Positions 1-64,000 of a DNA stretch of 64,000 bases are shown in pieces (the first letter of the stretch is position 1; each line of letters begins with the position of its first letter). The notes under the pieces were generated by a model. That model made no database searches and was not told where the DNA came from. It saw nothing but the letters and a program-made list of their open reading frames with translations. A program made the position numbers and the translations under genes. The stretch is from Burkholderia savannae (GTDB lineage: Bacteria > Pseudomonadota > Gammaproteobacteria > Burkholderiales > Burkholderiaceae): positions 1,860,001-1,924,000 of the forward strand of contig NZ_CP013418.1 in the NCBI RefSeq assembly GCF_001524445.2, read 5' to 3'.

Positions 1-373
1 CGATCAGCGGAAACAGCAGCGAACCGCCGCCCGTCATCTGCACGCCGGGCAGCACGCGCGCGAGATCGAGCGTGTTCGCGATCTGCGCGTCGTCGAGCGC
101 CGGCTGCTCGACGACGACCGCCGCGCCGTTGAGGGTCGCGAGCGGCTGATCGCGCTTGCTCGCGGTGACGGTCACCGCGGACAGCTCGGTGGCCTGCGCC
201 GCGCCGGGCGGCAAGCCGGCCCGAGCCGGAGCGCCGTCCGGCCGCTGCGCCGGCGATGCGTCGGCCGCGCTTGCGCGGGCGATGCCCGCCAAAGAAATGA
301 GAGAAACCGCTACTGCCGTTGCAAAGGCGTTCGACGCCTGGAGCCTGCCCCGCCAGGCCCGCTGATACCGCAT
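1..373 (-). CDS. TonB-dependent siderophore receptor, FyuA-like (5' part only)
   Basis: Outer-membrane receptor that would import the ferric siderophore made by the adjacent cluster. Only the first 124 codons lie in the window; the gene runs off at base 1. The start at 371-373 is followed by an N-terminal signal peptide (Arg-rich, then AVAVSLISLAGIARASA), a Pro/Ala-rich stretch, and a TonB-box-like ELSAVTVTASKRD. The plug domain begins with DLARVLPGVQMTGGGSLLF, which resembles the RVLPG...LF segment of the yersiniabactin receptor FyuA rather than a generic FecA/FhuA plug; that comparison is from memory. It is divergent from the AraC-type regulator, sharing a 285-bp promoter region with a Fur box. 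Receptor identity is secure, the FyuA assignment is inferred from context plus this short segment. Confidence 0.82.
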   Translation of the reverse strand, partial: MRYQRAWRGRLQASNAFATAVAVSLISLAGIARASAADASPAQRPDGAPARAGLPPGAAQATELSAVTVTASKRDQPLATLNGAAVVVEQPALDDAQIANTLDLARVLPGVQMTGGGSLLFPLI

Positions 374-572
374 GAAACACACTCCTTGATGATCTCGTAG
401 GACGGCCGGCGGACTCCTCGTGCGATCGTGCCTCACGAGCAATCCCGTGTCGTCGTGGGCGCGCGCCATGACGAGACGAAGCCGTCGCGCGCCCGAGGGC
501 GCGTGAAGCCGCCGAAACCGACCGGCTCTCCCGGAATGAGCGAATCGTCTCGACGGCGGCGACTGGAATTGC

Positions 573-591
573 AATAATGATAACAATTCTC
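573..591. promoter_or_regulatory. Fur box 1
   Basis: The 19-mer at 573-591 matches the E. coli Fur consensus GATAATGATAATCATTATC at 15 of 19 positions (mismatches at 573, 584, 585 and 589). It sits between the divergent receptor and AraC regulator genes, so iron repression of one or both is expected. Matches were counted by eye; binding is inferred. Confidence 0.75.
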
Positions 592-603
592 ATTTACATT
601 GCC

Positions 604-635
604 ACCCCGATCGGATCGACTTCTACCCCGATCGG
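604..635. promoter_or_regulatory. 21-bp-spaced direct repeats, candidate AraC-regulator site
   Basis: Two identical 11-mers, ACCCCGATCGG, begin at 604 and 625, a spacing of two helical turns. AraC-family activators commonly bind direct half-sites with this spacing. The repeats lie directly downstream of the Fur box and just upstream of the regulator start, which fits autoregulation as described for YbtA. A related sequence, ACCCG-TTT-CGGGT, occurs at about 1811-1823 in front of the biosynthetic operon. Assignment to this regulator is inference. Confidence 0.5.
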
Positions 636-658
636 TATGTGCGCGGAGACGATCACCG

Positions 659-1621
659 ATGCCTGCTACCAGTCCTACGCATGCGACAACACCCGAAGTC
701 GCGATATCGACGCTGCTCGCGGATTCCACGCCGCCCCCCGAATCCGCGCCCGACTGCCGGCTGCTGCGCGTCGCGTTGCAGGACGGCATCGACGTGCTCG
801 TCTGGCAAGGCGAGCTGCGGCAGCCGGTCTCGATGAACCTTCGCGACGACTGGGGCCGCGTGCATTTCTGTTGCGCGCTGCAGGGCCGCTCGCGCTTCTC
901 GATCGACACCGGCGTCCGCGAAACCGAGCATGTGCTGTCGGCGGGCACGGGATGCATCAGCTACACGCCCGATTGCAGCGGCCGCGCGATGCATGCGGGC
1001 CGAATCGAAAGCGTGACCGTGTCGATCCGGCCGGATCTCGTGCGCGAGCTCGCGCCCGATCTCGACACGGCGCTTCAGCGCAAGCTCGATTCGGCGCGCT
1101 GTTGCGCGCCATGCCGATGCGACGCCGAGATGCGCGCGACCGCGCAGGCGCTGAGCCATGCGCTGCAAGACAGGCATCGATGCGCGCAGGGCCGCTCGGG
1201 CCGCCCGTCGCTGTGGCTGCTCGGGCAGAGCCTCGCGCTCGCGAGCCTCGTGATCGAGGCGCACGGCGAGCCCGCGCAGCACGCGTGGCCGCTGCCGGCC
1301 GCGGACCGGCAAAAGCTGCTGCGCGCGCGCGATCTGCTGCTCGCGGATCTGAGCCGCGCGCCGACGATCGCGGCGCTCGCCAAGGAAACGGGGCTCAGCG
1401 TGCTCAAGCTCAAGCGCGGCTTTCGCCAGTTGTTCGATCACAGCGTCTACGGGCTCTTCCAGCACGAGCGGATGCACGAGGCGCGCCGTCGGCTGGCGTG
1501 CGCCGACATGCCGGTGATGACCGTCGCCGCCGACATGGGCTACGCGAACGCGAGCCATTTCACGGCGGCGTTCCAGAAGCAGTTCGGCGTCAACCCGTCG
1601 GCGTTCAAGCATCGCCGCTGA
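659..1621 (+). CDS. AraC-family transcriptional regulator, YbtA/PchR-like
   Basis: Likely siderophore-responsive activator of the receptor and biosynthetic operon. The 320-residue protein has a variable N-terminal sensor half and a C-terminal double helix-turn-helix (about residues 215-320) ending in the classical AraC signature AADMGYANASHFTAAFQKQFG. The start at 659 (MPATSPTHATTP) is chosen over an upstream ATG at 599, which would overlap the Fur box and repeats and give an unusual Arg-rich leader. Position between the divergent receptor and the synthetase operon is the same as ybtA in yersiniabactin loci and pchR in pyochelin loci. Regulation by Fur is suggested by the box at 573-591. Which siderophore it senses is not visible in the sequence. 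Confidence 0.88.
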   Translation: MPATSPTHATTPEVAISTLLADSTPPPESAPDCRLLRVALQDGIDVLVWQGELRQPVSMNLRDDWGRVHFCCALQGRSRFSIDTGVRETEHVLSAGTGCISYTPDCSGRAMHAGRIESVTVSIRPDLVRELAPDLDTALQRKLDSARCCAPCRCDAEMRATAQALSHALQDRHRCAQGRSGRPSLWLLGQSLALASLVIEAHGEPAQHAWPLPAADRQKLLRARDLLLADLSRAPTIAALAKETGLSVLKLKRGFRQLFDHSVYGLFQHERMHEARRRLACADMPVMTVAADMGYANASHFTAAFQKQFGVNPSAFKHRR

Positions 1622-2055
1622 CGATTCGTCCGGCGACATCCGGGCCTTGCGCGATATCCGCATGACGCGCTCTTTCGCGGCATCGCCCGTCGCTGTCCGC
1701 ACCCCGGCTGCGCCCTCCCCCCCCTCTTTTCGCCCGATGCGGATGCCGCGCCATCCGTGTCGGGCGAGCGTTTTTCGGCGGCGGCCGGATACCGATACGA
1801 GCGCAAATAAACCCGTTTCGGGTAGAGGCTCTAAACAATAACGCTTATCGTTCTCAATAATAAGAAGCACGACAAATCGAGGCAGCGCGCGTCGCACAGC
1901 GCCGTTGCACTCGGGGCAGGCAGACGATGGCTCGCCGATCCTCAAACGGATCTTTCAGGCGGCCGCCGATCGATTGCGCGTGTCGCTCGAAGGCCGCGCG
2001 CGGGTTCGTCTGTCCCGAGTCTTGTCGCTTGCGTGGCGTTACCGACGAGGGATTC
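1622..2055. promoter_or_regulatory. Promoter/leader region of the siderophore biosynthetic operon
   Basis: The 434-bp gap carries an AT-rich stretch around 1800-1870 with a Fur-like box (1837-1855) and the dyad ACCCG-TTT-CGGGT at about 1811-1823. This is the only plausible promoter for the genes that follow as one unit up to 25081. An in-frame ATG at 1927 could extend the first gene, but the leader it would encode looks non-protein-like. Confidence 0.6.
1837..1855. promoter_or_regulatory. Fur box 2
   Basis: The 19-mer at 1837-1855 matches the Fur consensus at 13 of 19 positions and is followed by a further AT-rich run. It lies about 200 bp before the first gene of the biosynthetic operon, so the operon is probably iron-repressed separately from the regulator gene. 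Weaker than box 1. Confidence 0.6.
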
Positions 2056-2499
2056 ATGAACGACTTCATCGACACCCGATCCTGGCCGCTCGTGTATCTG
2101 CACATGCCCGCGCAGGTGCCCGATACGGAGGCGGATGCACGGCTCGCGCAGTTCAAGGCGCTGTACGCGCGCGCCGAGCCGTTCGTGCTGGTGATGGACG
2201 GCGAGGAGCTGCCGCGTCATTCGCCGCGCTTCGTATCCGCGTATGTTCAATGGAGTCGCGACAACGCCGAGCAGCAGCGGCTGTGCGCCGGCGCGATCCG
2301 CATCGAGGCGGACGGCGCGCGGCGGCGCGTCTATGAAGACAAGGCCCGCGCGTGGGACCGCGCCGGGCATGCGCCCTACCCGTTTCGCATCGCCGCGACG
2401 CACGTCGAAGCGCGCGCACAGGCGCAGGCGTGGCTTGAACAGGGCGGCGGCCGCGCGCGAACGCCGGCCGCGCCGCGCGCCGCGCGCAGAAGTCCGTAG
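2056..2499 (+). CDS. Small conserved-looking protein at the head of the siderophore operon, unknown function
   Basis: A 147-residue soluble protein without signal peptide or membrane segment. I do not recognise it. It starts MNDFIDTRSWPLVYLHMPAQ, has a central LVMDGEELPRHSPRFVSAYV segment and an Ala/Arg-rich C-terminus. The alternation of hydrophobic strands and helices (PLVYLHM, PFVLVMDG, CAGAIRIEADG, PFRIAATHVEARA) is reminiscent of small STAS/SpoIIAA-like alpha-beta folds, but that is an impression only. The start at 2056 is preferred to 1927 because the intervening codons are Arg/Cys/Pro-rich. It is the first gene after the Fur-box promoter and is 225 bp ahead of the NRPS, so it is probably co-expressed. 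A role in the siderophore pathway is inferred only from position; no counterpart is known to me in the enteric ybt operon. Confidence 0.6.
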   Translation: MNDFIDTRSWPLVYLHMPAQVPDTEADARLAQFKALYARAEPFVLVMDGEELPRHSPRFVSAYVQWSRDNAEQQRLCAGAIRIEADGARRRVYEDKARAWDRAGHAPYPFRIAATHVEARAQAQAWLEQGGGRARTPAAPRAARRSP

Positions 2500-2724
2500 C
2501 GCCGCGAGAGCGAACGCCGCGCCGAGTTGACCGGCGCACGGCGCCGCACGTGCCGCGGCAGCCGACGCGCCTCGTCACGCGAGCGTTTCCGCCCCCCCAT
2601 CCGAATACCGGCGACCGCACGACGCGTCGCGCCATCGCCCGCCAACGGGCGGCGGCGCGACGCGCCGGCGGAGCGTCCTTGCGTTCCGGGATTTCGCATT
2701 CCAACCGACTCGAGAGCTTCATTC

Positions 2725-5700
2725 ATGTCCGACCTTCACACGAGCCTCGCCTCCGATCCCGCCGCCGAAGCCGACCGCGTCGCGCTCGACGGCGCATCGC
2801 TGCGCGCCGAGCTTGCCGCTGAACTTGCCGCCGATCTGTCCGTCGAGCCCGAACGGCTCGACGCCGACGCGAACCTGCTGCAGCTCGGCCTCGACTCGAT
2901 GCGCCTGATGGCGTGGCTGAACCGGCTGCGCTCGCGCGGCCATACGCTGACGCTGCGCGAGCTGTACCGCGAGCCGACGCTCGCCGGCTGGCTCGCGCTG
3001 ATGCGGCGCAGCCCTGCGCGCGCCGTCGAGCGGCCCGCCGCGCCGCGCTCGTGGCCGACGATGCGCGACGGCGAAGCGTTCGCGCTGACGCCCGTTCAGC
3101 ATGCGTATCTCGTCGGCCGCTCCGCGCAGCAGCCGCTCGGCGGCGTCGGCTGCCATCTGTATCAGGAATTCGACGGCGCGGGGCTCACGCCCGACAGGCT
3201 GGAATCCGCCGTGCGCGCGCTGATCGCCCGTCATCCGATGCTGAGCGTCGCGTTCCGCGCGGACGGCAGCCAGCAATGGCGCGCGCGCTCGAGCTGGCCC
3301 GGCGTCGCCGTGCACGACTTGCGCGAATGCGGCGAAGCGGCGCGCGACGCTGCGCTCGCCGCGTTGCGCGAACGCCTCGGCCATCGCGTGCTCGACGTCG
3401 AGCACGGCGAGACGTTCGACTTCCAGCTGTCGCTGCTGCCGGGCGGGCGGCATCGCCTGCATGTCGATCTCGATCTGCTCGTGCTCGACGCGGCGAGCTT
3501 CACGCTCGTGTTCGACGAACTCGCGGCGCTCGTCGGCGGCCGCGCGCTGCCGGACGTCGGCGGCGGCGGCTACGACTTTCGCGGCTACGTCGCGCAACTG
3601 GCGCACGACGGCGCGGCCGCGCGCGACGCCGCGCAACGCTACTGGCGCGCGAAGCTGCCCGCGCTGCCCGCCGCGCCGCGACTGCCGCTCGCGCAGGAGC
3701 CCGAGCGCGTCGCGCCGGTGCGCTTCCGCCGCCGCCGCGCGGAGCTCGTCGACGCCGACTGGCGCGCGTTCAAGGCGCACGCGAGCGCATCCGGCGTCAC
3801 GCCGACGATGGCGCTCGCGACGTGCTTCGGCGCGGTGCTCGCGCGCTGGAGCGGCGAGCCGCGCCTGCTGCTGAATCTGACGCTGTTCGACCGCGAGCCG
3901 CTCGATCCGGCCGTCGAGCGGATGATCGCCGATTTCACCAACATCCTGCTGATCGATCTGGCCGCCGAAGGCGAGCCGTTCGACGCGCTCGCGCGCGAGA
4001 ATCAGGCGACCTTCGCCGACGCCTACGAGCATCGCCGCTGGTCCGGCGTCGAGCTGCTGCGCGAGCTGCGCAAGGCGCAACGCCATCCGTACGGCGCGCC
4101 CGTCGTGTTCACGAGCAATCTCGGCCGGCCGCTGTACGGCCGCGACACCGCCGCGGCGCTCGGCGAGCCCGCGTGGGGCATCTCGCAGACGCCGCAGGTG
4201 TGGATCGACCATCTCGCGTTCGAGCACGGCGCGTCGGCGTGGCTGCAATGGGACAGCATCGACGCGCTGTTTCCGCCGGGCCTCGTCGACGCGCTGTTCG
4301 ACGCGTACGTCGCGCTCGTGCGGCGCCTCGTGCGCGAGCCCGACGCATGGCGCAAGCCGCTGCCCGATCCGATGCCCGACGCGCAGCGCGCGGCTCGCGC
4401 GCGCGCGAACGACACCGCGCGGCCGGTGCCGGAAGGCCGCCTGCACGACGGCTTCTTCGACGCGGCCGCGCGCACGCCCGACGCCGTCGCGCTGATCCAT
4501 CGCGACGCGCGGCTCAGCTTTGCGACGCTCGCCGAGCAGGCGCGCCGCTGCGCGGGCGCGCTCGCGGCGCGCGGCGTGCGCGCGGGCGACACGGTCGCCG
4601 TCAGCATGTCGAAGGGCGTCGGGCAGATCGTCGCGGTGCTCGGCGCGCTGCACGCGGGCGCGGTCTACGTGCCCGTGCCGCTCGACCAGCCGGACGAGCG
4701 GCGCCGCAAGATCTACGACGACGCGCGCGTGAAGCTCGTGCTCGCGTGTCGCGACGATCCGTCGGCGGTCGCGGCGGCGGACGATCCGGCGCGCTACCTC
4801 GCGTGGCAGGACGCGATCGCGGCCGACGCGCTGCGCGATCCCGTCGCGGTCGATCCGCGCACGCCTGCCTACGTGATCTACACGTCCGGCTCGACCGGCA
4901 CGCCGAAGGGCGTCGTGATCCCGCATCGCGGCGCGCTCAACACGTGCGCGGAGCTCACCCGCCGCTACCGCGTCGGCGCGGGCGACCGTGTGCTCGCGCT
5001 GTCCGCGCTGCACTTCGATCTGTCGGTCTACGACATCTTCGGCGTGCTCGCGGCGGGCGGCGCGCTCGTGCTCGTCGACGAAGCGCAGCGGCGCGACCCC
5101 GCCGCGTGGTGCGAACTGATCGACCGCCATCGCGTGACCGTATGGAACAGCGTGCCCGCGCTGTTCGACATGCTGCTCACGTACGCCGACGGCTTCGCGC
5201 TCGGCGCGCCGTCGGCGCTGCGCATCGCGATGCTCTCGGGCGACTGGATCGGCCTCGACCTGCCCGCGCGCTACCGCGCGTTTCGCGCCGACGGCGAGCT
5301 CGTAGCAATGGGCGGCGCGACCGAGGCGTCGATCTGGTCGAACGCATACGACGTCGGCGACGTGCCGCCGCAATGGCGCTCGATCCCCTATGGCTTTCCG
5401 CTCGCGAACCAGCGCTACCGCGTCGTCGACGAGCAGCGCCGCGATTGCCCGGACTGGGTGCCGGGCGAGCTGTGGATCGGCGGCGAAGGCGTCGCGCTCG
5501 GCTACTTCAACGACGCCGAGCGAACGGCGCGGCAGTTCGTCGACGACGCGAACGGGCGCTGGTATCGGACGGGCGATCTCGGCTGCTACTGGCCCGACGG
5601 CACGCTCGAGTTTCTCGGCCGGCGCGACAAGCAGGTGAAGATCGGCGGCTATCGGATCGAACTCGGCGAGATCGACGCGGCGCTCAATCGCATTGACGGC

Positions 5701-8700
5701 GTCAAGACCGGCATCGCGCTCGCGCTCGGCGAACGCGACAAATCGCTCGCCGCGTTCGTCGTGCCGTCGGGCGACGCGCTGTTCGACGAACGGCGCGCCG
5801 ATCCGGCATGGCCGTCCGACTTTCGCGCATGGTTCGCGCCGCCGGACGCATCCGGCATCGCGCGAAGCGCCGATGCGGATGCGAATGCGAACGGCGACGA
5901 CGCCCGCTCCGCCGATGTCGATGTCGATGTCGATGCCGACACCGGCGGCGACCCGCGCGCGAACGCCGCCGCCTGCGACGCCCCCGCCGCGATCGCGAAA
6001 TCCGATGCGGACGTCGAGCGCCTCGTCGCCGATTTCCTGCACGACCATCTGCAACGCGAAGGCGTGAACTTCGACACGCCGCTCGACGTCGACGCGGCGC
6101 TCGCGCGATACGGCGCGCAGCCGGCGTGGCGCGCGCTGTTCGCACGCTGGCTCGCGCTGCTCGCCGCGCACGGCCGCGTCGCCGAAGAGCGCGGCGCATA
6201 CCGCCGCGGCCCGCGCCACGACGGCGCGCGCCGCCGGCCGCGCGCCGACGATCCGCTGTTCACGACCGCGGACGCGCTGCTCGCCCACCACGACGCGCTC
6301 GCCGCGATCCTGCGCGGGCAACGCCCGGCGCACACGCTGCTCGATCACCCGTTCTGGTCGCCGGAATCGCTGCTGCTGCGCAGCGACGGCGCCGGACGGA
6401 CGATCGACGCGCTCGCCGCCGCGCTCGCGGCGCTGTCCCGCACGCTCGCGCGGCCCGTGCGACTCGTCGAGACCGGCGCGCGCAGCGGCATGTTCGGCGA
6501 GGCGCTGCTGCGCCGTCTCGACGCGCGGCAGCTCACCTACACGGCTATCGACGCATCGCAGGACATGGTGCTGCGCGCCCAGGCGCGCCTCGCCGAATTC
6601 CCGCATGCGCAAGCGCGGCGCGCGGACCCCGCGGCGCTGAAGGACCTCGCGCACGCCGCGGACGCGATCTGGGCCAACAACGCGCTGCACCGCCTCGGCG
6701 AGCCCGCGCTCGGCGAACTCGCCGCGCTGGCCGCGCCGTCGGCGCTCGTCTACGTGACCGAGCTGCGTCGCGCGTCGGCGCTCGCGCTCGTCAGCGCCGA
6801 CCTGCTCGCGCACGGCGCAGCCGCGCAGCACGGCCTGCGCGGCGCGCAAGACTGGCGGCGCGCGTTCGACGCGCGCGGGCTCGCGTGCGAGCAGGCGGAC
6901 GACATCGGCGCGCACCAGCGCTTCGTGCTGCGCGCGCCCGCCGTCGTGCGCACGCCCGATCCGCGCAAGCTGAGCGAAGCGCTCGCCGCGCAGCTGCCGT
7001 CGTACATGCTGCCGCAGCGCCTGCATTTCATCGACGCGTTGCCGCTCACCGCGAACGGCAAGATCGATCACAAGGCGCTCCTCTCGCACTGCGCGCCCGC
7101 CGCTGCCGACGCCGCCGACGCCGCGCGGCAAGCGCCGCAGGGCGAAATCGAGACGGCCGTCGCCGACGTGTGGCGACGCCTGCTGCAGATCGATGCCGTG
7201 CATCGGCACAGCCACTTCCTGCAACTCGGCGGCGACAGCCTGCTCGCGACGCGCGTGATCGGCGAGCTCGATCGGGCCGGCTACGCGGCGCGGCTCGGCG
7301 ATCTGTTCGACTACCCGACGCTCGCCGCCTTCGCCGCGACGCTGCGCCCGCGCGCCGAGCCGGCGGCCGCCGCGTTGCGGCGCGACGCCGCGTCGCGCTT
7401 CGCGCCGTTCCCGCTCACGAACGTCCAGCAGGCGTATCTGGTCGGCCGCCAGGCCGGCTTCGCGCTCGGCGGCGTCGGCTCGCACTTCTTCGTCGAATTC
7501 GAAGTCGAGCGGCTCGACGTCGCGCGTTTCGAGGCGGCGTGGAACCGCCTGATCGCGCGTCACGACATGCTGCGCGCGGTCGTGCGCGACGGCCGGCAGC
7601 AAGTGCTCGCCGACGCGCCGCCGTTCGTCCTCGCGCGCCATCGCGTCGCGAGCCTCGATGGTCCCGACGCAATCGCGCTGCGCGAGCGGCTCGCGCACCA
7701 GGTGCTCGACCCGGCGCGCTGGCCGGTGTTCGACGTGCAGGCGGCCGAAGACGGCGGCGCGCGCAGCCGGCTCTACGTATGCCTCGACAATCTGCTGCTC
7801 GACGGCCTCAGCATGCAGATCCTGCTCGCCGAGCTCGAACAGCTGTACGTCGCGCCCGATCGCGCGCTGCCGCCGCTCGAGATCGGTTTTCGCGATTACG
7901 TGACGCACGCCGCCGGCCGCCGCGCGAGCGAAGCGTCGCTCGCCTACTGGCGGCGCCGGCTCGACGATCTCCCGTGCGCGCCGCAACTGCCGCTTCGCCG
8001 CGCGCCCGGCGAAATCGGCACGCCGCGCTTCGCGCGCCTGTCGGCGCGGCTCACGCGCGCGCAATGGGACGCGCTGAAGGCGCGCGCCGGCGCGGCGAGC
8101 CTGACGCCGTCGGCACTGCTGCTCGCCGCGTACTCGGCCGTGCTGTCCGCGTGGAGCGCGCAGCGCGAGCTGTGCGTGAACCTCACGCTGTTCGACCGGC
8201 AGCCCGTCCATCCGCAGATCGAGCAGGTGCTCGGCGATTTCACGTCGCTGCTGCTGCTCGCGTGGCAGCCCGCGAACAACTGGCTCACGAGCGCGCAGCG
8301 ATTGCAGCAGCGGCTGTGGCAAGACCTCGCGCACCGCGACGTGTCCGCGCTTTGGGTGATGCGCCAGCTCGCGCAGCGGCACGGCCGCGCCGCCGCCGAG
8401 ATGCCCGTCGTGTTCACGAGCGCGCTCGGCTTCGAGCACGACCGCTTCCTCGCGCACGCGTCCTGGCTCGAACCGCGATGGGGCATCTCGCAGACGCCAC
8501 AGGTCTGGCTCGATCACCAGGTGTACGAATCGGAGGGCGAGCTGCGCTTCAACTGGGATGCGGTCGAAGCGCTGTTCGAGCCCGATCGGCTGCGCGCGAT
8601 GTTCGATCAGTACGTCGCGCTGCTGCAGCGGCTCGCGTCCGACGCATCGGCGTGGCGGCTGCCGCTCGACGTCCTCGTGCCGCGTGTCGGCCAGGCCGGC

Positions 8701-9129
8701 GCGCGGACGCCGCGCGGCGACGCGCCCGCCGCCGCGAACATCGCGACCGCGACGCACGCCGCGCGCTCGACGCACGCCGCCGCCGCGCCGATCGACGCAG
8801 CCCGCGGCGACACGCCCGTCGACGCCGCGCTCGTCGGCCGGCTGCGCCAGCACTTCGAGCAAACGCTCGGCCTGCCGATCGCCGCGCGGCAGAGCTTCTT
8901 CGAGGCGGGCGCGACTTCGCTCGAGCTCGTCCAATGGCACGTCAGGCTCCGGCACGCGGGCTACGCGTCGCTCGCGGTGACGGATCTCTTCACGCACGCG
9001 TCGCCGCACGCGCTCGCCGCGCATCTCGGCGGCGCGAGCGCGCCCGCCCCGGCCGACGACGCGAACCGCCGCGCGCGCCTCGATCAACGCAAGGCGAATC
9101 TGCAACGCCGGCGAGGAGCCGCCGCATGA
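2725..9129 (+). CDS. irp2: HMWP2/Irp2-like nonribosomal peptide synthetase
   Basis: A 2134-residue NRPS expected to load salicylate and add two cyclised cysteines. Domain order: aryl carrier (LGLDSM, phosphopantetheine Ser58), cyclisation domain Cy1 (from about 118; DxxxxDxxS at D250-D255-S258), adenylation domain (YTSGSTGTPKGV at about 718; YRTGDL about 946), a roughly 400-residue methyltransferase-like insertion between A8 and A10, A10 LPLTANGKID (about 1434), carrier PCP1 (GGDS, Ser1505), Cy2 (D1688-D1693-S1696), and carrier PCP2 (GATS, Ser2065). This is the order of yersiniabactin HMWP2 (2035 residues). The specificity residues read by eye are D-L-Y-N-M-S-M-I-W-K, close to the cysteine code DLYNLSLIWK. 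The inserted domain has a broken SAM motif (ETGARSG near 1249), as in epimerase-type insertions. The start at 2725 (MSDLHTSLAS) is chosen over 2527. The stop overlaps the next start (ATGA). Confidence 0.93.
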   Translation: MSDLHTSLASDPAAEADRVALDGASLRAELAAELAADLSVEPERLDADANLLQLGLDSMRLMAWLNRLRSRGHTLTLRELYREPTLAGWLALMRRSPARAVERPAAPRSWPTMRDGEAFALTPVQHAYLVGRSAQQPLGGVGCHLYQEFDGAGLTPDRLESAVRALIARHPMLSVAFRADGSQQWRARSSWPGVAVHDLRECGEAARDAALAALRERLGHRVLDVEHGETFDFQLSLLPGGRHRLHVDLDLLVLDAASFTLVFDELAALVGGRALPDVGGGGYDFRGYVAQLAHDGAAARDAAQRYWRAKLPALPAAPRLPLAQEPERVAPVRFRRRRAELVDADWRAFKAHASASGVTPTMALATCFGAVLARWSGEPRLLLNLTLFDREPLDPAVERMIADFTNILLIDLAAEGEPFDALARENQATFADAYEHRRWSGVELLRELRKAQRHPYGAPVVFTSNLGRPLYGRDTAAALGEPAWGISQTPQVWIDHLAFEHGASAWLQWDSIDALFPPGLVDALFDAYVALVRRLVREPDAWRKPLPDPMPDAQRAARARANDTARPVPEGRLHDGFFDAAARTPDAVALIHRDARLSFATLAEQARRCAGALAARGVRAGDTVAVSMSKGVGQIVAVLGALHAGAVYVPVPLDQPDERRRKIYDDARVKLVLACRDDPSAVAAADDPARYLAWQDAIAADALRDPVAVDPRTPAYVIYTSGSTGTPKGVVIPHRGALNTCAELTRRYRVGAGDRVLALSALHFDLSVYDIFGVLAAGGALVLVDEAQRRDPAAWCELIDRHRVTVWNSVPALFDMLLTYADGFALGAPSALRIAMLSGDWIGLDLPARYRAFRADGELVAMGGATEASIWSNAYDVGDVPPQWRSIPYGFPLANQRYRVVDEQRRDCPDWVPGELWIGGEGVALGYFNDAERTARQFVDDANGRWYRTGDLGCYWPDGTLEFLGRRDKQVKIGGYRIELGEIDAALNRIDGVKTGIALALGERDKSLAAFVVPSGDALFDERRADPAWPSDFRAWFAPPDASGIARSADADANANGDDARSADVDVDVDADTGGDPRANAAACDAPAAIAKSDADVERLVADFLHDHLQREGVNFDTPLDVDAALARYGAQPAWRALFARWLALLAAHGRVAEERGAYRRGPRHDGARRRPRADDPLFTTADALLAHHDALAAILRGQRPAHTLLDHPFWSPESLLLRSDGAGRTIDALAAALAALSRTLARPVRLVETGARSGMFGEALLRRLDARQLTYTAIDASQDMVLRAQARLAEFPHAQARRADPAALKDLAHAADAIWANNALHRLGEPALGELAALAAPSALVYVTELRRASALALVSADLLAHGAAAQHGLRGAQDWRRAFDARGLACEQADDIGAHQRFVLRAPAVVRTPDPRKLSEALAAQLPSYMLPQRLHFIDALPLTANGKIDHKALLSHCAPAAADAADAARQAPQGEIETAVADVWRRLLQIDAVHRHSHFLQLGGDSLLATRVIGELDRAGYAARLGDLFDYPTLAAFAATLRPRAEPAAAALRRDAASRFAPFPLTNVQQAYLVGRQAGFALGGVGSHFFVEFEVERLDVARFEAAWNRLIARHDMLRAVVRDGRQQVLADAPPFVLARHRVASLDGPDAIALRERLAHQVLDPARWPVFDVQAAEDGGARSRLYVCLDNLLLDGLSMQILLAELEQLYVAPDRALPPLEIGFRDYVTHAAGRRASEASLAYWRRRLDDLPCAPQLPLRRAPGEIGTPRFARLSARLTRAQWDALKARAGAASLTPSALLLAAYSAVLSAWSAQRELCVNLTLFDRQPVHPQIEQVLGDFTSLLLLAWQPANNWLTSAQRLQQRLWQDLAHRDVSALWVMRQLAQRHGRAAAEMPVVFTSALGFEHDRFLAHASWLEPRWGISQTPQVWLDHQVYESEGELRFNWDAVEALFEPDRLRAMFDQYVALLQRLASDASAWRLPLDVLVPRVGQAGARTPRGDAPAAANIATATHAARSTHAAAAPIDAARGDTPVDAALVGRLRQHFEQTLGLPIAARQSFFEAGATSLELVQWHVRLRHAGYASLAVTDLFTHASPHALAAHLGGASAPAPADDANRRARLDQRKANLQRRRGAAA

Positions 9130-10358
9130 AGCGCTATCTGCCGTACTGGTCGTACTACGCGCACCAGGGCATGGTCAGCGCGCTGACCATGCAGGGCGTC
9201 GTCGGCTACTTCCGGCATGCGGGCGCCGATCTCGCGCAACTGAGCTGGCTGTCGCTCGCGATGCTGCCGTGGGTCGGCAAGTTCCTGTGGGCGCCGTGGT
9301 GCGAGCGTCATGCACGGCCGCTGCGCGGCAACCGCTATCTCGGCAGCCTCGTCGCACTGCAGCTCTGCATGGCCGCCGTCATCGCATGCATCGGCCTGTT
9401 GCCGCCGGCGCGTGCGGCCGGCGCGATCGTCGCGGCGCTGACGCTGCTGTCGCTGCTGTCCGCGAGCCACGGCATCTATGCGAACGGCATCGCGATCTGC
9501 ACGACCGACGCGCGCAGCCGCCCGCTCGCGAACGTCGCGCAGGTCGGCGGCAGCTATCTCGGCATTCCGCTCGGCTCGTTCGTGTTCCTCGCGATCACCG
9601 AGCATGCCGGATGGCGCTACGGCTTCGCGGCCATCGCCGCGCTGTCGCTGCTGCTCGCGATCCCGCCGCTGCTGATCCGGCAGCCGATGCAAGCCACGCC
9701 CGCAGGCTCGGCGCGTCCGCGACTGCGGTGGCGCGATCTGCGCGGCATCGGGCCCGCGCTCGCGCTGACCGCGGTCTACCTCGTCGCGATGCGCGGGCTG
9801 ATGGCGCTGCAAACCGTGCTGCTCGTCGACGCGGGGCTCGGCCTCAGCGCGCTCGGCGAAGTCGTCACGATCTACAGCACGGTCGCGAGCGGCGTCGGCA
9901 TCGCGCTCGGCGGCTGGGCGATGCGCCGCTTCGGCCCATGGCGCTGCGTTCTGCCCGTGATGCTCTCGTTCCCGCTGATCGCGGGCGTGCTCGCCGCGGG
10001 CTATCCGCGTTTCGGCGTGCGCGAATGGACGCTCGCGTTCGGCGCCGTCAACGTCGCGGCGGCGATCGGCTTCGTCACGCTCTACAACGTGCTGATGGGG
10101 CTCACCCGCCCTCACCAGCCGGCATCCGACTATGCGCTGTTCCAGTCGACCGACATGGCCGTCGCCATGCTGATGTCGATGGCCGTGCTGCGCGTGAGCG
10201 ACGTCACCGGCTATCGCCCGGTACTCGCGTTGCTCGCCGCGCTGGCCGTCGCGAGCCTGTGGCCCGCGATCCGGCTGTGCCGCCGGCTCGCGCGGCCTGC
10301 CGCGGCCGCGCCCTCACCCGCCGTTCACGAACCCTCTCTCGAAACCAGTCATGGATAA
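9126..10358 (+). CDS. MFS transporter, YbtX/Irp8-like
   Basis: A 410-residue inner-membrane protein with about twelve hydrophobic segments and typical major-facilitator features, including a helix 1 start (MKRYLPYWSYYAHQGM), a charged loop around residues 60-75 (CERHARPLRGNRY) and a central hydrophilic loop near 185-200. It is likely to export the siderophore or one of its intermediates, or to take part in uptake; yersiniabactin and piscibactin loci carry comparable MFS genes (ybtX, irp8). Its ATG overlaps the NRPS stop by 4 bp and its stop overlaps the next start by 8 bp, so translation is probably coupled to both megasynthetases. Being sandwiched between the two synthetase genes is a distinctive arrangement. 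Confidence 0.85.
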   Translation: MKRYLPYWSYYAHQGMVSALTMQGVVGYFRHAGADLAQLSWLSLAMLPWVGKFLWAPWCERHARPLRGNRYLGSLVALQLCMAAVIACIGLLPPARAAGAIVAALTLLSLLSASHGIYANGIAICTTDARSRPLANVAQVGGSYLGIPLGSFVFLAITEHAGWRYGFAAIAALSLLLAIPPLLIRQPMQATPAGSARPRLRWRDLRGIGPALALTAVYLVAMRGLMALQTVLLVDAGLGLSALGEVVTIYSTVASGVGIALGGWAMRRFGPWRCVLPVMLSFPLIAGVLAAGYPRFGVREWTLAFGAVNVAAAIGFVTLYNVLMGLTRPHQPASDYALFQSTDMAVAMLMSMAVLRVSDVTGYRPVLALLAALAVASLWPAIRLCRRLARPAAAAPSPAVHEPSLETSHG

Positions 10359-13300
10359 AGCCACCTCGTCCGCGCGCCCGGCCGCGGACCTCGACGCGCT
10401 GCTCGCGACGCACTACCCGCACGGCGAGCCGATCGCCGTGATCGGCCACGCATGCCGCTTCCCCGAAGCGGACGACAGCGACGCGTTCTGGCGCAACCTG
10501 CTCGCCGGCGCCGAATGCAGCCGCCGCTTCACGCGGCAGGAAATGCTCGACGCGGGCCTCGACGCCGCGACGATCGATGCGCCGAACTTCGTTAATGTCG
10601 GCACCGTCGTGCGCGACGCCGACGCGTTCGACGCCGCGCTGTTCGGCTATTCCCGTCAGGAAGCCGAATCGATCGACCCGCAGCAGCGCCTCTTCCTGCA
10701 GATCGTCTGGCATGCGCTCGAGCACGCGGGCTACGCGCCGCGCAACGTGGCGCATCGCACCGGCGTGTTCGGCTCGGCGCGCGTGAGCACGTATCCGGGC
10801 CAGGAACCGCTGCGGATCGCCGAAGTCGCGCAGGTCAAGGGCCTGCAGTCGCTGATGGGCAACGACAAGGACTACGTCGCGACGCGCGTCGCGTACAAGC
10901 TGAACCTGCGCGGGCCGGCGCTCGCCGTGCAGACCGCGTGCTCGAGCTCGCTCGTCGCCGCGCACCTCGCATGCGAGAGCCTGCGCTCCGGCGAATGCGA
11001 CATGGCGGTCGCGGGCGGCGTGGCCGTGTCGTTTCCGCAGCACGCGGGCTATCTGCATCAGCCGGGCATGATCTTCTCGCCCGACGGCCGTTGCCGGCCG
11101 TTCGACGCCGACGCGCAGGGCACGTTCGCCGGCAACGGCGTCGGCGCGATCGTGCTGCGCCGGCTCGGCGACGCGCTGCGCGACGGCGACCCCGTCGTCG
11201 CGGTGCTGCTCGGCAGCGCAATCAACAACGACGGCGACCGCAAGGTCGGCTACACGGCGCCGTCGGCGGCCGGCCAGCGCGACGCGATTCGCGACGCGCT
11301 GATGCTCGCGGGCGTCGACAGCACGCAGATCGGCCTCGTCGAAGCGCACGGCACCGGCACGCCGCTCGGCGATCCGATCGAACTCGAAGCATTGCGCGGC
11401 GTCTTCCATCGGGCGGACGAAGGGCCGCGCTGCGCGCTCGGCTCGGTCAAGGGCAACGTCGGGCACCTCGACACAGCCGCCGGCATCGCGAGCCTGCTGA
11501 AAGCCGTGCTTGCCGTCGAGCGGCGCGCGATTCCGCCGAGCCTGCATCTGCGCAAGCCGAATCCGGCGCTCGGCCTCGACGACAGCCCGTTTTTCGTGCC
11601 CACCGACGCGCAGCCGTGGAACGACGCATCGCGCGTGGCCGGCGTGTCGTCGTTCGGCATCGGCGGCACGAACTGCCATATGGTCGTCGCGTCGCTGCCG
11701 GACGCGCTGCGCGCGGCCGTCGGCGGCAATGGCGAAGGCAACCGCGACGGCGACGGCAATGGCGACATCGACTGCAATGGCGACGGCAAAACCGAAAGCG
11801 AAGGCGAAAGCGAGAGCGAAAGCGACGACAGCCACGCACAGCCGGACGCGGGCGCGGCGCTACTGCTGAGCGCGGCGAGCGAGCCGGCGCTGCAGCGCCT
11901 CGCGCGCAGCTATGCGGATGCGTTGAAGCGCGCGAACGCGCGCGACCTGCTCCACACCGCGCTGCACGGCCGGCAGCTCGATCTGCCGCACCGGCTCGCG
12001 GTGCCGTTCTGCGCGGAGACGATCGCGGCGCTCGACGCGTTCGCGGCGGGCGAAGACGATGCGCTCGTCCATCGCGGCAGCGGCGACGCCGGGCAGATGG
12101 CCTGGCTCTTCACGGGCCAGGGTTCGCACTGGCCGGGCATGGGGCAGACGCTCTACCGGCAGTCGAGCGCGTTCGCCGCGTGTCTCGATCGCTGCTTCGC
12201 GGCCTGCGACGGCGAACTCGACGTCCCGCTGCGCGACGCGATGTTCGGCGAGCGCGGCGATCTGCTCGAACGGATGGACTACGCGCAGCCCGCGATCGTC
12301 GCGTTCGAACTCGCGATGGCCGCGCACTGGCGGGCGCTCGGTCTCGAACCGCAGCTCGTGATCGGCCATTCGGTCGGCGAATACGCGGCCGCGGTCGTCG
12401 CCGGGCATTACGAGATCGAGCAGGCGATGCCGCTCGTCCGGCTGCGCGGCGCGCTGATGCAGCGCTGCGCGCAGGGCGCGATGCTCGCCGCGTTCGCCGG
12501 CGCCGACGCGTTGCTGCCGCTCGCGGCGTGCGCCGGCGTCGACGTCGCCGCGTACAACGACGAACGCCATCTCGTGTTCTCCGGCCGAAGCGATGCGATC
12601 GACACGCTCGCGGCCGATCTCGTCGCGCGCAACATCCGGCACGCGCGGCTCGCGGTGACGGGCGCCGCGCATTCGGCGCTGCTCGATCCGGTTCTCGACG
12701 CGTTCGAGCGCGCGACCGCGCAGTTGAATGCCGCGCCCGGCCGCGTGCCGCTCGTGTCGACGCTGCTCGGCGGGCCGATCGATGCGCACGGGCTCAACGC
12801 GCGCGACTACTGGCGGCGGCACATGCGCGAGCCGGTCCGTTACGCCGACGCGATCCGTCACGCGCTCGCGCAGGGCGCGAACGTGTTTCTCGAACTCGGG
12901 CCGGATGCGCAACTGACGGGCATCGGCCTGCGCGGCGCGCAGCCGGGCGCGCGCTGGATCGCGAGCGCGCGGCGGCGGCAGCCCGCGCTCGCGCAAACGC
13001 GGCAGGCGCTGCTCGAGCTCTATGCGGCGGGCGTCGCGCTACCGTGGGCGAAGGTGTTGCCTTCGTCCGGCCGCAAGCTGCACGCGCCGCGCTATCCGTT
13101 CGATACCGAGCGCTATTGGCGCGACGCGCGGCCGGCAGCGGCCGCCGCACCGCCCGCCGCGCACGGCGGCGATTTCGATCTCGCGCTCGCCGAAGGCCGG
13201 CGAATCGCGGCCACGGCCGCCGCCTCGCTCGATCTGCCGCGCCTGCAACGGCTCTACGATTGCGTCACGCAGTTGCATGCGATCTACGTCGACCGGCTCG

Positions 13301-16300
13301 TGCGCCGCTGCGTCGGCGAGCGCTTCGACGAAGGCGCGAGCGCACTCGGCATCCTGCGCGCGGGCCGTCTGCTGCCGCGGCATCGCCAGTTGCTCGTGCG
13401 GTTGCTGAACGCATGCGTCGAAGACGGCTACTACCGCCGCGACGGCGACCGCTACGCCCCCGCGCTCGCCGTGCCGCACGCCGATCGCGACGCGCTGCTG
13501 CAAATCCTGCGCGAGTGCTGCGAAGGCTTCGACGCGATCGCCGACACCGTCGCGCGCGCCGGGGACAGCCTGTACGCGATGATGCGCGGCGACATCGAGC
13601 CGGTCGCGGTGATCTTCCCGGACAGCGCGTCGAGCGGCGTCGAGGTGCTGTATCAGGAATTCAGCTTCGGCCGCTATTTCAACCAGATCGCCGCGGGCGT
13701 CGTCGCGGGGCTCGTCCGCGAGCGGCAGGCGGGCCGGCGCGCGCATCGCCCGTTCCGAATCCTCGAAGTCGGCGGCGGCACGGGCGGCACAACCGCCTGG
13801 CTGCTGCCGGAGCTCGACGGCGCGCCGAACGTGCGCTACGACTTCACCGACATCTCGCCCATCTTCACGCGGCGCGCCGAGCAGAAATTCGCCGCTCACG
13901 GATGCGTCGACTATCGCGTGTTCGATTTGCAGAAAGATGCGCAAACGCAAGGCTTCGAAGCGGGCGCATACGATCTGATCGTCGCGGCGAACGTGATCCA
14001 CGCGACGCAGCACGTCGGCCGCACGCTCGCGAACCTCGCGCCGCTGCTGAAGCCGGGCGGCCGCCTGCTGATGCGCGAGATCACGCGGCCGATGCGGCTC
14101 TTCGATTTCGTGTTCGGCCCGCTCGTGCTGCCGCTGCACGACGAGGACGCGCGCGGCGGCGAGCTGTTCCTGTCGACCGCGCGCTGGAAGGCGCAATGCG
14201 TCGAGGCGGGCTTCGAGCGCGTCGACTGGCTGCCGGACGACGGCGCGCCGACGTCCGGCATCAGCGAGCACATCGTGCTCGCGAGCATGCCGGGCCGCCC
14301 GGCGGGCGCCGCGTCGTGGCTCGACGAAGACGCCGATCCGCTGGTCGGCCAGCCGCTCACCGACGACGGCGTCTATCTCGCCGACTGGTCCGATTGCGCG
14401 GGCGAGCGCGACGCGTGGCGGCAACGGCTCGCGCGCAGCGCCGCGGAACTCGCGGCCCGCCACGGCGGCGGCCGGGCGGCTCCGGCGATTCGTGCGCCCG
14501 AATGCGCGCCCGCATGGCTCACGCTCGTGCGCCTGCGCTGGTGCGGCAGCCTGTTCGGCGCGGCGCGAATCGCGCTCGACGCGCGCGACGAGGCCGGCGC
14601 GTGGCGGCCGCTCGACGCCGACGCCAATGCCGACTCCGGCCATGGCCACTCCGGCTCCGACGCCCGCGACCTGCCCGCGCCGCAGCCGGCGCGCGACACG
14701 CATTACGGCTGGCGCTGGCGGCCCGTGCCCGACGCGTCGCCGGATGCGAGCGACATCGCCTTGCACGCCGAATCCGCGCCGCTCGCCGACACGCTGCGCG
14801 CGGCGGGCGTCCCGGTCTCGCCGAGCGCCGAGTGCCGGCTGCTCGTGCTTGACTCCGACGCGCATTCGCCGCACGAGGTCGCCGCCGCCTTGCTCGACGC
14901 GCTGTCCGATGCAAGCCGTGCGCCGCTCGTCGTCGTGACGCGCGGCGCATGGAAGATCCGCGCCGACGATCCCGTCGCGCCCGCCCATCGCGCCGCCTGG
15001 GGGCTGCTGCGCGTCGCGGCCGCCGAGCAGCCGGACCGCATGCTCGCCGCGATCGATCTGCATCCGCACGCCGCATGGCGCGATCTGCCGCCGGCGCTCG
15101 GCGCGCTCGGCGCGCTCGGCCACGGCGCGCGCTGGCTCGCGGTCCGCGACGGCCGCGTGCATGCGCCGTCGCTCGCGGCTCAGCCCTACGCCGCGCCCGC
15201 GTTGCCCGCCGGCGGGTTCGCCGACGAACGCTGGCACGTCGTCACCGGCGCGTTCGGCGGCCTCGGCCGACTGAGCGTGCGCTGGCTCGCGCGCCACGGC
15301 GCGCGCCGCATCGCGCTCGTCGCGCCGCGCGCGCACGACGACTGGCCCGCGTTCCAGCGCGAAATCGCTGCGCAGCATCGAGGCGAATTGCGCTGGGTGC
15401 GCTGCGACGTCGCCGAGCCCGCGCAACTGGCGGCGGCATTGCACGCGCTGCACGCTGACGGCGGCGTCGCGGGCGCGATTCATGCGGCTGGCATCCTCGA
15501 CGATGCGCCGCTCGCCGCGCTCGACGCCGAACGCGTCGCGCCCGTGCTCGCGCTGAAGGCCGACGCGGCGCGCGTGCTGCGCGACTGGCTCGGCGCGCAC
15601 GGCGCGCGCTATCTGGTTTGCTATTCGTCGGCGGCCGCCGCGCTCGGCGCGCCGGGGCAAGGCGCGCACGCGCTCGCGAGCGCGTATCTCGACGGGCTCG
15701 CCGACGCGCACGCCGGCGACGAAACGCCGAGCGTGATCTCCGTTGCATGGGGCGCGTGGGGCGAAGCCGGCCGCGCGGCGCAATCCGCGTTGCAGCGCAA
15801 GCTCGCGGAAAACGGAATGGGCGTGCTGTCGACCGCGGAGGGCCTATGGCATCTGGAACAGGCCGTGATGCGCGGCGCGCCGTACCGGCTCGCGATGCGC
15901 GTGCTGCACGAGCGGCTCGACGTCGGCCGCCGCGCGCTGTTCGGCACCGACGCCGATCAATCGCCCGCCCGACTCGCGCGCAACCCGGCGGCGGGGGTTT
16001 CCGCCGAATCCTGCGCACCGGCCGCCGCCGGCGCAACGCTCGCCGCCGAGCGCCCCGATCCGCGCGACGCCCAGGCCGTCTGCCGCTGGCTGACCGCGCG
16101 CATCGCCGCGCAACTGAAGCTCGACGACCTCGCGCAGCTCACGCCGACACGCGATCTGCTGAAGCTCGGCCTCGATTCGCTGCTGTTCCTCGAATTGCGC
16201 AGCGCGGTCGAGTCGCAGCTCGGCGTGAGGCTCGACGCCGAGCGCGCGTACCGCGATATGACAGTCGCCGGAATCGGCCGCCTGATCGCCGAATCCGCGC

Positions 16301-19300
16301 CCGCTGGCGCCGGCGCGCCCGATCCGGCCGCGGGCATCCTCGTCCACGATCCCGCGAACCGCTTCGAGCCGTTCCCGTTGACGCCGATCCAGCACGCGTA
16401 CTGGCTCGGCCGCACGGATCTGATCGCGTACGGCGGCGTCGCATGCCACGTGCTGTTCGAATGGGACATGCGGCACGACACGTTCGACCTCGCGCGCTTC
16501 GAGGCCGCGTGGAACGCGCTCGTCGCGCGCCACGACATGCTCCGGATGATCGTCGACGCCGACGGCCGCCAGCGGATTCTGCGCGACGTGCCCGCATACC
16601 GGCCGCAGCGGCGCGACCTGACGCGCGCCGCCGCCGACGAGCAGGCGCGCGCGCTCGAACGCACCCGCGACGAGCTGTCGTACCGCGTGCTGCCCGCCGA
16701 CCGCTGGCCGCTCTTCGAGCTCGTCGTGACCGAGCTGGACGACACGCGCTACCGGCTCCACATGAACCTCGACCTGCTGCTGTTCGACGTGCAGAGCTTC
16801 AAGGTGATGATGGACGATCTCGCGAGCGCGTATCGCGGCGCGGCACTCGAGCCGCTGCAGATCACGTTCCGCGATTACGTGCTCGCCGAGCACGCACGCC
16901 GCGACGCGCCCGACTGGCAGGCATCGTGGCGCTACTGGCAGCGCACGCTGCCGCAATTGCCGCCCGCGCCCGTGCTGCCGCTCGCGCCCGCGCGCGCCGA
17001 CGATGCGCGGCCCCGCTTCACCACGTATCAGGCGCGCCTCGCGCGCGCGGACTGGGACACGCTCAAACGCGAATGGCAGCGCTGGGGCGCGACGCCGTCG
17101 GCCGCGCTGCTCGCGCTCTTCGCGCACACGCTCGAACGCTGGAGCCGGCATCCGGACTTCACGCTGAACCTGACGTTCTTCAACCGGCGGCCCGACCATC
17201 CGCAGGTCTCCCAATTGATCGGCGATTTCACGTCGGTGCTGCTGATCGATTTCGCGCTCGGCGGCGGGCCGACGCTGCGCGACACGATCGAGCGCACGCA
17301 GCAACGGCTCTGGCAGCGCCTCGCGCACAGCCAGGTCAACGGCGTCGAGCTGATGCGCGAGCTGTCGCGCGGCCGCGCGCACGATCCGCGCCGGCCGCTG
17401 ATGCCGGTCGTGTTCACGAGCATGCTCGGGATGTCGCTCGACGGCCTGAGCATCGACCAGGCGATGACGAGCCTGTTCGGCGAGCCCGTTCATGTGTTCA
17501 CGCAGACGCCGCAGGTCTGGCTCGACCATCAGGTGATGGAAGTCGACGGCGATCTCGTGTTCAGCTGGTACTGCATGGACGACGTGCTCGCGCCCGGCGC
17601 CGCGCAGGCGATGTTCGACGATTACCGGTGCCTGCTGCGCGGCGCCGCCGCGCAACCGGAGCGGATGATGCAGCCGGGGCTCGCGAAGCTGCGCGACGAC
17701 GGCGCATGGGCGGATTTCGAACGTCGGCGCTGGCCGCTGCATGTCGGCAACGCAGGCGATTCGGAAGACCCGGTCGACGCCGGCGTCGATCTGCGCGACA
17801 TCGAGGACGCACTGCGCGCGCAGCACGGCGTGGCCGACGCCGACGCCGCGCTCGCCGAGGACGGACGCACGCTCGACATCGTCGTCTGCGCTGCGCACGC
17901 ATGCGGCGCGCCGCCGCCGTCGCTCGACGCGCCGCTGGCGTTGGCGTCCGCGCTGCCGATGCTCGACGCCGCTCAGCTCGCGGAAATCGATGCGACGTGG
18001 CGCTGGCTCGAAGCGCGCGCGCTGCACGGCATCGCCCGGACGCTGAATCGCCACGGCCTGTTCGCGCAAGCCGGGCAGCGCCACGATCTCGACGACGTGC
18101 AATCGCGCCTGCGCGCGCTGCCGCAGTATCGCCGGCTGGCGCGCCAATGGCTGATCGCGCTCGGCGAGCGCGGCTGGCTGCGGCGCGAAGGCGACGCGTT
18201 CGTCTGCAAGCGCGCGCTCGATGCGGTTCCCGATGCGGCCGAAGCGCTGCCGCAAGCCGACTGGAGCCGCGCGCTCGGCGCGTATCTCGACGCATGCATC
18301 GCGCGCCACGACGCGTTGTTCGACGGCACGCAAGCGCCGCTCGCGCTGCTGTTCGACGACGACGATGCGGTCACCCGCGCGCTGTACAGCGACAATCCGG
18401 CGATCGACTGCCTGAACCGAAGCGCCGCGCAGATCGCGCGCGCGCTCGGCGAGCCGGCGGGCGGGTTGCGCGTGCTCGAAGTCGGCGCCGGCACCGCGGC
18501 GACGACACGCCATCTCGTGCCCGCGCTCGACGGCCGACTGCACGGCTACCGCTTCACCGACGTGTCGACGCTGTTCCTCGACGCCGCGCGCGAACGCTTC
18601 GCCGATCACGCGAAGCTCGACTACGCGATCTTCGACATCAACGCGCCGGTCGATTTCGATGCGCATCCCGAAGCGGGCTACGACGTCGTGGTCGCGGTCA
18701 ACGTGCTGCACGACGCGAGCGACGTCGTGCGCTCGCTGCGCCGCCTCGGGCGCTTGCTGAAGCCGGGCGGCCGCCTGCTGATGATCGAGGCGACCGAACG
18801 CGACAGCGCGCTGCAGATGGCGAGCATCGGCTTCATCGAAGGCCTGAACGGCTACGAAGACTTCCGCACGGCCGACGACAAGCCGATGCTCGATCTGCCG
18901 TCATGGCGCGACGCGCTCGGGCAGGCGGGCTTCACCGTCGAGCTCGCGTGGCCGGAGCAGGAACGCAGCCCGCTGCGCCAGCATCTCGTGCTCGCGCGCG
19001 CGACGCACGTCGGCCGGCTCGAGCCCCGTGCGCTCGAACGCGAGCTGCGCGCGCGCTTCGGCCGCGCGCTGCCGCCCGCGCGCATCCGGCAATGCGAGCG
19101 CATCGATCGATATGCGGACCGCGTCGCCGAGCGGCATCGCGAAGCGGCCGACGAAACGCCGGCCCGCGCGGCGCGCGCGCCCGTCGCGCCGCCGCGCGAC
19201 CCGCACGCACAGGCCGCGCTCGAGCGCAGCGTCGGCGAAGCGTGGCAGGCGCTGCTGAAGTGCCCGATCCATCGCGACAGCGACTTCTTCCAGTCGGGCG

Positions 19301-20238
19301 GCGACAGCCTGATCGCGACGCGCATGATCGCGCAGCTCAATCGCGGCGGCATGCGCGGCGCGAGCCTGCAGGCGCTCTTCGCGCAGCCGACGCTCGGCGC
19401 GTTCTGCGCGACGCTGACCGCGCCGCCGGCGACCGAAGCGCGGGCGGGCGACTGCGTCGTGCCCCTTGCCGAAGGACGCGATCCGGCGCGCGTGTTCGTG
19501 TTCCACGCGTCCGACGGCGAGCTCGCCGCGTACGTGACGCTCGCGCGCCGCCTCGACTGCCGCGTCCACGGCCTGCGCGCGCCGGACGCCGCGCTGCCCG
19601 CCGATCTCGGCGCGCTCGCCGGCCGTTACGTGCAGGCGATGCGCGCATCGCAGCCCCACGGGCCGTACACGCTGATCGGCTGGTCGTACGGCGCGACCGT
19701 CGCCGCCGAGGCCGCGCGCCTGCTGCACGCGCGCGGCGAGACGGTCGAACTCGTGCTGCTCGATCCCGTGTGCCGCGACGATTTCCGCCACGCCGATCGC
19801 GCATCGCTGTTGCGTCTGCTCGCACGAGGGCGCGTCGCCGTGCCGCTGCCCGACGATCTCGAACAGCGCGACGCGGACGAGCAGACCGCATGCTTCGTCC
19901 ACGCCGCGCAGGCGGCCGGGCTGCTGCCCGAACGCTCGAACGCCGCCGACGGCGAGCGCTGGCTCGCACGCATCGGCGATCTGCTCGGCCTGCTCGCGCG
20001 CCACCCCGCGCCCGCCCCGCTGCCGATCCGCTGCCTGTGGATCGCCGCCGCGCATCGCCCGTCCGTCTGGCAGCCGGCCGAGCGCGACTGGCACGGCTGG
20101 GGCGCGCACGCGCAACGCCACACGCTCGACGCAGACCATTGGACGCTCGTGATGGACGACGCACGAGCGCAACATGTCGCCGCCCTGTTCCGGCAGTGGC
20201 GCGACGACCATCGCCGCCCGCAGGAGAAAGTCGCATGA
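10351..20238 (+). CDS. irp1: HMWP1/Irp1-like hybrid polyketide-nonribosomal peptide synthetase
   Basis: A 3295-residue megasynthase. Domains in order: ketosynthase (Cys197 in TACSSS, His333 in EAHGTGT, His372 in GNVGHLD), acyltransferase (GHSVGEYAAA, Ser674), C-methyltransferase (EVGGGTGG near 1141), ketoreductase (TGAFGGLG near 1632), acyl carrier (LGLDSL, Ser1943), cyclisation domain (about 2005-2400; D2141, D2146, S2149), second methyltransferase (LEVGAGTAATT near 2710), peptidyl carrier (GGDS, Ser2986) and thioesterase (GWSYG, Ser3112; DADHW, His3263). This matches yersiniabactin HMWP1 domain for domain. It should extend the salicyl-bis-heterocycle with malonate, methylate, add and cyclise a third Cys and release the product. 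Odd: the ketoreductase has His1773 and Ser1777 where canonical domains have the catalytic Tyr and Asn. No adenylation domain is present, so Cys must be supplied in trans by the A domain of the HMWP2-like protein. Confidence 0.93.
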   Translation: MDKATSSARPAADLDALLATHYPHGEPIAVIGHACRFPEADDSDAFWRNLLAGAECSRRFTRQEMLDAGLDAATIDAPNFVNVGTVVRDADAFDAALFGYSRQEAESIDPQQRLFLQIVWHALEHAGYAPRNVAHRTGVFGSARVSTYPGQEPLRIAEVAQVKGLQSLMGNDKDYVATRVAYKLNLRGPALAVQTACSSSLVAAHLACESLRSGECDMAVAGGVAVSFPQHAGYLHQPGMIFSPDGRCRPFDADAQGTFAGNGVGAIVLRRLGDALRDGDPVVAVLLGSAINNDGDRKVGYTAPSAAGQRDAIRDALMLAGVDSTQIGLVEAHGTGTPLGDPIELEALRGVFHRADEGPRCALGSVKGNVGHLDTAAGIASLLKAVLAVERRAIPPSLHLRKPNPALGLDDSPFFVPTDAQPWNDASRVAGVSSFGIGGTNCHMVVASLPDALRAAVGGNGEGNRDGDGNGDIDCNGDGKTESEGESESESDDSHAQPDAGAALLLSAASEPALQRLARSYADALKRANARDLLHTALHGRQLDLPHRLAVPFCAETIAALDAFAAGEDDALVHRGSGDAGQMAWLFTGQGSHWPGMGQTLYRQSSAFAACLDRCFAACDGELDVPLRDAMFGERGDLLERMDYAQPAIVAFELAMAAHWRALGLEPQLVIGHSVGEYAAAVVAGHYEIEQAMPLVRLRGALMQRCAQGAMLAAFAGADALLPLAACAGVDVAAYNDERHLVFSGRSDAIDTLAADLVARNIRHARLAVTGAAHSALLDPVLDAFERATAQLNAAPGRVPLVSTLLGGPIDAHGLNARDYWRRHMREPVRYADAIRHALAQGANVFLELGPDAQLTGIGLRGAQPGARWIASARRRQPALAQTRQALLELYAAGVALPWAKVLPSSGRKLHAPRYPFDTERYWRDARPAAAAAPPAAHGGDFDLALAEGRRIAATAAASLDLPRLQRLYDCVTQLHAIYVDRLVRRCVGERFDEGASALGILRAGRLLPRHRQLLVRLLNACVEDGYYRRDGDRYAPALAVPHADRDALLQILRECCEGFDAIADTVARAGDSLYAMMRGDIEPVAVIFPDSASSGVEVLYQEFSFGRYFNQIAAGVVAGLVRERQAGRRAHRPFRILEVGGGTGGTTAWLLPELDGAPNVRYDFTDISPIFTRRAEQKFAAHGCVDYRVFDLQKDAQTQGFEAGAYDLIVAANVIHATQHVGRTLANLAPLLKPGGRLLMREITRPMRLFDFVFGPLVLPLHDEDARGGELFLSTARWKAQCVEAGFERVDWLPDDGAPTSGISEHIVLASMPGRPAGAASWLDEDADPLVGQPLTDDGVYLADWSDCAGERDAWRQRLARSAAELAARHGGGRAAPAIRAPECAPAWLTLVRLRWCGSLFGAARIALDARDEAGAWRPLDADANADSGHGHSGSDARDLPAPQPARDTHYGWRWRPVPDASPDASDIALHAESAPLADTLRAAGVPVSPSAECRLLVLDSDAHSPHEVAAALLDALSDASRAPLVVVTRGAWKIRADDPVAPAHRAAWGLLRVAAAEQPDRMLAAIDLHPHAAWRDLPPALGALGALGHGARWLAVRDGRVHAPSLAAQPYAAPALPAGGFADERWHVVTGAFGGLGRLSVRWLARHGARRIALVAPRAHDDWPAFQREIAAQHRGELRWVRCDVAEPAQLAAALHALHADGGVAGAIHAAGILDDAPLAALDAERVAPVLALKADAARVLRDWLGAHGARYLVCYSSAAAALGAPGQGAHALASAYLDGLADAHAGDETPSVISVAWGAWGEAGRAAQSALQRKLAENGMGVLSTAEGLWHLEQAVMRGAPYRLAMRVLHERLDVGRRALFGTDADQSPARLARNPAAGVSAESCAPAAAGATLAAERPDPRDAQAVCRWLTARIAAQLKLDDLAQLTPTRDLLKLGLDSLLFLELRSAVESQLGVRLDAERAYRDMTVAGIGRLIAESAPAGAGAPDPAAGILVHDPANRFEPFPLTPIQHAYWLGRTDLIAYGGVACHVLFEWDMRHDTFDLARFEAAWNALVARHDMLRMIVDADGRQRILRDVPAYRPQRRDLTRAAADEQARALERTRDELSYRVLPADRWPLFELVVTELDDTRYRLHMNLDLLLFDVQSFKVMMDDLASAYRGAALEPLQITFRDYVLAEHARRDAPDWQASWRYWQRTLPQLPPAPVLPLAPARADDARPRFTTYQARLARADWDTLKREWQRWGATPSAALLALFAHTLERWSRHPDFTLNLTFFNRRPDHPQVSQLIGDFTSVLLIDFALGGGPTLRDTIERTQQRLWQRLAHSQVNGVELMRELSRGRAHDPRRPLMPVVFTSMLGMSLDGLSIDQAMTSLFGEPVHVFTQTPQVWLDHQVMEVDGDLVFSWYCMDDVLAPGAAQAMFDDYRCLLRGAAAQPERMMQPGLAKLRDDGAWADFERRRWPLHVGNAGDSEDPVDAGVDLRDIEDALRAQHGVADADAALAEDGRTLDIVVCAAHACGAPPPSLDAPLALASALPMLDAAQLAEIDATWRWLEARALHGIARTLNRHGLFAQAGQRHDLDDVQSRLRALPQYRRLARQWLIALGERGWLRREGDAFVCKRALDAVPDAAEALPQADWSRALGAYLDACIARHDALFDGTQAPLALLFDDDDAVTRALYSDNPAIDCLNRSAAQIARALGEPAGGLRVLEVGAGTAATTRHLVPALDGRLHGYRFTDVSTLFLDAARERFADHAKLDYAIFDINAPVDFDAHPEAGYDVVVAVNVLHDASDVVRSLRRLGRLLKPGGRLLMIEATERDSALQMASIGFIEGLNGYEDFRTADDKPMLDLPSWRDALGQAGFTVELAWPEQERSPLRQHLVLARATHVGRLEPRALERELRARFGRALPPARIRQCERIDRYADRVAERHREAADETPARAARAPVAPPRDPHAQAALERSVGEAWQALLKCPIHRDSDFFQSGGDSLIATRMIAQLNRGGMRGASLQALFAQPTLGAFCATLTAPPATEARAGDCVVPLAEGRDPARVFVFHASDGELAAYVTLARRLDCRVHGLRAPDAALPADLGALAGRYVQAMRASQPHGPYTLIGWSYGATVAAEAARLLHARGETVELVLLDPVCRDDFRHADRASLLRLLARGRVAVPLPDDLEQRDADEQTACFVHAAQAAGLLPERSNAADGERWLARIGDLLGLLARHPAPAPLPIRCLWIAAAHRPSVWQPAERDWHGWGAHAQRHTLDADHWTLVMDDARAQHVAALFRQWRDDHRRPQEKVA

Positions 20239-21353
20239 AATCCACTCACGCGCGCAACAGGCGCGTACTCGTCGCCGGCGCGAAATTCGGCGAAACCTAT
20301 CTGAACGCGTTTCTCGCGCCGCAGCCGGGGCTCGAGCTCGCGGGCCTCCTCGCGAACGGCAGCCCGCGCGCGCGGCAACTGGCTCACGCGTTCGGCATTC
20401 CGCTCTACACGTCGATCGACGAGGTGCCGGGCGACATCGACATCGCGTGCGTGGTCGTCCGCTCGACGGTCGTCGGCGGCGCCGGCACGTCGCTCGCGCA
20501 GGCGTTCCTCGAACGCGGCGTGCACGTCGTGCAGGAGCATCCGCTGCATCCGGACGACATCGCCCGCCTGCAACGGCTCGCCGCGCAGCGCGAATGCGCG
20601 CACTGGGTCAACAGCTTCTATGCGCACACGCCGGCCGGCCGCTGCTGGATCGATCGCGCGCGGCGCGTGCGGCATGCGCTCGGCGGCGAGCCCGCGCATT
20701 TCGCGCACCTCGCCACGAGCCGGCAATTGCTCTATTCGTCGCTCGATCTGCTGCTGCAGGCGAGCGGCGCCGTCGACGCGACCGTCGACGGCGCCGCCGA
20801 CGACGATCCCGCGTTCCGCACGCTGCGAATCGGCCTGCCCGGATGCCGCGCGACGCTGCGCTTGCAGACCTATCTCGATCCCGACGATCCCGATCTGCAC
20901 AGCCTCGCGATGCATCAGCTCACGCTCGGCTGGCCGTCCGGCTATCTGTCGCTCGAGGCGAGCTACGGCCCGGTCGTCTGGACCGCCGCGCTGTACGACC
21001 CGCGACATCGCGACAGCCAGCGCAGCGCGTACCGGACGACGGGCGCCGACGGCGCGCATCTCGACCTGCCGCCCGCACTGCCGCTGCATCCCGCGCCGGC
21101 GAGCTGGCGCGACGCGCTCGAGGCCGACGGCCCCGCGGGCGTCGCGCACGTGCTGCACGCGCTGCGCCGGCATCTCGACGGCGCGCTGCCGCCCGCCGCG
21201 TTCGACGCCGCCTACCAGCTCGCGCTCGCCCGCGTCTGGCAAAAGGCGCTGCAATGCGCGGGCCCCGCGCGCGAGCGCAGCGTCGCGCCGCCGCCGGCGA
21301 TCGATCCGCGCGCGCTCGTCGACGCGCAATCCGACGAGCAGGTGGCGGCATGA
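20235..21353 (+). CDS. irp3: Thiazolinyl imide reductase, YbtU/Irp3/PchG family
   Basis: A 372-residue NAD(P)H-dependent reductase expected to reduce one thiazoline ring to thiazolidine while the chain is bound to the synthetase. The N-terminus RRVLVAGAKFGETYLNAF is the Rossmann opening typical of the YbtU/PchG family, and further family-like segments follow: ACVVVRSTVVGG, ERGVHVVQEHPLHPDDI and WVNSFYAHTPAGR. Length is close to YbtU and PchG (about 350-366). The ATG overlaps the stop of the HMWP1-like gene by 4 bp and its own stop overlaps the thioesterase start the same way. The gene order irp1-irp3-irp4 equals that of enteric ybt operons. Confidence 0.9.
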   Translation: MKSTHARNRRVLVAGAKFGETYLNAFLAPQPGLELAGLLANGSPRARQLAHAFGIPLYTSIDEVPGDIDIACVVVRSTVVGGAGTSLAQAFLERGVHVVQEHPLHPDDIARLQRLAAQRECAHWVNSFYAHTPAGRCWIDRARRVRHALGGEPAHFAHLATSRQLLYSSLDLLLQASGAVDATVDGAADDDPAFRTLRIGLPGCRATLRLQTYLDPDDPDLHSLAMHQLTLGWPSGYLSLEASYGPVVWTAALYDPRHRDSQRSAYRTTGADGAHLDLPPALPLHPAPASWRDALEADGPAGVAHVLHALRRHLDGALPPAAFDAAYQLALARVWQKALQCAGPARERSVAPPPAIDPRALVDAQSDEQVAA

Positions 21354-22117
21354 ACGAGCGGCGGATGCTGCGCCCATGGATCGCGTCGCCGGAGCCGGCC
21401 GCGTGGCGGCTCGTCATGTGCCCGTTCGCGGGCGGCAGCAGCAGCGCGTTCCGCGACTGGCGCCAGGTCGACGATTTCGGCGTCGACGTCGCGCTCGCGA
21501 TCTATCCGGGCCGCGACCACCGGATGCGCGAGCCGGCCGCGGACGACATCGGCGGGCTCGCCGATCAGCTCGCCGACGAGTTGATCGACACGCGCGCGTC
21601 GCCCGGCAAGCTGATCCTCGCCGGCCACAGCATGGGCGCGCAGGTCGCGTTCGAAACCTGCGAGCGCCTCGAGCGGCGCGGCGCGCCGCCGTTCGCGCTC
21701 GTGCTGTCCGGCTGCCACGCGCCGCACCTGCAAGGGCGGCGCCTGCTCAGCCATCTCGACGACCGCACGTTCGTCGATCAGCTCGTCGAGATCGGCGGCA
21801 GCGACCCGACGCTGCTGTCCGATCCGTCGCTGCTCGCGATCTTCCTGCCGATGCTGCGCGCCGATTTCCGGATCACCGAGTCCTATCGCCGCCCGCCGCA
21901 TGCCGCCCGGCGCCGTATCGACACGCCGACGCTGCTCGTCTACGGCAGCCGCGACGCCGAGGCGTCGCGCGACGAAGTCGCCGCGTGGCGCGACTGGCTC
22001 GCTCACGCGGACGAGCCGATCGCGATGCCCGGCGACCACTTCTACGCGACCCGCAGGCCGCGCGCGTTTCTGCAACAGATCCTGCGCCGGCTCGAGTCGA
22101 CTTCCGCATGTGTGTGA
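21350..22117 (+). CDS. irp4: Type II (editing) thioesterase, YbtT/Irp4-like
   Basis: A 255-residue alpha/beta hydrolase that would remove mis-primed or stalled acyl groups from the carrier domains of the two megasynthetases. The N-terminus MCPFAGGSSSAFRDW is typical of type II thioesterases. Catalytic residues visible are Ser94 in AGHSMGAQ, Asp202 in YGSRDAEAS and His230 in MPGDHFYA. It overlaps the preceding reductase by 4 bp (ATGA) and the next gene starts 15 bp after its stop, all in one transcription unit. Confidence 0.92.
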   Translation: MNERRMLRPWIASPEPAAWRLVMCPFAGGSSSAFRDWRQVDDFGVDVALAIYPGRDHRMREPAADDIGGLADQLADELIDTRASPGKLILAGHSMGAQVAFETCERLERRGAPPFALVLSGCHAPHLQGRRLLSHLDDRTFVDQLVEIGGSDPTLLSDPSLLAIFLPMLRADFRITESYRRPPHAARRRIDTPTLLVYGSRDAEASRDEVAAWRDWLAHADEPIAMPGDHFYATRRPRAFLQQILRRLESTSACV

Positions 22118-22132
22118 CCCTCAGAGAAGCTC

Positions 22133-25081
22133 ATGGAAACTCTTCTTCATCCGAATCCGAACGAAACGGCCCGCACCGTCGCGGCCGCCCCTGACCACTC
22201 CGGCGCCGCGCTGCCGCTCGGCGAGCATCTGCGCCGCTGGGCGGCCGATCACGCGACGCGCACCGCGCTCGTCGCGGGCGGCGAGCGCGTGCCGTTCGCC
22301 GCGCTCGATCGCCGCGTCGATCGGCTCGCGGCCGGGCTGCACGGGCTCGGCCTGCGCCCCGGCGACCGCGCGATGGTTCAGCTGCCGAACGGGATCGCGT
22401 TCGTCACCGTCTGCTTCGCCCTCTTTCGCCTCGGCGTGGTGCCCGTGCTCGCGATGCCGACGCAGCGCTCGCGCGACATCGACGCGCTCTGCCGCATCGC
22501 CGAGCCCGCCGCCTACTTCGTCGCGGACGAAACCGACGGCGTCGACGCGCGATCGCTCGCCGTCGAGATGCTCGACGCGCATCCGTCGCTGCGCCGCGTC
22601 GTCGTCGACGGCGGGCCGGGCCGGCACGGCGACGAACGCATCGTGCCGCTCGCGTCGCTCGATGCGCCGCCGCGCGCGTTGACGCCGCCCGCGCCGGCCG
22701 ATGTCGCGCTGCTGCTCCTGTCCGGCGGCACGACCGGCACGCCGAAGCTGATTCCGCGCACGCATGCGGACTACGCGTACAACTTCGGCGCGTCGGCCGA
22801 GCTCTGCCGGCTCGACGAAGCGAGCGTCTATCTGGCGGTGCTGCCGGCCGCGCACAACTTCACGCTCGCGTGCCCCGGCATACTCGGCACGCTGTCGCGC
22901 GGCGGCACCGTCGTGCTGTCCGACACGGCGAGCTGCGACGAAGCGATGCCGCTGATCGCGCGCGAGCGGGTCACGCACGTCGCGCTCGTGCCGCCGCTCG
23001 CGCAGCTCTGGGCGCAGGCGCGCGAATGGGAGCGCAGCGATCTGTCGAGCCTGCGGCTCGTCCAGGTCGGCGGCGCGCGGCTCGATCCGCCGCTCGCGCG
23101 CCGCCTGCCCGACGTGCTCGGCTGCCGTCTGCAACAGGTGTTCGGCATGGCCGAAGGGCTGCTCTGCTACACGCGGCTCGACGATTCGCTCGATACGATC
23201 GTGCACACGCAGGGGCGGCCGCTGTCGTCGCGCGACGACATCCGCATCGTCGACGCGCACGGCCGCGACGTCGGCGCCGGCGAGATCGGCGAGCTGCTGA
23301 CGCGCGGGCCATACACGATCCGCGGCTACTATCGCGCGCCGGAGCACAACGCGCGCAGCTTCACGGCCGACGGCTATTACCGCACCGGCGATCTCGTGCG
23401 CCGCGATGCGGCCGGCAACCTGATCGTCGAAGGCCGCATCAAGGAGCAGATCAATCGCGGCGGCGAAAAAATTTCCGCCGCGGAAATCGAGCAGTTGCTC
23501 AATACGCTGCCGGGCGTGCAGGATTCGGCCGTCGTCGCGGTTCCCGACGCGCTGCTCGGCGAGCGCATCTGCGCGTTCGTGCGCCCGCAGCGCGATGCGC
23601 TCGACGCCGCCACGCTCAAGCAGGCGCTGCGCGCGCGCGGGCTCAGCGAATTCAAGCAGCCGGACCAGATCGAAATCGCCGCGCATTGGCCGTTGACGTC
23701 GGTCGGCAAGATCGACAAGCAGCGCCTGATCGCGCTCGCCCGCGCGCGCGACGCCGCCCCGGCGCGGCGTTACGTCGAGCGGCAACTGAGCGTGCGAAGC
23801 GAGCCGCTCGAGCTCGCGTCGCGCGTGATGCGCGCGTTGCCGAGCCGGCATTGCACGCTCTACGAGCGTGACGGCGAATGGAGCGTCGGCATCGATTCGG
23901 CGTTGAGCGTGATTGTCGAGCCGGACGGCGCGGTGCGCCGCAGCGACGGCGCATGCTGGCGCAACGTGCCGCCGTGCGACGCGATCGCGACCGCGCTCGC
24001 CGACGTCGGGATCGACGCATGGCGCGCGTACGGCCGCGCCCATTTCGAGTTCGCGCATCTGACGTACGGCGTCGCCGGCGCGCGCGGCGACGCGCCGCTG
24101 CTGCGGCTCGCGATTCCGCAAAGCGAGATCCGGATGTCGAGCGGCCGCGCGCTGATCCGCAGCCTGGAGCCCGACGCGCTCGCGACGCTCGCCGAGCTGG
24201 TCATGACGCAGGACGCCGCGCGCGACGCCGAGTCCGGCGCGCGTCTCGAGGCGATCGACGACGATCGCGACGCCGCCGCATACAAGGAGCAGGTCGCGTC
24301 CGCGGTGCGCGAGATGCAGGCGGACGCGTATCAGAAGGTGATCCTGTCGCGCGCGGTCGAGGTTCCGGCATCGCTCGACACGGTGTCGAGCTACGTCGCG
24401 GGCCGCCGGACGAACACGCCGGCGCGCTCGTTCCTGCTTCGCGACGGCGCTTTCGAAGCCTACGGCTTCAGCCCCGAGACGGTCGTCGAAGTGAGCGCCG
24501 ACGGCTTCGTCAGCACGCAGCCGCTCGCCGGCACGCGCGCACTGACGGGCGACGACGCCGAAGACGCGCGCCTGCGGCGCGAACTGCTGCGCGACGCGAA
24601 GGAAATCGCCGAACATGCGGTATCGGTGCAACTGGCGATGGACGAAATGTCGTCCGTCTGTGACGCCGATTCGCTCGGCGTCAGCGAATTCATGAGCGTC
24701 TACCGGCGCGGCACCGTCCAGCATCTCGCGTCGCGCGTGCGCGGGCGGCTCGCGGCGGGCCGCCATGCGTGGCATGCGTTCGAGAAGCTGTTCCCCGCCG
24801 TCACGGCGTCGGGCATTCCGAAGCGGGAAGCGCTCGACAGCATCCGGCGCCACGAACGACGCTTGCGCGGCCTGTACAGCGGCTGCGTGTTCGTCGTCGA
24901 CAGCGAAGGCGCGATGGACGCGGCGCTCGTGCTGCGCTCCGTGTATCGGGACGGCGAGCGCTGCTGGCTGCAGGCCGGCGCGGGGCTCGTTCCGCTGTCG
25001 ACGCCGGAGCGCGAATGGACGGAGACTTGCGAAAAGCTCGCTTCGGTCGCGCGTCATCTGCGGGGGCGGGCGGACGCGTAG
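22133..25081 (+). CDS. Fused salicyl-AMP ligase and salicylate synthase (YbtE-YbtS / Irp5-Irp9 fusion)
   Basis: A 982-residue bifunctional protein. Residues 1 to about 540 form an aryl-acid adenylating enzyme of the DhbE/YbtE type: A3 motif LSGGTTGTPK (Ser197, Lys205), AAHNFTLACPG with Asn242 at the position where amino-acid A domains carry Asp, YYRTGDLVRR, and A10 VGKIDKQRL near 523. Residues about 545-982 form a chorismate-utilising salicylate synthase of the Irp9/YbtS/MbtI family: QKVILSRAVE near 733, STQPLAGTRAL, RDAKEIAEHAV with the metal-binding Glu, and TASGIPKREAL (SGIPK at 893-897). One chain should turn chorismate into salicylate, adenylate it and hand it to the aryl carrier domain of the NRPS. 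In the enteric ybt locus these are separate genes (ybtE, ybtS). The frame is continuous, with no stop or start between the halves. It is the last gene of the operon, 15 bp after the thioesterase and 21 bp before a tandem array. Confidence 0.95.
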   Translation: METLLHPNPNETARTVAAAPDHSGAALPLGEHLRRWAADHATRTALVAGGERVPFAALDRRVDRLAAGLHGLGLRPGDRAMVQLPNGIAFVTVCFALFRLGVVPVLAMPTQRSRDIDALCRIAEPAAYFVADETDGVDARSLAVEMLDAHPSLRRVVVDGGPGRHGDERIVPLASLDAPPRALTPPAPADVALLLLSGGTTGTPKLIPRTHADYAYNFGASAELCRLDEASVYLAVLPAAHNFTLACPGILGTLSRGGTVVLSDTASCDEAMPLIARERVTHVALVPPLAQLWAQAREWERSDLSSLRLVQVGGARLDPPLARRLPDVLGCRLQQVFGMAEGLLCYTRLDDSLDTIVHTQGRPLSSRDDIRIVDAHGRDVGAGEIGELLTRGPYTIRGYYRAPEHNARSFTADGYYRTGDLVRRDAAGNLIVEGRIKEQINRGGEKISAAEIEQLLNTLPGVQDSAVVAVPDALLGERICAFVRPQRDALDAATLKQALRARGLSEFKQPDQIEIAAHWPLTSVGKIDKQRLIALARARDAAPARRYVERQLSVRSEPLELASRVMRALPSRHCTLYERDGEWSVGIDSALSVIVEPDGAVRRSDGACWRNVPPCDAIATALADVGIDAWRAYGRAHFEFAHLTYGVAGARGDAPLLRLAIPQSEIRMSSGRALIRSLEPDALATLAELVMTQDAARDAESGARLEAIDDDRDAAAYKEQVASAVREMQADAYQKVILSRAVEVPASLDTVSSYVAGRRTNTPARSFLLRDGAFEAYGFSPETVVEVSADGFVSTQPLAGTRALTGDDAEDARLRRELLRDAKEIAEHAVSVQLAMDEMSSVCDADSLGVSEFMSVYRRGTVQHLASRVRGRLAAGRHAWHAFEKLFPAVTASGIPKREALDSIRRHERRLRGLYSGCVFVVDSEGAMDAALVLRSVYRDGERCWLQAGAGLVPLSTPEREWTETCEKLASVARHLRGRADA

Positions 25082-25945
25082 GTGTTGGGAGGCGCGGCGC
25101 GGCTTTGCTTTGCTTTGCTTTGCTTTGCTTTGCTTTGCTTTGCTTTGCTTTGCTTTGCTTTGCTTTGCGATGTGATGTGATGTGGCGTGGCGTGGCGTGG
25201 CGCGATGCGGTGCGTACGACGCGACGCGACGCGATGCGATGCGATGCGATGCGATGCGATGCGGCGCAGTGTAGCGGAAGCGCTTGAAACGCCGCATCGC
25301 ACGGCGACATGTCGCGTCGCCCAACCGTACCGAGCCTGTCGGCGCCCGGCCGGCGCACGCCTCGATCGCCCATCGCCGATGAGTCGCACGAGCGGCTTGC
25401 GCAAGCATCGGCATGCGCAAGCCGGCGTTCGCAAGTGCGCATGCCGCGTGCCTTCGATACGGCCGCGCCGATCGCGCGCCGCGCCCTTGCGGCGCGACGC
25501 ATCGCGTGCCGCCCGTCGACAGCGTGCCGCATCGCAACGATGCGGTTCCTCGCGCCGAGGCACGAAAAACCGCGAAGCGGCTGCACATTCGCGCATCGTC
25601 CGACATCACGCGTGCGGCGTGCGGGCCGCGCGCGCCGAAGCGCCGCCGTGCTTCGCGCGAGACATCCTGAAGCCGACGTCTCCGGCAAGCGTGCACGCGT
25701 GCGGCGTGCGCGCCGAATGCCCCGCACGTCGTCGCCGGTCTTGAATGCACGACCGTCGCCAGCGAACGAGCGGCATCTTTCGAAGCATCGTCGCGCCCGG
25801 CGCAACTCGCCTCGCCGGCGTTGCAAGCGGCGAATCGATCGCCGGCACGCGCGTCCGCCGAATCGACGCACGCCGTCACGCCGCCCTCCGGCGCGCGCTA
25901 GAATGACCGCTTCGGGTCCATTCTCCAGCCAGCTGCCCGCCCGCC
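25082..25945. other. Intergenic region after the siderophore operon
   Basis: This 864-bp stretch begins with a 158-bp pentanucleotide array (25103-25260). The remainder is GC-rich, has no convincing ribosome site or protein-like frame, and no clear terminator hairpin with a T-run. The last 100 bp should hold the promoter of the VOC gene. Confidence 0.6.
25103..25260. repeat. Compound pentanucleotide tandem array
   Basis: Thirteen copies of CTTTG (25103-25167), then three GATGT (25169-25183), three GGCGT (25184-25198), several degenerate pentamers, GCGAC copies (about 25219-25230) and six GCGAT (25231-25260). The 5-bp period is held almost unbroken through changes of unit. It starts 21 bp after the stop of the salicylate fusion gene. 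Such arrays are typical slippage-prone VNTR loci in the B. pseudomallei group. Confidence 0.95.
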
Positions 25946-26338
25946 ATGTCCGTCACCGGCCTCGATCACTACAATCTGCGCGCGCCGCGCCCGCTCCTCG
26001 ATACGCTGCGCGACTTCTATGTCGACGTCGTCGGACTGCGGCCCGGCGATCGCCCGCCGTTCCGCAGCCACGGCTATTGGCTGTATGCCGGCGCGCAGGC
26101 CGTGCTGCATCTGTCTGAAGCGAGCCCCGGCGAATCGCGCGCGCCGAACGTCACGAACACGTTCGATCATGTCGCGTTCGCGTGCAGCGATCTGCCGGAA
26201 ACGATCGCGCGCCTGCAGCGGTTCGGCATCCGGTTTTCGAGCGCCGACGTGCCGCTCACGCGCCAGCATCAGCTGTTCTTCGACGATCCGGCGGGCAACG
26301 GCGTCGAATTGAATTTCGCGGCGAACGTCGACGGCTGA
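25946..26338 (+). CDS. VOC (glyoxalase/bleomycin-resistance) family protein
   Basis: A 130-residue protein made of one vicinal-oxygen-chelate unit. The two expected beta-alpha-beta-beta-beta modules are visible: GLDHYNLRAP with metal-ligand candidate His8, then YWLYAG; the second module has NTFDHVAFAC with a second His and the C-terminal NGVELNF with the Glu ligand. The family includes metal-dependent isomerases, dioxygenases and resistance proteins, so substrate cannot be given. It stands alone, about 290 bp before the sulfhydrylase gene and transcribed in the same direction. Confidence 0.85.
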   Translation: MSVTGLDHYNLRAPRPLLDTLRDFYVDVVGLRPGDRPPFRSHGYWLYAGAQAVLHLSEASPGESRAPNVTNTFDHVAFACSDLPETIARLQRFGIRFSSADVPLTRQHQLFFDDPAGNGVELNFAANVDG

Positions 26339-26538
26339 CGCTCGCGCGCGACGCGGGCACGTGCGCGCAGCGGAAGAACGAGCGCGCACGCGAACCCGCG
26401 AACCATCCAGCGGCAAAAGCGCACATCCGGCACGTTCGCGCCCGGCGCGCCATCCATCGCCCGCCTTCCGTCCGCCTTCCGCGCGGCATTGCGCCCCGCA
26501 TCGCACGCCGCCCGCGGCATTTCTCCCGCCCGCGCATA

Positions 26539-26586
26539 AGCTTGTCACCAAACAAGCTAAAAGCGCGCAACCGCGGCTCCTATAAT
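26539..26586 (+). promoter_or_regulatory. Palindromic operator candidate and -10 element before the sulfhydrylase gene
   Basis: A perfect 7-bp inverted repeat, AGCTTGT (26539-26545) and ACAAGCT (26552-26558), with a 6-bp spacer lies 22 bp upstream of a consensus TATAAT (26581-26586). The ATG follows 42 bp later. The dyad occupies the usual -35 to -50 zone, a position suited to an activator or repressor of sulfur-assimilation genes. The regulator is unknown. Confidence 0.55.
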
Positions 26587-26628
26587 CGGCCGACACCTTC
26601 ACGAAAACAGGCCGACCGGAGACCCATC

Positions 26629-27924
26629 ATGACCGAACCCGCATCCGCCGACTGGCGCCTCGAAACCATCGCCGTGCACGGCGGCTATCGCCCCGATCCG
26701 ACGACGCGCGCCGCCGCGGTGCCGATCTACCAGACGGTCGCGTTCGCGTTCGACGACACGCAGCACGGCGCGGACCTGTTCGATCTGAAGGTTCAGGGCA
26801 ACATCTATTCGCGGATCATGAATCCGACCAACGACGTGCTCGAGCAGCGCGTCGCGGCGCTCGAAGGCGGCGTCGGCGCGCTCGCGCTCGCGTCGGGGCA
26901 GGCGGCCGTCACCTATTCGATCCTGACGATCGCCGAAGCGGGCGACAACGTCGTCTCGTCGAGCACGCTGTACGGCGGCACCTACAACCTGTTCGCGCAC
27001 ACGCTGCCGCAGTACGGGATCACGACGCGCTTCGCCGATCCGCGCAACCCCGCCGCATTCGAGGCGCTGATCGATTCACGCACGAAGGCGATCTTCGCGG
27101 AATCCGTCGGCAATCCGCTCGGCAACATCACCGACATCGCCGCGCTCGCCGACGTCGCGCATCGCCACGGGCTGCCGCTCATCGTCGACAACACGGTGCC
27201 GACGCCTTATCTGCTGCGCCCGTTCGAGCACGGCGCGGACATCGTCGTGCATTCGCTGACGAAGTATCTCGGCGGACACGGCACGAGCCTCGGCGGCGCG
27301 ATCGTCGATTCGGGCAAGTTCCCGTGGGCGACGCACGCGGACCGTTTCAAGCGGCTGAACGAGCCGGACGTCAGCTATCACGGCGTCGTCTACACCGAAG
27401 CGTTCGGCGAGGCCGCGTACATCGGCCGCGCGCGCGTGGTCCCGCTACGCAACACCGGCGCGGCGATCTCGCCGTTCAACGCGTTCCAGATCCTGCAAGG
27501 CATCGAGACGCTCGCGCTGCGCATCGACCGCATCAGCGACAACGCGCTGAAGATCGCGCAGCATCTCGCTCGGCACGAGAAGGTCGAATGGGTCGACTAT
27601 TCCGGGCTGCCGAACCATCCGGATCACGCGCTCGTCGGCCGCTATCTGTCGGGCCGCGCGCCGGGCATCCTCACGTTCGGCGTGAAGGGCGGGCGCGCCG
27701 CGGGCGCCGCGTTCCAGGACGCGCTGCAGCTCTTCACGCGGCTCGTCAACATCGGCGACGCGAAGTCGCTCGCGACGCATCCCGCTTCGACGACGCACCG
27801 CCAGTTGTCGCCGGAAGAGCTCGCGAAGGCGGGCGTGAAGGAAGAGACGGTGCGGCTGTCGATCGGCATCGAACATATCGACGATCTGCTCGCCGATCTC
27901 GATCAGGCGCTCGCGAAAGTGTGA
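26629..27924 (+). CDS. metY: O-acetylhomoserine sulfhydrylase / aminocarboxypropyltransferase
   Basis: A 431-residue PLP enzyme of the Cys/Met metabolism family that converts O-acetyl-L-homoserine and sulfide (or methanethiol) to homocysteine (or methionine). The N-terminus [20 protein letters not shown], the segment [24 protein letters not shown] and ALASGQAA are typical of MetY. The PLP lysine is Lys212 in [10 protein letters not shown], and the C-terminal half carries [16 protein letters not shown] and [10 protein letters not shown]. Length agrees with MetY (about 425-435) and is longer than cystathionine gamma-synthase. The start at 26629 follows an A/G-rich site (GGAGACC). A 13-bp stem-loop begins 10 bp after its stop. 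Confidence 0.93.
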
Positions 27925-27934
27925 ACGACGACGA

Positions 27935-27966
27935 CGCGAATCGAACGTCCGCGCGTTCGATTCGCG
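27935..27966 (+). terminator. Stem-loop after metY
   Basis: A perfect 13-bp inverted repeat, CGCGAATCGAACG at 27935-27947 and its complement at 27954-27966, with a 6-nt loop, begins 10 bp after the stop codon. No T-run follows, so it may be an RNA 3'-end stabiliser or a weak terminator rather than a classic intrinsic one. Confidence 0.6.
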
Positions 27967-28046
27967 GCGCAAGGCGCAGCGGCAGTGGTCGACGCGTCGG
28001 TGTTTCGGTGTTGCGGTGTTGCGCTGTCCCTCTATTCCGCCAGTTC

Positions 28047-28126
28047 TTCGGTTCTTCGGTGCGTCGGTTCGTCGGCTCGTCGGCTCGTCGGTTCGTCGGT
28101 TCGTCGGTTCGTCGGTTCGTCGGCTC
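28047..28126. repeat. Octanucleotide tandem array (GTCGGTTC / GTCGGCTC)
   Basis: Ten consecutive 8-bp units. The first two are variants (TTCGGTTC, TTCGGTGC), then GTCGGTTC, two GTCGGCTC, four GTCGGTTC and a final GTCGGCTC. It lies in the 307-bp gap between metY and the AraC remnant; a looser 8-9-bp relative (GTCGGTGTTTCGGTGTTGCGG) precedes it at about 27998-28020. Confidence 0.9.
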
Positions 28127-28231
28127 GACACGATACGCCCGCCGACGCTCGAAGTGACGGGCGAAGCCGCGCGACGCACACTGCCGGCGCGCGCTCGTTT
28201 CCGCGCCACCACCCTCCTCGCCGCTTCGCCG

Positions 28232-28585
28232 TCAACTAGCAGCGGCCTGCGTCGTGAACGCCTGCCGGTTTCGCCTCGGCGTCGCGCCGACGATCCGCCC
28301 GAAGCGCTCGCGCAACGCGTTCGCCGAGCCGAATCCCGCCTCGGTCGCGATCTGCTCGGCGGCCGATAGCGCCGTCGTCTCCGGCCATTGCTGCGCGCGC
28401 CTCGCACGCGCGGTCTGCGTGGTATACGCGGTCTGAAGCCACCGAGGCGGCGACTTGCCGGTCAGCCCGCGGAAACGGCACGTGAGCATGCAACCGTTCA
28501 TCACATTCCGCCGCGCGATAAAGTGGAATGTCGATCGCTCACGCACATTGCGCTTCGGCCATTCCATCACGGCCTGCGGCGCCAC
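28232..28585 (-). pseudogene. Remnant of an AraC/GlxA-type regulator (C-terminal helix-turn-helix only)
   Basis: The C-terminal about 85 residues of this 117-codon frame look like an AraC-family DNA-binding domain: GLTGKSPPRWLQTAY, then SAAEQIATEAGFGSANALRE and RFGRIVGATPRRNRQAF. These match the second helix-turn-helix and its FGSxxALRxxFxRxxGxTP signature. The first helix-turn-helix is garbled and no N-terminal sensor domain precedes it; the upstream codons are not protein-like. I therefore call it a decayed gene. It sits head-to-tail with the fumarylacetoacetate-hydrolase-family gene, which begins farther upstream on the same strand. Confidence 0.65.
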
Positions 28586-28660
28586 CGCACGCCGCGGCGG
28601 CCCGACGGCCGCCCTTCCGCTACCGGCTTATCGCCCGCCGCGCGCCGACACTCAGCGGCG

Positions 28661-29509
28661 TCACACCGCCGCGCGCGTCGTCTGCAACTGCTCGCCGAGC
28701 CCCGCGACACCGCAGCGCACCGTCTGCCCCGGCTTCAGATAGACGGGCGACGGCTTCACGCCCATTCCGACGCCGGGCGGCGTGCCGGTCGAGATCACGT
28801 CCCCGGGCTGCAGGCTCATGCAGCGCGACAGGTACGCGATCAGCTGCGCGACCGTGAACACCATCGTGCGCGTGTTGCCGTTCTGATAGCGCCGGCCGTC
28901 CACGTCGAGCCACAGATCGAGCGCCTGCGGATCGGCGATTTCGTCGCGCGTGACGAGCCACGGGCCGATCGGCCCGAACGTGTCGAAGCCCTTGCCCTTG
29001 TCCCACTGACCGCCGCGCTCGATCTGCCATTCGCGCTCGGACACATCGTTGACGACGCAATAGCCGGCGACGTGCGACAACGCGTCCGCCTCGTCGACGT
29101 TCTTGCACGCGCGGCCGATCACCACGCCGAGCTCGACTTCCCAATCGGTCTTCACCGAACCGCGCGGAATCTCGATGCCGTCGTGCGGGCCACACACGGC
29201 GCTCGTCCACTTGCCGAACACGACGGGCTCGGCCGGCACCGCGAGGCCCGCTTCCGCCGCGTGGTCCGCGTAGTTCAGGCCGATGCAGACGAACTTGCCG
29301 ATCCGGCCGACGCACGCGCCGATCCGCGGCTCGCCGGGAACGAGCGGCAGCGACGCGGGATCGGCGGCGGCAAGCCGCGCGAGACTCGCGTCCGACAGCG
29401 CGTCGCCCGCGACGTCGCCGATCAGCGGCGACAGATCGCGAATGCGGCCGTCGGCATCGAGCAGACCGGGCTTTTCCTGGCCCACGGGGCCGTAACGAAG
29501 CAGTTTCAT
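28661..29509 (-). CDS. Fumarylacetoacetate hydrolase family protein (2-keto-acid hydratase/ureidoglycolate-lyase-like)
   Basis: A 282-residue enzyme of the FAH superfamily, which cleaves or hydrates 2,4-diketo or 2-keto-enoic acids using a divalent metal. Visible family features are FVCIGLNYADHAAEAG, the EPVVFGKW segment, the acidic metal site in TDWEVELGVVIG with a further acid in CVVNDVSERE, KGFDTFGPIGPWLV, and GDVISTGTPPGVGMG. The start at 29509 (MKLLRYGPVG) has a good GAGGT ribosome site 8 bp upstream and is preferred to a longer frame starting at 29884. It is divergent from the IclR-family regulator, which may control it. Substrate is not readable from the sequence. Confidence 0.88.
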   Translation of the reverse strand: MKLLRYGPVGQEKPGLLDADGRIRDLSPLIGDVAGDALSDASLARLAAADPASLPLVPGEPRIGACVGRIGKFVCIGLNYADHAAEAGLAVPAEPVVFGKWTSAVCGPHDGIEIPRGSVKTDWEVELGVVIGRACKNVDEADALSHVAGYCVVNDVSEREWQIERGGQWDKGKGFDTFGPIGPWLVTRDEIADPQALDLWLDVDGRRYQNGNTRTMVFTVAQLIAYLSRCMSLQPGDVISTGTPPGVGMGVKPSPVYLKPGQTVRCGVAGLGEQLQTTRAAV

Positions 29510-30069
29510 GGCAGGCGACCTCTTCAGTTCTGGACGGACGGGAACCCAGCGAGCGCGATGCGGCCGGCGCGACGGCGCCGTGCGTGAGCCCGTTGCGGAA
29601 TTTGTACCACCCGTCGCACACGGTGAGACGTTGCATCGCGGATAACGACTATTGGAGCAGACGCTGGCGACGTGCGGGATCACCGTCGGCGACGGCGCCC
29701 GACGCCGTTCGTCATCGCCGCCGAAGGCCCGCCGCGCGGGCCTGCCGCGCGCATCCCCGCGCCAACGTTCGCACCGGTGCGCGTTCCCGGCGCCGGTTTC
29801 GCGCCGAGTTCGCGCCGGGCTCCCGCCCCACGCCGATTCTTGCCGAGCAGCCCGACGCATACTTTGACTCCATCGACGCAACACCGATACTCTTATTCAA
29901 CAATTGTCGGCAAAGTTAGCGTTGATTTCGCATCCGTTGATTATCATTGCCGTTGGAGCAGTTACTTAATTTACAGACAAATCAATGATCCATCGATGCA
30001 TGCGCGCGGCCGCGAAGCAGGCGCCGCGCCGGCGATCGATGCGTCGCGTTCCACCAGATCGACTCACCG
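29510..30069. promoter_or_regulatory. Divergent promoter region between the FAH-family and IclR-family genes
   Basis: The 560-bp gap becomes AT-rich at about 29880-29995, unusual for this GC-rich sequence. It contains the palindrome ACAATTGT near 29910 and two direct GTTGATT copies at 29921-29927 and 29936-29942 (15 bp apart). These are candidate operator elements for the IclR regulator. No gene is seen in the gap. Confidence 0.45.
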
Positions 30070-30894
30070 ATGAAACCCAGGAAAGACCAGCCCGCCGACG
30101 CCGCGGAAGAGACGCAGGATTGCGAGGAAATCGAACGCTATCGCGCCCCTGCGCTCGACAAGGGGCTCGACATCCTCGCACTGCTCGCCGAACAGAAGGA
30201 AGGCCTCACGCGCACCGAGATCACGAAGGAGCTCGGCCGCAACGCGAGCGAGATCTACCGGATGCTCGAGCGGCTCGTCGCGCGCCAGTACGTGATCCGC
30301 TCGCCGGGCGGCGACCGCTACACGCTGAGCCTCAAGGTTTATACGCTCGCGCATCGCCATCCGCCGCTCAAGCGGCTGATCGCCGAGGCGTTGCCGCCGA
30401 TGCAGCGCTTCGCCGATGCCGCCGAGCAGTCGTGCCACCTGTCCGTCTACGACCGCGGCAACCTGCTCGTGATCGCGCAGGTCGACGGGCCGGGCGGATG
30501 GGGCATTTCGGTGCGGCTCGGCTCGCGCATCGGGCTCGTCGACACCGCGTCTGGCCCCGTGATGCTCGCGTTCCAGACGCCGGAGCAGCGCGCGCAAATG
30601 CTCGCCGAGCATACGAAGGTGGAAGGCGAGACCGCGCTCGACATGGGCGAATTCGACGCGCTGCTGCGCGAGATTCGCGCGACCGGGCGGCTGCTGCAGG
30701 GAAGCCGCCAGGCGTTCGGCGTCACCGACATCGCGTATCCGGTGCTCGGGCCCTCGGGCCATGCGATCGCCACGCTCACGTGTCCGTACATCCGCCGGAT
30801 CGACGCATACGTCGCGCCGCCGATCGACGACGTCGCCGCGCAGCTGCGCGCAACCGCCAGGCATCTGTCGATGTGGAAGGAGACGGCCGCCTGA
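30070..30894 (+). CDS. IclR-family transcriptional regulator
   Basis: A 274-residue regulator. An N-terminal winged helix-turn-helix (about residues 28-90; LDKGLDILALLAEQKEGLTRTE, then NASEIYRMLERLVARQYVIR) is followed by the IclR effector domain (SCHLSVYDRGNLLVIAQVDGP, GSRIGLVDTASGPVMLAF, QAFGVTDIAYPVLGPSGHAIATL). IclR proteins sense small organic acids and repress or activate catabolic genes. It stands between a divergent FAH-family gene and a downstream amidase; both are candidate targets, suggesting one small catabolic module for an amide or ring-cleavage-derived acid. The amidase starts 113 bp after its stop. Confidence 0.92.
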   Translation: MKPRKDQPADAAEETQDCEEIERYRAPALDKGLDILALLAEQKEGLTRTEITKELGRNASEIYRMLERLVARQYVIRSPGGDRYTLSLKVYTLAHRHPPLKRLIAEALPPMQRFADAAEQSCHLSVYDRGNLLVIAQVDGPGGWGISVRLGSRIGLVDTASGPVMLAFQTPEQRAQMLAEHTKVEGETALDMGEFDALLREIRATGRLLQGSRQAFGVTDIAYPVLGPSGHAIATLTCPYIRRIDAYVAPPIDDVAAQLRATARHLSMWKETAA

Positions 30895-31007
30895 CGCCCA
30901 CTCGGCATCCGTCCGAAGCAAATGTGAAATCATCAGGGCCTCGCCGTTCCGATCCAGCCGAAAACGCGCGCCGCGTCCGCCGGCGCGCAGCACAAGGAGA
31001 CAGGCCC

Positions 31008-32411
31008 ATGTCGTCACACCGAGAAACCTTCGCCCGGCCCGCCAGCGTGCGGGACGTCGCGGACGCCGTGAACAGCGGGCGCACGCCCGCGATCCGGCAC
31101 GCCGAGGCCGCACTCGAACGCCTCGCGCTCATCGAGCCGCTCCGCGCGATGACGCACGTCGCGCCGGACATCGCGCGCGAGGCCGCCGCGAACGTCGACG
31201 CGCAGATCGCGAGCGGCCGCAAGCTGCCGCTCGCGGGCGTGCCGTTCGTCATCAAGGCCAACATCTTCACCGCCGACATGCCGACGCACGCGGCAAGCCC
31301 CGCGCTGCTCGGCTTGCGCGCGGCGCACAACGCGACGGCCGTCCAGCAGTTGCTCGACGCGGGCGCCGTGCCGATCGGCAAGGCGAACATGCACGAGCTC
31401 GCGTTCGGCATCACGAGCGCGAACGGCCATTTCGGCGCGGTGCGCAATCCGCACGATCCGGCGCGCATCGCGGGCGGCTCGAGCGGGGGCACGGCGTCCG
31501 CCGTCGCGGCGGGCATTCCGTTCGGCCTCGGCACCGACACGGGCGGCTCGGTGCGGATTCCGGCGGCGTTCTGCGGCGTCGCCGGGCTGCGGCCGACGCC
31601 GCGCCGCTATTCGACGGAAGGCGTGCTCGCGCTGTCGCCGACGCGCGATACGGTCGGCCCGATCGCGCATAGCGTCGACGATCTGCTGCTGCTCGACGCG
31701 GTGCTGACGCGCGACGCGTCCGAGCCCGCGCCGCTCGCGCTCGCCGGTTTGACGATCGGCGTGCCGGACGCGCCATACTTCGACGGGCTCGATCCGGCCG
31801 TCGCCGAACTGACCGAGCGCGCGCTCGCCGCGCTCACGGGTGCGGGCGCGCGGCTCATCCCGCTCGCCGCCCGCGCGCTGTACGAGGCGGACGAAGCGTG
31901 CGGCTTCCCGATCGCCGGTTTCGAGGCGCTCGCGTACTGGCAACGCTTCAGCGCCGAGCGGCTCGATCAACCGTTCACGGAGTTCGTCGCCCGGCTCGGC
32001 AGCGACGACGTGCGGCACATCTTCCGAACGCTGATCGACGCGCCGCCGTCGAGCGATGCGTACGCGGCCGCGATCCGCGTGCTGCAAAGCATCGTGCGAT
32101 GGTATGACCAGGCGTTCCATCGGACGGGCGTCGATTGCATCGTGCTGCCGACCGTTCAATGCGAAGCGCCGCTCGTCGCCGACAGCGGCCACGATCTTCC
32201 GCCCGACGCCGCGCACGCGCTTTTTGCACGCGTTATTCGTCAGACGGGGCCGGCGACGCTCGGCGGCGTGCCGTCGGTGTCGATTCCCGCAGGCCTGTCG
32301 AAGCACACCGGCATGCCGGTCGGGCTGATGCTCGAAGGCCCGGCCGGCAACGACCGCCGTTTGCTCGCGATCGCGCGCGAAGTGGAGCGGCTGCTCGCAC
32401 GCATCGCATGA
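31008..32411 (+). CDS. Amidase-signature-family amidase
   Basis: A 467-residue amidohydrolase. The Ser-cisSer-Lys triad of the amidase signature family is visible: Lys83 in FVIKANIF, cis-Ser in GGSSGGTAS (Ser158/159) and the nucleophile Ser181 in GTDTGGSVRIP. The C-terminal segment GVPSVSIPAGLSKHTGMPVGLML is also typical. The start at 31008 has an AAGGAGA ribosome site 7 bp upstream. The family includes indoleacetamide hydrolases, mandelamide hydrolases and GatA-like proteins; the short length and lone position away from gatB/gatC argue for a catabolic enzyme. It probably forms one unit with the preceding IclR regulator. Confidence 0.9.
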   Translation: MSSHRETFARPASVRDVADAVNSGRTPAIRHAEAALERLALIEPLRAMTHVAPDIAREAAANVDAQIASGRKLPLAGVPFVIKANIFTADMPTHAASPALLGLRAAHNATAVQQLLDAGAVPIGKANMHELAFGITSANGHFGAVRNPHDPARIAGGSSGGTASAVAAGIPFGLGTDTGGSVRIPAAFCGVAGLRPTPRRYSTEGVLALSPTRDTVGPIAHSVDDLLLLDAVLTRDASEPAPLALAGLTIGVPDAPYFDGLDPAVAELTERALAALTGAGARLIPLAARALYEADEACGFPIAGFEALAYWQRFSAERLDQPFTEFVARLGSDDVRHIFRTLIDAPPSSDAYAAAIRVLQSIVRWYDQAFHRTGVDCIVLPTVQCEAPLVADSGHDLPPDAAHALFARVIRQTGPATLGGVPSVSIPAGLSKHTGMPVGLMLEGPAGNDRRLLAIAREVERLLARIA

Positions 32412-32529
32412 CGCACACGCGGCGCACGCATGATGCACACGCGGCGCGTCGCACAGCGCGCGAGCCGCGCACACGATTCCGCCACCCGCGCGGCGCTACG
32501 CTAAAATAGCGCCCCCTTCAAAACGCTGC

Positions 32530-32551
32530 CGCCGTCTTCGCCGACGGCGGG
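32530..32551 (+). promoter_or_regulatory. Hairpin in the leader of the 183-residue protein gene
   Basis: CCGCCGTC at 32530-32537 pairs perfectly with GACGGCGG at 32544-32551 (6-nt loop), ending 6 bp before the ATG. The 3' arm includes the only G-rich, ribosome-site-like bases, so it could mask translation initiation. A TAAAAT-like -10 lies near 32503. Confidence 0.35.
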
Positions 32552-32557
32552 CGACTC

Positions 32558-33109
32558 ATGGATGTCATGGCCAAACTTCTGACCGATCTCGAATTCCAAC
32601 GTTTCTCCGAACTTCAGCAGAAGCAGGCAAGCTTCACGATCACGCCCGAAGAGGCCGACGAACTGCGCGACATCGTCGCGCGCGCGCAGAAGAAGCGCGA
32701 CGATCGCGCGGCCGCGATGCAGGCAATCGAAGACCACATCGCGCAATTCGACATCACGCCCGACGAGCTCTTCTCTCCCGAGCAGATCGGCGAAGCCGCG
32801 CGCACCTACGGCCTGATCGCGGCGGGCAAGAAGGAGCGCTCGCTGCCGCCGTCGCTCACGTTCAACGGCAAGCCGTATCAATGGACGAAGACGCTGCCCG
32901 ACGACGTGCGGCTGCCGCTCTTCGACGCATTCAAGGCGGGCGAATCGATCAAGCGCTTCATCGCGATGCCGAAGGACAGCGCGCGCTGCGCGCTGACGGT
33001 CGCGCGCCTCGAACGCGAGACGGGCGCCGTCTACTCGGAAGCGCTGCTCGAAGAGCTCTCGGTCTCGCGCATGCAGGTGGATGAGGCCGCGACGAAGCTC
33101 GCGGCCTGA
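32558..33109 (+). CDS. Conserved-looking protein of unknown function
   Basis: A 183-residue acidic/basic soluble protein, not recognised with certainty. The first 70 residues are charged and probably helical (LTDLEFQRFSELQQKQ, then EEADELRDIVARAQKKRDD). Residues 58-68 read HIAQFDITPDE, which resembles the linker motif of H-NS-like proteins (compare EEYDITPEELGF in the gene at 37603). The C-terminal half contains FNGKPYQWTKTLPDDVRLP and a helical tail. The start may be 32558 or the ATG at 32567 (MAKLLTDLEF). Possible nucleoid- or DNA-associated role, but this is only a motif-level hint. Confidence 0.6.
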   Translation: MDVMAKLLTDLEFQRFSELQQKQASFTITPEEADELRDIVARAQKKRDDRAAAMQAIEDHIAQFDITPDELFSPEQIGEAARTYGLIAAGKKERSLPPSLTFNGKPYQWTKTLPDDVRLPLFDAFKAGESIKRFIAMPKDSARCALTVARLERETGAVYSEALLEELSVSRMQVDEAATKLAA

Positions 33110-33255
33110 TCCCGTCCGGCAAGCGCGTTCACTCGCGCTCGGGCGCGACGGATCGACGGATGCGCGTTCGTGCGTGCCCGCCGATGTGTCGCCGCCCAGC
33201 CCGATGTGGTCGATGACGAGCCGTTCGCGCCGCGTTTCGCGTCGGTCGGTTCGTC

Positions 33256-33306
33256 TCCCGAAAAATCTCACCTGCCTTCTGAAGGTGCGTCCCGTAAAGT
33301 CTCACC
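33256..33306 (-). repeat. Two copies of a dispersed 17-bp motif (minus strand)
   Basis: On the minus strand 33272-33256 reads GGTGAGATTTTTCGGGA and 33306-33290 reads GGTGAGACTTTACGGGA. They share GGTGAG and CGGGA with three more copies at 37263, 37285 and 37586 (plus strand). The pair is 8 bp before the VNTR. Possibly the end of a mobile element, not proven. Confidence 0.5.
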
Positions 33307-33313
33307 GCCGGCG

Positions 33314-33484
33314 GTTGGCGTTGTTGGCGTTGTTGGCGTTGTTGGCGTTGTTGGCGTTGTTGGCGTTGTTGGCGTTGTTGGCGTTGTTGGCGTTGTTGGC
33401 GTTGTTGGCGTTGTTGGCGTTGTTGGCGTCGTTGGCGTCGTTGGCGTCGTTGGCGTCGTTGGCGTCGTTGGCGTCGTTGGCGTC
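33314..33484. repeat. Nonanucleotide VNTR, 12 x GTTGGCGTT then 7 x GTTGGCGTC
   Basis: Nineteen perfect 9-bp units in two blocks: twelve GTTGGCGTT (33314-33421) followed by seven GTTGGCGTC (33422-33484); a final altered unit GTTGGCGGC follows. As 9 is a multiple of 3, all six frames are open through it. Likely hypervariable between strains. Confidence 0.97.
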
Positions 33485-33699
33485 GTTGGCGGCAATGGCA
33501 ACCGGGACGCTGAAATCGTCGGCCGCGGTCTGCAATCAGCAATGTCGACGGCTTGGAAAATATCGGCAACGCCCGAAGCACCGTCCGCGCCTCAAGCATC
33601 GGATTTCAAAACTTCGGCCACATCGACGACATCCGGCAGCGGCTACTTAACCCCTCATCCGAACGCACGCGCACGACGCCGAATGCCACGCCGCCGGGC

Positions 33700-36207
33700 T
33701 CACGGCTGCAGTTTCAACCTGAACCCGACCACTCCCGGCTCTTCCGTCGCCGACACCGCGAAGCCGCTATTTTTCGCGAGCGTGATCATCGCCGTGTTCT
33801 CGCGCAACGCTTCGCCGATCATCCAGGCCGTTCCGCGCGAACGCGCATATTCGATGATGCGCGCCATCAGCAGCCGCCCAAGCCCCTTGCCCTTCTGATC
33901 GGGCCGCACCGCGATCGCAAACTCGGTCGCTTCGTTGTCCGGATCGGTCACGGCGCGCACCGCGCCGAGCGTATGCGCGCGGCCGTCGGCGTCGTTGACC
34001 GTCGCGATCAACGCCATCTCGCGGTCATAATCGATCTGCGTCATCCGCGCGATCTGCGAGTGATCGAAGTTGCGAACCGCGCCGAAGAAGCGCATCCGCA
34101 AATCGTCCGGCGTCATCGCACTCAGCAACTCGCGATGCGCTGCCTCGTCCTCGGGGCGAATCGGACGCACCGTGATGGGCTCTCCGTGCCAGTCGATTCT
34201 CTGCTCCAGGTAACGGGGATACGGCACGATCGCAAGCCGGCTGCGTCCCGTCGCGAGCCTGATGCACGGCCTCACCGCGATGACGCGCTCGGATTTCACG
34301 CGCAGCACGAGCGACATCTGGACGACCTCGCGCACCTCGCACACCGCCTGAGAAAGCGCGGTCAGCGCATGCAACAACGGCTCGGGCGGGGCGCGGCGCG
34401 CATACGGCGAACGCGCGACGACCGCTCGCGCAAGCACAGTGTTGAAAGGCGGCAGCCCGTAGACGACAAACGGCGCGGAGATGCCGTCCGCCGGCGGCAC
34501 CGAATAGCGGAACACCGGCCCGAAGTTCTGGTCGTCGTACATCTCGACCGTAATGTCGACGATCGCATCGCCGACGTCCGCCTCGCTCGCACGCTCGACG
34601 CCGAAACCCGCCAGCCAGCCGAGCGCCGCGTCGCCCTCGAACACGTCCCGCCCCTGTGCGAGCGCCGCGCGCGCCGCCTGTTGCGCAGCGGCGACCGACG
34701 CAGTCGGCTGCGGCGGCGTGCCCTCCGGCGTCTGCATCAATAGTTCGCGCCCCAGTTGATAGTCGACGAGGCGCGCATGTGCGCGCGCGAGACGCTGCGG
34801 GGTCGTGTGCACCGGAATGCCGTGCTCGTGCAACGCGTCGCGCGTCGCGGCATCGACGCCGCCGAAGAAACATGCAAGCATGCCGCGGCGCGCGAACTTG
34901 CGCGCTTCGATCAGCACGCGCGCGACGTCGTCGGCAGGCGCGCTATGCGACGTTGCGTGCACCACGAACACGGTGCCCGTCTGCGGGTGCTGCGCGAGCG
35001 CCTTCAGCGCCGCGCCGAAATATTCGGGACGCGCATCGTCGCCGAGCAGCAGCGGATTGCCCGCGTCGATGCCGGCGGGCAGCGCGCCGCCGACTTCGTC
35101 GACGGCGGCCTGCGGCCATTGCGCGAGCGTCTCTCCGGCCGCCGCCAGCGCATCGACGGCGAGCTTCGCAACGCCCCTGTCGCTCGTCACGAGCGTCGCC
35201 GCGCCGCTCGCCGCGGCCCTGCCGACGCCGAGCGTCTCGATTTCGTCGAGGAGATCGTCGAGCGCGTCGACGCGCACCATCCCGGCGCGCTGAAACGCGG
35301 CCGTATGAAGCAGATCGCCCGAATCGCCACGGCCGGTGCGCAATGCGAGCACGGGCTTGTTGCGCGCCGCCGCGCGCGCCGCTGACATGAACTTGCGCGC
35401 CGACTTCACCGTGTCGAGCTCGAGCAGAATCGCGCGTGTCGCGGCGTCGCTCGCGAGGTAGTCGAGTACGTCGGCCGCGTCGACGTCCGCCTCGCCGCCG
35501 AGCGCGATCGCATGAGAGAAACCGAGCCCGCGCGCATGCGCCCAGCCGAGCACCGCGTTCGTCAGCGCATTCGACTGCGACACCCACGCGACCCCGCCCG
35601 CCTTCACGATGCATGCCGGCGCGCCGAAGTGCGCGTTCAGCACGGGCGAAACGACACCCAGGCTGCCCGGCCCGATGATCCGCAGCAAATGAGGCTTCGC
35701 CGCGGCGAGCGCCCGTTCGAGCGCGGCCCGATCGGCGCTCGATCGGGCCGCGCCGACGATGATCGCCGCGCGAACGCCCAAGCCGCCGAGCTTGCGCACG
35801 ATGCCGGGCCATGTCGCGGGCGGCGTGCAGACGATCGCGATCGACGGTGCGCTCGGCAGTTGATCGACATATGGATAAACCTTGTGCCCGTTCAGTTCGC
35901 CGTACTTCGGATTGACGGGCCAGATCGCACCGCCGAACCGGCCGTCGAGCACGCACGCCCAGACCATCGCGCCGACGCTGCCCGGACGCGGCGACGCGCC
36001 GACAACGGCGACGGAAGTCGGCTGGAACAACGCATCGAGATTGCGAACGGTCACGGCAACTCCGTTGAAAGGTTGAATGACGGCACTCGACGGCGCGGCC
36101 GGGCCGAACCGAACCTGTGAGCCCATAGGATAGGCGAAGCGCCACACGTCGCCTATATGCCGTTCGGCCGAGTCGCCGATTCGCGCAAGCGTCGGCATCA
36201 TCGACAT
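33700..36207 (-). CDS. PatZ/YfiQ-like protein lysine acetyltransferase (ADP-forming acyl-CoA synthetase-like plus GNAT)
   Basis: An 835-residue protein. Order: CoA-binding Rossmann domain (PTSVAVVGASPRPGSVG near 57-75; INPKYGELNG-like PVNPKYGELNG), succinyl-CoA-synthetase-like ligase domains (GGVAWVSQSNAL, DVLDYLASDAATRAILLELD), a shortened ATP-grasp-like part (DITVEMYDDQNFGPVFRY), and a C-terminal GNAT acetyltransferase (VRPIRPEDEAAHRELL; acetyl-CoA loop RPDQKGKGLGRLLMA). PatZ-type proteins acetylate lysines of metabolic enzymes such as acetyl-CoA synthetase; the synthetase part is catalytically inert in that family. Length is near E. coli PatZ (886). The N-terminal half of the ATP-grasp appears deleted. 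The start at 36207 has GGGAGGT 4 bp upstream; ATGs at 36201 and 36198 are alternatives. Confidence 0.85.
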   Translation of the reverse strand: MSMMPTLARIGDSAERHIGDVWRFAYPMGSQVRFGPAAPSSAVIQPFNGVAVTVRNLDALFQPTSVAVVGASPRPGSVGAMVWACVLDGRFGGAIWPVNPKYGELNGHKVYPYVDQLPSAPSIAIVCTPPATWPGIVRKLGGLGVRAAIIVGAARSSADRAALERALAAAKPHLLRIIGPGSLGVVSPVLNAHFGAPACIVKAGGVAWVSQSNALTNAVLGWAHARGLGFSHAIALGGEADVDAADVLDYLASDAATRAILLELDTVKSARKFMSAARAAARNKPVLALRTGRGDSGDLLHTAAFQRAGMVRVDALDDLLDEIETLGVGRAAASGAATLVTSDRGVAKLAVDALAAAGETLAQWPQAAVDEVGGALPAGIDAGNPLLLGDDARPEYFGAALKALAQHPQTGTVFVVHATSHSAPADDVARVLIEARKFARRGMLACFFGGVDAATRDALHEHGIPVHTTPQRLARAHARLVDYQLGRELLMQTPEGTPPQPTASVAAAQQAARAALAQGRDVFEGDAALGWLAGFGVERASEADVGDAIVDITVEMYDDQNFGPVFRYSVPPADGISAPFVVYGLPPFNTVLARAVVARSPYARRAPPEPLLHALTALSQAVCEVREVVQMSLVLRVKSERVIAVRPCIRLATGRSRLAIVPYPRYLEQRIDWHGEPITVRPIRPEDEAAHRELLSAMTPDDLRMRFFGAVRNFDHSQIARMTQIDYDREMALIATVNDADGRAHTLGAVRAVTDPDNEATEFAIAVRPDQKGKGLGRLLMARIIEYARSRGTAWMIGEALRENTAMITLAKNSGFAVSATEEPGVVGFRLKLQP

Positions 36208-37525
36208 CGACACCTCCCTGCCGGTCGCCGACGCAGCCCCATCTCCGCCAGAAACACGGAACGGAGATACCGGCCTTTTGAAATGGAGCAGGACAACATG
36301 CAAGGATGGATCGAGCAAGCCACGCAATCGGCGGCGGCGCTACTCGTCTTCGACGAAGCTGCCCGCCGGCTTTGCCGCGAACGCGGCGATGCGGACCAAC
36401 GGCGCGCGGCGCGAAATTCGCCTGCCTCGGCGGCGCGGCTCGCGATACCGCTGCCCGACACACGGCCGGCCACGGTCCGCCCGAACGAGCGCCCATTCCC
36501 CGGAATCGATTACAGAAGACGCGCAATCCCGAAACGGCCCGTTCGTCCGCATTTGATTGCACGCGCCGACATGTCTCGCCACACGGCTTTAAAAGACATG
36601 CTGATTCGTGTTGAAACGATCGTCTCGAAAATCCGATCCAGCCGGATGAAGCATCGCGCGCCCCGATTCAACGAATTCGATGCATTGCTCAATAGCGGCC
36701 AACTTTCGTGCGGTGTGCGGGCTCACTGCGGAATCGGTCGAGCGACGAAGTCCGGCATGCGACCGAAATCGCGTTCATTGCGCGGCTCCATCGCACGATT
36801 GCGTTCGAATGCGGGCGCAACGGCCATTGCGCATGGTGCTTCGTCGAACGGGCCTGCGATCGAGGTCCCGCAAGCGACATGTCGCTCGCAATGTAGCAGT
36901 GCCGGCGCCGGCGCTTCACGACGAACGCGAATGCGCATGCACACCGGCAAACATTACAAGCCGTTAAGAAATATATCTCGCGAAAACAACGAACGCATTC
37001 CATTCTCGCCGGCCGCCGTGCGACTCAAACCAATCGTCAATCGGATGAGAAGCCCGTCTCAAAAATGCCGTCCGCACACATTCGCGGTTCGAATGCGATG
37101 TCCATTCCGGCATACCGGTCGGCGGATCAGGACCGAGGAATCGCATCATCGACACGTCATCGCGTCTTTGGCATCGCGATCTAAGCGCGTGCCCGGCTTC
37201 CGAACCGAGTCTCGAAAGGTATGCCGCCGCGACGAATACGAGGCTCGCTTCGCCCCGTCAAAGGTGAGCGTTTTCGGGAGTCATGGTGAGGATGTTCGGG
37301 ATAGGTCGTCGAGTCGCGCCGAAATCTCGAATCAAAACGGGAAATTCGCGAACGCCGTCCCATATGCGCGATGCGGTGTGAAACAATTTCAACGAATCGG
37401 AAAATTCGCTTCGATTGTGAAATGACGCAATATCCGTCTAAAGCCACGGGTTTCATCGCCGAATCAGCGTGCAACCATGTGCGGCACGACATCGCGTGGC
37501 TGCCGTGAAACAAGCAGCCGTTGGG
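36208..37525. other. Gene-poor, AT-richer region
   Basis: About 1.3 kb with no convincing gene. From roughly 36540 onwards base composition is visibly less GC-rich than the flanks (for example many AAAT, TTCGAA and GAATTC-like words). A long frame at 36157-37425 (+) has no family resemblance and poor codon bias. Two tandem copies of the motif GGTGAGNNNTTTCGGGA-type sit at 37263-37279 and 37285-37301. The region may be a decayed horizontally acquired segment. Confidence 0.55.
37263..37301 (+). repeat. Two tandem copies of the dispersed 17-bp motif
   Basis: GGTGAGCGTTTTCGGGA (37263-37279) and GGTGAGGATGTTCGGGA (37285-37301), 22 bp apart, in the gene-poor AT-richer stretch. They are oriented opposite to the pair at 33256-33306. 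Confidence 0.5.
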
Positions 37526-37527
37526 CC

Positions 37528-37569
37528 AAAACAAAACGGTGCGAATGGCAGGCTTGCCGTTCGCACCGT
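37528..37569 (-). terminator. Intrinsic terminator of the H-NS-like gene
   Basis: The arms 37536-37550 (ACGGTGCGAATGGCA) and 37555-37569 pair over 15 bp with a GGCT loop; only one position is a G-T mismatch. On the minus strand the stem is followed by TTTTGTTTT (37528-37536). It lies 33 bp beyond the stop of the H-NS-like gene, a textbook Rho-independent terminator. Confidence 0.9.
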
Positions 37570-37585
37570 CGTTCAAGGCGCCAAA

Positions 37586-37602
37586 GGTGAGGTTTTTCGG
37601 GA
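37586..37602 (+). repeat. Single copy of the dispersed 17-bp motif
   Basis: GGTGAGGTTTTTCGGGA at 37586-37602 ends exactly where the H-NS-like stop codon begins (37603-37605 on the minus strand) and lies between the gene and its terminator. Confidence 0.5.
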
Positions 37603-37893
37603 TCAGTCCTTGATCAGGAAACGGTTGCGGTTCTTGCCGAGCCACGCCGGCGCACGGCCACGGCCGCTCCAGGTCTCGCCCGTCTTCGGATTGAGGTATT
37701 TCGGCGGCAGCTGGCGCTTCGGCTTCGCCGCGGTCTTGATGCTTCTGAACCCCAACTCCTCGGGCGTGATGTCGTATTCCTCGATCTTCGCCCTGATATC
37801 GGCAATGGCGTCCGCGATTGCTTTTTCGCGTTCCTTGTCGATTTTCTGCTGAAGTTTTTCGAGCTGTGCGGTCAGTTGCCTATAGGTCGCCAT
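37603..37893 (-). CDS. H-NS-family nucleoid-associated protein
   Basis: A 96-residue protein with the H-NS/BpH3 layout: an N-terminal coiled-coil oligomerisation part (YRQLTAQLEKLQQKIDKERE), the linker IEEYDITPEELGF, a basic stretch KTAAKPKRQLP, and the C-terminal DNA-binding motif KYLNPKTGETWSGRGRAPAW, which contains the core that binds the minor groove of AT-rich DNA. These proteins silence AT-rich, often horizontally acquired DNA. The gene itself lies in an AT-richer segment, has its own strong terminator, and its stop codon directly abuts a copy of the 17-bp motif at 37586-37602. Confidence 0.93.
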   Translation of the reverse strand: MATYRQLTAQLEKLQQKIDKEREKAIADAIADIRAKIEEYDITPEELGFRSIKTAAKPKRQLPPKYLNPKTGETWSGRGRAPAWLGKNRNRFLIKD

Positions 37894-37995
37894 ATGGATG
37901 AAGCTCCGTCTCGTTATTTATAGAGGGAATTATATGAATCTATTCAGGATCAATCGAATATTTTTTGCATTGCTTTCATATTCCGCAAGCGATGC

Positions 37996-38283
37996 TCAAA
38001 AGCCATTTCTAGCCTTGCATGCGAAGAGAAGGTTTCGCACGCCGTTATCGACCGATTGCTTGATCGTATCGAAATCGCCGCCGCAAATGCCGCGCGCATT
38101 CTGAACGCAGGTGTCCCAAGGACCGCCTTCCGGACACTGGACCATCGTGGTCGCACGCCCGTCCGGCGTAAACAGCGGCGCGCTACCCCCGCAGCCCGAG
38201 AGCACCGCCATTAAAGCAATCAAAAATACCGTCCGCAAGAACGCGCCGCATTGCCCCGGCGCTGGCGCACCCGTCTGTTTCAT
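37996..38283 (-). CDS. Small putative lipoprotein
   Basis: A 95-residue exported protein. After a short N-terminal part (MKQTGAPAPGQCGAFLR) a hydrophobic segment TVFLIALMAVLSGCGG ends in a lipobox (LSGC), so acylation at the Cys is expected. The mature part is about 60 residues with four further Cys (MVQCPEGGPWDTCVQNARGI, then CGGDF and FACKA), consistent with periplasmic disulfides. No family recognised. It lies 67 bp downstream of the exported-protein gene 38351-39100 on the same strand, so the two probably share a transcript. Confidence 0.65.
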   Translation of the reverse strand: MKQTGAPAPGQCGAFLRTVFLIALMAVLSGCGGSAPLFTPDGRATTMVQCPEGGPWDTCVQNARGICGGDFDTIKQSVDNGVRNLLFACKARNGF

Positions 38284-38350
38284 GAATCTGCCTATCGCTC
38301 CGCTTTCTTCTTGGACGACGCGAGTATATGCCAACGCGCGCGGCAAAGGG

Positions 38351-39100
38351 TCAATCAGGTGCAACGAGTGTCTTGTAGGGCGCACGTCCGCGCGGATCGT
38401 CGGTAAGCCGAATGAATACCTGCTCGACGTCCGGCAGCGCTTCGAGCCTGCGTCGCAGCGCATCGCGATCGAACGACGCAGGCGCGCATCCTTCGGCATA
38501 AATGAAGCGGCGCTGAATCGTGATCCAGATGCTCGTGCCCGCCAAAGCCGGATCGCCGGCGAGAAATCGCTGCTTCAGTTCTTCGGCAATCTGCTTGTCG
38601 TATAAATAGGAATTCGGTTTGCTGCAGCGACGTGCGAGCCAGCAAGTCGTTCCGCGCTCGACGCGGTAATGCGCATCGTCTTCCATTTGCGCACGCGTCA
38701 TCAATGGACCCAGCGGCATCGGACATTCGGCAATCGAATTCGACAATACAAAAAAAGGATCGTCGTACCAATTGCGTCGTTCGATCGAAGCGGTCGATCC
38801 CGGCGATGCGTCCGGCACCGACGAAACCGATGATTCCGGCGATGCCGGTGACGTTGACGATGCCGGCGACGACGCCACGAAAATCGTCGACGCCGACATC
38901 GCGGGCAACGACTTCGCAGCCGATTCGGACGATGCGAGCGCTGCAAGCGACGCAAGCGGTGCGGACGGCACAAACGGCACAGACGACGCAAACGATGCAG
39001 GCGATGCAGGCAATACGCGCACCGCGCCGCCCTGCGCAAACGCCTGCGCGGCGACGGCGACGAACGCCACGCACGATGCGGCGAATCTGATGCGCTTCAT
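38351..39100 (-). CDS. Exported protein with low-complexity Ala/Ser/Pro linker, unknown function
   Basis: A 249-residue protein with a signal peptide (MKRIRFAASCVAFVAVAAQA, cleavage after AFA). Residues about 28-105 are a low-complexity Ala/Ser/Pro/Val stretch rich in SxPAS and SSVP repeats. The conserved-looking C-terminal half begins at RRNWYDDPFFVLSNSIAECP and contains several Cys (TCWLARRCS) and two segments that look like secretin-type or BON-like modules (SIWITIQRRFIYAEGC; LRRRLEALPDVEQVFIRLTDD). I do not recognise the family. The start at 39100 is chosen because the signal peptide begins there; 39160 would add 20 residues before it. Likely cotranscribed with the small lipoprotein downstream. 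Confidence 0.62.
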   Translation of the reverse strand: MKRIRFAASCVAFVAVAAQAFAQGGAVRVLPASPASFASSVPFVPSAPLASLAALASSESAAKSLPAMSASTIFVASSPASSTSPASPESSVSSVPDASPGSTASIERRNWYDDPFFVLSNSIAECPMPLGPLMTRAQMEDDAHYRVERGTTCWLARRCSKPNSYLYDKQIAEELKQRFLAGDPALAGTSIWITIQRRFIYAEGCAPASFDRDALRRRLEALPDVEQVFIRLTDDPRGRAPYKTLVAPD

Positions 39101-39188
39101 CGCGACCTCCACACGGATGCGCCCGCTCGGCGTGCGAGCGCCGACGCGTTCGCAGCGCACGTGTTCCGCGCGTCGCGCGAACCGTCCG

Positions 39189-40718
<1,530 letters not shown>

Positions 40719-40811
40719 AAAACGAGACGAATTATCTCACGCGGGAGACATCCGGCAAGCGCTTGTCAATAAAGACCAAACCGCGAAACGACGAGCACCG
40801 GGCGGCGCATT

Positions 40812-40829
40812 CGTCTAGCCAAAGAGACG
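40812..40829. promoter_or_regulatory. Candidate upstream activator site
   Basis: Inverted repeat CGTCT (40812-40816) and AGACG (40825-40829) with an 8-bp spacer, about 85-100 bp upstream of the -24 element. This is the usual distance for an enhancer site of a sigma-54 activator. Related GAGAC/GTCTC words occur at about 40692-40750. Assignment is inference. Confidence 0.35.
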
Positions 40830-40913
40830 TTTTCTGTAGAATCGGACGCAGCCGGCACCCGGCCGCAGCGCGCGCCCCGCCGCCCGTGCGGCAGCGGCCC
40901 GCCGCGCGGCGGA

Positions 40914-40930
40914 TGGCACGAATCCTGCGG
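40914..40930 (+). promoter_or_regulatory. Sigma-54 (-24/-12) promoter
   Basis: TGGCACGAATCCTGCGG has GG at 40915-40916 and GC at 40927-40928 with exactly ten bases between, and the full TGGCACG -24 consensus. Transcription should start near 40940 and give a leader of about 65 nt before the permease. A perfect 9-bp inverted repeat (40925-40933 with 40937-40945) overlaps the -12 element and the start site. Confidence 0.88.
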
Positions 40931-41003
40931 CAGCGCCTGCCGCAGCGTCGCGCCGTCCGCGAGGCGCGCACGCTCGCACAACAACCAAGATTAGGAGACT
41001 CTC

Positions 41004-42407
41004 TTGTCATTCGTGATCGTCCTCGCCGCGCTGGCGTTCCTGATGTTCGCCGCGTACCGCGGCTACAGCGTGATCCTGTTCGCGCCCGTCGCCGCGCTCG
41101 GTGCGGTGCTGTTGACCGACCCCGCCGCCGTCGCCCCCGTCTTCTCCGGCATCTTCATGGAAAAGATGGTCGGCTTCGTGAAGCTCTACTTCCCGGTGTT
41201 CCTGCTCGGCGCCGTGTTCGGCAAGGTGATCGAGCTGTCCGGCTTCTCCGAGGCGATCGTCGCGGCCGCGATCCGCTACATCGGCCGCTCGCGCGCGAAT
41301 GCGGTAATCGTCGCGGTGTGCGCGCTGCTCACCTATGGCGGCGTGTCGCTGTTCGTCGTCGTGTTCGCCGTCTATCCGTTCGCGGCCGAGCTCTATCGTC
41401 AGAGCAACATTCCGAAGCGCCTGATGCCGGGCGCGATCGCGCTCGGCGCGTTCTCGTTCACGATGGATTCGCTGCCCGGCACGCCGCAGATCCAGAACAT
41501 CATCCCGACCACGTTCTTCAAGACGACCGCGTGGGCCGCGCCCGCGCTCGGCACGATCGGCTCGGTCTTCATCATCGTCGTCGGCCTGTCGTATCTCGAA
41601 TGGCGCCGCCGCTCGGCGCTCGCGCGCGGCGAAGGCTACGGCACGTCGCTCGTCAACGAGCCGGAGCGCGTCGAGACGCAGTCGCTGCCGAATCCGATCC
41701 TCGCCGTGTCGCCGCTCGTGCTCGTCGGCGTCGCGAACTTCACGCTGACGAAACTGATTCCAGTGTGGTACGGCGGCGCATCGTACACGGTGCCGCCCGA
41801 CGTGCTGCCGGGCGTCCACACGCCGATCACGACGCCGATCAAGACCGTCGTCGCGATCTGGTCGGTCGAGGCGGCGCTGCTGCTCGGCATCCTGCTCGTC
41901 GTCATCACCGCGTTCAGGCGCGTGCACGAGCGCTTCGCGACCGGCACCAAGGCGGCCGTCGGCGGCGCGCTGCTTGCCGCGATGAACACCGCGTCCGAAT
42001 ACGGCTTCGGCGGCGTGATCGCCGCGCTGCCGGGCTTCATCGTCGTCGGCGACGCGCTGAAGAACATTCCGAATCCGCTCGTCAACGCGGCCGTGTCGGT
42101 CAGCTCGCTCGCGGGGATCACGGGCTCCGCGTCGGGCGGGATGAGCATCGCGCTCGCGGCGATGTCGGATCTCTTCATCAAGGGCGCGCAGGCCGCGCAG
42201 ATTCCGATGGACGTGCTGCACCGGGTCGTCGCGATGGCGAGCGGCGGCATGGATACGCTGCCGCACAACGGCGCGGTGATCACGCTGCTCGCGGTGACGG
42301 GCCTCACGCACCGCGAATCGTATCGCGACATCTTCGCGGTGACCGTCATCAAGACGCTCGCGGTGTTCTTCGTGATCGCCGTCTATTATCTGACAGGGCT
42401 CGTCTGA
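41004..42407 (+). CDS. GntP-family (gluconate/organic acid:H+) permease
   Basis: A 467-residue inner-membrane carrier with about twelve hydrophobic segments. Family features include GVSLFVVVFAVYPFA, the FTMDSLPGTPQIQN motif, TASEYGFGGVIAALPGF, ITGSASGGMSIAL and the C-terminal MASGGMDTLPHNGAVITLL. The GntP superfamily carries gluconate, D-serine, 3-hydroxybutyrate and other small hydroxy acids; which one is not readable. The start is a TTG codon at 41004, chosen because AGGAG (40993-40997) lies six bases before it and the membrane segment starts at once. Control by the divergent sigma-54 activator through the -24/-12 promoter is strongly suggested. A perfect stem-loop follows the stop. Confidence 0.88.
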   Translation: MSFVIVLAALAFLMFAAYRGYSVILFAPVAALGAVLLTDPAAVAPVFSGIFMEKMVGFVKLYFPVFLLGAVFGKVIELSGFSEAIVAAAIRYIGRSRANAVIVAVCALLTYGGVSLFVVVFAVYPFAAELYRQSNIPKRLMPGAIALGAFSFTMDSLPGTPQIQNIIPTTFFKTTAWAAPALGTIGSVFIIVVGLSYLEWRRRSALARGEGYGTSLVNEPERVETQSLPNPILAVSPLVLVGVANFTLTKLIPVWYGGASYTVPPDVLPGVHTPITTPIKTVVAIWSVEAALLLGILLVVITAFRRVHERFATGTKAAVGGALLAAMNTASEYGFGGVIAALPGFIVVGDALKNIPNPLVNAAVSVSSLAGITGSASGGMSIALAAMSDLFIKGAQAAQIPMDVLHRVVAMASGGMDTLPHNGAVITLLAVTGLTHRESYRDIFAVTVIKTLAVFFVIAVYYLTGLV

Positions 42408-42413
42408 TCCGGC

Positions 42414-42434
42414 GACGGGCGCAACGCGCCCGTC
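42414..42434 (+). terminator. Stem-loop after the GntP-family permease
   Basis: GACGGGCGC at 42414-42422 and GCGCCCGTC at 42426-42434 form a perfect 9-bp stem with a 3-nt loop, starting 6 bp after the stop. No T-run follows, so termination may be Rho-assisted. Confidence 0.6.
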
Positions 42435-42746
42435 CAGCGGCGGCAGCCCGACTGCTTCGGCGCGGCGCCGCCCGCTGCATCGGCCCGGCGCTCGCCGATC
42501 GACGGCGCGCCGGGCCGATTGCGTTTTCGCTCATACTTTTTGCCGTGACGCGCCGCCGCAACATGCGGGTTTGCGCGTACACCGAACGGCTCATTGTTCA
42601 ACGCGCCGCAGCGCGCCGTCGGGCCGCCCGGCCCCACGGCTCCAACATCTCGCAAAATTCTCATTGCCGTCGTCCGGTTCGGCTAAACTGCATTGAAGCA
42701 GTTCGCAGAGCAACATTTCCTACTTCACGACACGAGGACACGTTCA

Positions 42747-43019
42747 ATGCGCACGACCGGTTCTTCCGGGGCCATGACCCTGTTGACCGAATTCGATCAG
42801 GCCGACGGGCGCGAGCTTCGCTCGCTGCGTCTCGCGGCCACCGAAGACGGTAAAAGCGTACTGCTTATCGAAATCGACGAACGCAAACCCGGCATCCATC
42901 GGGAAGTACGCTACGAGATCACACCCGCCGAGTTGATCGCCGCGATACGTTCGCACGGCGCGGAACTGCCGGGCGAAACGCACGGCACCGTTCCGCTCGC
43001 CCGCACCGCGGCGCCCTGA
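42747..43019 (+). CDS. Small conserved-looking protein, unknown function
   Basis: A 90-residue soluble protein. Predicted secondary structure alternates strands (TLLTEFDQADG, LRSLRLAATEDGKSVLLIEI) and a helix (AELIAAIRSHGAEL). I do not recognise the family. The start at 42747 (MRTTGSSGAM) is preferred to 42693 because an AGGACA site lies nearby and the earlier codons are atypical. It is a lone gene in a 770-bp gap between the permease and the DedA-like gene; the 339 bp before it hold only a short AT-rich stretch around 42650-42740, a likely promoter. Confidence 0.6.
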   Translation: MRTTGSSGAMTLLTEFDQADGRELRSLRLAATEDGKSVLLIEIDERKPGIHREVRYEITPAELIAAIRSHGAELPGETHGTVPLARTAAP

Positions 43020-43176
43020 TCCGCCGCCGCGGTGAAGCCAAGGCTGGCCCGCGCCCTCGCCGTCTTCGCCGCGCGTCCATGCGCGGCGCGATCTCCTTTC
43101 CGAAAATAGCCGATAATCGGCACATCAACGCGCTTCATGCCGCGCGCGCTTCGCGGCGATCGTCCATCGTTTCGTC

Positions 43177-44166
43177 ATGCTTCATGATCTCGTCGCCCGT
43201 TTCGGGCCGCTCATCGTGTTCGTCAACGTGCTCGCGGCCGCGATCGGCCTGCCCGTGCCGGCCATGCCGACGCTCGTGCTGTTCGGCGCGATGGCGACGC
43301 TGCATCCGGACGCGCTCGGCGCGCAGCTCGCGCCCGTGCTCGCGCTCGCGGTGCTCGCGGCGCTGATCGGCGACACCGTGTGGTACGTGGCAGGCCGGCA
43401 TTTCGGCGGCCGCGCGCTGAAAACCTTATGCAAGCTTTCACTGTCGCGTGACAGTTGCGTGAAGAAGACCGAGCGTTTCTTCGGCCGCTGGGGCGTGCGC
43501 GTGCTCGCCGTCGCGCGCTTCATTCCCGGTCTGTCGCTGATCTCGGTGCCGATGGCGGGCGCGCTCGGCACGCGCTATCGCACCTTCGTCGGCTACGACG
43601 GCCTCGGCGCGCTGTTGTGGGCGGGCTGCGGCGTCGCCGTCGGGTTCGTGTTCGCGCGGCAGATCGACTGGCTGTTCACCGGCGCGAACCAGCTCGGCCG
43701 CGCGGTGCTCGCCGTGATCGTCGCGCTGCTCGCGCTCTATACGGCCGTGCGCTGGATGCGCCGCCGCGCGCTGATTCGTCAGCTCGCGAACGCGCGGATC
43801 GACGTCGACGAGCTCGATCGGCTGCTGCAAACCGATTCCGCGCCGATCGTCTTCGACACGCGCTCGGCGGAGCATCGCAAGCTCGACCCCTATGCGATCC
43901 CCGGCGCGCAATTCGCCGACGAGCGCGATCTGCGCGACATCGTCGCGCGCTATCCGGCGACGCAGAAATTCGTGATCTATTGCTCGTGTCCGAACGAGGT
44001 GTCGGCGGCGCTGATGGCGCAGCGCCTCAAGCAGGCAGGCTTCGCCGATGCGCTCGCGCTGCGCGGCGGCCTCGACGCATGGCGCGACACCGGCCGGCAG
44101 TTGATCGAGCTCGATTCGCAACTGGCAAGCGAAGTGGGGCTCGCGCCCGCGCACAAAACCGCCTGA
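43177..44166 (+). CDS. DedA-family membrane protein fused to a C-terminal rhodanese domain
   Basis: A 329-residue protein. Residues 1 to about 200 are a DedA/SNARE-associated (VTT) membrane domain with about five hydrophobic segments and the family features GDTVWYVAGRHFGGRAL, FFGRWGVRVLAVARFIPG and the conserved Arg/Gly loop before SVPMAGALG. DedA proteins affect phospholipid scrambling and membrane homeostasis. Residues about 215-315 form a cytosolic rhodanese domain (PIVFDTRSAEHRKLDPYAIP, then the active-site-like CSCPNEVSA and LRGGLDAWRDTG). The loop has Cys at the catalytic position, so sulfur transfer is possible. DedA-rhodanese fusions are known in proteobacteria. Confidence 0.9.
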   Translation: MLHDLVARFGPLIVFVNVLAAAIGLPVPAMPTLVLFGAMATLHPDALGAQLAPVLALAVLAALIGDTVWYVAGRHFGGRALKTLCKLSLSRDSCVKKTERFFGRWGVRVLAVARFIPGLSLISVPMAGALGTRYRTFVGYDGLGALLWAGCGVAVGFVFARQIDWLFTGANQLGRAVLAVIVALLALYTAVRWMRRRALIRQLANARIDVDELDRLLQTDSAPIVFDTRSAEHRKLDPYAIPGAQFADERDLRDIVARYPATQKFVIYCSCPNEVSAALMAQRLKQAGFADALALRGGLDAWRDTGRQLIELDSQLASEVGLAPAHKTA

Positions 44167-44206
44167 TCCCACTTCCGCTGATCGGAGCGATCCGTCCTGG
44201 CTGCCC

Positions 44207-44259
44207 GATTCGCGTGATCGGTCGGGCGCGCGGCCGCACACGCGCGCATCACGCGAATC
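44207..44259. repeat. Perfect 12-bp inverted repeat with 29-nt loop
   Basis: GATTCGCGTGAT (44207-44218) is the exact complement of ATCACGCGAATC (44248-44259). It lies 41 bp after the DedA-rhodanese stop and before the convergent OprD gene. It could act as a bidirectional terminator stem, though there is no T-run, or as a small mobile palindrome. Confidence 0.6.
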
Positions 44260-44413
44260 AGGCCGAACGGTGCCGGCCGGCGCGTGAACACTCACGTCGA
44301 ACGCCGTCGCCGAACACCGATGCCGATGCCACAACCGCCGTCGCCGCGGCCGAAAGCGCGGACGCCCCGTCGGCCGCCTCGCGCTCGCCGCCGCCCGAAT
44401 CGTTTCGGCGTGC

Positions 44414-45850
44414 TCAGAACACCTTCACCGGCACGTTCACGACGAGCCGGTATTCCTGGTTGGTGCTGTCCGAGTAATGCGCCGAACCGACGTGCCACAT
44501 CGCGATGAACGTGATCTTCGTGTCCTTGAACTTGCCGCTCTGGATCGTGTACGACGGAATGAAGCCGAACTCGTGATGGCGGCCCTGCACCGGCGCGCCG
44601 TCCTTCCAGTAGATGCTCGAGCGCGTCGGATCGAGCGCCGCGCTCGCGGAGCCGTCCGCGCCCCAGCCCGTCACGCCCCACACCGTCGCCTTGAAGCCGG
44701 GCAGGCCCGCGTCCTTGCCGTAGAACGTGTAGCGCAGCTGCAGCGATTTCTCGTGCGGCGCGTTGTAGTCGACGTCCATCGAATCGACGAGGAAGACGCC
44801 GTTCGTTTCGTTCAGGTAATCGAAGAACTGGTCGCCGAGCACCTGCTGATAGCCGAGCAGCAGCTCGTGCGGGCCATGCTGCGCGGCGAGCGACAGGCTG
44901 TATGCGTTGTTGTCGATCTTGCCCTGGCGCGCATCGCCCGTGTCGTGCGTCGAATAGAAGTTGCCGAAGCCCGTCCACTTGATCGTCTGCGGCGAGCCGT
45001 AGCTCTGCTTGACCGAGCCGTAGTACTGGCGCCATACGTCGTCGGCCTGGCCTGCGTAAAACGTCGCCGAGCCCGTCGACGAATAATCCCACGTGCCGCC
45101 CAGATACGTGAAGCGATCCACGCGCGTGCCGCCGTATTGCGTCGTCAGGTTCGTGAGCGTCGTATGGCCGCGCGCGTTGGTCTTCGTGAAGCTGCCCGCT
45201 TCGAGCATCACGTTCTTGAATTCGTTGCTGACGATCGTGGCGCCGAGGAACGTCGGCGGCAGCGCGCGGTTGTCGTGCTGCTCCATGAACGGATTGTCGA
45301 CCGCCTGCAGGCCGTACTTGATCACCGTGTTCGAGATGCGCGCCTTCACGTCGTAGATGCCGGGAAAGGCCCACGCGAGCTGGTTCGAGCCGCCGCCGCC
45401 CTTCGCGATGTGCACCATGTTGCCCGCGCCCGCGCCGCCGTCGAGCTTCAGCGCCGCGTAGATCGACGCGTCGACGCCGAAGCCGATCAGCCCGCCCGTG
45501 TAGCCGGACTCGAAGTTCGCCATCACGCCCTGCACCCATGCATGGCGATGCGGTCCGCCCTTCGCGTCGAGCACGTCCGCGTAGTTGCGCAGCAGCACGT
45601 CGAAATGGCTGTCGGCAATGAAGCCCTTCGACTTCGCCTGGCTCGACACCGGTTCCGCCGGCATGACCTCCTGCGTGGCGTCGGCGTTGATGACCGCGTT
45701 CGGCGTCGTCGCCTGCTGCGCGAGCGGCGCGGCGGGCGCCGCATCGTCCGCGCGCGCCGCGCCTGCGATCGACACGCCGGCGAGCACCGGCAGTCCCCAC
45801 GCGAGCATGACTGCCCGCGCGACCCTCTTCATCGGTTGATGTTGTGTCAT
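44414..45850 (-). CDS. OprD-family outer-membrane porin
   Basis: A 478-residue beta-barrel porin with a signal peptide (MKRVARAVMLAWGLPVLAGV... ARADD). OprD features are visible: KGFIADSHFDVLLRNYADV, AWVQGVMANFESGYTGGLIG, and ISNTVIKYGLQAVDNPFMEQ, then alternating aromatic strands and a terminal Phe (VNVPVKVF). OprD-type channels pass basic amino acids, small peptides or organic acids. It lies 157 bp downstream of the oligopeptide ABC operon on the same strand, so it is probably the outer-membrane gate for the same peptides. The gap 45851-46007 may carry its own promoter. Confidence 0.9.
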   Translation of the reverse strand: MTQHQPMKRVARAVMLAWGLPVLAGVSIAGAARADDAAPAAPLAQQATTPNAVINADATQEVMPAEPVSSQAKSKGFIADSHFDVLLRNYADVLDAKGGPHRHAWVQGVMANFESGYTGGLIGFGVDASIYAALKLDGGAGAGNMVHIAKGGGGSNQLAWAFPGIYDVKARISNTVIKYGLQAVDNPFMEQHDNRALPPTFLGATIVSNEFKNVMLEAGSFTKTNARGHTTLTNLTTQYGGTRVDRFTYLGGTWDYSSTGSATFYAGQADDVWRQYYGSVKQSYGSPQTIKWTGFGNFYSTHDTGDARQGKIDNNAYSLSLAAQHGPHELLLGYQQVLGDQFFDYLNETNGVFLVDSMDVDYNAPHEKSLQLRYTFYGKDAGLPGFKATVWGVTGWGADGSASAALDPTRSSIYWKDGAPVQGRHHEFGFIPSYTIQSGKFKDTKITFIAMWHVGSAHYSDSTNQEYRLVVNVPVKVF

Positions 45851-46007
45851 TGCGCTTCTCTTTTTATGTTGACTACCCACGCGCCGGCCGCGATGCGCGG
45901 CCGGCGACACCCCAACGCGCCGCCGTAACGGCGCGTCTTCCCACGGCGCGAAGTTCTTTCGCGCCGTCCACACCCCTGTTGGCTTATTGTGTCTTTGTCG
46001 GTACTGC

Positions 46008-48136
<2,129 letters not shown>

Positions 48137-48139
48137 ATC

Positions 48140-49042
48140 TCAGCGGTCCTTCGGGTCGAGTGCGTCGCGCAGACCGTCGCCGACGAAGTTCACGCAATAG
48201 AGCGTCACGCACAGCATCACGGCGGGCGCGAGCAGCAGCCACGGCATCGCTTCGAGCTTCTGCGCGCCGTCCTGGATCAGCACGCCCCAGCTCGTCATCG
48301 GCTCCTGCACGCCGAGCCCGAGAAACGACAGCACCGATTCGGTCAGCACGATCGCCGGCACGCTGACGGTGGCATAAACCACCACCACGCCGAGCAGGTT
48401 CGGCACGATGTGGCGCCGGACGATCGCGGCCGGCGTGACGCCGATCGCACGCGCCGCGTCGACGAACTCGCGCGTGCGCAGCGACAGCGTCTGGCCGCGC
48501 ACGACGCGCGCCATGTCGAGCCACGAGAACGCACTGATCGTCAGCACGACGAGGATGAACGAGCGGCCGAACAGCGTCATCATCAGGATCGCGATCAGCA
48601 GATACGGAATCGCGTACATCATGTCGACGACCCGCATCATCGTCGCGTCGACGCGGCCGCCCGCGAAGCCCGCGATCGCCCCCCACGCTACGCCGAAGAG
48701 CCCCGACACGAACGTGCCGAGCAGGCCGACTTCGAGCGACACGCGCCCGCCGATCAGCGTGCGCACGAGCAGATCGCGGCCGAGCTCGTCGGTGCCGAAC
48801 CAGTGCATGTTCGCGACGGTCGGCGCGAGGCTGATCGACGACCAGTCGCTCGCGGCCGGATCGTTAGGAGAAAGAAGCGGCCCGACGAAGCACGCGAGCG
48901 CGATCAGGACGAGCACCGCGAGGCTCGCGAGCGCCGCGCGGTTGCGCACGAAGCGCCGTGCGGCGAGCTCGAGCGGCGTGCGCGAGCGCGGCGGCGTATC
49001 GGCCGGCTGCGGCACCTCGATCGAAGAGGAAACAGGCGTCAT
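48140..49042 (-). CDS. Oligopeptide/dipeptide ABC transporter permease, OppC/DppC-like
   Basis: A 300-residue inner-membrane permease. A Pro/Arg-rich cytosolic N-terminus (EVPQPADTPPRSRTPLELA) is followed by FVRNRAALASLAVLVLIALA, the first membrane helix, and the standard DppC core including HWFGTDELGRDLLVRTLIGG and the EAA loop (VDAARAIGVTPAAIVRRHIV). About six membrane segments. Immediately upstream is the OppB-like gene (12 bp). Confidence 0.94.
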   Translation of the reverse strand: MTPVSSSIEVPQPADTPPRSRTPLELAARRFVRNRAALASLAVLVLIALACFVGPLLSPNDPAASDWSSISLAPTVANMHWFGTDELGRDLLVRTLIGGRVSLEVGLLGTFVSGLFGVAWGAIAGFAGGRVDATMMRVVDMMYAIPYLLIAILMMTLFGRSFILVVLTISAFSWLDMARVVRGQTLSLRTREFVDAARAIGVTPAAIVRRHIVPNLLGVVVVYATVSVPAIVLTESVLSFLGLGVQEPMTSWGVLIQDGAQKLEAMPWLLLAPAVMLCVTLYCVNFVGDGLRDALDPKDR

Positions 49043-49054
49043 CGCGTCGCCCTC

Positions 49055-49993
49055 TCAATAGCGGATGCGCGGATCGAGCCACGCGTACGCGAGGTCGACC
49101 AGCAGGTTGAACAGCACCGCGCAGACGGTGGTCAGCACGACGAGGCCGAGCACGAGCGTGTAGTCGCGATTGATCGCGCCGTTGACGACGAGCTGGCCCA
49201 GGCCCGGCAGCGCGAACACCGATTCCGTCACGACGGCCGCGGTGATCGACGAGATGCAGACCGTGCCGAACAGCGACACGACGGGCATCAGCGCGGGCTT
49301 CAGCGCGTGGCGCAGCACGATCGTATGGCCGGGCAGGCCCTTCGCGCGCGCGGTGCGGATGTAGTTGCTCGACAGCGTCTCGATCATCGAGCCGCGCATC
49401 ACGCGCGCGAGCAGCGACACGTTGATCAGCGTGAGCAGCGTGACGGGCAGCACGCGATAGCGCCAGCCGCCGTCGCTCCAGCCGCCGGCAGGCAGCCAGC
49501 CCACGCCCTCGGAGGTCTTCAGCAGGATCGCGAAGATCAGCACGAGCACGGGGCCGAGCACGAACGGCGGTATCACGTTGCCGAAGTTGCCGATCAGCAT
49601 CACGAAGCGATCGACGAAGCTGTCGCGCCGCACCGCGGCGATCGTGCCGAGCAGCACGCCGAGCACGATCGACAGCGGAATCGACACGCCGCCGACGCCG
49701 AGGCTCACGGGAAACGCCTTGCGCACCAGATCGTTGACGGACCAGTCCGTATAGCGGAACGACGGGCCGAGATCGCCGTGCAGCAGGGAGCCAAGATACA
49801 GCAGGTACTGCTTCCACAGCGGCTCGTCGAGATGGTATTTCGCGTTCAGGTTCGCGAGCGTCGCGGCGGAAAGCTGCTTCTCGCTGTCGAACGGCCCGCC
49901 GGGCGTGAAGTGCAGCAGCAGGTAGCAGACGGTGACGACCGCGAGGATCGTCGGCACCGCCCACAACGTGCGCCGCAATGCATAGGCCAGCAT
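49055..49993 (-). CDS. Oligopeptide/dipeptide ABC transporter permease, OppB/DppB-like
   Basis: A 312-residue inner-membrane permease with six hydrophobic segments. Typical features: LLHFTPGGPFDSEKQLSA, LHGDLGPSFRYTDWSV, SNYIRTARAKGLPGHTI (the EAA loop that contacts the ATPases), and the terminal AWLDPRIRY. It lies 12 bp after the binding-protein gene and 12 bp before the OppC-like gene, confirming one operon. Confidence 0.95.
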   Translation of the reverse strand: MLAYALRRTLWAVPTILAVVTVCYLLLHFTPGGPFDSEKQLSAATLANLNAKYHLDEPLWKQYLLYLGSLLHGDLGPSFRYTDWSVNDLVRKAFPVSLGVGGVSIPLSIVLGVLLGTIAAVRRDSFVDRFVMLIGNFGNVIPPFVLGPVLVLIFAILLKTSEGVGWLPAGGWSDGGWRYRVLPVTLLTLINVSLLARVMRGSMIETLSSNYIRTARAKGLPGHTIVLRHALKPALMPVVSLFGTVCISSITAAVVTESVFALPGLGQLVVNGAINRDYTLVLGLVVLTTVCAVLFNLLVDLAYAWLDPRIRY

Positions 49994-50005
49994 GGTCGGC
50001 TCCGC

Positions 50006-51625
50006 TCAGTGCTTGGTCAGGTACATGTCCTGCGAGGCGCGCATGTCGATGTAGTTCGTCAGCGTGTAGCCGCCGACGTAAGACTTCACGAGACGGTCCG
50101 CCGAATACTGGAACAGCGACAGCATCGGATAGTCGCTCATCGCGAGATCGTGCGCCTGCGTGAGCAGCGCCGTGCGCGCGCCTTCGTCGAGCTTCTGGTT
50201 CGCGTCGGCCACGAGCGAATCGACCTTCGAATTGCAATAGCCGACCGTGTTCTGCGGGCTGCCGCAGCGGATCAGATCGAAGAACGTCATCGCATCGTTG
50301 TAGTCGGCGAACCAGCCGTCGCGCGCGACCTGCACCTTGCCGTCATGACGCTGCTTCATCAGCACCTTGAACTCGACGTTCTCGAGCTTCGCCGTCACGC
50401 CGAGCTTCGTGCGCCATTCGGACGCCGCGAAAAGCGCGACCTTCTTGTGCAGGTCGTTCGTGTTGTAGGTCAGCGTGAACACGAGCGGATTCGCCTCGCC
50501 GTAGCCCGCCTGCTTCAGCAGATGCTTCGCGTAGTCGACGCGCTTGGCCATCGGCCACGACGCCCAGTCCGGCGTGAACGGCTTCTGCACGCCCTTCACG
50601 CCCTTCGGCATCAGTCCGTACATCGGCACTTCGCCCGCCTGCGTGATCTTCGACGTGAGGATGTCGCGATCGAGCACCATCGCGAGCGCCTCGCGCACGC
50701 GCTTGTCCTTCAGCGCCGGATCGCTGTTCTTCAAGTAGTAGTAGTACGTCGCGAGCTGCAGCCCCGGGCGCAGCTCCTTGCCGAACTGCTTGTTGACCTG
50801 GCCGAAGGCGCCCGCGGGAATCGAATACGTGTAGTCGATCTGGCCCGCCTGGTACATGCGCAGCGCGGTTTCGTCGTTCTCGATCGGCAGATACGTGACC
50901 TTGCGGATCACGACGTTGCGCGCGTTCCAGTACTTGTCGCTCTTCGCCATCAGGATGCGGTTGTTCGGCTGCCAGTCGACGAGCGTGTACGCGCCGTTGC
51001 TCACGATGTTCTTCGGGCGCGTCCACGCATCGCCGAACTTCGCGACCGCGTCCTTGTTGACGGGCGCGAGCGGCGCCATAGCGGTGAGCTCGGGGAAGTA
51101 CGACACCGGCACCTCGGTTTGCACTTCGATCGTGTACGGATCGGCCGCGCGAATGCCGAGGCTGCTCGGCGGCTGCTTGCCCGCGATGATCGCCGATGCG
51201 TTCTTCACGAACTCGACGAGGATCGTGTACTTCGAGCCCGTCTTCGGATCGACGAGACGCTGCCACGAATACACGAAATCCGCGGCCGTCACCGGCTGTC
51301 CGTTGCTCCACTTCGCGTCGCGGCGCAGCTTGAAAATCCACGTATCCGGCGCCTTGTGCTCCCACGATTGCGCGACGCCCGGCACCACGCTTCCGTCCGC
51401 CGCGATACGCGCGAGCCCTTCGAACAGATCGAGGCCGATCGTGTTGCCCGTCCACGATTCGATGTGCGCGGGATCGAGCGACTCGACCTCCGCGGGCATC
51501 TGTCGCGTCATGTCCTGCTGATCGGCGAGGACGACGTTCGAGGGAACGGAGACGGCCGAGGCGGATTGCGACGTCGTCAGGGCGAGCGCGGCCAGCACGG
51601 CCGCGAAGGCATGCGTGTGTTTCAT
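50006..51625 (-). CDS. Periplasmic oligopeptide-binding protein, OppA-like (SBP_bac_5)
   Basis: A 539-residue exported solute-binding protein that would deliver peptides to the OppBC permease. Signal peptide MKHTHAFAAVLAALALTTSQSASA-type. OppA features include EVESLDPAHIESWTGNTIGL, LFEGLARIAADGSVVPGVAQ, the KWSNGQPVTAADFVYSWQRL signature and DGWFADYNDAMTFFDLIRCG. Length agrees with E. coli OppA (543). It is the first transporter gene, 182 bp downstream of the regulator gene; an AT-rich stretch around 51730-51770 in that gap (TAATAT on the minus strand) is a likely promoter. Confidence 0.95.
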   Translation of the reverse strand: MKHTHAFAAVLAALALTTSQSASAVSVPSNVVLADQQDMTRQMPAEVESLDPAHIESWTGNTIGLDLFEGLARIAADGSVVPGVAQSWEHKAPDTWIFKLRRDAKWSNGQPVTAADFVYSWQRLVDPKTGSKYTILVEFVKNASAIIAGKQPPSSLGIRAADPYTIEVQTEVPVSYFPELTAMAPLAPVNKDAVAKFGDAWTRPKNIVSNGAYTLVDWQPNNRILMAKSDKYWNARNVVIRKVTYLPIENDETALRMYQAGQIDYTYSIPAGAFGQVNKQFGKELRPGLQLATYYYYLKNSDPALKDKRVREALAMVLDRDILTSKITQAGEVPMYGLMPKGVKGVQKPFTPDWASWPMAKRVDYAKHLLKQAGYGEANPLVFTLTYNTNDLHKKVALFAASEWRTKLGVTAKLENVEFKVLMKQRHDGKVQVARDGWFADYNDAMTFFDLIRCGSPQNTVGYCNSKVDSLVADANQKLDEGARTALLTQAHDLAMSDYPMLSLFQYSADRLVKSYVGGYTLTNYIDMRASQDMYLTKH

Positions 51626-51807
51626 CGTGTGCGATTGGTAGTGATAGCGGGAATGCAGCGCGCGACACGAGGCCGTGCGCGGCGCGGCGCGAAGAACGCT
51701 TATGGGCGCGCGAAAACGGGAGGCCCCTGGTTCCTGAATTTCATATTAGTCATCCTTACGTTCCTTTCGACAGGCACCCCGTCGAAAGAACGAAGGAATG
51801 CCCCGTC

Positions 51808-52389
51808 TTAGAACAGCCTCGGCGTCCCGACCCAGACCACCACCGACTCGATCTTCGCGGTGTTGACCCAGCTGTGCGGGACCGTCGACTGGTAATGCGC
51901 ACTGTCACCTGCATACAGAACGAACGACTTGCCTTCCAGCGTCAACGAAACTTCACCCTCGATCACATACAGGAATTCCTCGCCTGCATGCGTCGTTACC
52001 TCGGAGCGCTTCTGCCCGGGCGGCATCCGCACGAGAATCGCCTCGAGCTGGCGCCCTTCCGGCACGTTCGTCAGCCGCGCGAACAGGTTCGCCGAATCGG
52101 CGAAGCTGAAGAAGCGCAACTGATCGCCGCGGCAAACCGAACGCTCCTCGCTCGGCGTCTCGACGAAGTACTGCACCGTGACGCCCAGCGCGTGCGCGAT
52201 GCCGGCCAGCGACGTGATGGACGGCGATGCGAGCCCGCGTTCGACCTGCGACAAAAACGGCTTGGAAATACCCGCGGCGGTCGCTGTTTCGTCGAGCGTG
52301 CGCTTCAACCTCTGCCGCAGCGCCCGAATCTTGCTCCCGAGCGCGATGCCGGCATTGGCAGGCCGCGTGTTTTCAGTGGAAGGAACCAT
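51808..52389 (-). CDS. XRE-family regulator with C-terminal cupin domain
   Basis: A 193-residue regulator. Helix-turn-helix of the XRE type at about 16-72 (GSKIRALRQRLKRTLDETAT, then ISKPFLSQVERGLASPSITS) and a cupin_2 sensor at about 115-193 (MPPGQKRSEVTTHAGEEFLY, GEVSLTLEGKSFVLYAGDSA, HYQSTVPHSWVNT). Such proteins (SutR, PuuR types) sense amines, amino acids or peptides. It is the first gene upstream of the peptide ABC operon on the same strand, so it is the probable local regulator. The start at 52389 is preferred to 52413. Two direct GTTTGAT copies 20 bp apart lie upstream. Confidence 0.9.
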   Translation of the reverse strand: MVPSTENTRPANAGIALGSKIRALRQRLKRTLDETATAAGISKPFLSQVERGLASPSITSLAGIAHALGVTVQYFVETPSEERSVCRGDQLRFFSFADSANLFARLTNVPEGRQLEAILVRMPPGQKRSEVTTHAGEEFLYVIEGEVSLTLEGKSFVLYAGDSAHYQSTVPHSWVNTAKIESVVVWVGTPRLF

Positions 52390-53025
52390 AGCAGGCCGAA
52401 ATCTTATCGTCAAAAAATGTTTGATGGAAAATAACGAAGTTTGATAGATATGACTTACTCTTCGTCGTCTCGCGCAGCGCTGTCGCCCCGAAGCGGACGC
52501 AGCAAGCCGTGGCGCCGAAATCGAGACAGCACGCTATCTTGCCAGACTCGCCGCCTTCACAGGCAAGCTGCAAGCGGGTTTGCGGGTGTTGCGGCGGAGC
52601 TCGACCAACGGCTTTCAACCCGCCCACGACCATGAGCAGCAAAGAAGACAGCCCTCTTTTTCGGGGATTACCCTGAGTGACGAAGATCCGACACGCCGCG
52701 AAAATCGCGGCCGCCCGGCGGACTGCGACGATCTCGCGGTCCGCATGTTTTTCAACGGTGAAGTCGCGCGGACCATCCGCCGCGCGCCGCGCCTCGTCTT
52801 GCGCCCCGATCGGTGCGCTTGCCCGCTTATCGACATGACGACCCTTTCCACTTTGCCGCGCGCCGCGCGCGCGCGCCTGAGCACCTCGCCCCCTTCACCG
52901 CGCAACCCTCCGGCCGGCACCGATCCGCCGGGACCGGTTCGCGGCCGCACAGCGGCCGGCGTCTCGCCCGCCATCCGCCGCGCCGCCGCGCGCGGCGTTT
53001 CGTCTGTTCAATCCAGAGGTGCACA
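52390..53025. promoter_or_regulatory. Divergent intergenic region between XRE-cupin and POT genes
   Basis: The first about 70 bp (52400-52455) are strikingly AT-rich, with direct repeats GTTTGAT at 52419-52425 and 52439-52445, 20 bp apart, and are the likely promoter and operator of the XRE-cupin gene. The remaining about 560 bp to the POT gene are GC-rich with no convincing gene; a Shine-Dalgarno-like AGAGGTG lies at 53014-53020. Confidence 0.5.
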
Positions 53026-54528
53026 ATGAATACTCGCGTCTCCCAGACCCGCTCGTTCACGACGGTCTTCCTGATCGAAATGTGGGAGCGTTTCGGCTAC
53101 TACGGGATGGCGGCCCTGCTCGTCCTGTTCATGGTCGACAAGCTCGGCTTCACCGACGGCCGGGCGAACCTGACCTGGGGCGCGTTCACCGCGCTCGTCT
53201 ACGCGTCGCCGTCGATCGGCGGCTGGATCGGCGACAAGGTGCTCGGCGCGCGCCGCTCGATGATCATCGGCGCCGTCGTGCTGTGCGTGGGCTACCTGAT
53301 GCTTGCGATTCCGAACGATCATCTGGCGTTCATGTACGCGTCGCTCGGCGTGATCGTCGTCGGCAACGGGCTCTTCAAGTCGAACGCCGCGAATCTCGTG
53401 CGCCGCATCTATGAGGGCGACGACGCGCGCATCGACAGCGCGTTCACGATCTACTACATGGCCGTCAACATCGGCTCCACCGCGTCGATGCTCGCGACGC
53501 CGTGGATCAAGGATCACTGGGGCTGGCACACGGCGTTCGCCGTCTGCTGCGCGGGGATGGTGCTCGGCATCCTCAACTTCGTGCTGATGCACCGCACGCT
53601 CGCGCGCATCGGCTCGCAGCCCGACGCGCAGCCCGTTCACTGGCGGCGCCTCGCCGCGGTCGCGGCGGGCGGCATCGCGCTCGGCCTCGTCACGATGTAC
53701 GTGCTCGGCCACAAGCAGCTCGCGGTCGCGAGCGTGTGGGCCGCCGCGTTCGCGATCCTCGCGATCTTCGCGTACATGATCGCGAAATCGAACCGTTCCG
53801 AGCGCTCGGGCCTCATCGCCGCGCTGCTGCTGATCGCGCAGGTGATCCTGTTCTTCATCTTCTACGTGCAGATGCAGACGTCGCTCACGCTGTTCGCGCT
53901 GCGCAACGTCGATCCGCGCTTCATGCTGTTCGGCACGACGCTCTTCACGTGGAGCCCCGCGCAGTTCCAGGCGCTCAATCCGATCTGGATCATGCTGCTG
54001 AGCCCCGTGCTCGTCGCGATCTACAACGGGCTCGGCAAGCGCGGCCGCGATCTGCCCGTCGCCGGCAAGTACGCGCTCGGCTTCGCCGTCGTCGCGATCG
54101 GCTATCTCGCGTTCGCGATCAGCGGGCGCTTCGCGGTCGACGGCCGCGTGTCGTCGTGGTTCATGGTCGCGGGCTACGGCTTCTACTCGCTCGGCGAGTT
54201 GCTCGTGAGCGGCCTCGGCCTCGCGATGATCGCGCGCTACGTGCCGGCCCGGATGGGCGGCTTCATGATGGGCGCTTACTTCGTCGCGACGGGCGTATCT
54301 CAATATCTCGGCAGCGTCGTCGCGAATTTCGCGCAGATGCCGTCGAACGATCTGCCGGCGACCGCGTCGCTGCCGCTCTACATCGAGCTGTTCACGGGCC
54401 TCGGCTGGCTCGCCGCGGGCGGCACGGCGATCGGCCTGCTGATGCTGCCGCTGATGAACAAGCTGTCGCGCGAGCATCACCGCTGCGAGACGGAGCGCCG
54501 CGAAGCGCAGGCGGTTGCCGCGCACTAG
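53026..54528 (+). CDS. POT/PTR-family proton-coupled di/tripeptide transporter
   Basis: A 500-residue inner-membrane symporter. The signature EMWERFGYYGMAALLVLF in helix 1 carries the ExxERFxYYG motif for proton coupling and peptide binding. Later features are GGWIGDKVLGARRSM, NGLFKSNAANLVRRIYEGDD, AFTIYYMAVNIGSTAS and FYSLGELLVSGLGLAMIARY. About fourteen hydrophobic segments, as in DtpA/DtpB. AGAGGTG precedes the start by 5 bp. It is divergent from the XRE-cupin regulator and the peptide ABC operon, so the block handles peptides through two independent inner-membrane systems. Confidence 0.94.
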   Translation: MNTRVSQTRSFTTVFLIEMWERFGYYGMAALLVLFMVDKLGFTDGRANLTWGAFTALVYASPSIGGWIGDKVLGARRSMIIGAVVLCVGYLMLAIPNDHLAFMYASLGVIVVGNGLFKSNAANLVRRIYEGDDARIDSAFTIYYMAVNIGSTASMLATPWIKDHWGWHTAFAVCCAGMVLGILNFVLMHRTLARIGSQPDAQPVHWRRLAAVAAGGIALGLVTMYVLGHKQLAVASVWAAAFAILAIFAYMIAKSNRSERSGLIAALLLIAQVILFFIFYVQMQTSLTLFALRNVDPRFMLFGTTLFTWSPAQFQALNPIWIMLLSPVLVAIYNGLGKRGRDLPVAGKYALGFAVVAIGYLAFAISGRFAVDGRVSSWFMVAGYGFYSLGELLVSGLGLAMIARYVPARMGGFMMGAYFVATGVSQYLGSVVANFAQMPSNDLPATASLPLYIELFTGLGWLAAGGTAIGLLMLPLMNKLSREHHRCETERREAQAVAAH

Positions 54529-54640
54529 TGAAATCCCTCGACATGTGACTTGCGCGCCACATTCTCCCTACGGTTCGCCCGCAAGCGTCCTACACTGAAA
54601 CCAACTCGCCGGCACGGGCGACATCGGCAGGGAGAGAACG

Positions 54641-54844
54641 ATGAAAAACAAGACTACGAGGCTTTGGCGGATGCTGTCGGACATCCGCCGCGCACAGCGC
54701 TGCACGGCGCTGCGCGCGGCGGCGGCCGCCGCCGACGTGGACGCGCTCCTGACCGAGCGCGACGACGATCCTCCCGACGCGGACGACGCGACTCAGGACG
54801 ACGCGTCGAGCGCGAAGCGCGCGAGGACCGATCTGCGCCATTGA
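54641..54844 (+). CDS. Small charged protein with its own terminator
   Basis: A 67-residue protein, basic N-terminal half (MKNKTTRLWRMLSDIRRAQR), Ala-rich middle, acidic stretch (TERDDDPPDADDATQDD) and basic end. No family recognised. Support for it being real: a GGGAGAG ribosome site 5-6 bp before the ATG and a perfect intrinsic terminator starting 9 bp after the stop. The charge layout (basic helix then acidic tail) would suit a small RNA- or protein-binding factor, which is speculation. Confidence 0.55.
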   Translation: MKNKTTRLWRMLSDIRRAQRCTALRAAAAAADVDALLTERDDDPPDADDATQDDASSAKRARTDLRH

Positions 54845-54853
54845 CACCGCCGC

Positions 54854-54883
54854 GCCGCGCGCGCCGCCTGCGCGCGGCTTTTT
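54854..54883 (+). terminator. Intrinsic terminator after the small charged-protein gene
   Basis: GCCGCGCGC (54854-54862) and GCGCGCGGC (54870-54878) form a perfect 9-bp stem with a 7-nt loop, followed at once by TTTTT (54879-54883). It ends transcription on the plus strand. Confidence 0.92.
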
Positions 54884-54890
54884 CGTCCCG

Positions 54891-56564
54891 TCAGCTCGGC
54901 AACAGCATCAACGTGTCGCCGACGCCTCTCTCGCCCGTTGCGTCGGACGGATGTCCGACCGTTTTGCCGCCGATCACCATGTTGCTCGAGCCGCCCCCGT
55001 CGAGATTGACGGCCGACGTCGCGCCGAGCCACGCCATCACCGCCGCCGTCTCCGGAATGCTCGTGCCGACGCTCAGCGCCGGCTGCCGGCCGTCGATCTC
55101 GACGAGCAGGATCGTGCCGTCGGCCGCGACGCCCGCCGCCGTGCGCCCGTTGCGCGCGACGTACCAGCCGTTGTACCAGCTGCCGTTCGCGGCGCCGCCT
55201 TCGCCCGCGTCGACGCCGCCCACCGTCGGCGCAAAACCCTCCTGCGCGGCGCTTTGCGCGAGATTCGGCACCGACAGCGTCGGCCCCGCCTCGACGAGCG
55301 ACGTGCCCGACGCGAGCGCGAGATCCGCGCCGTTCGCCGACAGCCGCTGCGATGCGGCGAGGCGCGTGCCCGGCGCCGCGTGCGCCTGCAGCCACGCGGC
55401 GCTCGCGCCGAGCCCCTGCAGCACGTAGCCGTTCGGCGGCGGCGCCGCGCCGAGCGTCGCGTGACCCGCGACGACGACGCCGTTCGCATCGACCACGAGT
55501 TCATATCGCGCGCCCTGATAGCCGGCGTCGACGAGCGTGTTCGATGCGCCGCCGCGCAGGTACAGCGCGTCGTACATCACGAGATCGTCGTAATTCGTGC
55601 AGACCGTGTCCTGCGCGGGCTCGCTCGTCGGCACTTTCGCCTGCACGCCGCAGTTGGCGACCGTGCCGAGGATCGGCCGATTCAGCGTCTGCACCGCGAT
55701 CGCGCCGCCCTGCGCGTCGGTCAGCGTGATCGCCGTCGCGAGATTGCGCGCGATCGTCGCGCGCTGGCGGCCGTTCGCGTCGCGCGTGAGCAGCAGGCCG
55801 GGACGCTTGCCGATCGCCGCGGCGACGAGACGCCCGTCGACCACCGTCGCGCCGACGGGCGAGCGCGGCGGCAGCGGCGCGCCGAACGGATTGACGTTCG
55901 TGAAGAAGCCGCCGTTGACGCCGGCGAGCGCGTCGACGCGCGCCCGCGCGGCCGACACCGTCTCGCCGCCCGCGCCGAGATCGTTGCCGCCCGGCAGCGC
56001 AATCGACAGCTTCGCGCCGGCCTGCGACGGATCGATCGCGAGCACGTTGACGATCCACGGCCCCGTCGTCGGATTGCCGGCGAGCGACGTATGCCGCGTG
56101 CCGGGCTTGTAGCGGTTCTGCGTCGCCTGCGCGATCTGCGTGGCCGCGGCCGTTGCATCGGCCTGCGCCGCGTAGCGGCCGACCGACAGCCAGTAGCCGA
56201 GCACCTTGCCCTGCAGGTCGGTGCCCGCCGACGCGTCGACGCGCGTCGCGAAGCCGGCGGCGGCCAGGTTCGCCGCATCGGCCTGGGTTGCGGCCTGCGT
56301 CGCGTAGAAACCGATGTTGACGGTCCAGAAATCGGCCGCGCTCGGCGCGCCGCGCTTGATCTGGTAATAGGCGACGCCCGTCGCGACCGTTTGCGACGAC
56401 ACGTTCTGCGCAAGCCCTTGCGGACCGAGCGGCATTTCACTCGCGGGCATCGCCCAGCGCTGCGCGGCGGGCGTCAGATCGTCGCCGCCGCAGCTCGCGA
56501 GCGCCAGCGCGAGGGCGGGAAGCAGGCGCGCGGCAAGGATGCCAATTGAATTCGTAGTCCGCAA
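54891..56564 (-). CDS. Phosphodiester glycosidase (NAGPA/DUF2233-like) lipoprotein with SPOR-like domain
   Basis: A 557-residue exported protein. The signal sequence ends in a lipobox (ALALASC), so it is probably a lipoprotein. Residues about 60-150 (VAYYQIKRGAPSAADFWTVN, then NLAAAGFATRVDAS and WLSVGRY) look like a SPOR peptidoglycan-binding module. The C-terminal about 390 residues match the phosphodiester glycosidase family: AGVNGGFFTNVNPFG, RPGLLLTRDANGR, LVEIDGRQ and the signature AVNLDGGGSSNMVIGG. Such enzymes remove sugars from phosphodiester-linked glycans. The SPOR match suggests action at the cell wall or septum. It stands alone; the promoter should lie just upstream of 56564. Confidence 0.82.
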   Translation of the reverse strand: MRTTNSIGILAARLLPALALALASCGGDDLTPAAQRWAMPASEMPLGPQGLAQNVSSQTVATGVAYYQIKRGAPSAADFWTVNIGFYATQAATQADAANLAAAGFATRVDASAGTDLQGKVLGYWLSVGRYAAQADATAAATQIAQATQNRYKPGTRHTSLAGNPTTGPWIVNVLAIDPSQAGAKLSIALPGGNDLGAGGETVSAARARVDALAGVNGGFFTNVNPFGAPLPPRSPVGATVVDGRLVAAAIGKRPGLLLTRDANGRQRATIARNLATAITLTDAQGGAIAVQTLNRPILGTVANCGVQAKVPTSEPAQDTVCTNYDDLVMYDALYLRGGASNTLVDAGYQGARYELVVDANGVVVAGHATLGAAPPPNGYVLQGLGASAAWLQAHAAPGTRLAASQRLSANGADLALASGTSLVEAGPTLSVPNLAQSAAQEGFAPTVGGVDAGEGGAANGSWYNGWYVARNGRTAAGVAADGTILLVEIDGRQPALSVGTSIPETAAVMAWLGATSAVNLDGGGSSNMVIGGKTVGHPSDATGERGVGDTLMLLPS

Positions 56565-57437
<873 letters not shown>

Positions 57438-58553
57438 TCACGCAATGACGCTTCTGCGCAAGCGCTGGAACAGGAGATCCGAGCTCGCGACGGTCAGCAT
57501 CAGCGTGAGCGCGCACGCATCGGCGGCGAGGCCGACGCCGAATTGCAGCATCCGCGCGTTGCCTTGCATGCCGTGCAGCAGCGAATCGAACGTCAGCGAG
57601 ATCGCCGCGCCGACGACGAAGCACAGCATCCCGCGCTGCCCGACCGCGACGACGGGCCACGCCGCCCGCGCGATCCGCGCGATCCAGCCGTGGCGGACGA
57701 GCTCGGCCATCAGCCACGCGAACGCGACGAAGTTCATCACGCGCGGCCACGCGAGATGGCGCTTGAGCTCACCCTCCGGCAGCGGCAGCCCGGCAAACAG
57801 CTTGTAGTACGCGCACGCGAGCACGACCGCCAGCGCGACCGCGGTGATCGCCGCGCCGCCCGGCCGCGCCGCAACGTCGCGATGCAGCGGCCAGCAGCGC
57901 ACGATCACGCCGACCACGAACATCAGTTGCCACGCGAACGGGTTGAAGCTCCAGCGGAACGAATCGGTGTCGAGAAGGTCGGCCGCGAGCCACGGCGCGC
58001 AGCTCCACATCAGCACGCTGCCGAACAGCAGCCACCACGGCTTCGCGCGCGCGAGCGGCACGACCGCGGGCGTCGCGAGCGCGAACAGCACGTACATCGG
58101 CAGCACCGAAGCGAGATACGGCTGGCGCTTGAAGGTCAGCAGCTCGACGAGCCCCGTGAGCGGCGATGCGAGCAGCACGCTGATGTCGTCGAGCGCCATG
58201 TTCGGCGCGTCGATGCCGTAGTGATCGAGCGCGGCCGATACCACGAGCATCAGCGTCGACGTCGCGAGAAACGCGCGGTAGATCTGCGCGGCGCGGCGCA
58301 CGAAACGGCGCCGCGCCGCGCCCGCGCCGTGGCGCGCACAGACCGCGAGATACGCGCTCGCGGTCGCGAAGCCGCCGAGGAACACGAACACCTCGGCCGC
58401 GTCGCACAACGCGAACGCGTGCAGCGTCACGCGCGACAGCACGCTCGCGCCGATGTGGTCGACGACGATCGTCAGCAGCACGAGGCCGCGAAAGAAATCG
58501 ACCTCGATCGAGCGTCCGGCGGCCGCTTGGGCAGACATGACGGGAACGCTCAT
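57438..58553 (-). CDS. OpgC-family membrane protein (periplasmic glucan modification)
   Basis: A 371-residue protein with about ten hydrophobic segments. The N-terminus RSIEVDFFRGLVLLTIVVDH followed by ALCDAAEVFVFLGGFATASA is the OpgC signature; further family features are SFNPFAWQLMFVVGV and HLAWPRVMNFVAFAWL. OpgC-type acyltransferases add succinyl groups to osmoregulated periplasmic glucans. The start at 58553 (MSVPVMSAQ) is preferred to 58691 because the earlier codons are Arg/Pro-rich; MSAQAAAGRS at 58538 is possible too. It stands alone; the AT-rich stretch at about 58745-58815 upstream may hold its promoter. Confidence 0.9.
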   Translation of the reverse strand: MSVPVMSAQAAAGRSIEVDFFRGLVLLTIVVDHIGASVLSRVTLHAFALCDAAEVFVFLGGFATASAYLAVCARHGAGAARRRFVRRAAQIYRAFLATSTLMLVVSAALDHYGIDAPNMALDDISVLLASPLTGLVELLTFKRQPYLASVLPMYVLFALATPAVVPLARAKPWWLLFGSVLMWSCAPWLAADLLDTDSFRWSFNPFAWQLMFVVGVIVRCWPLHRDVAARPGGAAITAVALAVVLACAYYKLFAGLPLPEGELKRHLAWPRVMNFVAFAWLMAELVRHGWIARIARAAWPVVAVGQRGMLCFVVGAAISLTFDSLLHGMQGNARMLQFGVGLAADACALTLMLTVASSDLLFQRLRRSVIA

Positions 58554-59442
58554 CGCACGGCCGGACCGATGCGCGCGGCGCGCGCCGGGCGATCTGCGGA
58601 AAGCGGGAAAGTCGGGCTTGCGAGCCGTTCTGCCGCGGCGCAATGCAAATGCCGGCTGAAAATCCGGCGATGCGCCGACGTGACGGAGCAACGCCCCTGC
58701 GACGTGAAAACATGACCGTTCATGGGCGGGCCCGTGGGCGAAAGAATTCGTCTAAAAATTTTAATCGCCGCTCAGGGTATGCCCTAAGTAACAAAATGCA
58801 ACGAAATCTTTAGCCGGATTACAAGACGGATCGCGCATCGCGAATGCCGCCGGGCATGCGGCGTGCTCGGCGCAACGGGATTGATTCGCGTGCGTGTCAT
58901 GCGGTCGGCGCGCGGTGGGCGTCGGCAAGCGCGTCGCCGCGCAGCAGCGAATCGCGCGGCGGACGCATCGTGTAATCGGCTGCAATGCGCCGGCTCGCAT
59001 CACGGCCGTCGATTGGCGAATCCGTCAGCCGGGATCTCCGTGACGCAGCGCGTCACCGGTCGCCGGTCGTGGTTCGACGTTGATCGGTCATCGAATTGCG
59101 GAATTGCCGATTTGCCGATTTGCCGATTTGCGGAATTGCGGAATTGCGGAATTGCTAATTCAGCCGTTCAGCCGTTCAGCCGTTCAGCCGTTCAGCCGTT
59201 CGGCGGTTCGGCGGTTCGGCGGTTCGGCGGTTCGGCGGTTCGGCGGTTCGGCGGTTCGGCGGTTCGGCGGTTCAGCGGTTCAGCGGTTCAGCGGGTCGAC
59301 GGGTCCGCAGGTCGATAGGTCAGCGCGCCGGCAGGTCGGCATGGGCAATCCGCTCCCATCGCCCAGCCAGCCAACGCCCGCCATTCGAGCCACGCGCCGC
59401 GCCATCGAACACGCAATCGCCATGCGCACCGAACGCGCGCGC
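58554..59442. other. Intergenic region with octanucleotide array
   Basis: The 889-bp gap contains an AT-rich stretch (about 58745-58815, with the small dyad AGGG-TATG-CCCT) likely to be the OpgC promoter, then GC-rich sequence without a gene, then the octamer array at 59093-59294. No RNA gene seen. Confidence 0.6.
59093..59294. repeat. Compound octanucleotide array in four blocks
   Basis: Eight units of the GAATTGCG/GATTTGCC type (59093-59156), two bases, then five TTCAGCCG (59159-59198), nine TTCGGCGG (59199-59270) and three TTCAGCGG (59271-59294). Period 8 throughout, with stepwise single-base changes of unit between blocks. Confidence 0.95.
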
Positions 59443-60336
59443 CTACCTCCGTGCGAGCAAGAATCCGTGCCACGCGGTCAGCGCGACCGCCGCCCAGATC
59501 GGCACGTACGTCGCGAGCTGCTCCCAGCTCAGCGCCTCGCCGAGCACGAACACGGCAACCGCGACGAGCAGCACCGGCTCGACGTAGCCGAGAATCCCGA
59601 AGAGCGCCATCGGCAGCATGCGGCTCGCTTTCAGATAGCTGGCGAGCGCGAACGTGCTGATCGCGCCGAGGCCCGGCAGCAGCATCGCCCACAGGAGCGG
59701 CCGATCCGCGACGCGCGTGCCGCCCATCGCGAGCGTCGCGGCCGCGACCGGCAGCAGCGCGAGCATTTCGACCGAGAACAGCGCGAGCGAATCCGCATTC
59801 ACGCGGCGTCGGAGCACGAAGTACGGCGGATAGCCGAGCGCGACGACGAGCGTCGGCCACGCGAACGCGCGCGTCGCCCAGATCTCGTGCGCGACGCCCG
59901 TGGCCGCGCACGCGAGCGCGAGCCATTGCAGCCCGCTCAGACGTTCGTGGTAGTAAAAGCGCCCGACGAGCACCATCGTCAGCGGCAGCAGGAAATAGCC
60001 GAGCGACACCTCGAGCATCCGGCCATGCAGCGGCGCCCACAGGAACAGCCATAGCTGCAGGCCGAGCAGCGCGGCGCTCGCCGCGAGCGACAGCGCGAGC
60101 CGCCGGTTCGCGAACGCGCGCGCGAGCAGCTCGCGCAACGCGGGCCAGCGGCCGCGCAGCGCGACGACCGCGATCGCGCCGGGCGCGGTCCAGACGATCC
60201 GCCACGCGAAGATGTCGAGCCCCGTGAGCGGCGCGAGCAGCTTCGCATACGCGGACAGCAGCGCGAACAGCGCCGACGCCGCCACCGACAGCGCGATCCC
60301 GCGCCCCGCCTGCGGATAATCGGCCGCGGCGCTCAA
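59443..60336 (-). CDS. rarD: RarD-like EamA-family transporter
   Basis: A 297-residue inner-membrane protein with about ten hydrophobic segments, the two-EamA-repeat layout and RarD features: GIALSVAASALFALLSAYAK, LDIFAWRIVWTAPGA, WLFLWAPLHGRMLEVSLGYF and LPGLGAISTFALASYLKASR. RarD proteins are annotated in chloramphenicol sensitivity; the substrate is unknown. The best start is a TTG codon at 60334-60336 whose last two bases are part of the TGA stop of the acylphosphatase gene (TTGA overlap), so both are likely cotranslated. The alternative is a longer frame starting at 60429, which would overlap the acylphosphatase more. Confidence 0.85.
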   Translation of the reverse strand: MSAAADYPQAGRGIALSVAASALFALLSAYAKLLAPLTGLDIFAWRIVWTAPGAIAVVALRGRWPALRELLARAFANRRLALSLAASAALLGLQLWLFLWAPLHGRMLEVSLGYFLLPLTMVLVGRFYYHERLSGLQWLALACAATGVAHEIWATRAFAWPTLVVALGYPPYFVLRRRVNADSLALFSVEMLALLPVAAATLAMGGTRVADRPLLWAMLLPGLGAISTFALASYLKASRMLPMALFGILGYVEPVLLVAVAVFVLGEALSWEQLATYVPIWAAVALTAWHGFLLARR

Positions 60337-60641
60337 TGCTGCTGGAAGCGCTCGAAGCGCTTGTCCGTCCGGCGCTCCTCGAACGTCACCTCGGTCACGC
60401 GCGCGGCGGGCGGCCCGTGCCGCAGCCACGCGAGCATCCGGTCGATCTGCGGCGCCGGGCCCTGCAGCATCGCCTCGACCGAGCCGTCGTCGAGATTCGC
60501 GACCCAGCCGCGCAGCTTGAGCGCATGCGCCTCGCGCACGGTCGCGTGCCGAAAGCCCACGCCCTGCACCACGCCGCGCACCCGCACGTAATAGGTTTCG
60601 ATCCGCTCGTCCAGACGCTCGTCCAGATCGTCGCCGCTCAT
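60333..60641 (-). CDS. acyP: Acylphosphatase
   Basis: A 102-residue enzyme that hydrolyses acyl phosphates such as acetyl phosphate and carbamoyl phosphate. The family signature GVVQGVGFRH (with the catalytic Arg) is followed by LKLRGWVANLDDGSVEAMLQ with the catalytic Asn. A short acidic N-terminal extension (MSGDDLDERLDERIE) precedes the fold. The start at 60641 fits the usual length of about 90-100; upstream codons to 60812 are not protein-like. Its stop overlaps the RarD start. Confidence 0.93.
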   Translation of the reverse strand: MSGDDLDERLDERIETYYVRVRGVVQGVGFRHATVREAHALKLRGWVANLDDGSVEAMLQGPAPQIDRMLAWLRHGPPAARVTEVTFEERRTDKRFERFQQH

Positions 60642-60801
60642 CGCATCCCCCGTGTCATCCAGTCGATCCAAGCCCGGCATTGTAGTCGCGCGCCGCGAAC
60701 GATGCTCGACGAAACCGCGCGCCGCCCGCGCGAGGCGACCACGTACAATCTCGCACGACGCACAACACGCCGCGCTGCACGAGCGCGCGGCCATGAGGAC
60801 T

Positions 60802-61809
60802 ATGACTGACACACAACGCGATCTCGTTCTGGTGACCGGCGCCTCCGGTTTTGTCGGCTCCGCCGTCGCGCGCGCCGCGCGGCAGCAAGGCTATCGGGTG
60901 CGCGTGCTCGTGCGGCCGACGAGCCCGCGCACGAACGTCGCGGATCTCGACGCCGAGATCGCGACGGGCGACATGCGCGACGAAGCGTCGATGCGCGCCG
61001 CCCTGCGCGGCGTGCGCTACCTGCTGCACGTCGCGGCCGACTACCGGCTGTGGGCGCCCGATCCGCTCGAGATCGAGCGTGCGAATCTCGAAGGCGCGGT
61101 CGCGACGATGCGCGCGGCGCTCGCCGAGGGCGTCGAGCGGATCGTCTACACGAGCAGCGTCGCGACGCTGAAGGTGACGCCGTCGGGCGCATCGGCCGAC
61201 GAGTCGTCGCCGCTCACGGCCGAGCAGGCGATCGGCGTCTACAAGCGCAGCAAGGTGCTCGCGGAGCGCGCGGTCGAGCGGATGATCGCCGAGGACAAGC
61301 TGCCCGCCGTGATCGTCAATCCGTCGACGCCGATCGGCCCGCGCGACGTGAAACCGACGCCGACCGGCCGGATCATCGTCGAAGCCGCGCTCGGCAAGAT
61401 TCCCGCGTTCGTCGACACGGGCCTGAACCTGGTGCACGTCGACGACGTCGCGCACGGCCACCTGCTCGCGCTCGAGCGCGGGCGGACCGGCGAGCGCTAC
61501 ATCCTCGGCGGCGAGAACCTGCCGTTGCAGACGATGCTCGCCGACATCGCGCAACTGACGGGCCGCAAGGCGCCGACGCTCGCGCTGCCGCGCTGGCCGC
61601 TGTATCCGATCGCGCTCGGCGCGGAAGCGGTCGCGAAGATCACGAAGCGCGAGCCGTTCGTGACGGTCGACGGGCTCAGGATGTCGAAGAACAAGATGTA
61701 TTTCACGTCGGCGAAGGCGGAGCGCGAGCTCGGCTATCGCGCTCGGCCATACCGCGAGGGCATTCGCGACGCGCTCGACTGGTTCCGGCAGGCGGGTTAT
61801 TTGCGCTGA
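60802..61809 (+). CDS. hpnA: NAD-dependent epimerase/dehydratase, HpnA-like (hopanoid-associated sugar epimerase)
   Basis: A 335-residue extended short-chain dehydrogenase. Residues 10-20 form the Rossmann motif TGASGFVGSAV; YTSSVATLKV and the catalytic YKRSK (Y-x-x-x-K) are intact; VNPSTPIGPRDVKPTPTGRI and the C-terminal ERELGYRARPYREGIRDALD match HpnA, which acts in hopanoid side-chain synthesis. Typical length is 330-340. ATGs at 60793 and 60802 differ by three residues; MTDTQRDLVLVTG is preferred. It is divergent from acyP and not in a hpn cluster here. An octamer array starts 6 bp after its stop. Confidence 0.88.
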   Translation: MTDTQRDLVLVTGASGFVGSAVARAARQQGYRVRVLVRPTSPRTNVADLDAEIATGDMRDEASMRAALRGVRYLLHVAADYRLWAPDPLEIERANLEGAVATMRAALAEGVERIVYTSSVATLKVTPSGASADESSPLTAEQAIGVYKRSKVLAERAVERMIAEDKLPAVIVNPSTPIGPRDVKPTPTGRIIVEAALGKIPAFVDTGLNLVHVDDVAHGHLLALERGRTGERYILGGENLPLQTMLADIAQLTGRKAPTLALPRWPLYPIALGAEAVAKITKREPFVTVDGLRMSKNKMYFTSAKAERELGYRARPYREGIRDALDWFRQAGYLR

Positions 61810-61814
61810 GCGGC

Positions 61815-61901
61815 GTTTCGGGGTTTCGGGGTTTCGGGGTTTCGGGGTTTCGGGGTTTCGGGGTTTCGGGGTTTCGGGGTTTCGGGGTTTCGGGGTTTCG
61901 G
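61815..61901. repeat. Octanucleotide array, GTTTCGGG
   Basis: Ten perfect copies of GTTTCGGG (61815-61894) and a partial unit, starting 6 bp after the HpnA-like stop. Unlike the other arrays it is homogeneous. Confidence 0.97.
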
Positions 61902-62680
61902 CAGCAATTCTGCGCGTGCCGTTCACGGTCCGCGCAACGTTCCGATTTTTCGCCGACTCATCGTGGACCGCGACGGGTTATCGACGCATTCGCCCCTCTT
62001 CCCGGAAAACGGGACGCCCGCATCCGCGTGCCGGATCGAAAATCGGCGATCGCGACGCATCGCGCGGCGCTCGGCTCGCCACGAGCGGCCCGCGGCTGCG
62101 ATGCGCATTCGCGCCGTCGCTCTTCTTGTCGCCATCAGGCAAGATCCCCATCGATCTTGAAGCGATCGATGCGAACGCGTCGAGCATGTGATCGCCCGAC
62201 GCTTTCGATCGAGAAAGACCCTCGAGCAGGCTGCCGCAGCAGCAAAGCGTGCGGCAACCACGGGGCAAAGGACATCTCGCCGCCCAACCAGCGTTCGCGC
62301 CGCGATCTCGCCGCGGATCTCACCGTATCGCGGCCGATACGACGACGAACCTGCCTAACGGGCCGCCGGCGGGGCCGCCGGCGCGCGTCGACCGCCCTTT
62401 CCGATCGCCGCTGACACGAAACGCCCCCATGCGGCCTCGAAGATCGAAGACGATCCGGGAGGCGCCGGCCCACACTTCGGGCACACGTCGACCTCGGCAG
62501 CACCATCCGTCGACTTCTCGCCCATTACGTCAGCCAATGTCGCCGAACCGCTCCAAGTGCGCGGTCCGACACGCGCTCGCTGCCGCGTCTGCCACGTTGC
62601 CAGCATTTTGTTACATGCAACGTTCGAACCTGGACAGGGCCTGCGGGTAAAATCGCGGGTCTTACGTAGAGAATGCACGC
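61902..62680. other. Gene-poor region before the coiled-coil gene
   Basis: About 780 bp with no convincing gene, RNA gene or terminator. Several short frames exist on both strands but have no ribosome site or family resemblance. The last 60 bp (GCATTTTGTTACATGC near 62604-62619 and TAAAAT at 62648-62653) are AT-richer and should carry the promoter of the gene at 62681. Confidence 0.5.
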
Positions 62681-64000
62681 ATGAACTTGAACGATCAGAT
62701 CGATACGCTCGACAGCCGCGTCGATCAGCTCATCCATACGGTGTGCGACGTAGCGAGCGCCGCGCAGGAAGCCTCCGCGACCGCCGCCGAAGCCGCCGCG
62801 GCGAAGCACGCGGAAGCCGCCCGAATGTCCGTCGAGCAGTCGACGCTCGAATCCCTCGCCGCCCAAGCGGCCGCCGACAAGAAGGCGGCCGAAGCGTTCG
62901 CGACGCAAGCGGCCGCCGTCCAGGCCGCGGCCGAAGCCGCCGCCGCGCAGGCGGTCACCGACAAGACCGCGGCCGAAATGCTCGCGATGCAGGCGGCCGC
63001 GGATCGGGCCGCCGCCGAACAGGCCGCGGCACAAGCAGCGGCGGACAAATCGGCCGCCGAAGCGCTTGCCGCCCATACCGCAACGGAACGCGCGGCGACG
63101 GAACAGGCGTCGTCCGACAAGGCTGCCGCCGAAGCACTCGCCGCTCAGGCAGCGGCGGATCGCGCCGCCGCCGCGCACGCGACGGCGCAGGCCGAGGCTA
63201 ACAAGACCGCCGCCGAAGCGCTCGTCGCGCAGGCGACGTCGGAGCGCACGGCGGCCGAGCATGCCGCCGCGCTAGCGGCCGCGGACCGAGCCGCCGCCGA
63301 ACACGCTGCGACGCAGGCGGCCGCCGACAAGGCCGCGGCCGAATCGCTCGCGGCTCGAGCGGCGAGCGAGTGCGCAGCGGCGGATGCGGGCATCGCCGAG
63401 CGCGCAGCGGCCGATCGGGCCGCCGCCGAGCAAGCTGTCGCTCAGGCCGCCGACGACAAGGCAAAGGCGGACACGCTCGCCGCGCAAGCCGCGGCGGACC
63501 GTGCCGCCGCCGAGCAAGCCGCCGCTCAGGCGGCGGCCGACAAGGCCGCAGCCGAAGAGATCGCCGCCCAGGCGGCGGCCGATCGAGCCGCAGCGGAATT
63601 GCTCGCCGCGCAGGCCAGCGCCGAGCGCACTGCGGCCGAAACGCGCGCAACCGAACGAGAGACGGCGGAACGCAGCGCCGCCGACGCAGCGGCCGCACAA
63701 GCCGCCAACGACAAGGCGGAAGCCGAAACCCTCACCGCCCGAGCCGCGGCGGACCGCGCCGCGGCCGAGCAGGCCGCGGCCCAGGCGGCGGCCGACAAGG
63801 ACGCGGCCGAGTCGCTGTTCGCGCAGGCCACGACCGAACGTTCGGCCGCCGAGGCCGCCGCCGCACGCGCGGCGAGCTACAAGGCGGCGGCGGAATCGCT
63901 CGCGTCGCAGGCCGAGCAGAACCGGGCGGCCGCCGAAGCCGCGGCGCCGGTCGCGGCAGTGCAAGCGGCGAACGGCGAGCTATCGCTGCACGTTGCGCGG
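62681..64000 (+). CDS. Ala-rich repetitive coiled-coil protein (partial, runs off the window)
   Basis: At least 440 codons without a stop to the end of the window. The N-terminus MNLNDQIDTLDSRVDQLIHT has no signal peptide. From about residue 30 the sequence is a repetitive Ala-rich helix with a 14-residue period (two heptads), unit approximately QAAADKAAAEALAA, with Asp/Lys or Asp/Arg pairs alternating with Glu. This predicts a long, soluble, charged coiled coil or rod. Similar Ala-rich repeat proteins include TolA-like linkers and phasin- or apolipoprotein-like helices; I cannot name the family, and the C-terminus, which may define it, is outside the window. The start at 62681 is preceded by GAGAATGCACGC, a weak ribosome site. 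Confidence 0.75.
   Translation, partial: MNLNDQIDTLDSRVDQLIHTVCDVASAAQEASATAAEAAAAKHAEAARMSVEQSTLESLAAQAAADKKAAEAFATQAAAVQAAAEAAAAQAVTDKTAAEMLAMQAAADRAAAEQAAAQAAADKSAAEALAAHTATERAATEQASSDKAAAEALAAQAAADRAAAAHATAQAEANKTAAEALVAQATSERTAAEHAAALAAADRAAAEHAATQAAADKAAAESLAARAASECAAADAGIAERAAADRAAAEQAVAQAADDKAKADTLAAQAAADRAAAEQAAAQAAADKAAAEEIAAQAAADRAAAELLAAQASAERTAAETRATERETAERSAADAAAAQAANDKAEAETLTARAAADRAAAEQAAAQAAADKDAAESLFAQATTERSAAEAAAARAASYKAAAESLASQAEQNRAAAEAAAPVAAVQAANGELSLHVAR

What the first reader, a model, noticed from the sequence alone, without database searches (positions are those of the whole stretch)
2056..25081. Yersiniabactin-type siderophore locus in a Burkholderia-like chromosome
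Seen: two megasynthetases with the exact domain orders of HMWP2 and HMWP1, followed by YbtU-, YbtT-, YbtE- and YbtS-like functions, a YbtA-like regulator and a FyuA-like receptor. Known: Burkholderia siderophores usually described are ornibactin, pyochelin, malleobactin and cepaciachelin-type. Inference: the product is a salicyl-thiazoline siderophore related to yersiniabactin, ulbactin or piscibactin, possibly a new congener.
Basis: partly seen in the sequence, partly recalled or inferred. Interest (0 to 1): 0.85.

Follow-up and report, generated by a model that had tools for sequence, protein, structure and literature searches.

The report
Yersiniabactin-type siderophore genes in Burkholderia
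A Burkholderia genome carries an apparently complete set of genes of the yersiniabactin kind for making and taking up an iron-scavenging molecule, with two of the starter enzymes joined into one protein; the pathway type is already known.

Summary
Window 2056-25081 is a seven-gene operon; with the AraC gene and receptor start to its left and two ABC-transporter genes just outside the window, counterparts of all eleven genes of the enterobacterial yersiniabactin island are present. The synthetases have the HMWP2 and HMWP1 domain orders and the catalytic motifs I checked. This favours yersiniabactin itself over a new congener. Differences from the island: salicyl-AMP ligase and salicylate synthase are one 982-residue protein; the YbtX-like transporter sits between irp2 and irp1; a 147-residue protein with a predicted SpoIIAA-like fold heads the operon. 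In the ligase tree the island's separate YbtE falls in a mostly fused group and its YbtS lies far off, so the island's split layout may be derived. Related loci are in print as predictions for Ralstonia solanacearum phylotype II and B. plantarii. No product was measured.

The parts
1..373 (-). 5' part of a FyuA-like TonB-dependent siderophore receptor gene; the rest lies left of the window (G000:C2:1858202-1860373)
   Evidence: Pfam Plug and beta-barrel on the 724-aa frame; NCBIfam TonB-siderophor 232 bits, cut-off 223.5; 42% identical to the protein after ybtE in K. oxytoca
578..592 (.). Fur-box-like site in the divergent receptor/regulator promoter
   Evidence: 2 mismatches to a recalled 7-1-7 consensus; 12 of 100 shuffles also gave a match; identical in one sister genome and one base different in the other. 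Suggestive only
604..635 (+). pair of 11-base direct repeats 21 bases apart, possible AraC-type operator
   Evidence: Degenerate pattern present in 3 of 121 loci searched, one for each of the three species; half-sites with up to 3 mismatches are not enriched in the window (9 found, 7.3 expected). Suggestive only
659..1621 (+). YbtA-like AraC-family regulator, 320 aa
   Evidence: Pfam HTH_18; 51% to the AraC protein next to irp2 in K. oxytoca
2056..2499 (+). 147-aa protein at the head of the operon, predicted SpoIIAA/STAS-like fold, function unknown
2725..9129 (+). HMWP2/Irp2-like synthetase, 2134 aa
   Evidence: PDB matches 7ry6 (HMWP2) and 7jtj (Irp2) among others
9126..10358 (+). MFS transporter, YbtX-like, 410 aa
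   Evidence: Pfam MFS_1; 33% to the YbtX-position protein of K. oxytoca; RhtX/FptX match below its cut-off
10351..20238 (+). HMWP1/Irp1-like PKS-NRPS, 3295 aa
20235..21353 (+). YbtU-like thiazolinyl imine reductase, 372 aa
   Evidence: Pfam Irp3-like_C; NCBIfam TIGR01761 377 bits, cut-off 188.8
21350..22117 (+). YbtT-like type II thioesterase, 255 aa
   Evidence: Pfam Thioesterase; 48% to the K. oxytoca counterpart
22133..25081 (+). fused salicyl-AMP ligase (about 1-540) and salicylate synthase (about 556-978), 982 aa
   Evidence: Pfam; TIGR03494 salicylate synthase 479 bits, cut-off 325; PDB matches PchD 7tyb and Irp9 2fn0

Best explanation
This is a complete yersiniabactin synthesis and uptake locus, kept with its flanks in three related Burkholderia genomes. 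Shown by sequence: the synthase half of the fused protein carries the salicylate synthase signature and its ligase half resembles salicyl-AMP ligases; the HMWP2-like line has an aryl carrier, two cyclization domains and one adenylation domain with a methyltransferase-like insert and a pocket stretch like that of HMWP2; the HMWP1-like line has one polyketide module with methyltransferase and ketoreductase, then a cyclization domain, a second methyltransferase, a carrier and a thioesterase. Inferred: chorismate becomes salicylate and salicyl-AMP on one protein; the line builds thiazoline, thiazolidine (reduced by the YbtU-like enzyme), dimethyl linker and methylthiazoline; the product is yersiniabactin. 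Uptake is by the FyuA-like receptor and the YbtP/YbtQ-like transporters; the AraC protein and iron limitation (Fur) probably control expression.
For: Domain orders. Carrier serines, Cy motifs, KS, AT, both SAM motifs, KR and TE motifs kept, with small changes beside the catalytic residues, in the 7 Irp1 and 6 Irp2 proteins aligned. Counterparts of all eleven island genes at 33-63% identity. TIGR03494 and TIGR01761 above cut-off. Seven genes with four stop/start overlaps of 4 or 8 bases and no inner stop. Same setting in G006 and G396. Irp1 82% to a protein named from Ralstonia solanacearum, a species whose phylotype II is reported to hold a yersiniabactin cluster (PMC10073495, passages).
Against: No metabolite data. 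The adenylation pocket was compared as a stretch, not by a formal specificity code. The YbtX-like match is weak (33%). The Fur-like and operator-like sites are weak statistically. The species name rests on genome size. For the nearest relatives outside Burkholderia I saw cluster predictions, not an isolated product.
Confidence: 0.8

Rival explanations
1. The line makes a close congener of yersiniabactin (altered methylation, stereochemistry or terminus).
For: Synthetases are only 55-57% identical to the enterobacterial ones; piscibactin-type lines show that modest domain changes give new termini (PMC9177418, passages).
Against: No domain gained or lost and the checked motifs kept; no extra methyltransferase or oxidase among the operon proteins scanned.
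Confidence: 0.15
2. The locus is silent or non-functional in this strain, kept as a relic.
For: A related genome (G369) holds a collapsed copy, so decay occurs in the genus; two surveys of Burkholderia siderophores or antimicrobials do not contain the word yersiniabactin (PMC10826400 and PMC9958762, word search of the texts).
Against: All seven operon frames are open, motifs are kept, and three genomes keep the locus at 89-91% DNA identity.
Confidence: 0.05

Closest known systems
Yersiniabactin locus of the enterobacterial high-pathogenicity island (K. oxytoca copy, L111 and L025)
   Same: All eleven gene functions, both domain orders, catalytic motifs, AraC gene beside irp2 with the ABC genes on the opposite strand
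   Different: Ligase and synthase fused here; transporter moved between irp2 and irp1; receptor next to the AraC gene and not after the ligase gene; extra 147-aa gene; 33-63% identity
Proteins named from Ralstonia solanacearum (P0123, P0005, P0243)
   Same: Irp1 82%, fused ligase-synthase 84%, small protein 68% identical in alignments
   Different: Another genus; that the three lie together in one strain, and their gene order, was not checked
Locus of an uncultured Comamonas (L015, L112)
   Same: Irp2-Irp1-YbtU-YbtT-fused ligase-synthase in the same order
   Different: No transporter between irp2 and irp1; 56-60% identity
Piscibactin/photoxenobactin lines of Xenorhabdus and Photorhabdus
   Same: Salicyl-thiazoline logic; fused ligase-synthase proteins 51-53% identical
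   Different: HMWP1 counterpart lacks cMT1 and has an extra Cy-A-T module (PMC9177418, passages)
Micacocidin and massiliachelin lines (Ralstonia, Massilia)
   Same: Thiazoline-thiazolidine siderophores; the massiliachelin paper uses yersiniabactin as a comparison (PMC6604713, whole text)
   Different: Pentyl-bearing starter built by MicC-type proteins (its iterative PKS nature is recalled), not by a salicylate synthase; N-methylated thiazolidine in massiliachelin

Membership tests
Yersiniabactin-type biosynthetic locus | HMWP2 domain order with one A domain, two Cy domains, three carriers | tested here: met
Yersiniabactin-type biosynthetic locus | HMWP1 domain order KS-AT-MT-KR-carrier-Cy-MT-carrier-TE | tested here: met
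Yersiniabactin-type biosynthetic locus | salicylate synthase of the Irp9 kind and salicyl-AMP ligase | tested here: met
   both on one protein. The ligase half scores below the cut-off of the 2,3-dihydroxybenzoate ligase model TIGR02275 (612 against 724 bits)
Yersiniabactin-type biosynthetic locus | thiazolinyl imine reductase YbtU | tested here: met
   TIGR01761 above cut-off
Yersiniabactin-type biosynthetic locus | FyuA receptor, YbtP/YbtQ, YbtA | tested here: met
   42%, 55%, 56%, 51% identity to the K. oxytoca proteins in those places
Yersiniabactin-type biosynthetic locus | yersiniabactin as product | not testable with these tools
   needs LC-MS
Piscibactin/photoxenobactin locus | HMWP1 counterpart without cMT1 and with an extra Cy-A-T module | tested here: not met
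   two methyltransferase domains, one Cy and no A domain in Irp1
Micacocidin locus | iterative PKS (MicC) supplying an alkyl-salicyl starter (recalled) | tested here: not met
   the only KS among the operon proteins scanned is in the HMWP1-like protein; salicylate synthase present
Pyochelin locus | NRPS proteins without a PKS module, separate PchA and PchB (recalled) | tested here: not met
   PKS module and one-protein salicylate synthase
Ulbactin locus | assembly-line domain order | not tested
   no ulbactin sequence was fetched or identified

The most novel reading that the evidence does not exclude
The fused salicylate synthase/salicyl-AMP ligase is the older form of the yersiniabactin starter enzyme, passing salicylate within one protein; the enterobacterial island arose from such a locus by loss of the synthase half of its YbtE, and its separate YbtS came from another lineage. 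The small SpoIIAA-like protein that heads several such loci is an unrecognised part of yersiniabactin biology.
Probability: 0.35. Interest if true: 0.5.

Novelty: new member of a known kind. Interest (0 to 1): 0.38.

Why it matters
It puts a complete yersiniabactin-type locus in species near the Burkholderia pseudomallei complex, whose siderophores were listed without it in the two surveys I checked, and suggests that the classical enterobacterial gene layout is one derived version of a wider pathway. The fused starter enzyme makes a simple question testable: whether joining salicylate synthesis to its activation helps the line start.

Tried and rejected
Rejected: piscibactin, micacocidin and pyochelin membership (see the table). 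Rejected: recent acquisition in this species alone; the locus and flanks align in order, with gaps of some hundred bases, from -7.1 to 32.0 kb in G006 and from -3.2 to 38.7 kb in G396, which is as far as I fetched.

Not resolved: whether the fusion arose once. Holding all 34 fused rows together is rejected for the ligase (AU p 8e-5) and the synthase (p 0.0008), but the trees are unrooted and several rows have long branches. Against my derived-island reading: in the careful ligase tree the 17 fused rows that I took as yersiniabactin-type (their neighbours were not all checked) are one side of a branch without the island pair (support 81/87.9), so the pair may be their sister and independent fusions are not excluded; the case rests on a starred set of 24 rows, 21 of them fused. 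One split row (L031, Methylobacterium) also lies in that set. The island YbtS has an end branch of 1.65 changes per column, so its place is unsure.

Literature: in ten searches no listing, and no passage I opened, describes the fused enzyme or this locus in B. savannae. Only open-licence papers are held; the species description (PMC8752149) and the micacocidin cluster paper (PMC3165373) were not held. The census with the HMWP1-like protein failed three times.

Full report
What is there. The window is G000:C2:1860001-1924000 of a 7,427,555-base genome in three contigs. PMC10826400 gives, for two B. savannae genomes, three contigs and 7,254,364 +/- 173,191 bases (passages); mean plus deviation is exactly 7,427,555, so the genome is very probably B. 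savannae. By the same table G006 (6.6 Mb, two contigs) fits one of two B. mayonis genomes and G396 (7.3 Mb, three contigs) fits B. humptydooensis. These names are inferences from size; the best named match of the fused protein, 91%, is to B. humptydooensis.

The operon. Seven genes run on the plus strand from 2056 to 25081, all starting with ATG and without an inner stop; four junctions overlap, by 4 or 8 bases. In order: a 147-residue protein, the HMWP2-like synthetase, a transporter, the HMWP1-like synthetase, a YbtU-like reductase, a YbtT-like thioesterase and a fused ligase-synthase. Upstream lie an AraC gene (659-1621) and, on the other strand, a TonB-dependent receptor that runs off the window's left edge, followed outside it by two ABC transporters.

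Comparison with the classical island. Against the K. oxytoca island (L025, L111) I found counterparts of all eleven genes: receptor 42%, YbtP-position 55%, YbtQ-position 56%, AraC 51%, Irp2 55%, YbtU 54%, YbtT 48%, YbtE 63%, YbtS 41%, YbtX-position 33%, and Irp1 57% to the Klebsiella pneumoniae HMWP1. The names YbtX, YbtP and YbtQ rest on recalled gene order. In the alignments of 7 HMWP1-like and 6 HMWP2-like proteins the carrier serines, cyclization motifs, KS and AT motifs, both SAM motifs, and the KR and TE motifs agree apart from small changes beside the catalytic residues (for example DHW here against SHW in Klebsiella at the TE histidine), and so does the stretch that holds the adenylation pocket. 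PMC6604713 (whole text) reports a B-type ketoreductase in HMWP1 and MicG; I did not map its two marker residues here.

The fused enzyme. The ligase half matches PchD (7tyb, E 3.2e-172) and the synthase half Irp9 (2fn0, E 6.4e-89); TIGR03494 scores 479 bits against a cut-off of 325. In a draw of 398 genomes of the family, 8 hold a match at E<=1e-170 and 7 a YbtU-like match at E<=1e-60; 6 are in both sets. One further fused match, G014, came from the search of 61 genomes and is not in the 398-genome result. The fusions of G005 and G014 sit beside NRPS modules, with no HMWP1-like polyketide part found in the stretches read (L012-L014), so the fusion is not confined to yersiniabactin lines.

Trees. 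Of the 52 ligase rows, 26 come from the 120 listed homologs, 25 from the 80 named loci, and one is the window (34 fused, 18 split; chosen by hand). The island YbtE pair lies in a starred set of 24 rows of which 21 are fused. Among 50 synthase rows (34 fused, 16 split) the island YbtS stands apart on a long branch. The reading I prefer is that the island's split pair is derived, with the synthase half lost and a separate synthase recruited. This is inference: the trees are unrooted and independent fusions are not excluded.

Distribution and history. In G006 and G396 the locus aligns at 89-91% DNA identity, and the long flanking pieces at 81-94% in the same order, so it was probably in their common ancestor. 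Irp1 is closer to a protein named from Ralstonia solanacearum (82%) than to that of B. plantarii (73%) or of B. pyrrocinia (75% by BLAST), which suggests exchange between genera. In print, a yersiniabactin cluster is reported within the compared Ralstonia strains only for phylotype II (PMC10073495, passages), and a cluster 41% similar to yersiniabactin for B. plantarii KACC 18964 (PMC11153758, passages). The word yersiniabactin does not occur in the main text of two Burkholderia surveys (PMC10826400; PMC9958762).

Verdict. A real, intact member of a known kind, with a fused starter enzyme and one unexplained small gene as its points of interest.

Noticed in passing
L129/L130 (G369:C2, about 2105.6-2111.5 kb): A genome whose Irp1 remnant is 99% identical to the B. 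plantarii protein keeps the AraC gene, small gene, YbtU and YbtT but has one 741-residue frame joining the start of Irp2 to the end of Irp1, and no ligase-synthase match in the 40 kb read: a collapsed locus, or an assembly fault.
   Followed up: partly
window 37603-37893, minus strand: A 96-residue H-NS-like protein (Pfam Histone_HNS) in a stretch of low G+C, 46-62% in 250-base steps between 36.5 and 39.0 kb.
   Followed up: no
L012 and L014 (G005, G014): Fused ligase-synthase beside NRPS modules in other genomes of the genus, probably another salicyl-capped metallophore.
   Followed up: no
L023, L024: In the Psychromonas hadalis and Sporomusa ovata records the ligase half of the fusion is interrupted in frame.
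   Followed up: no
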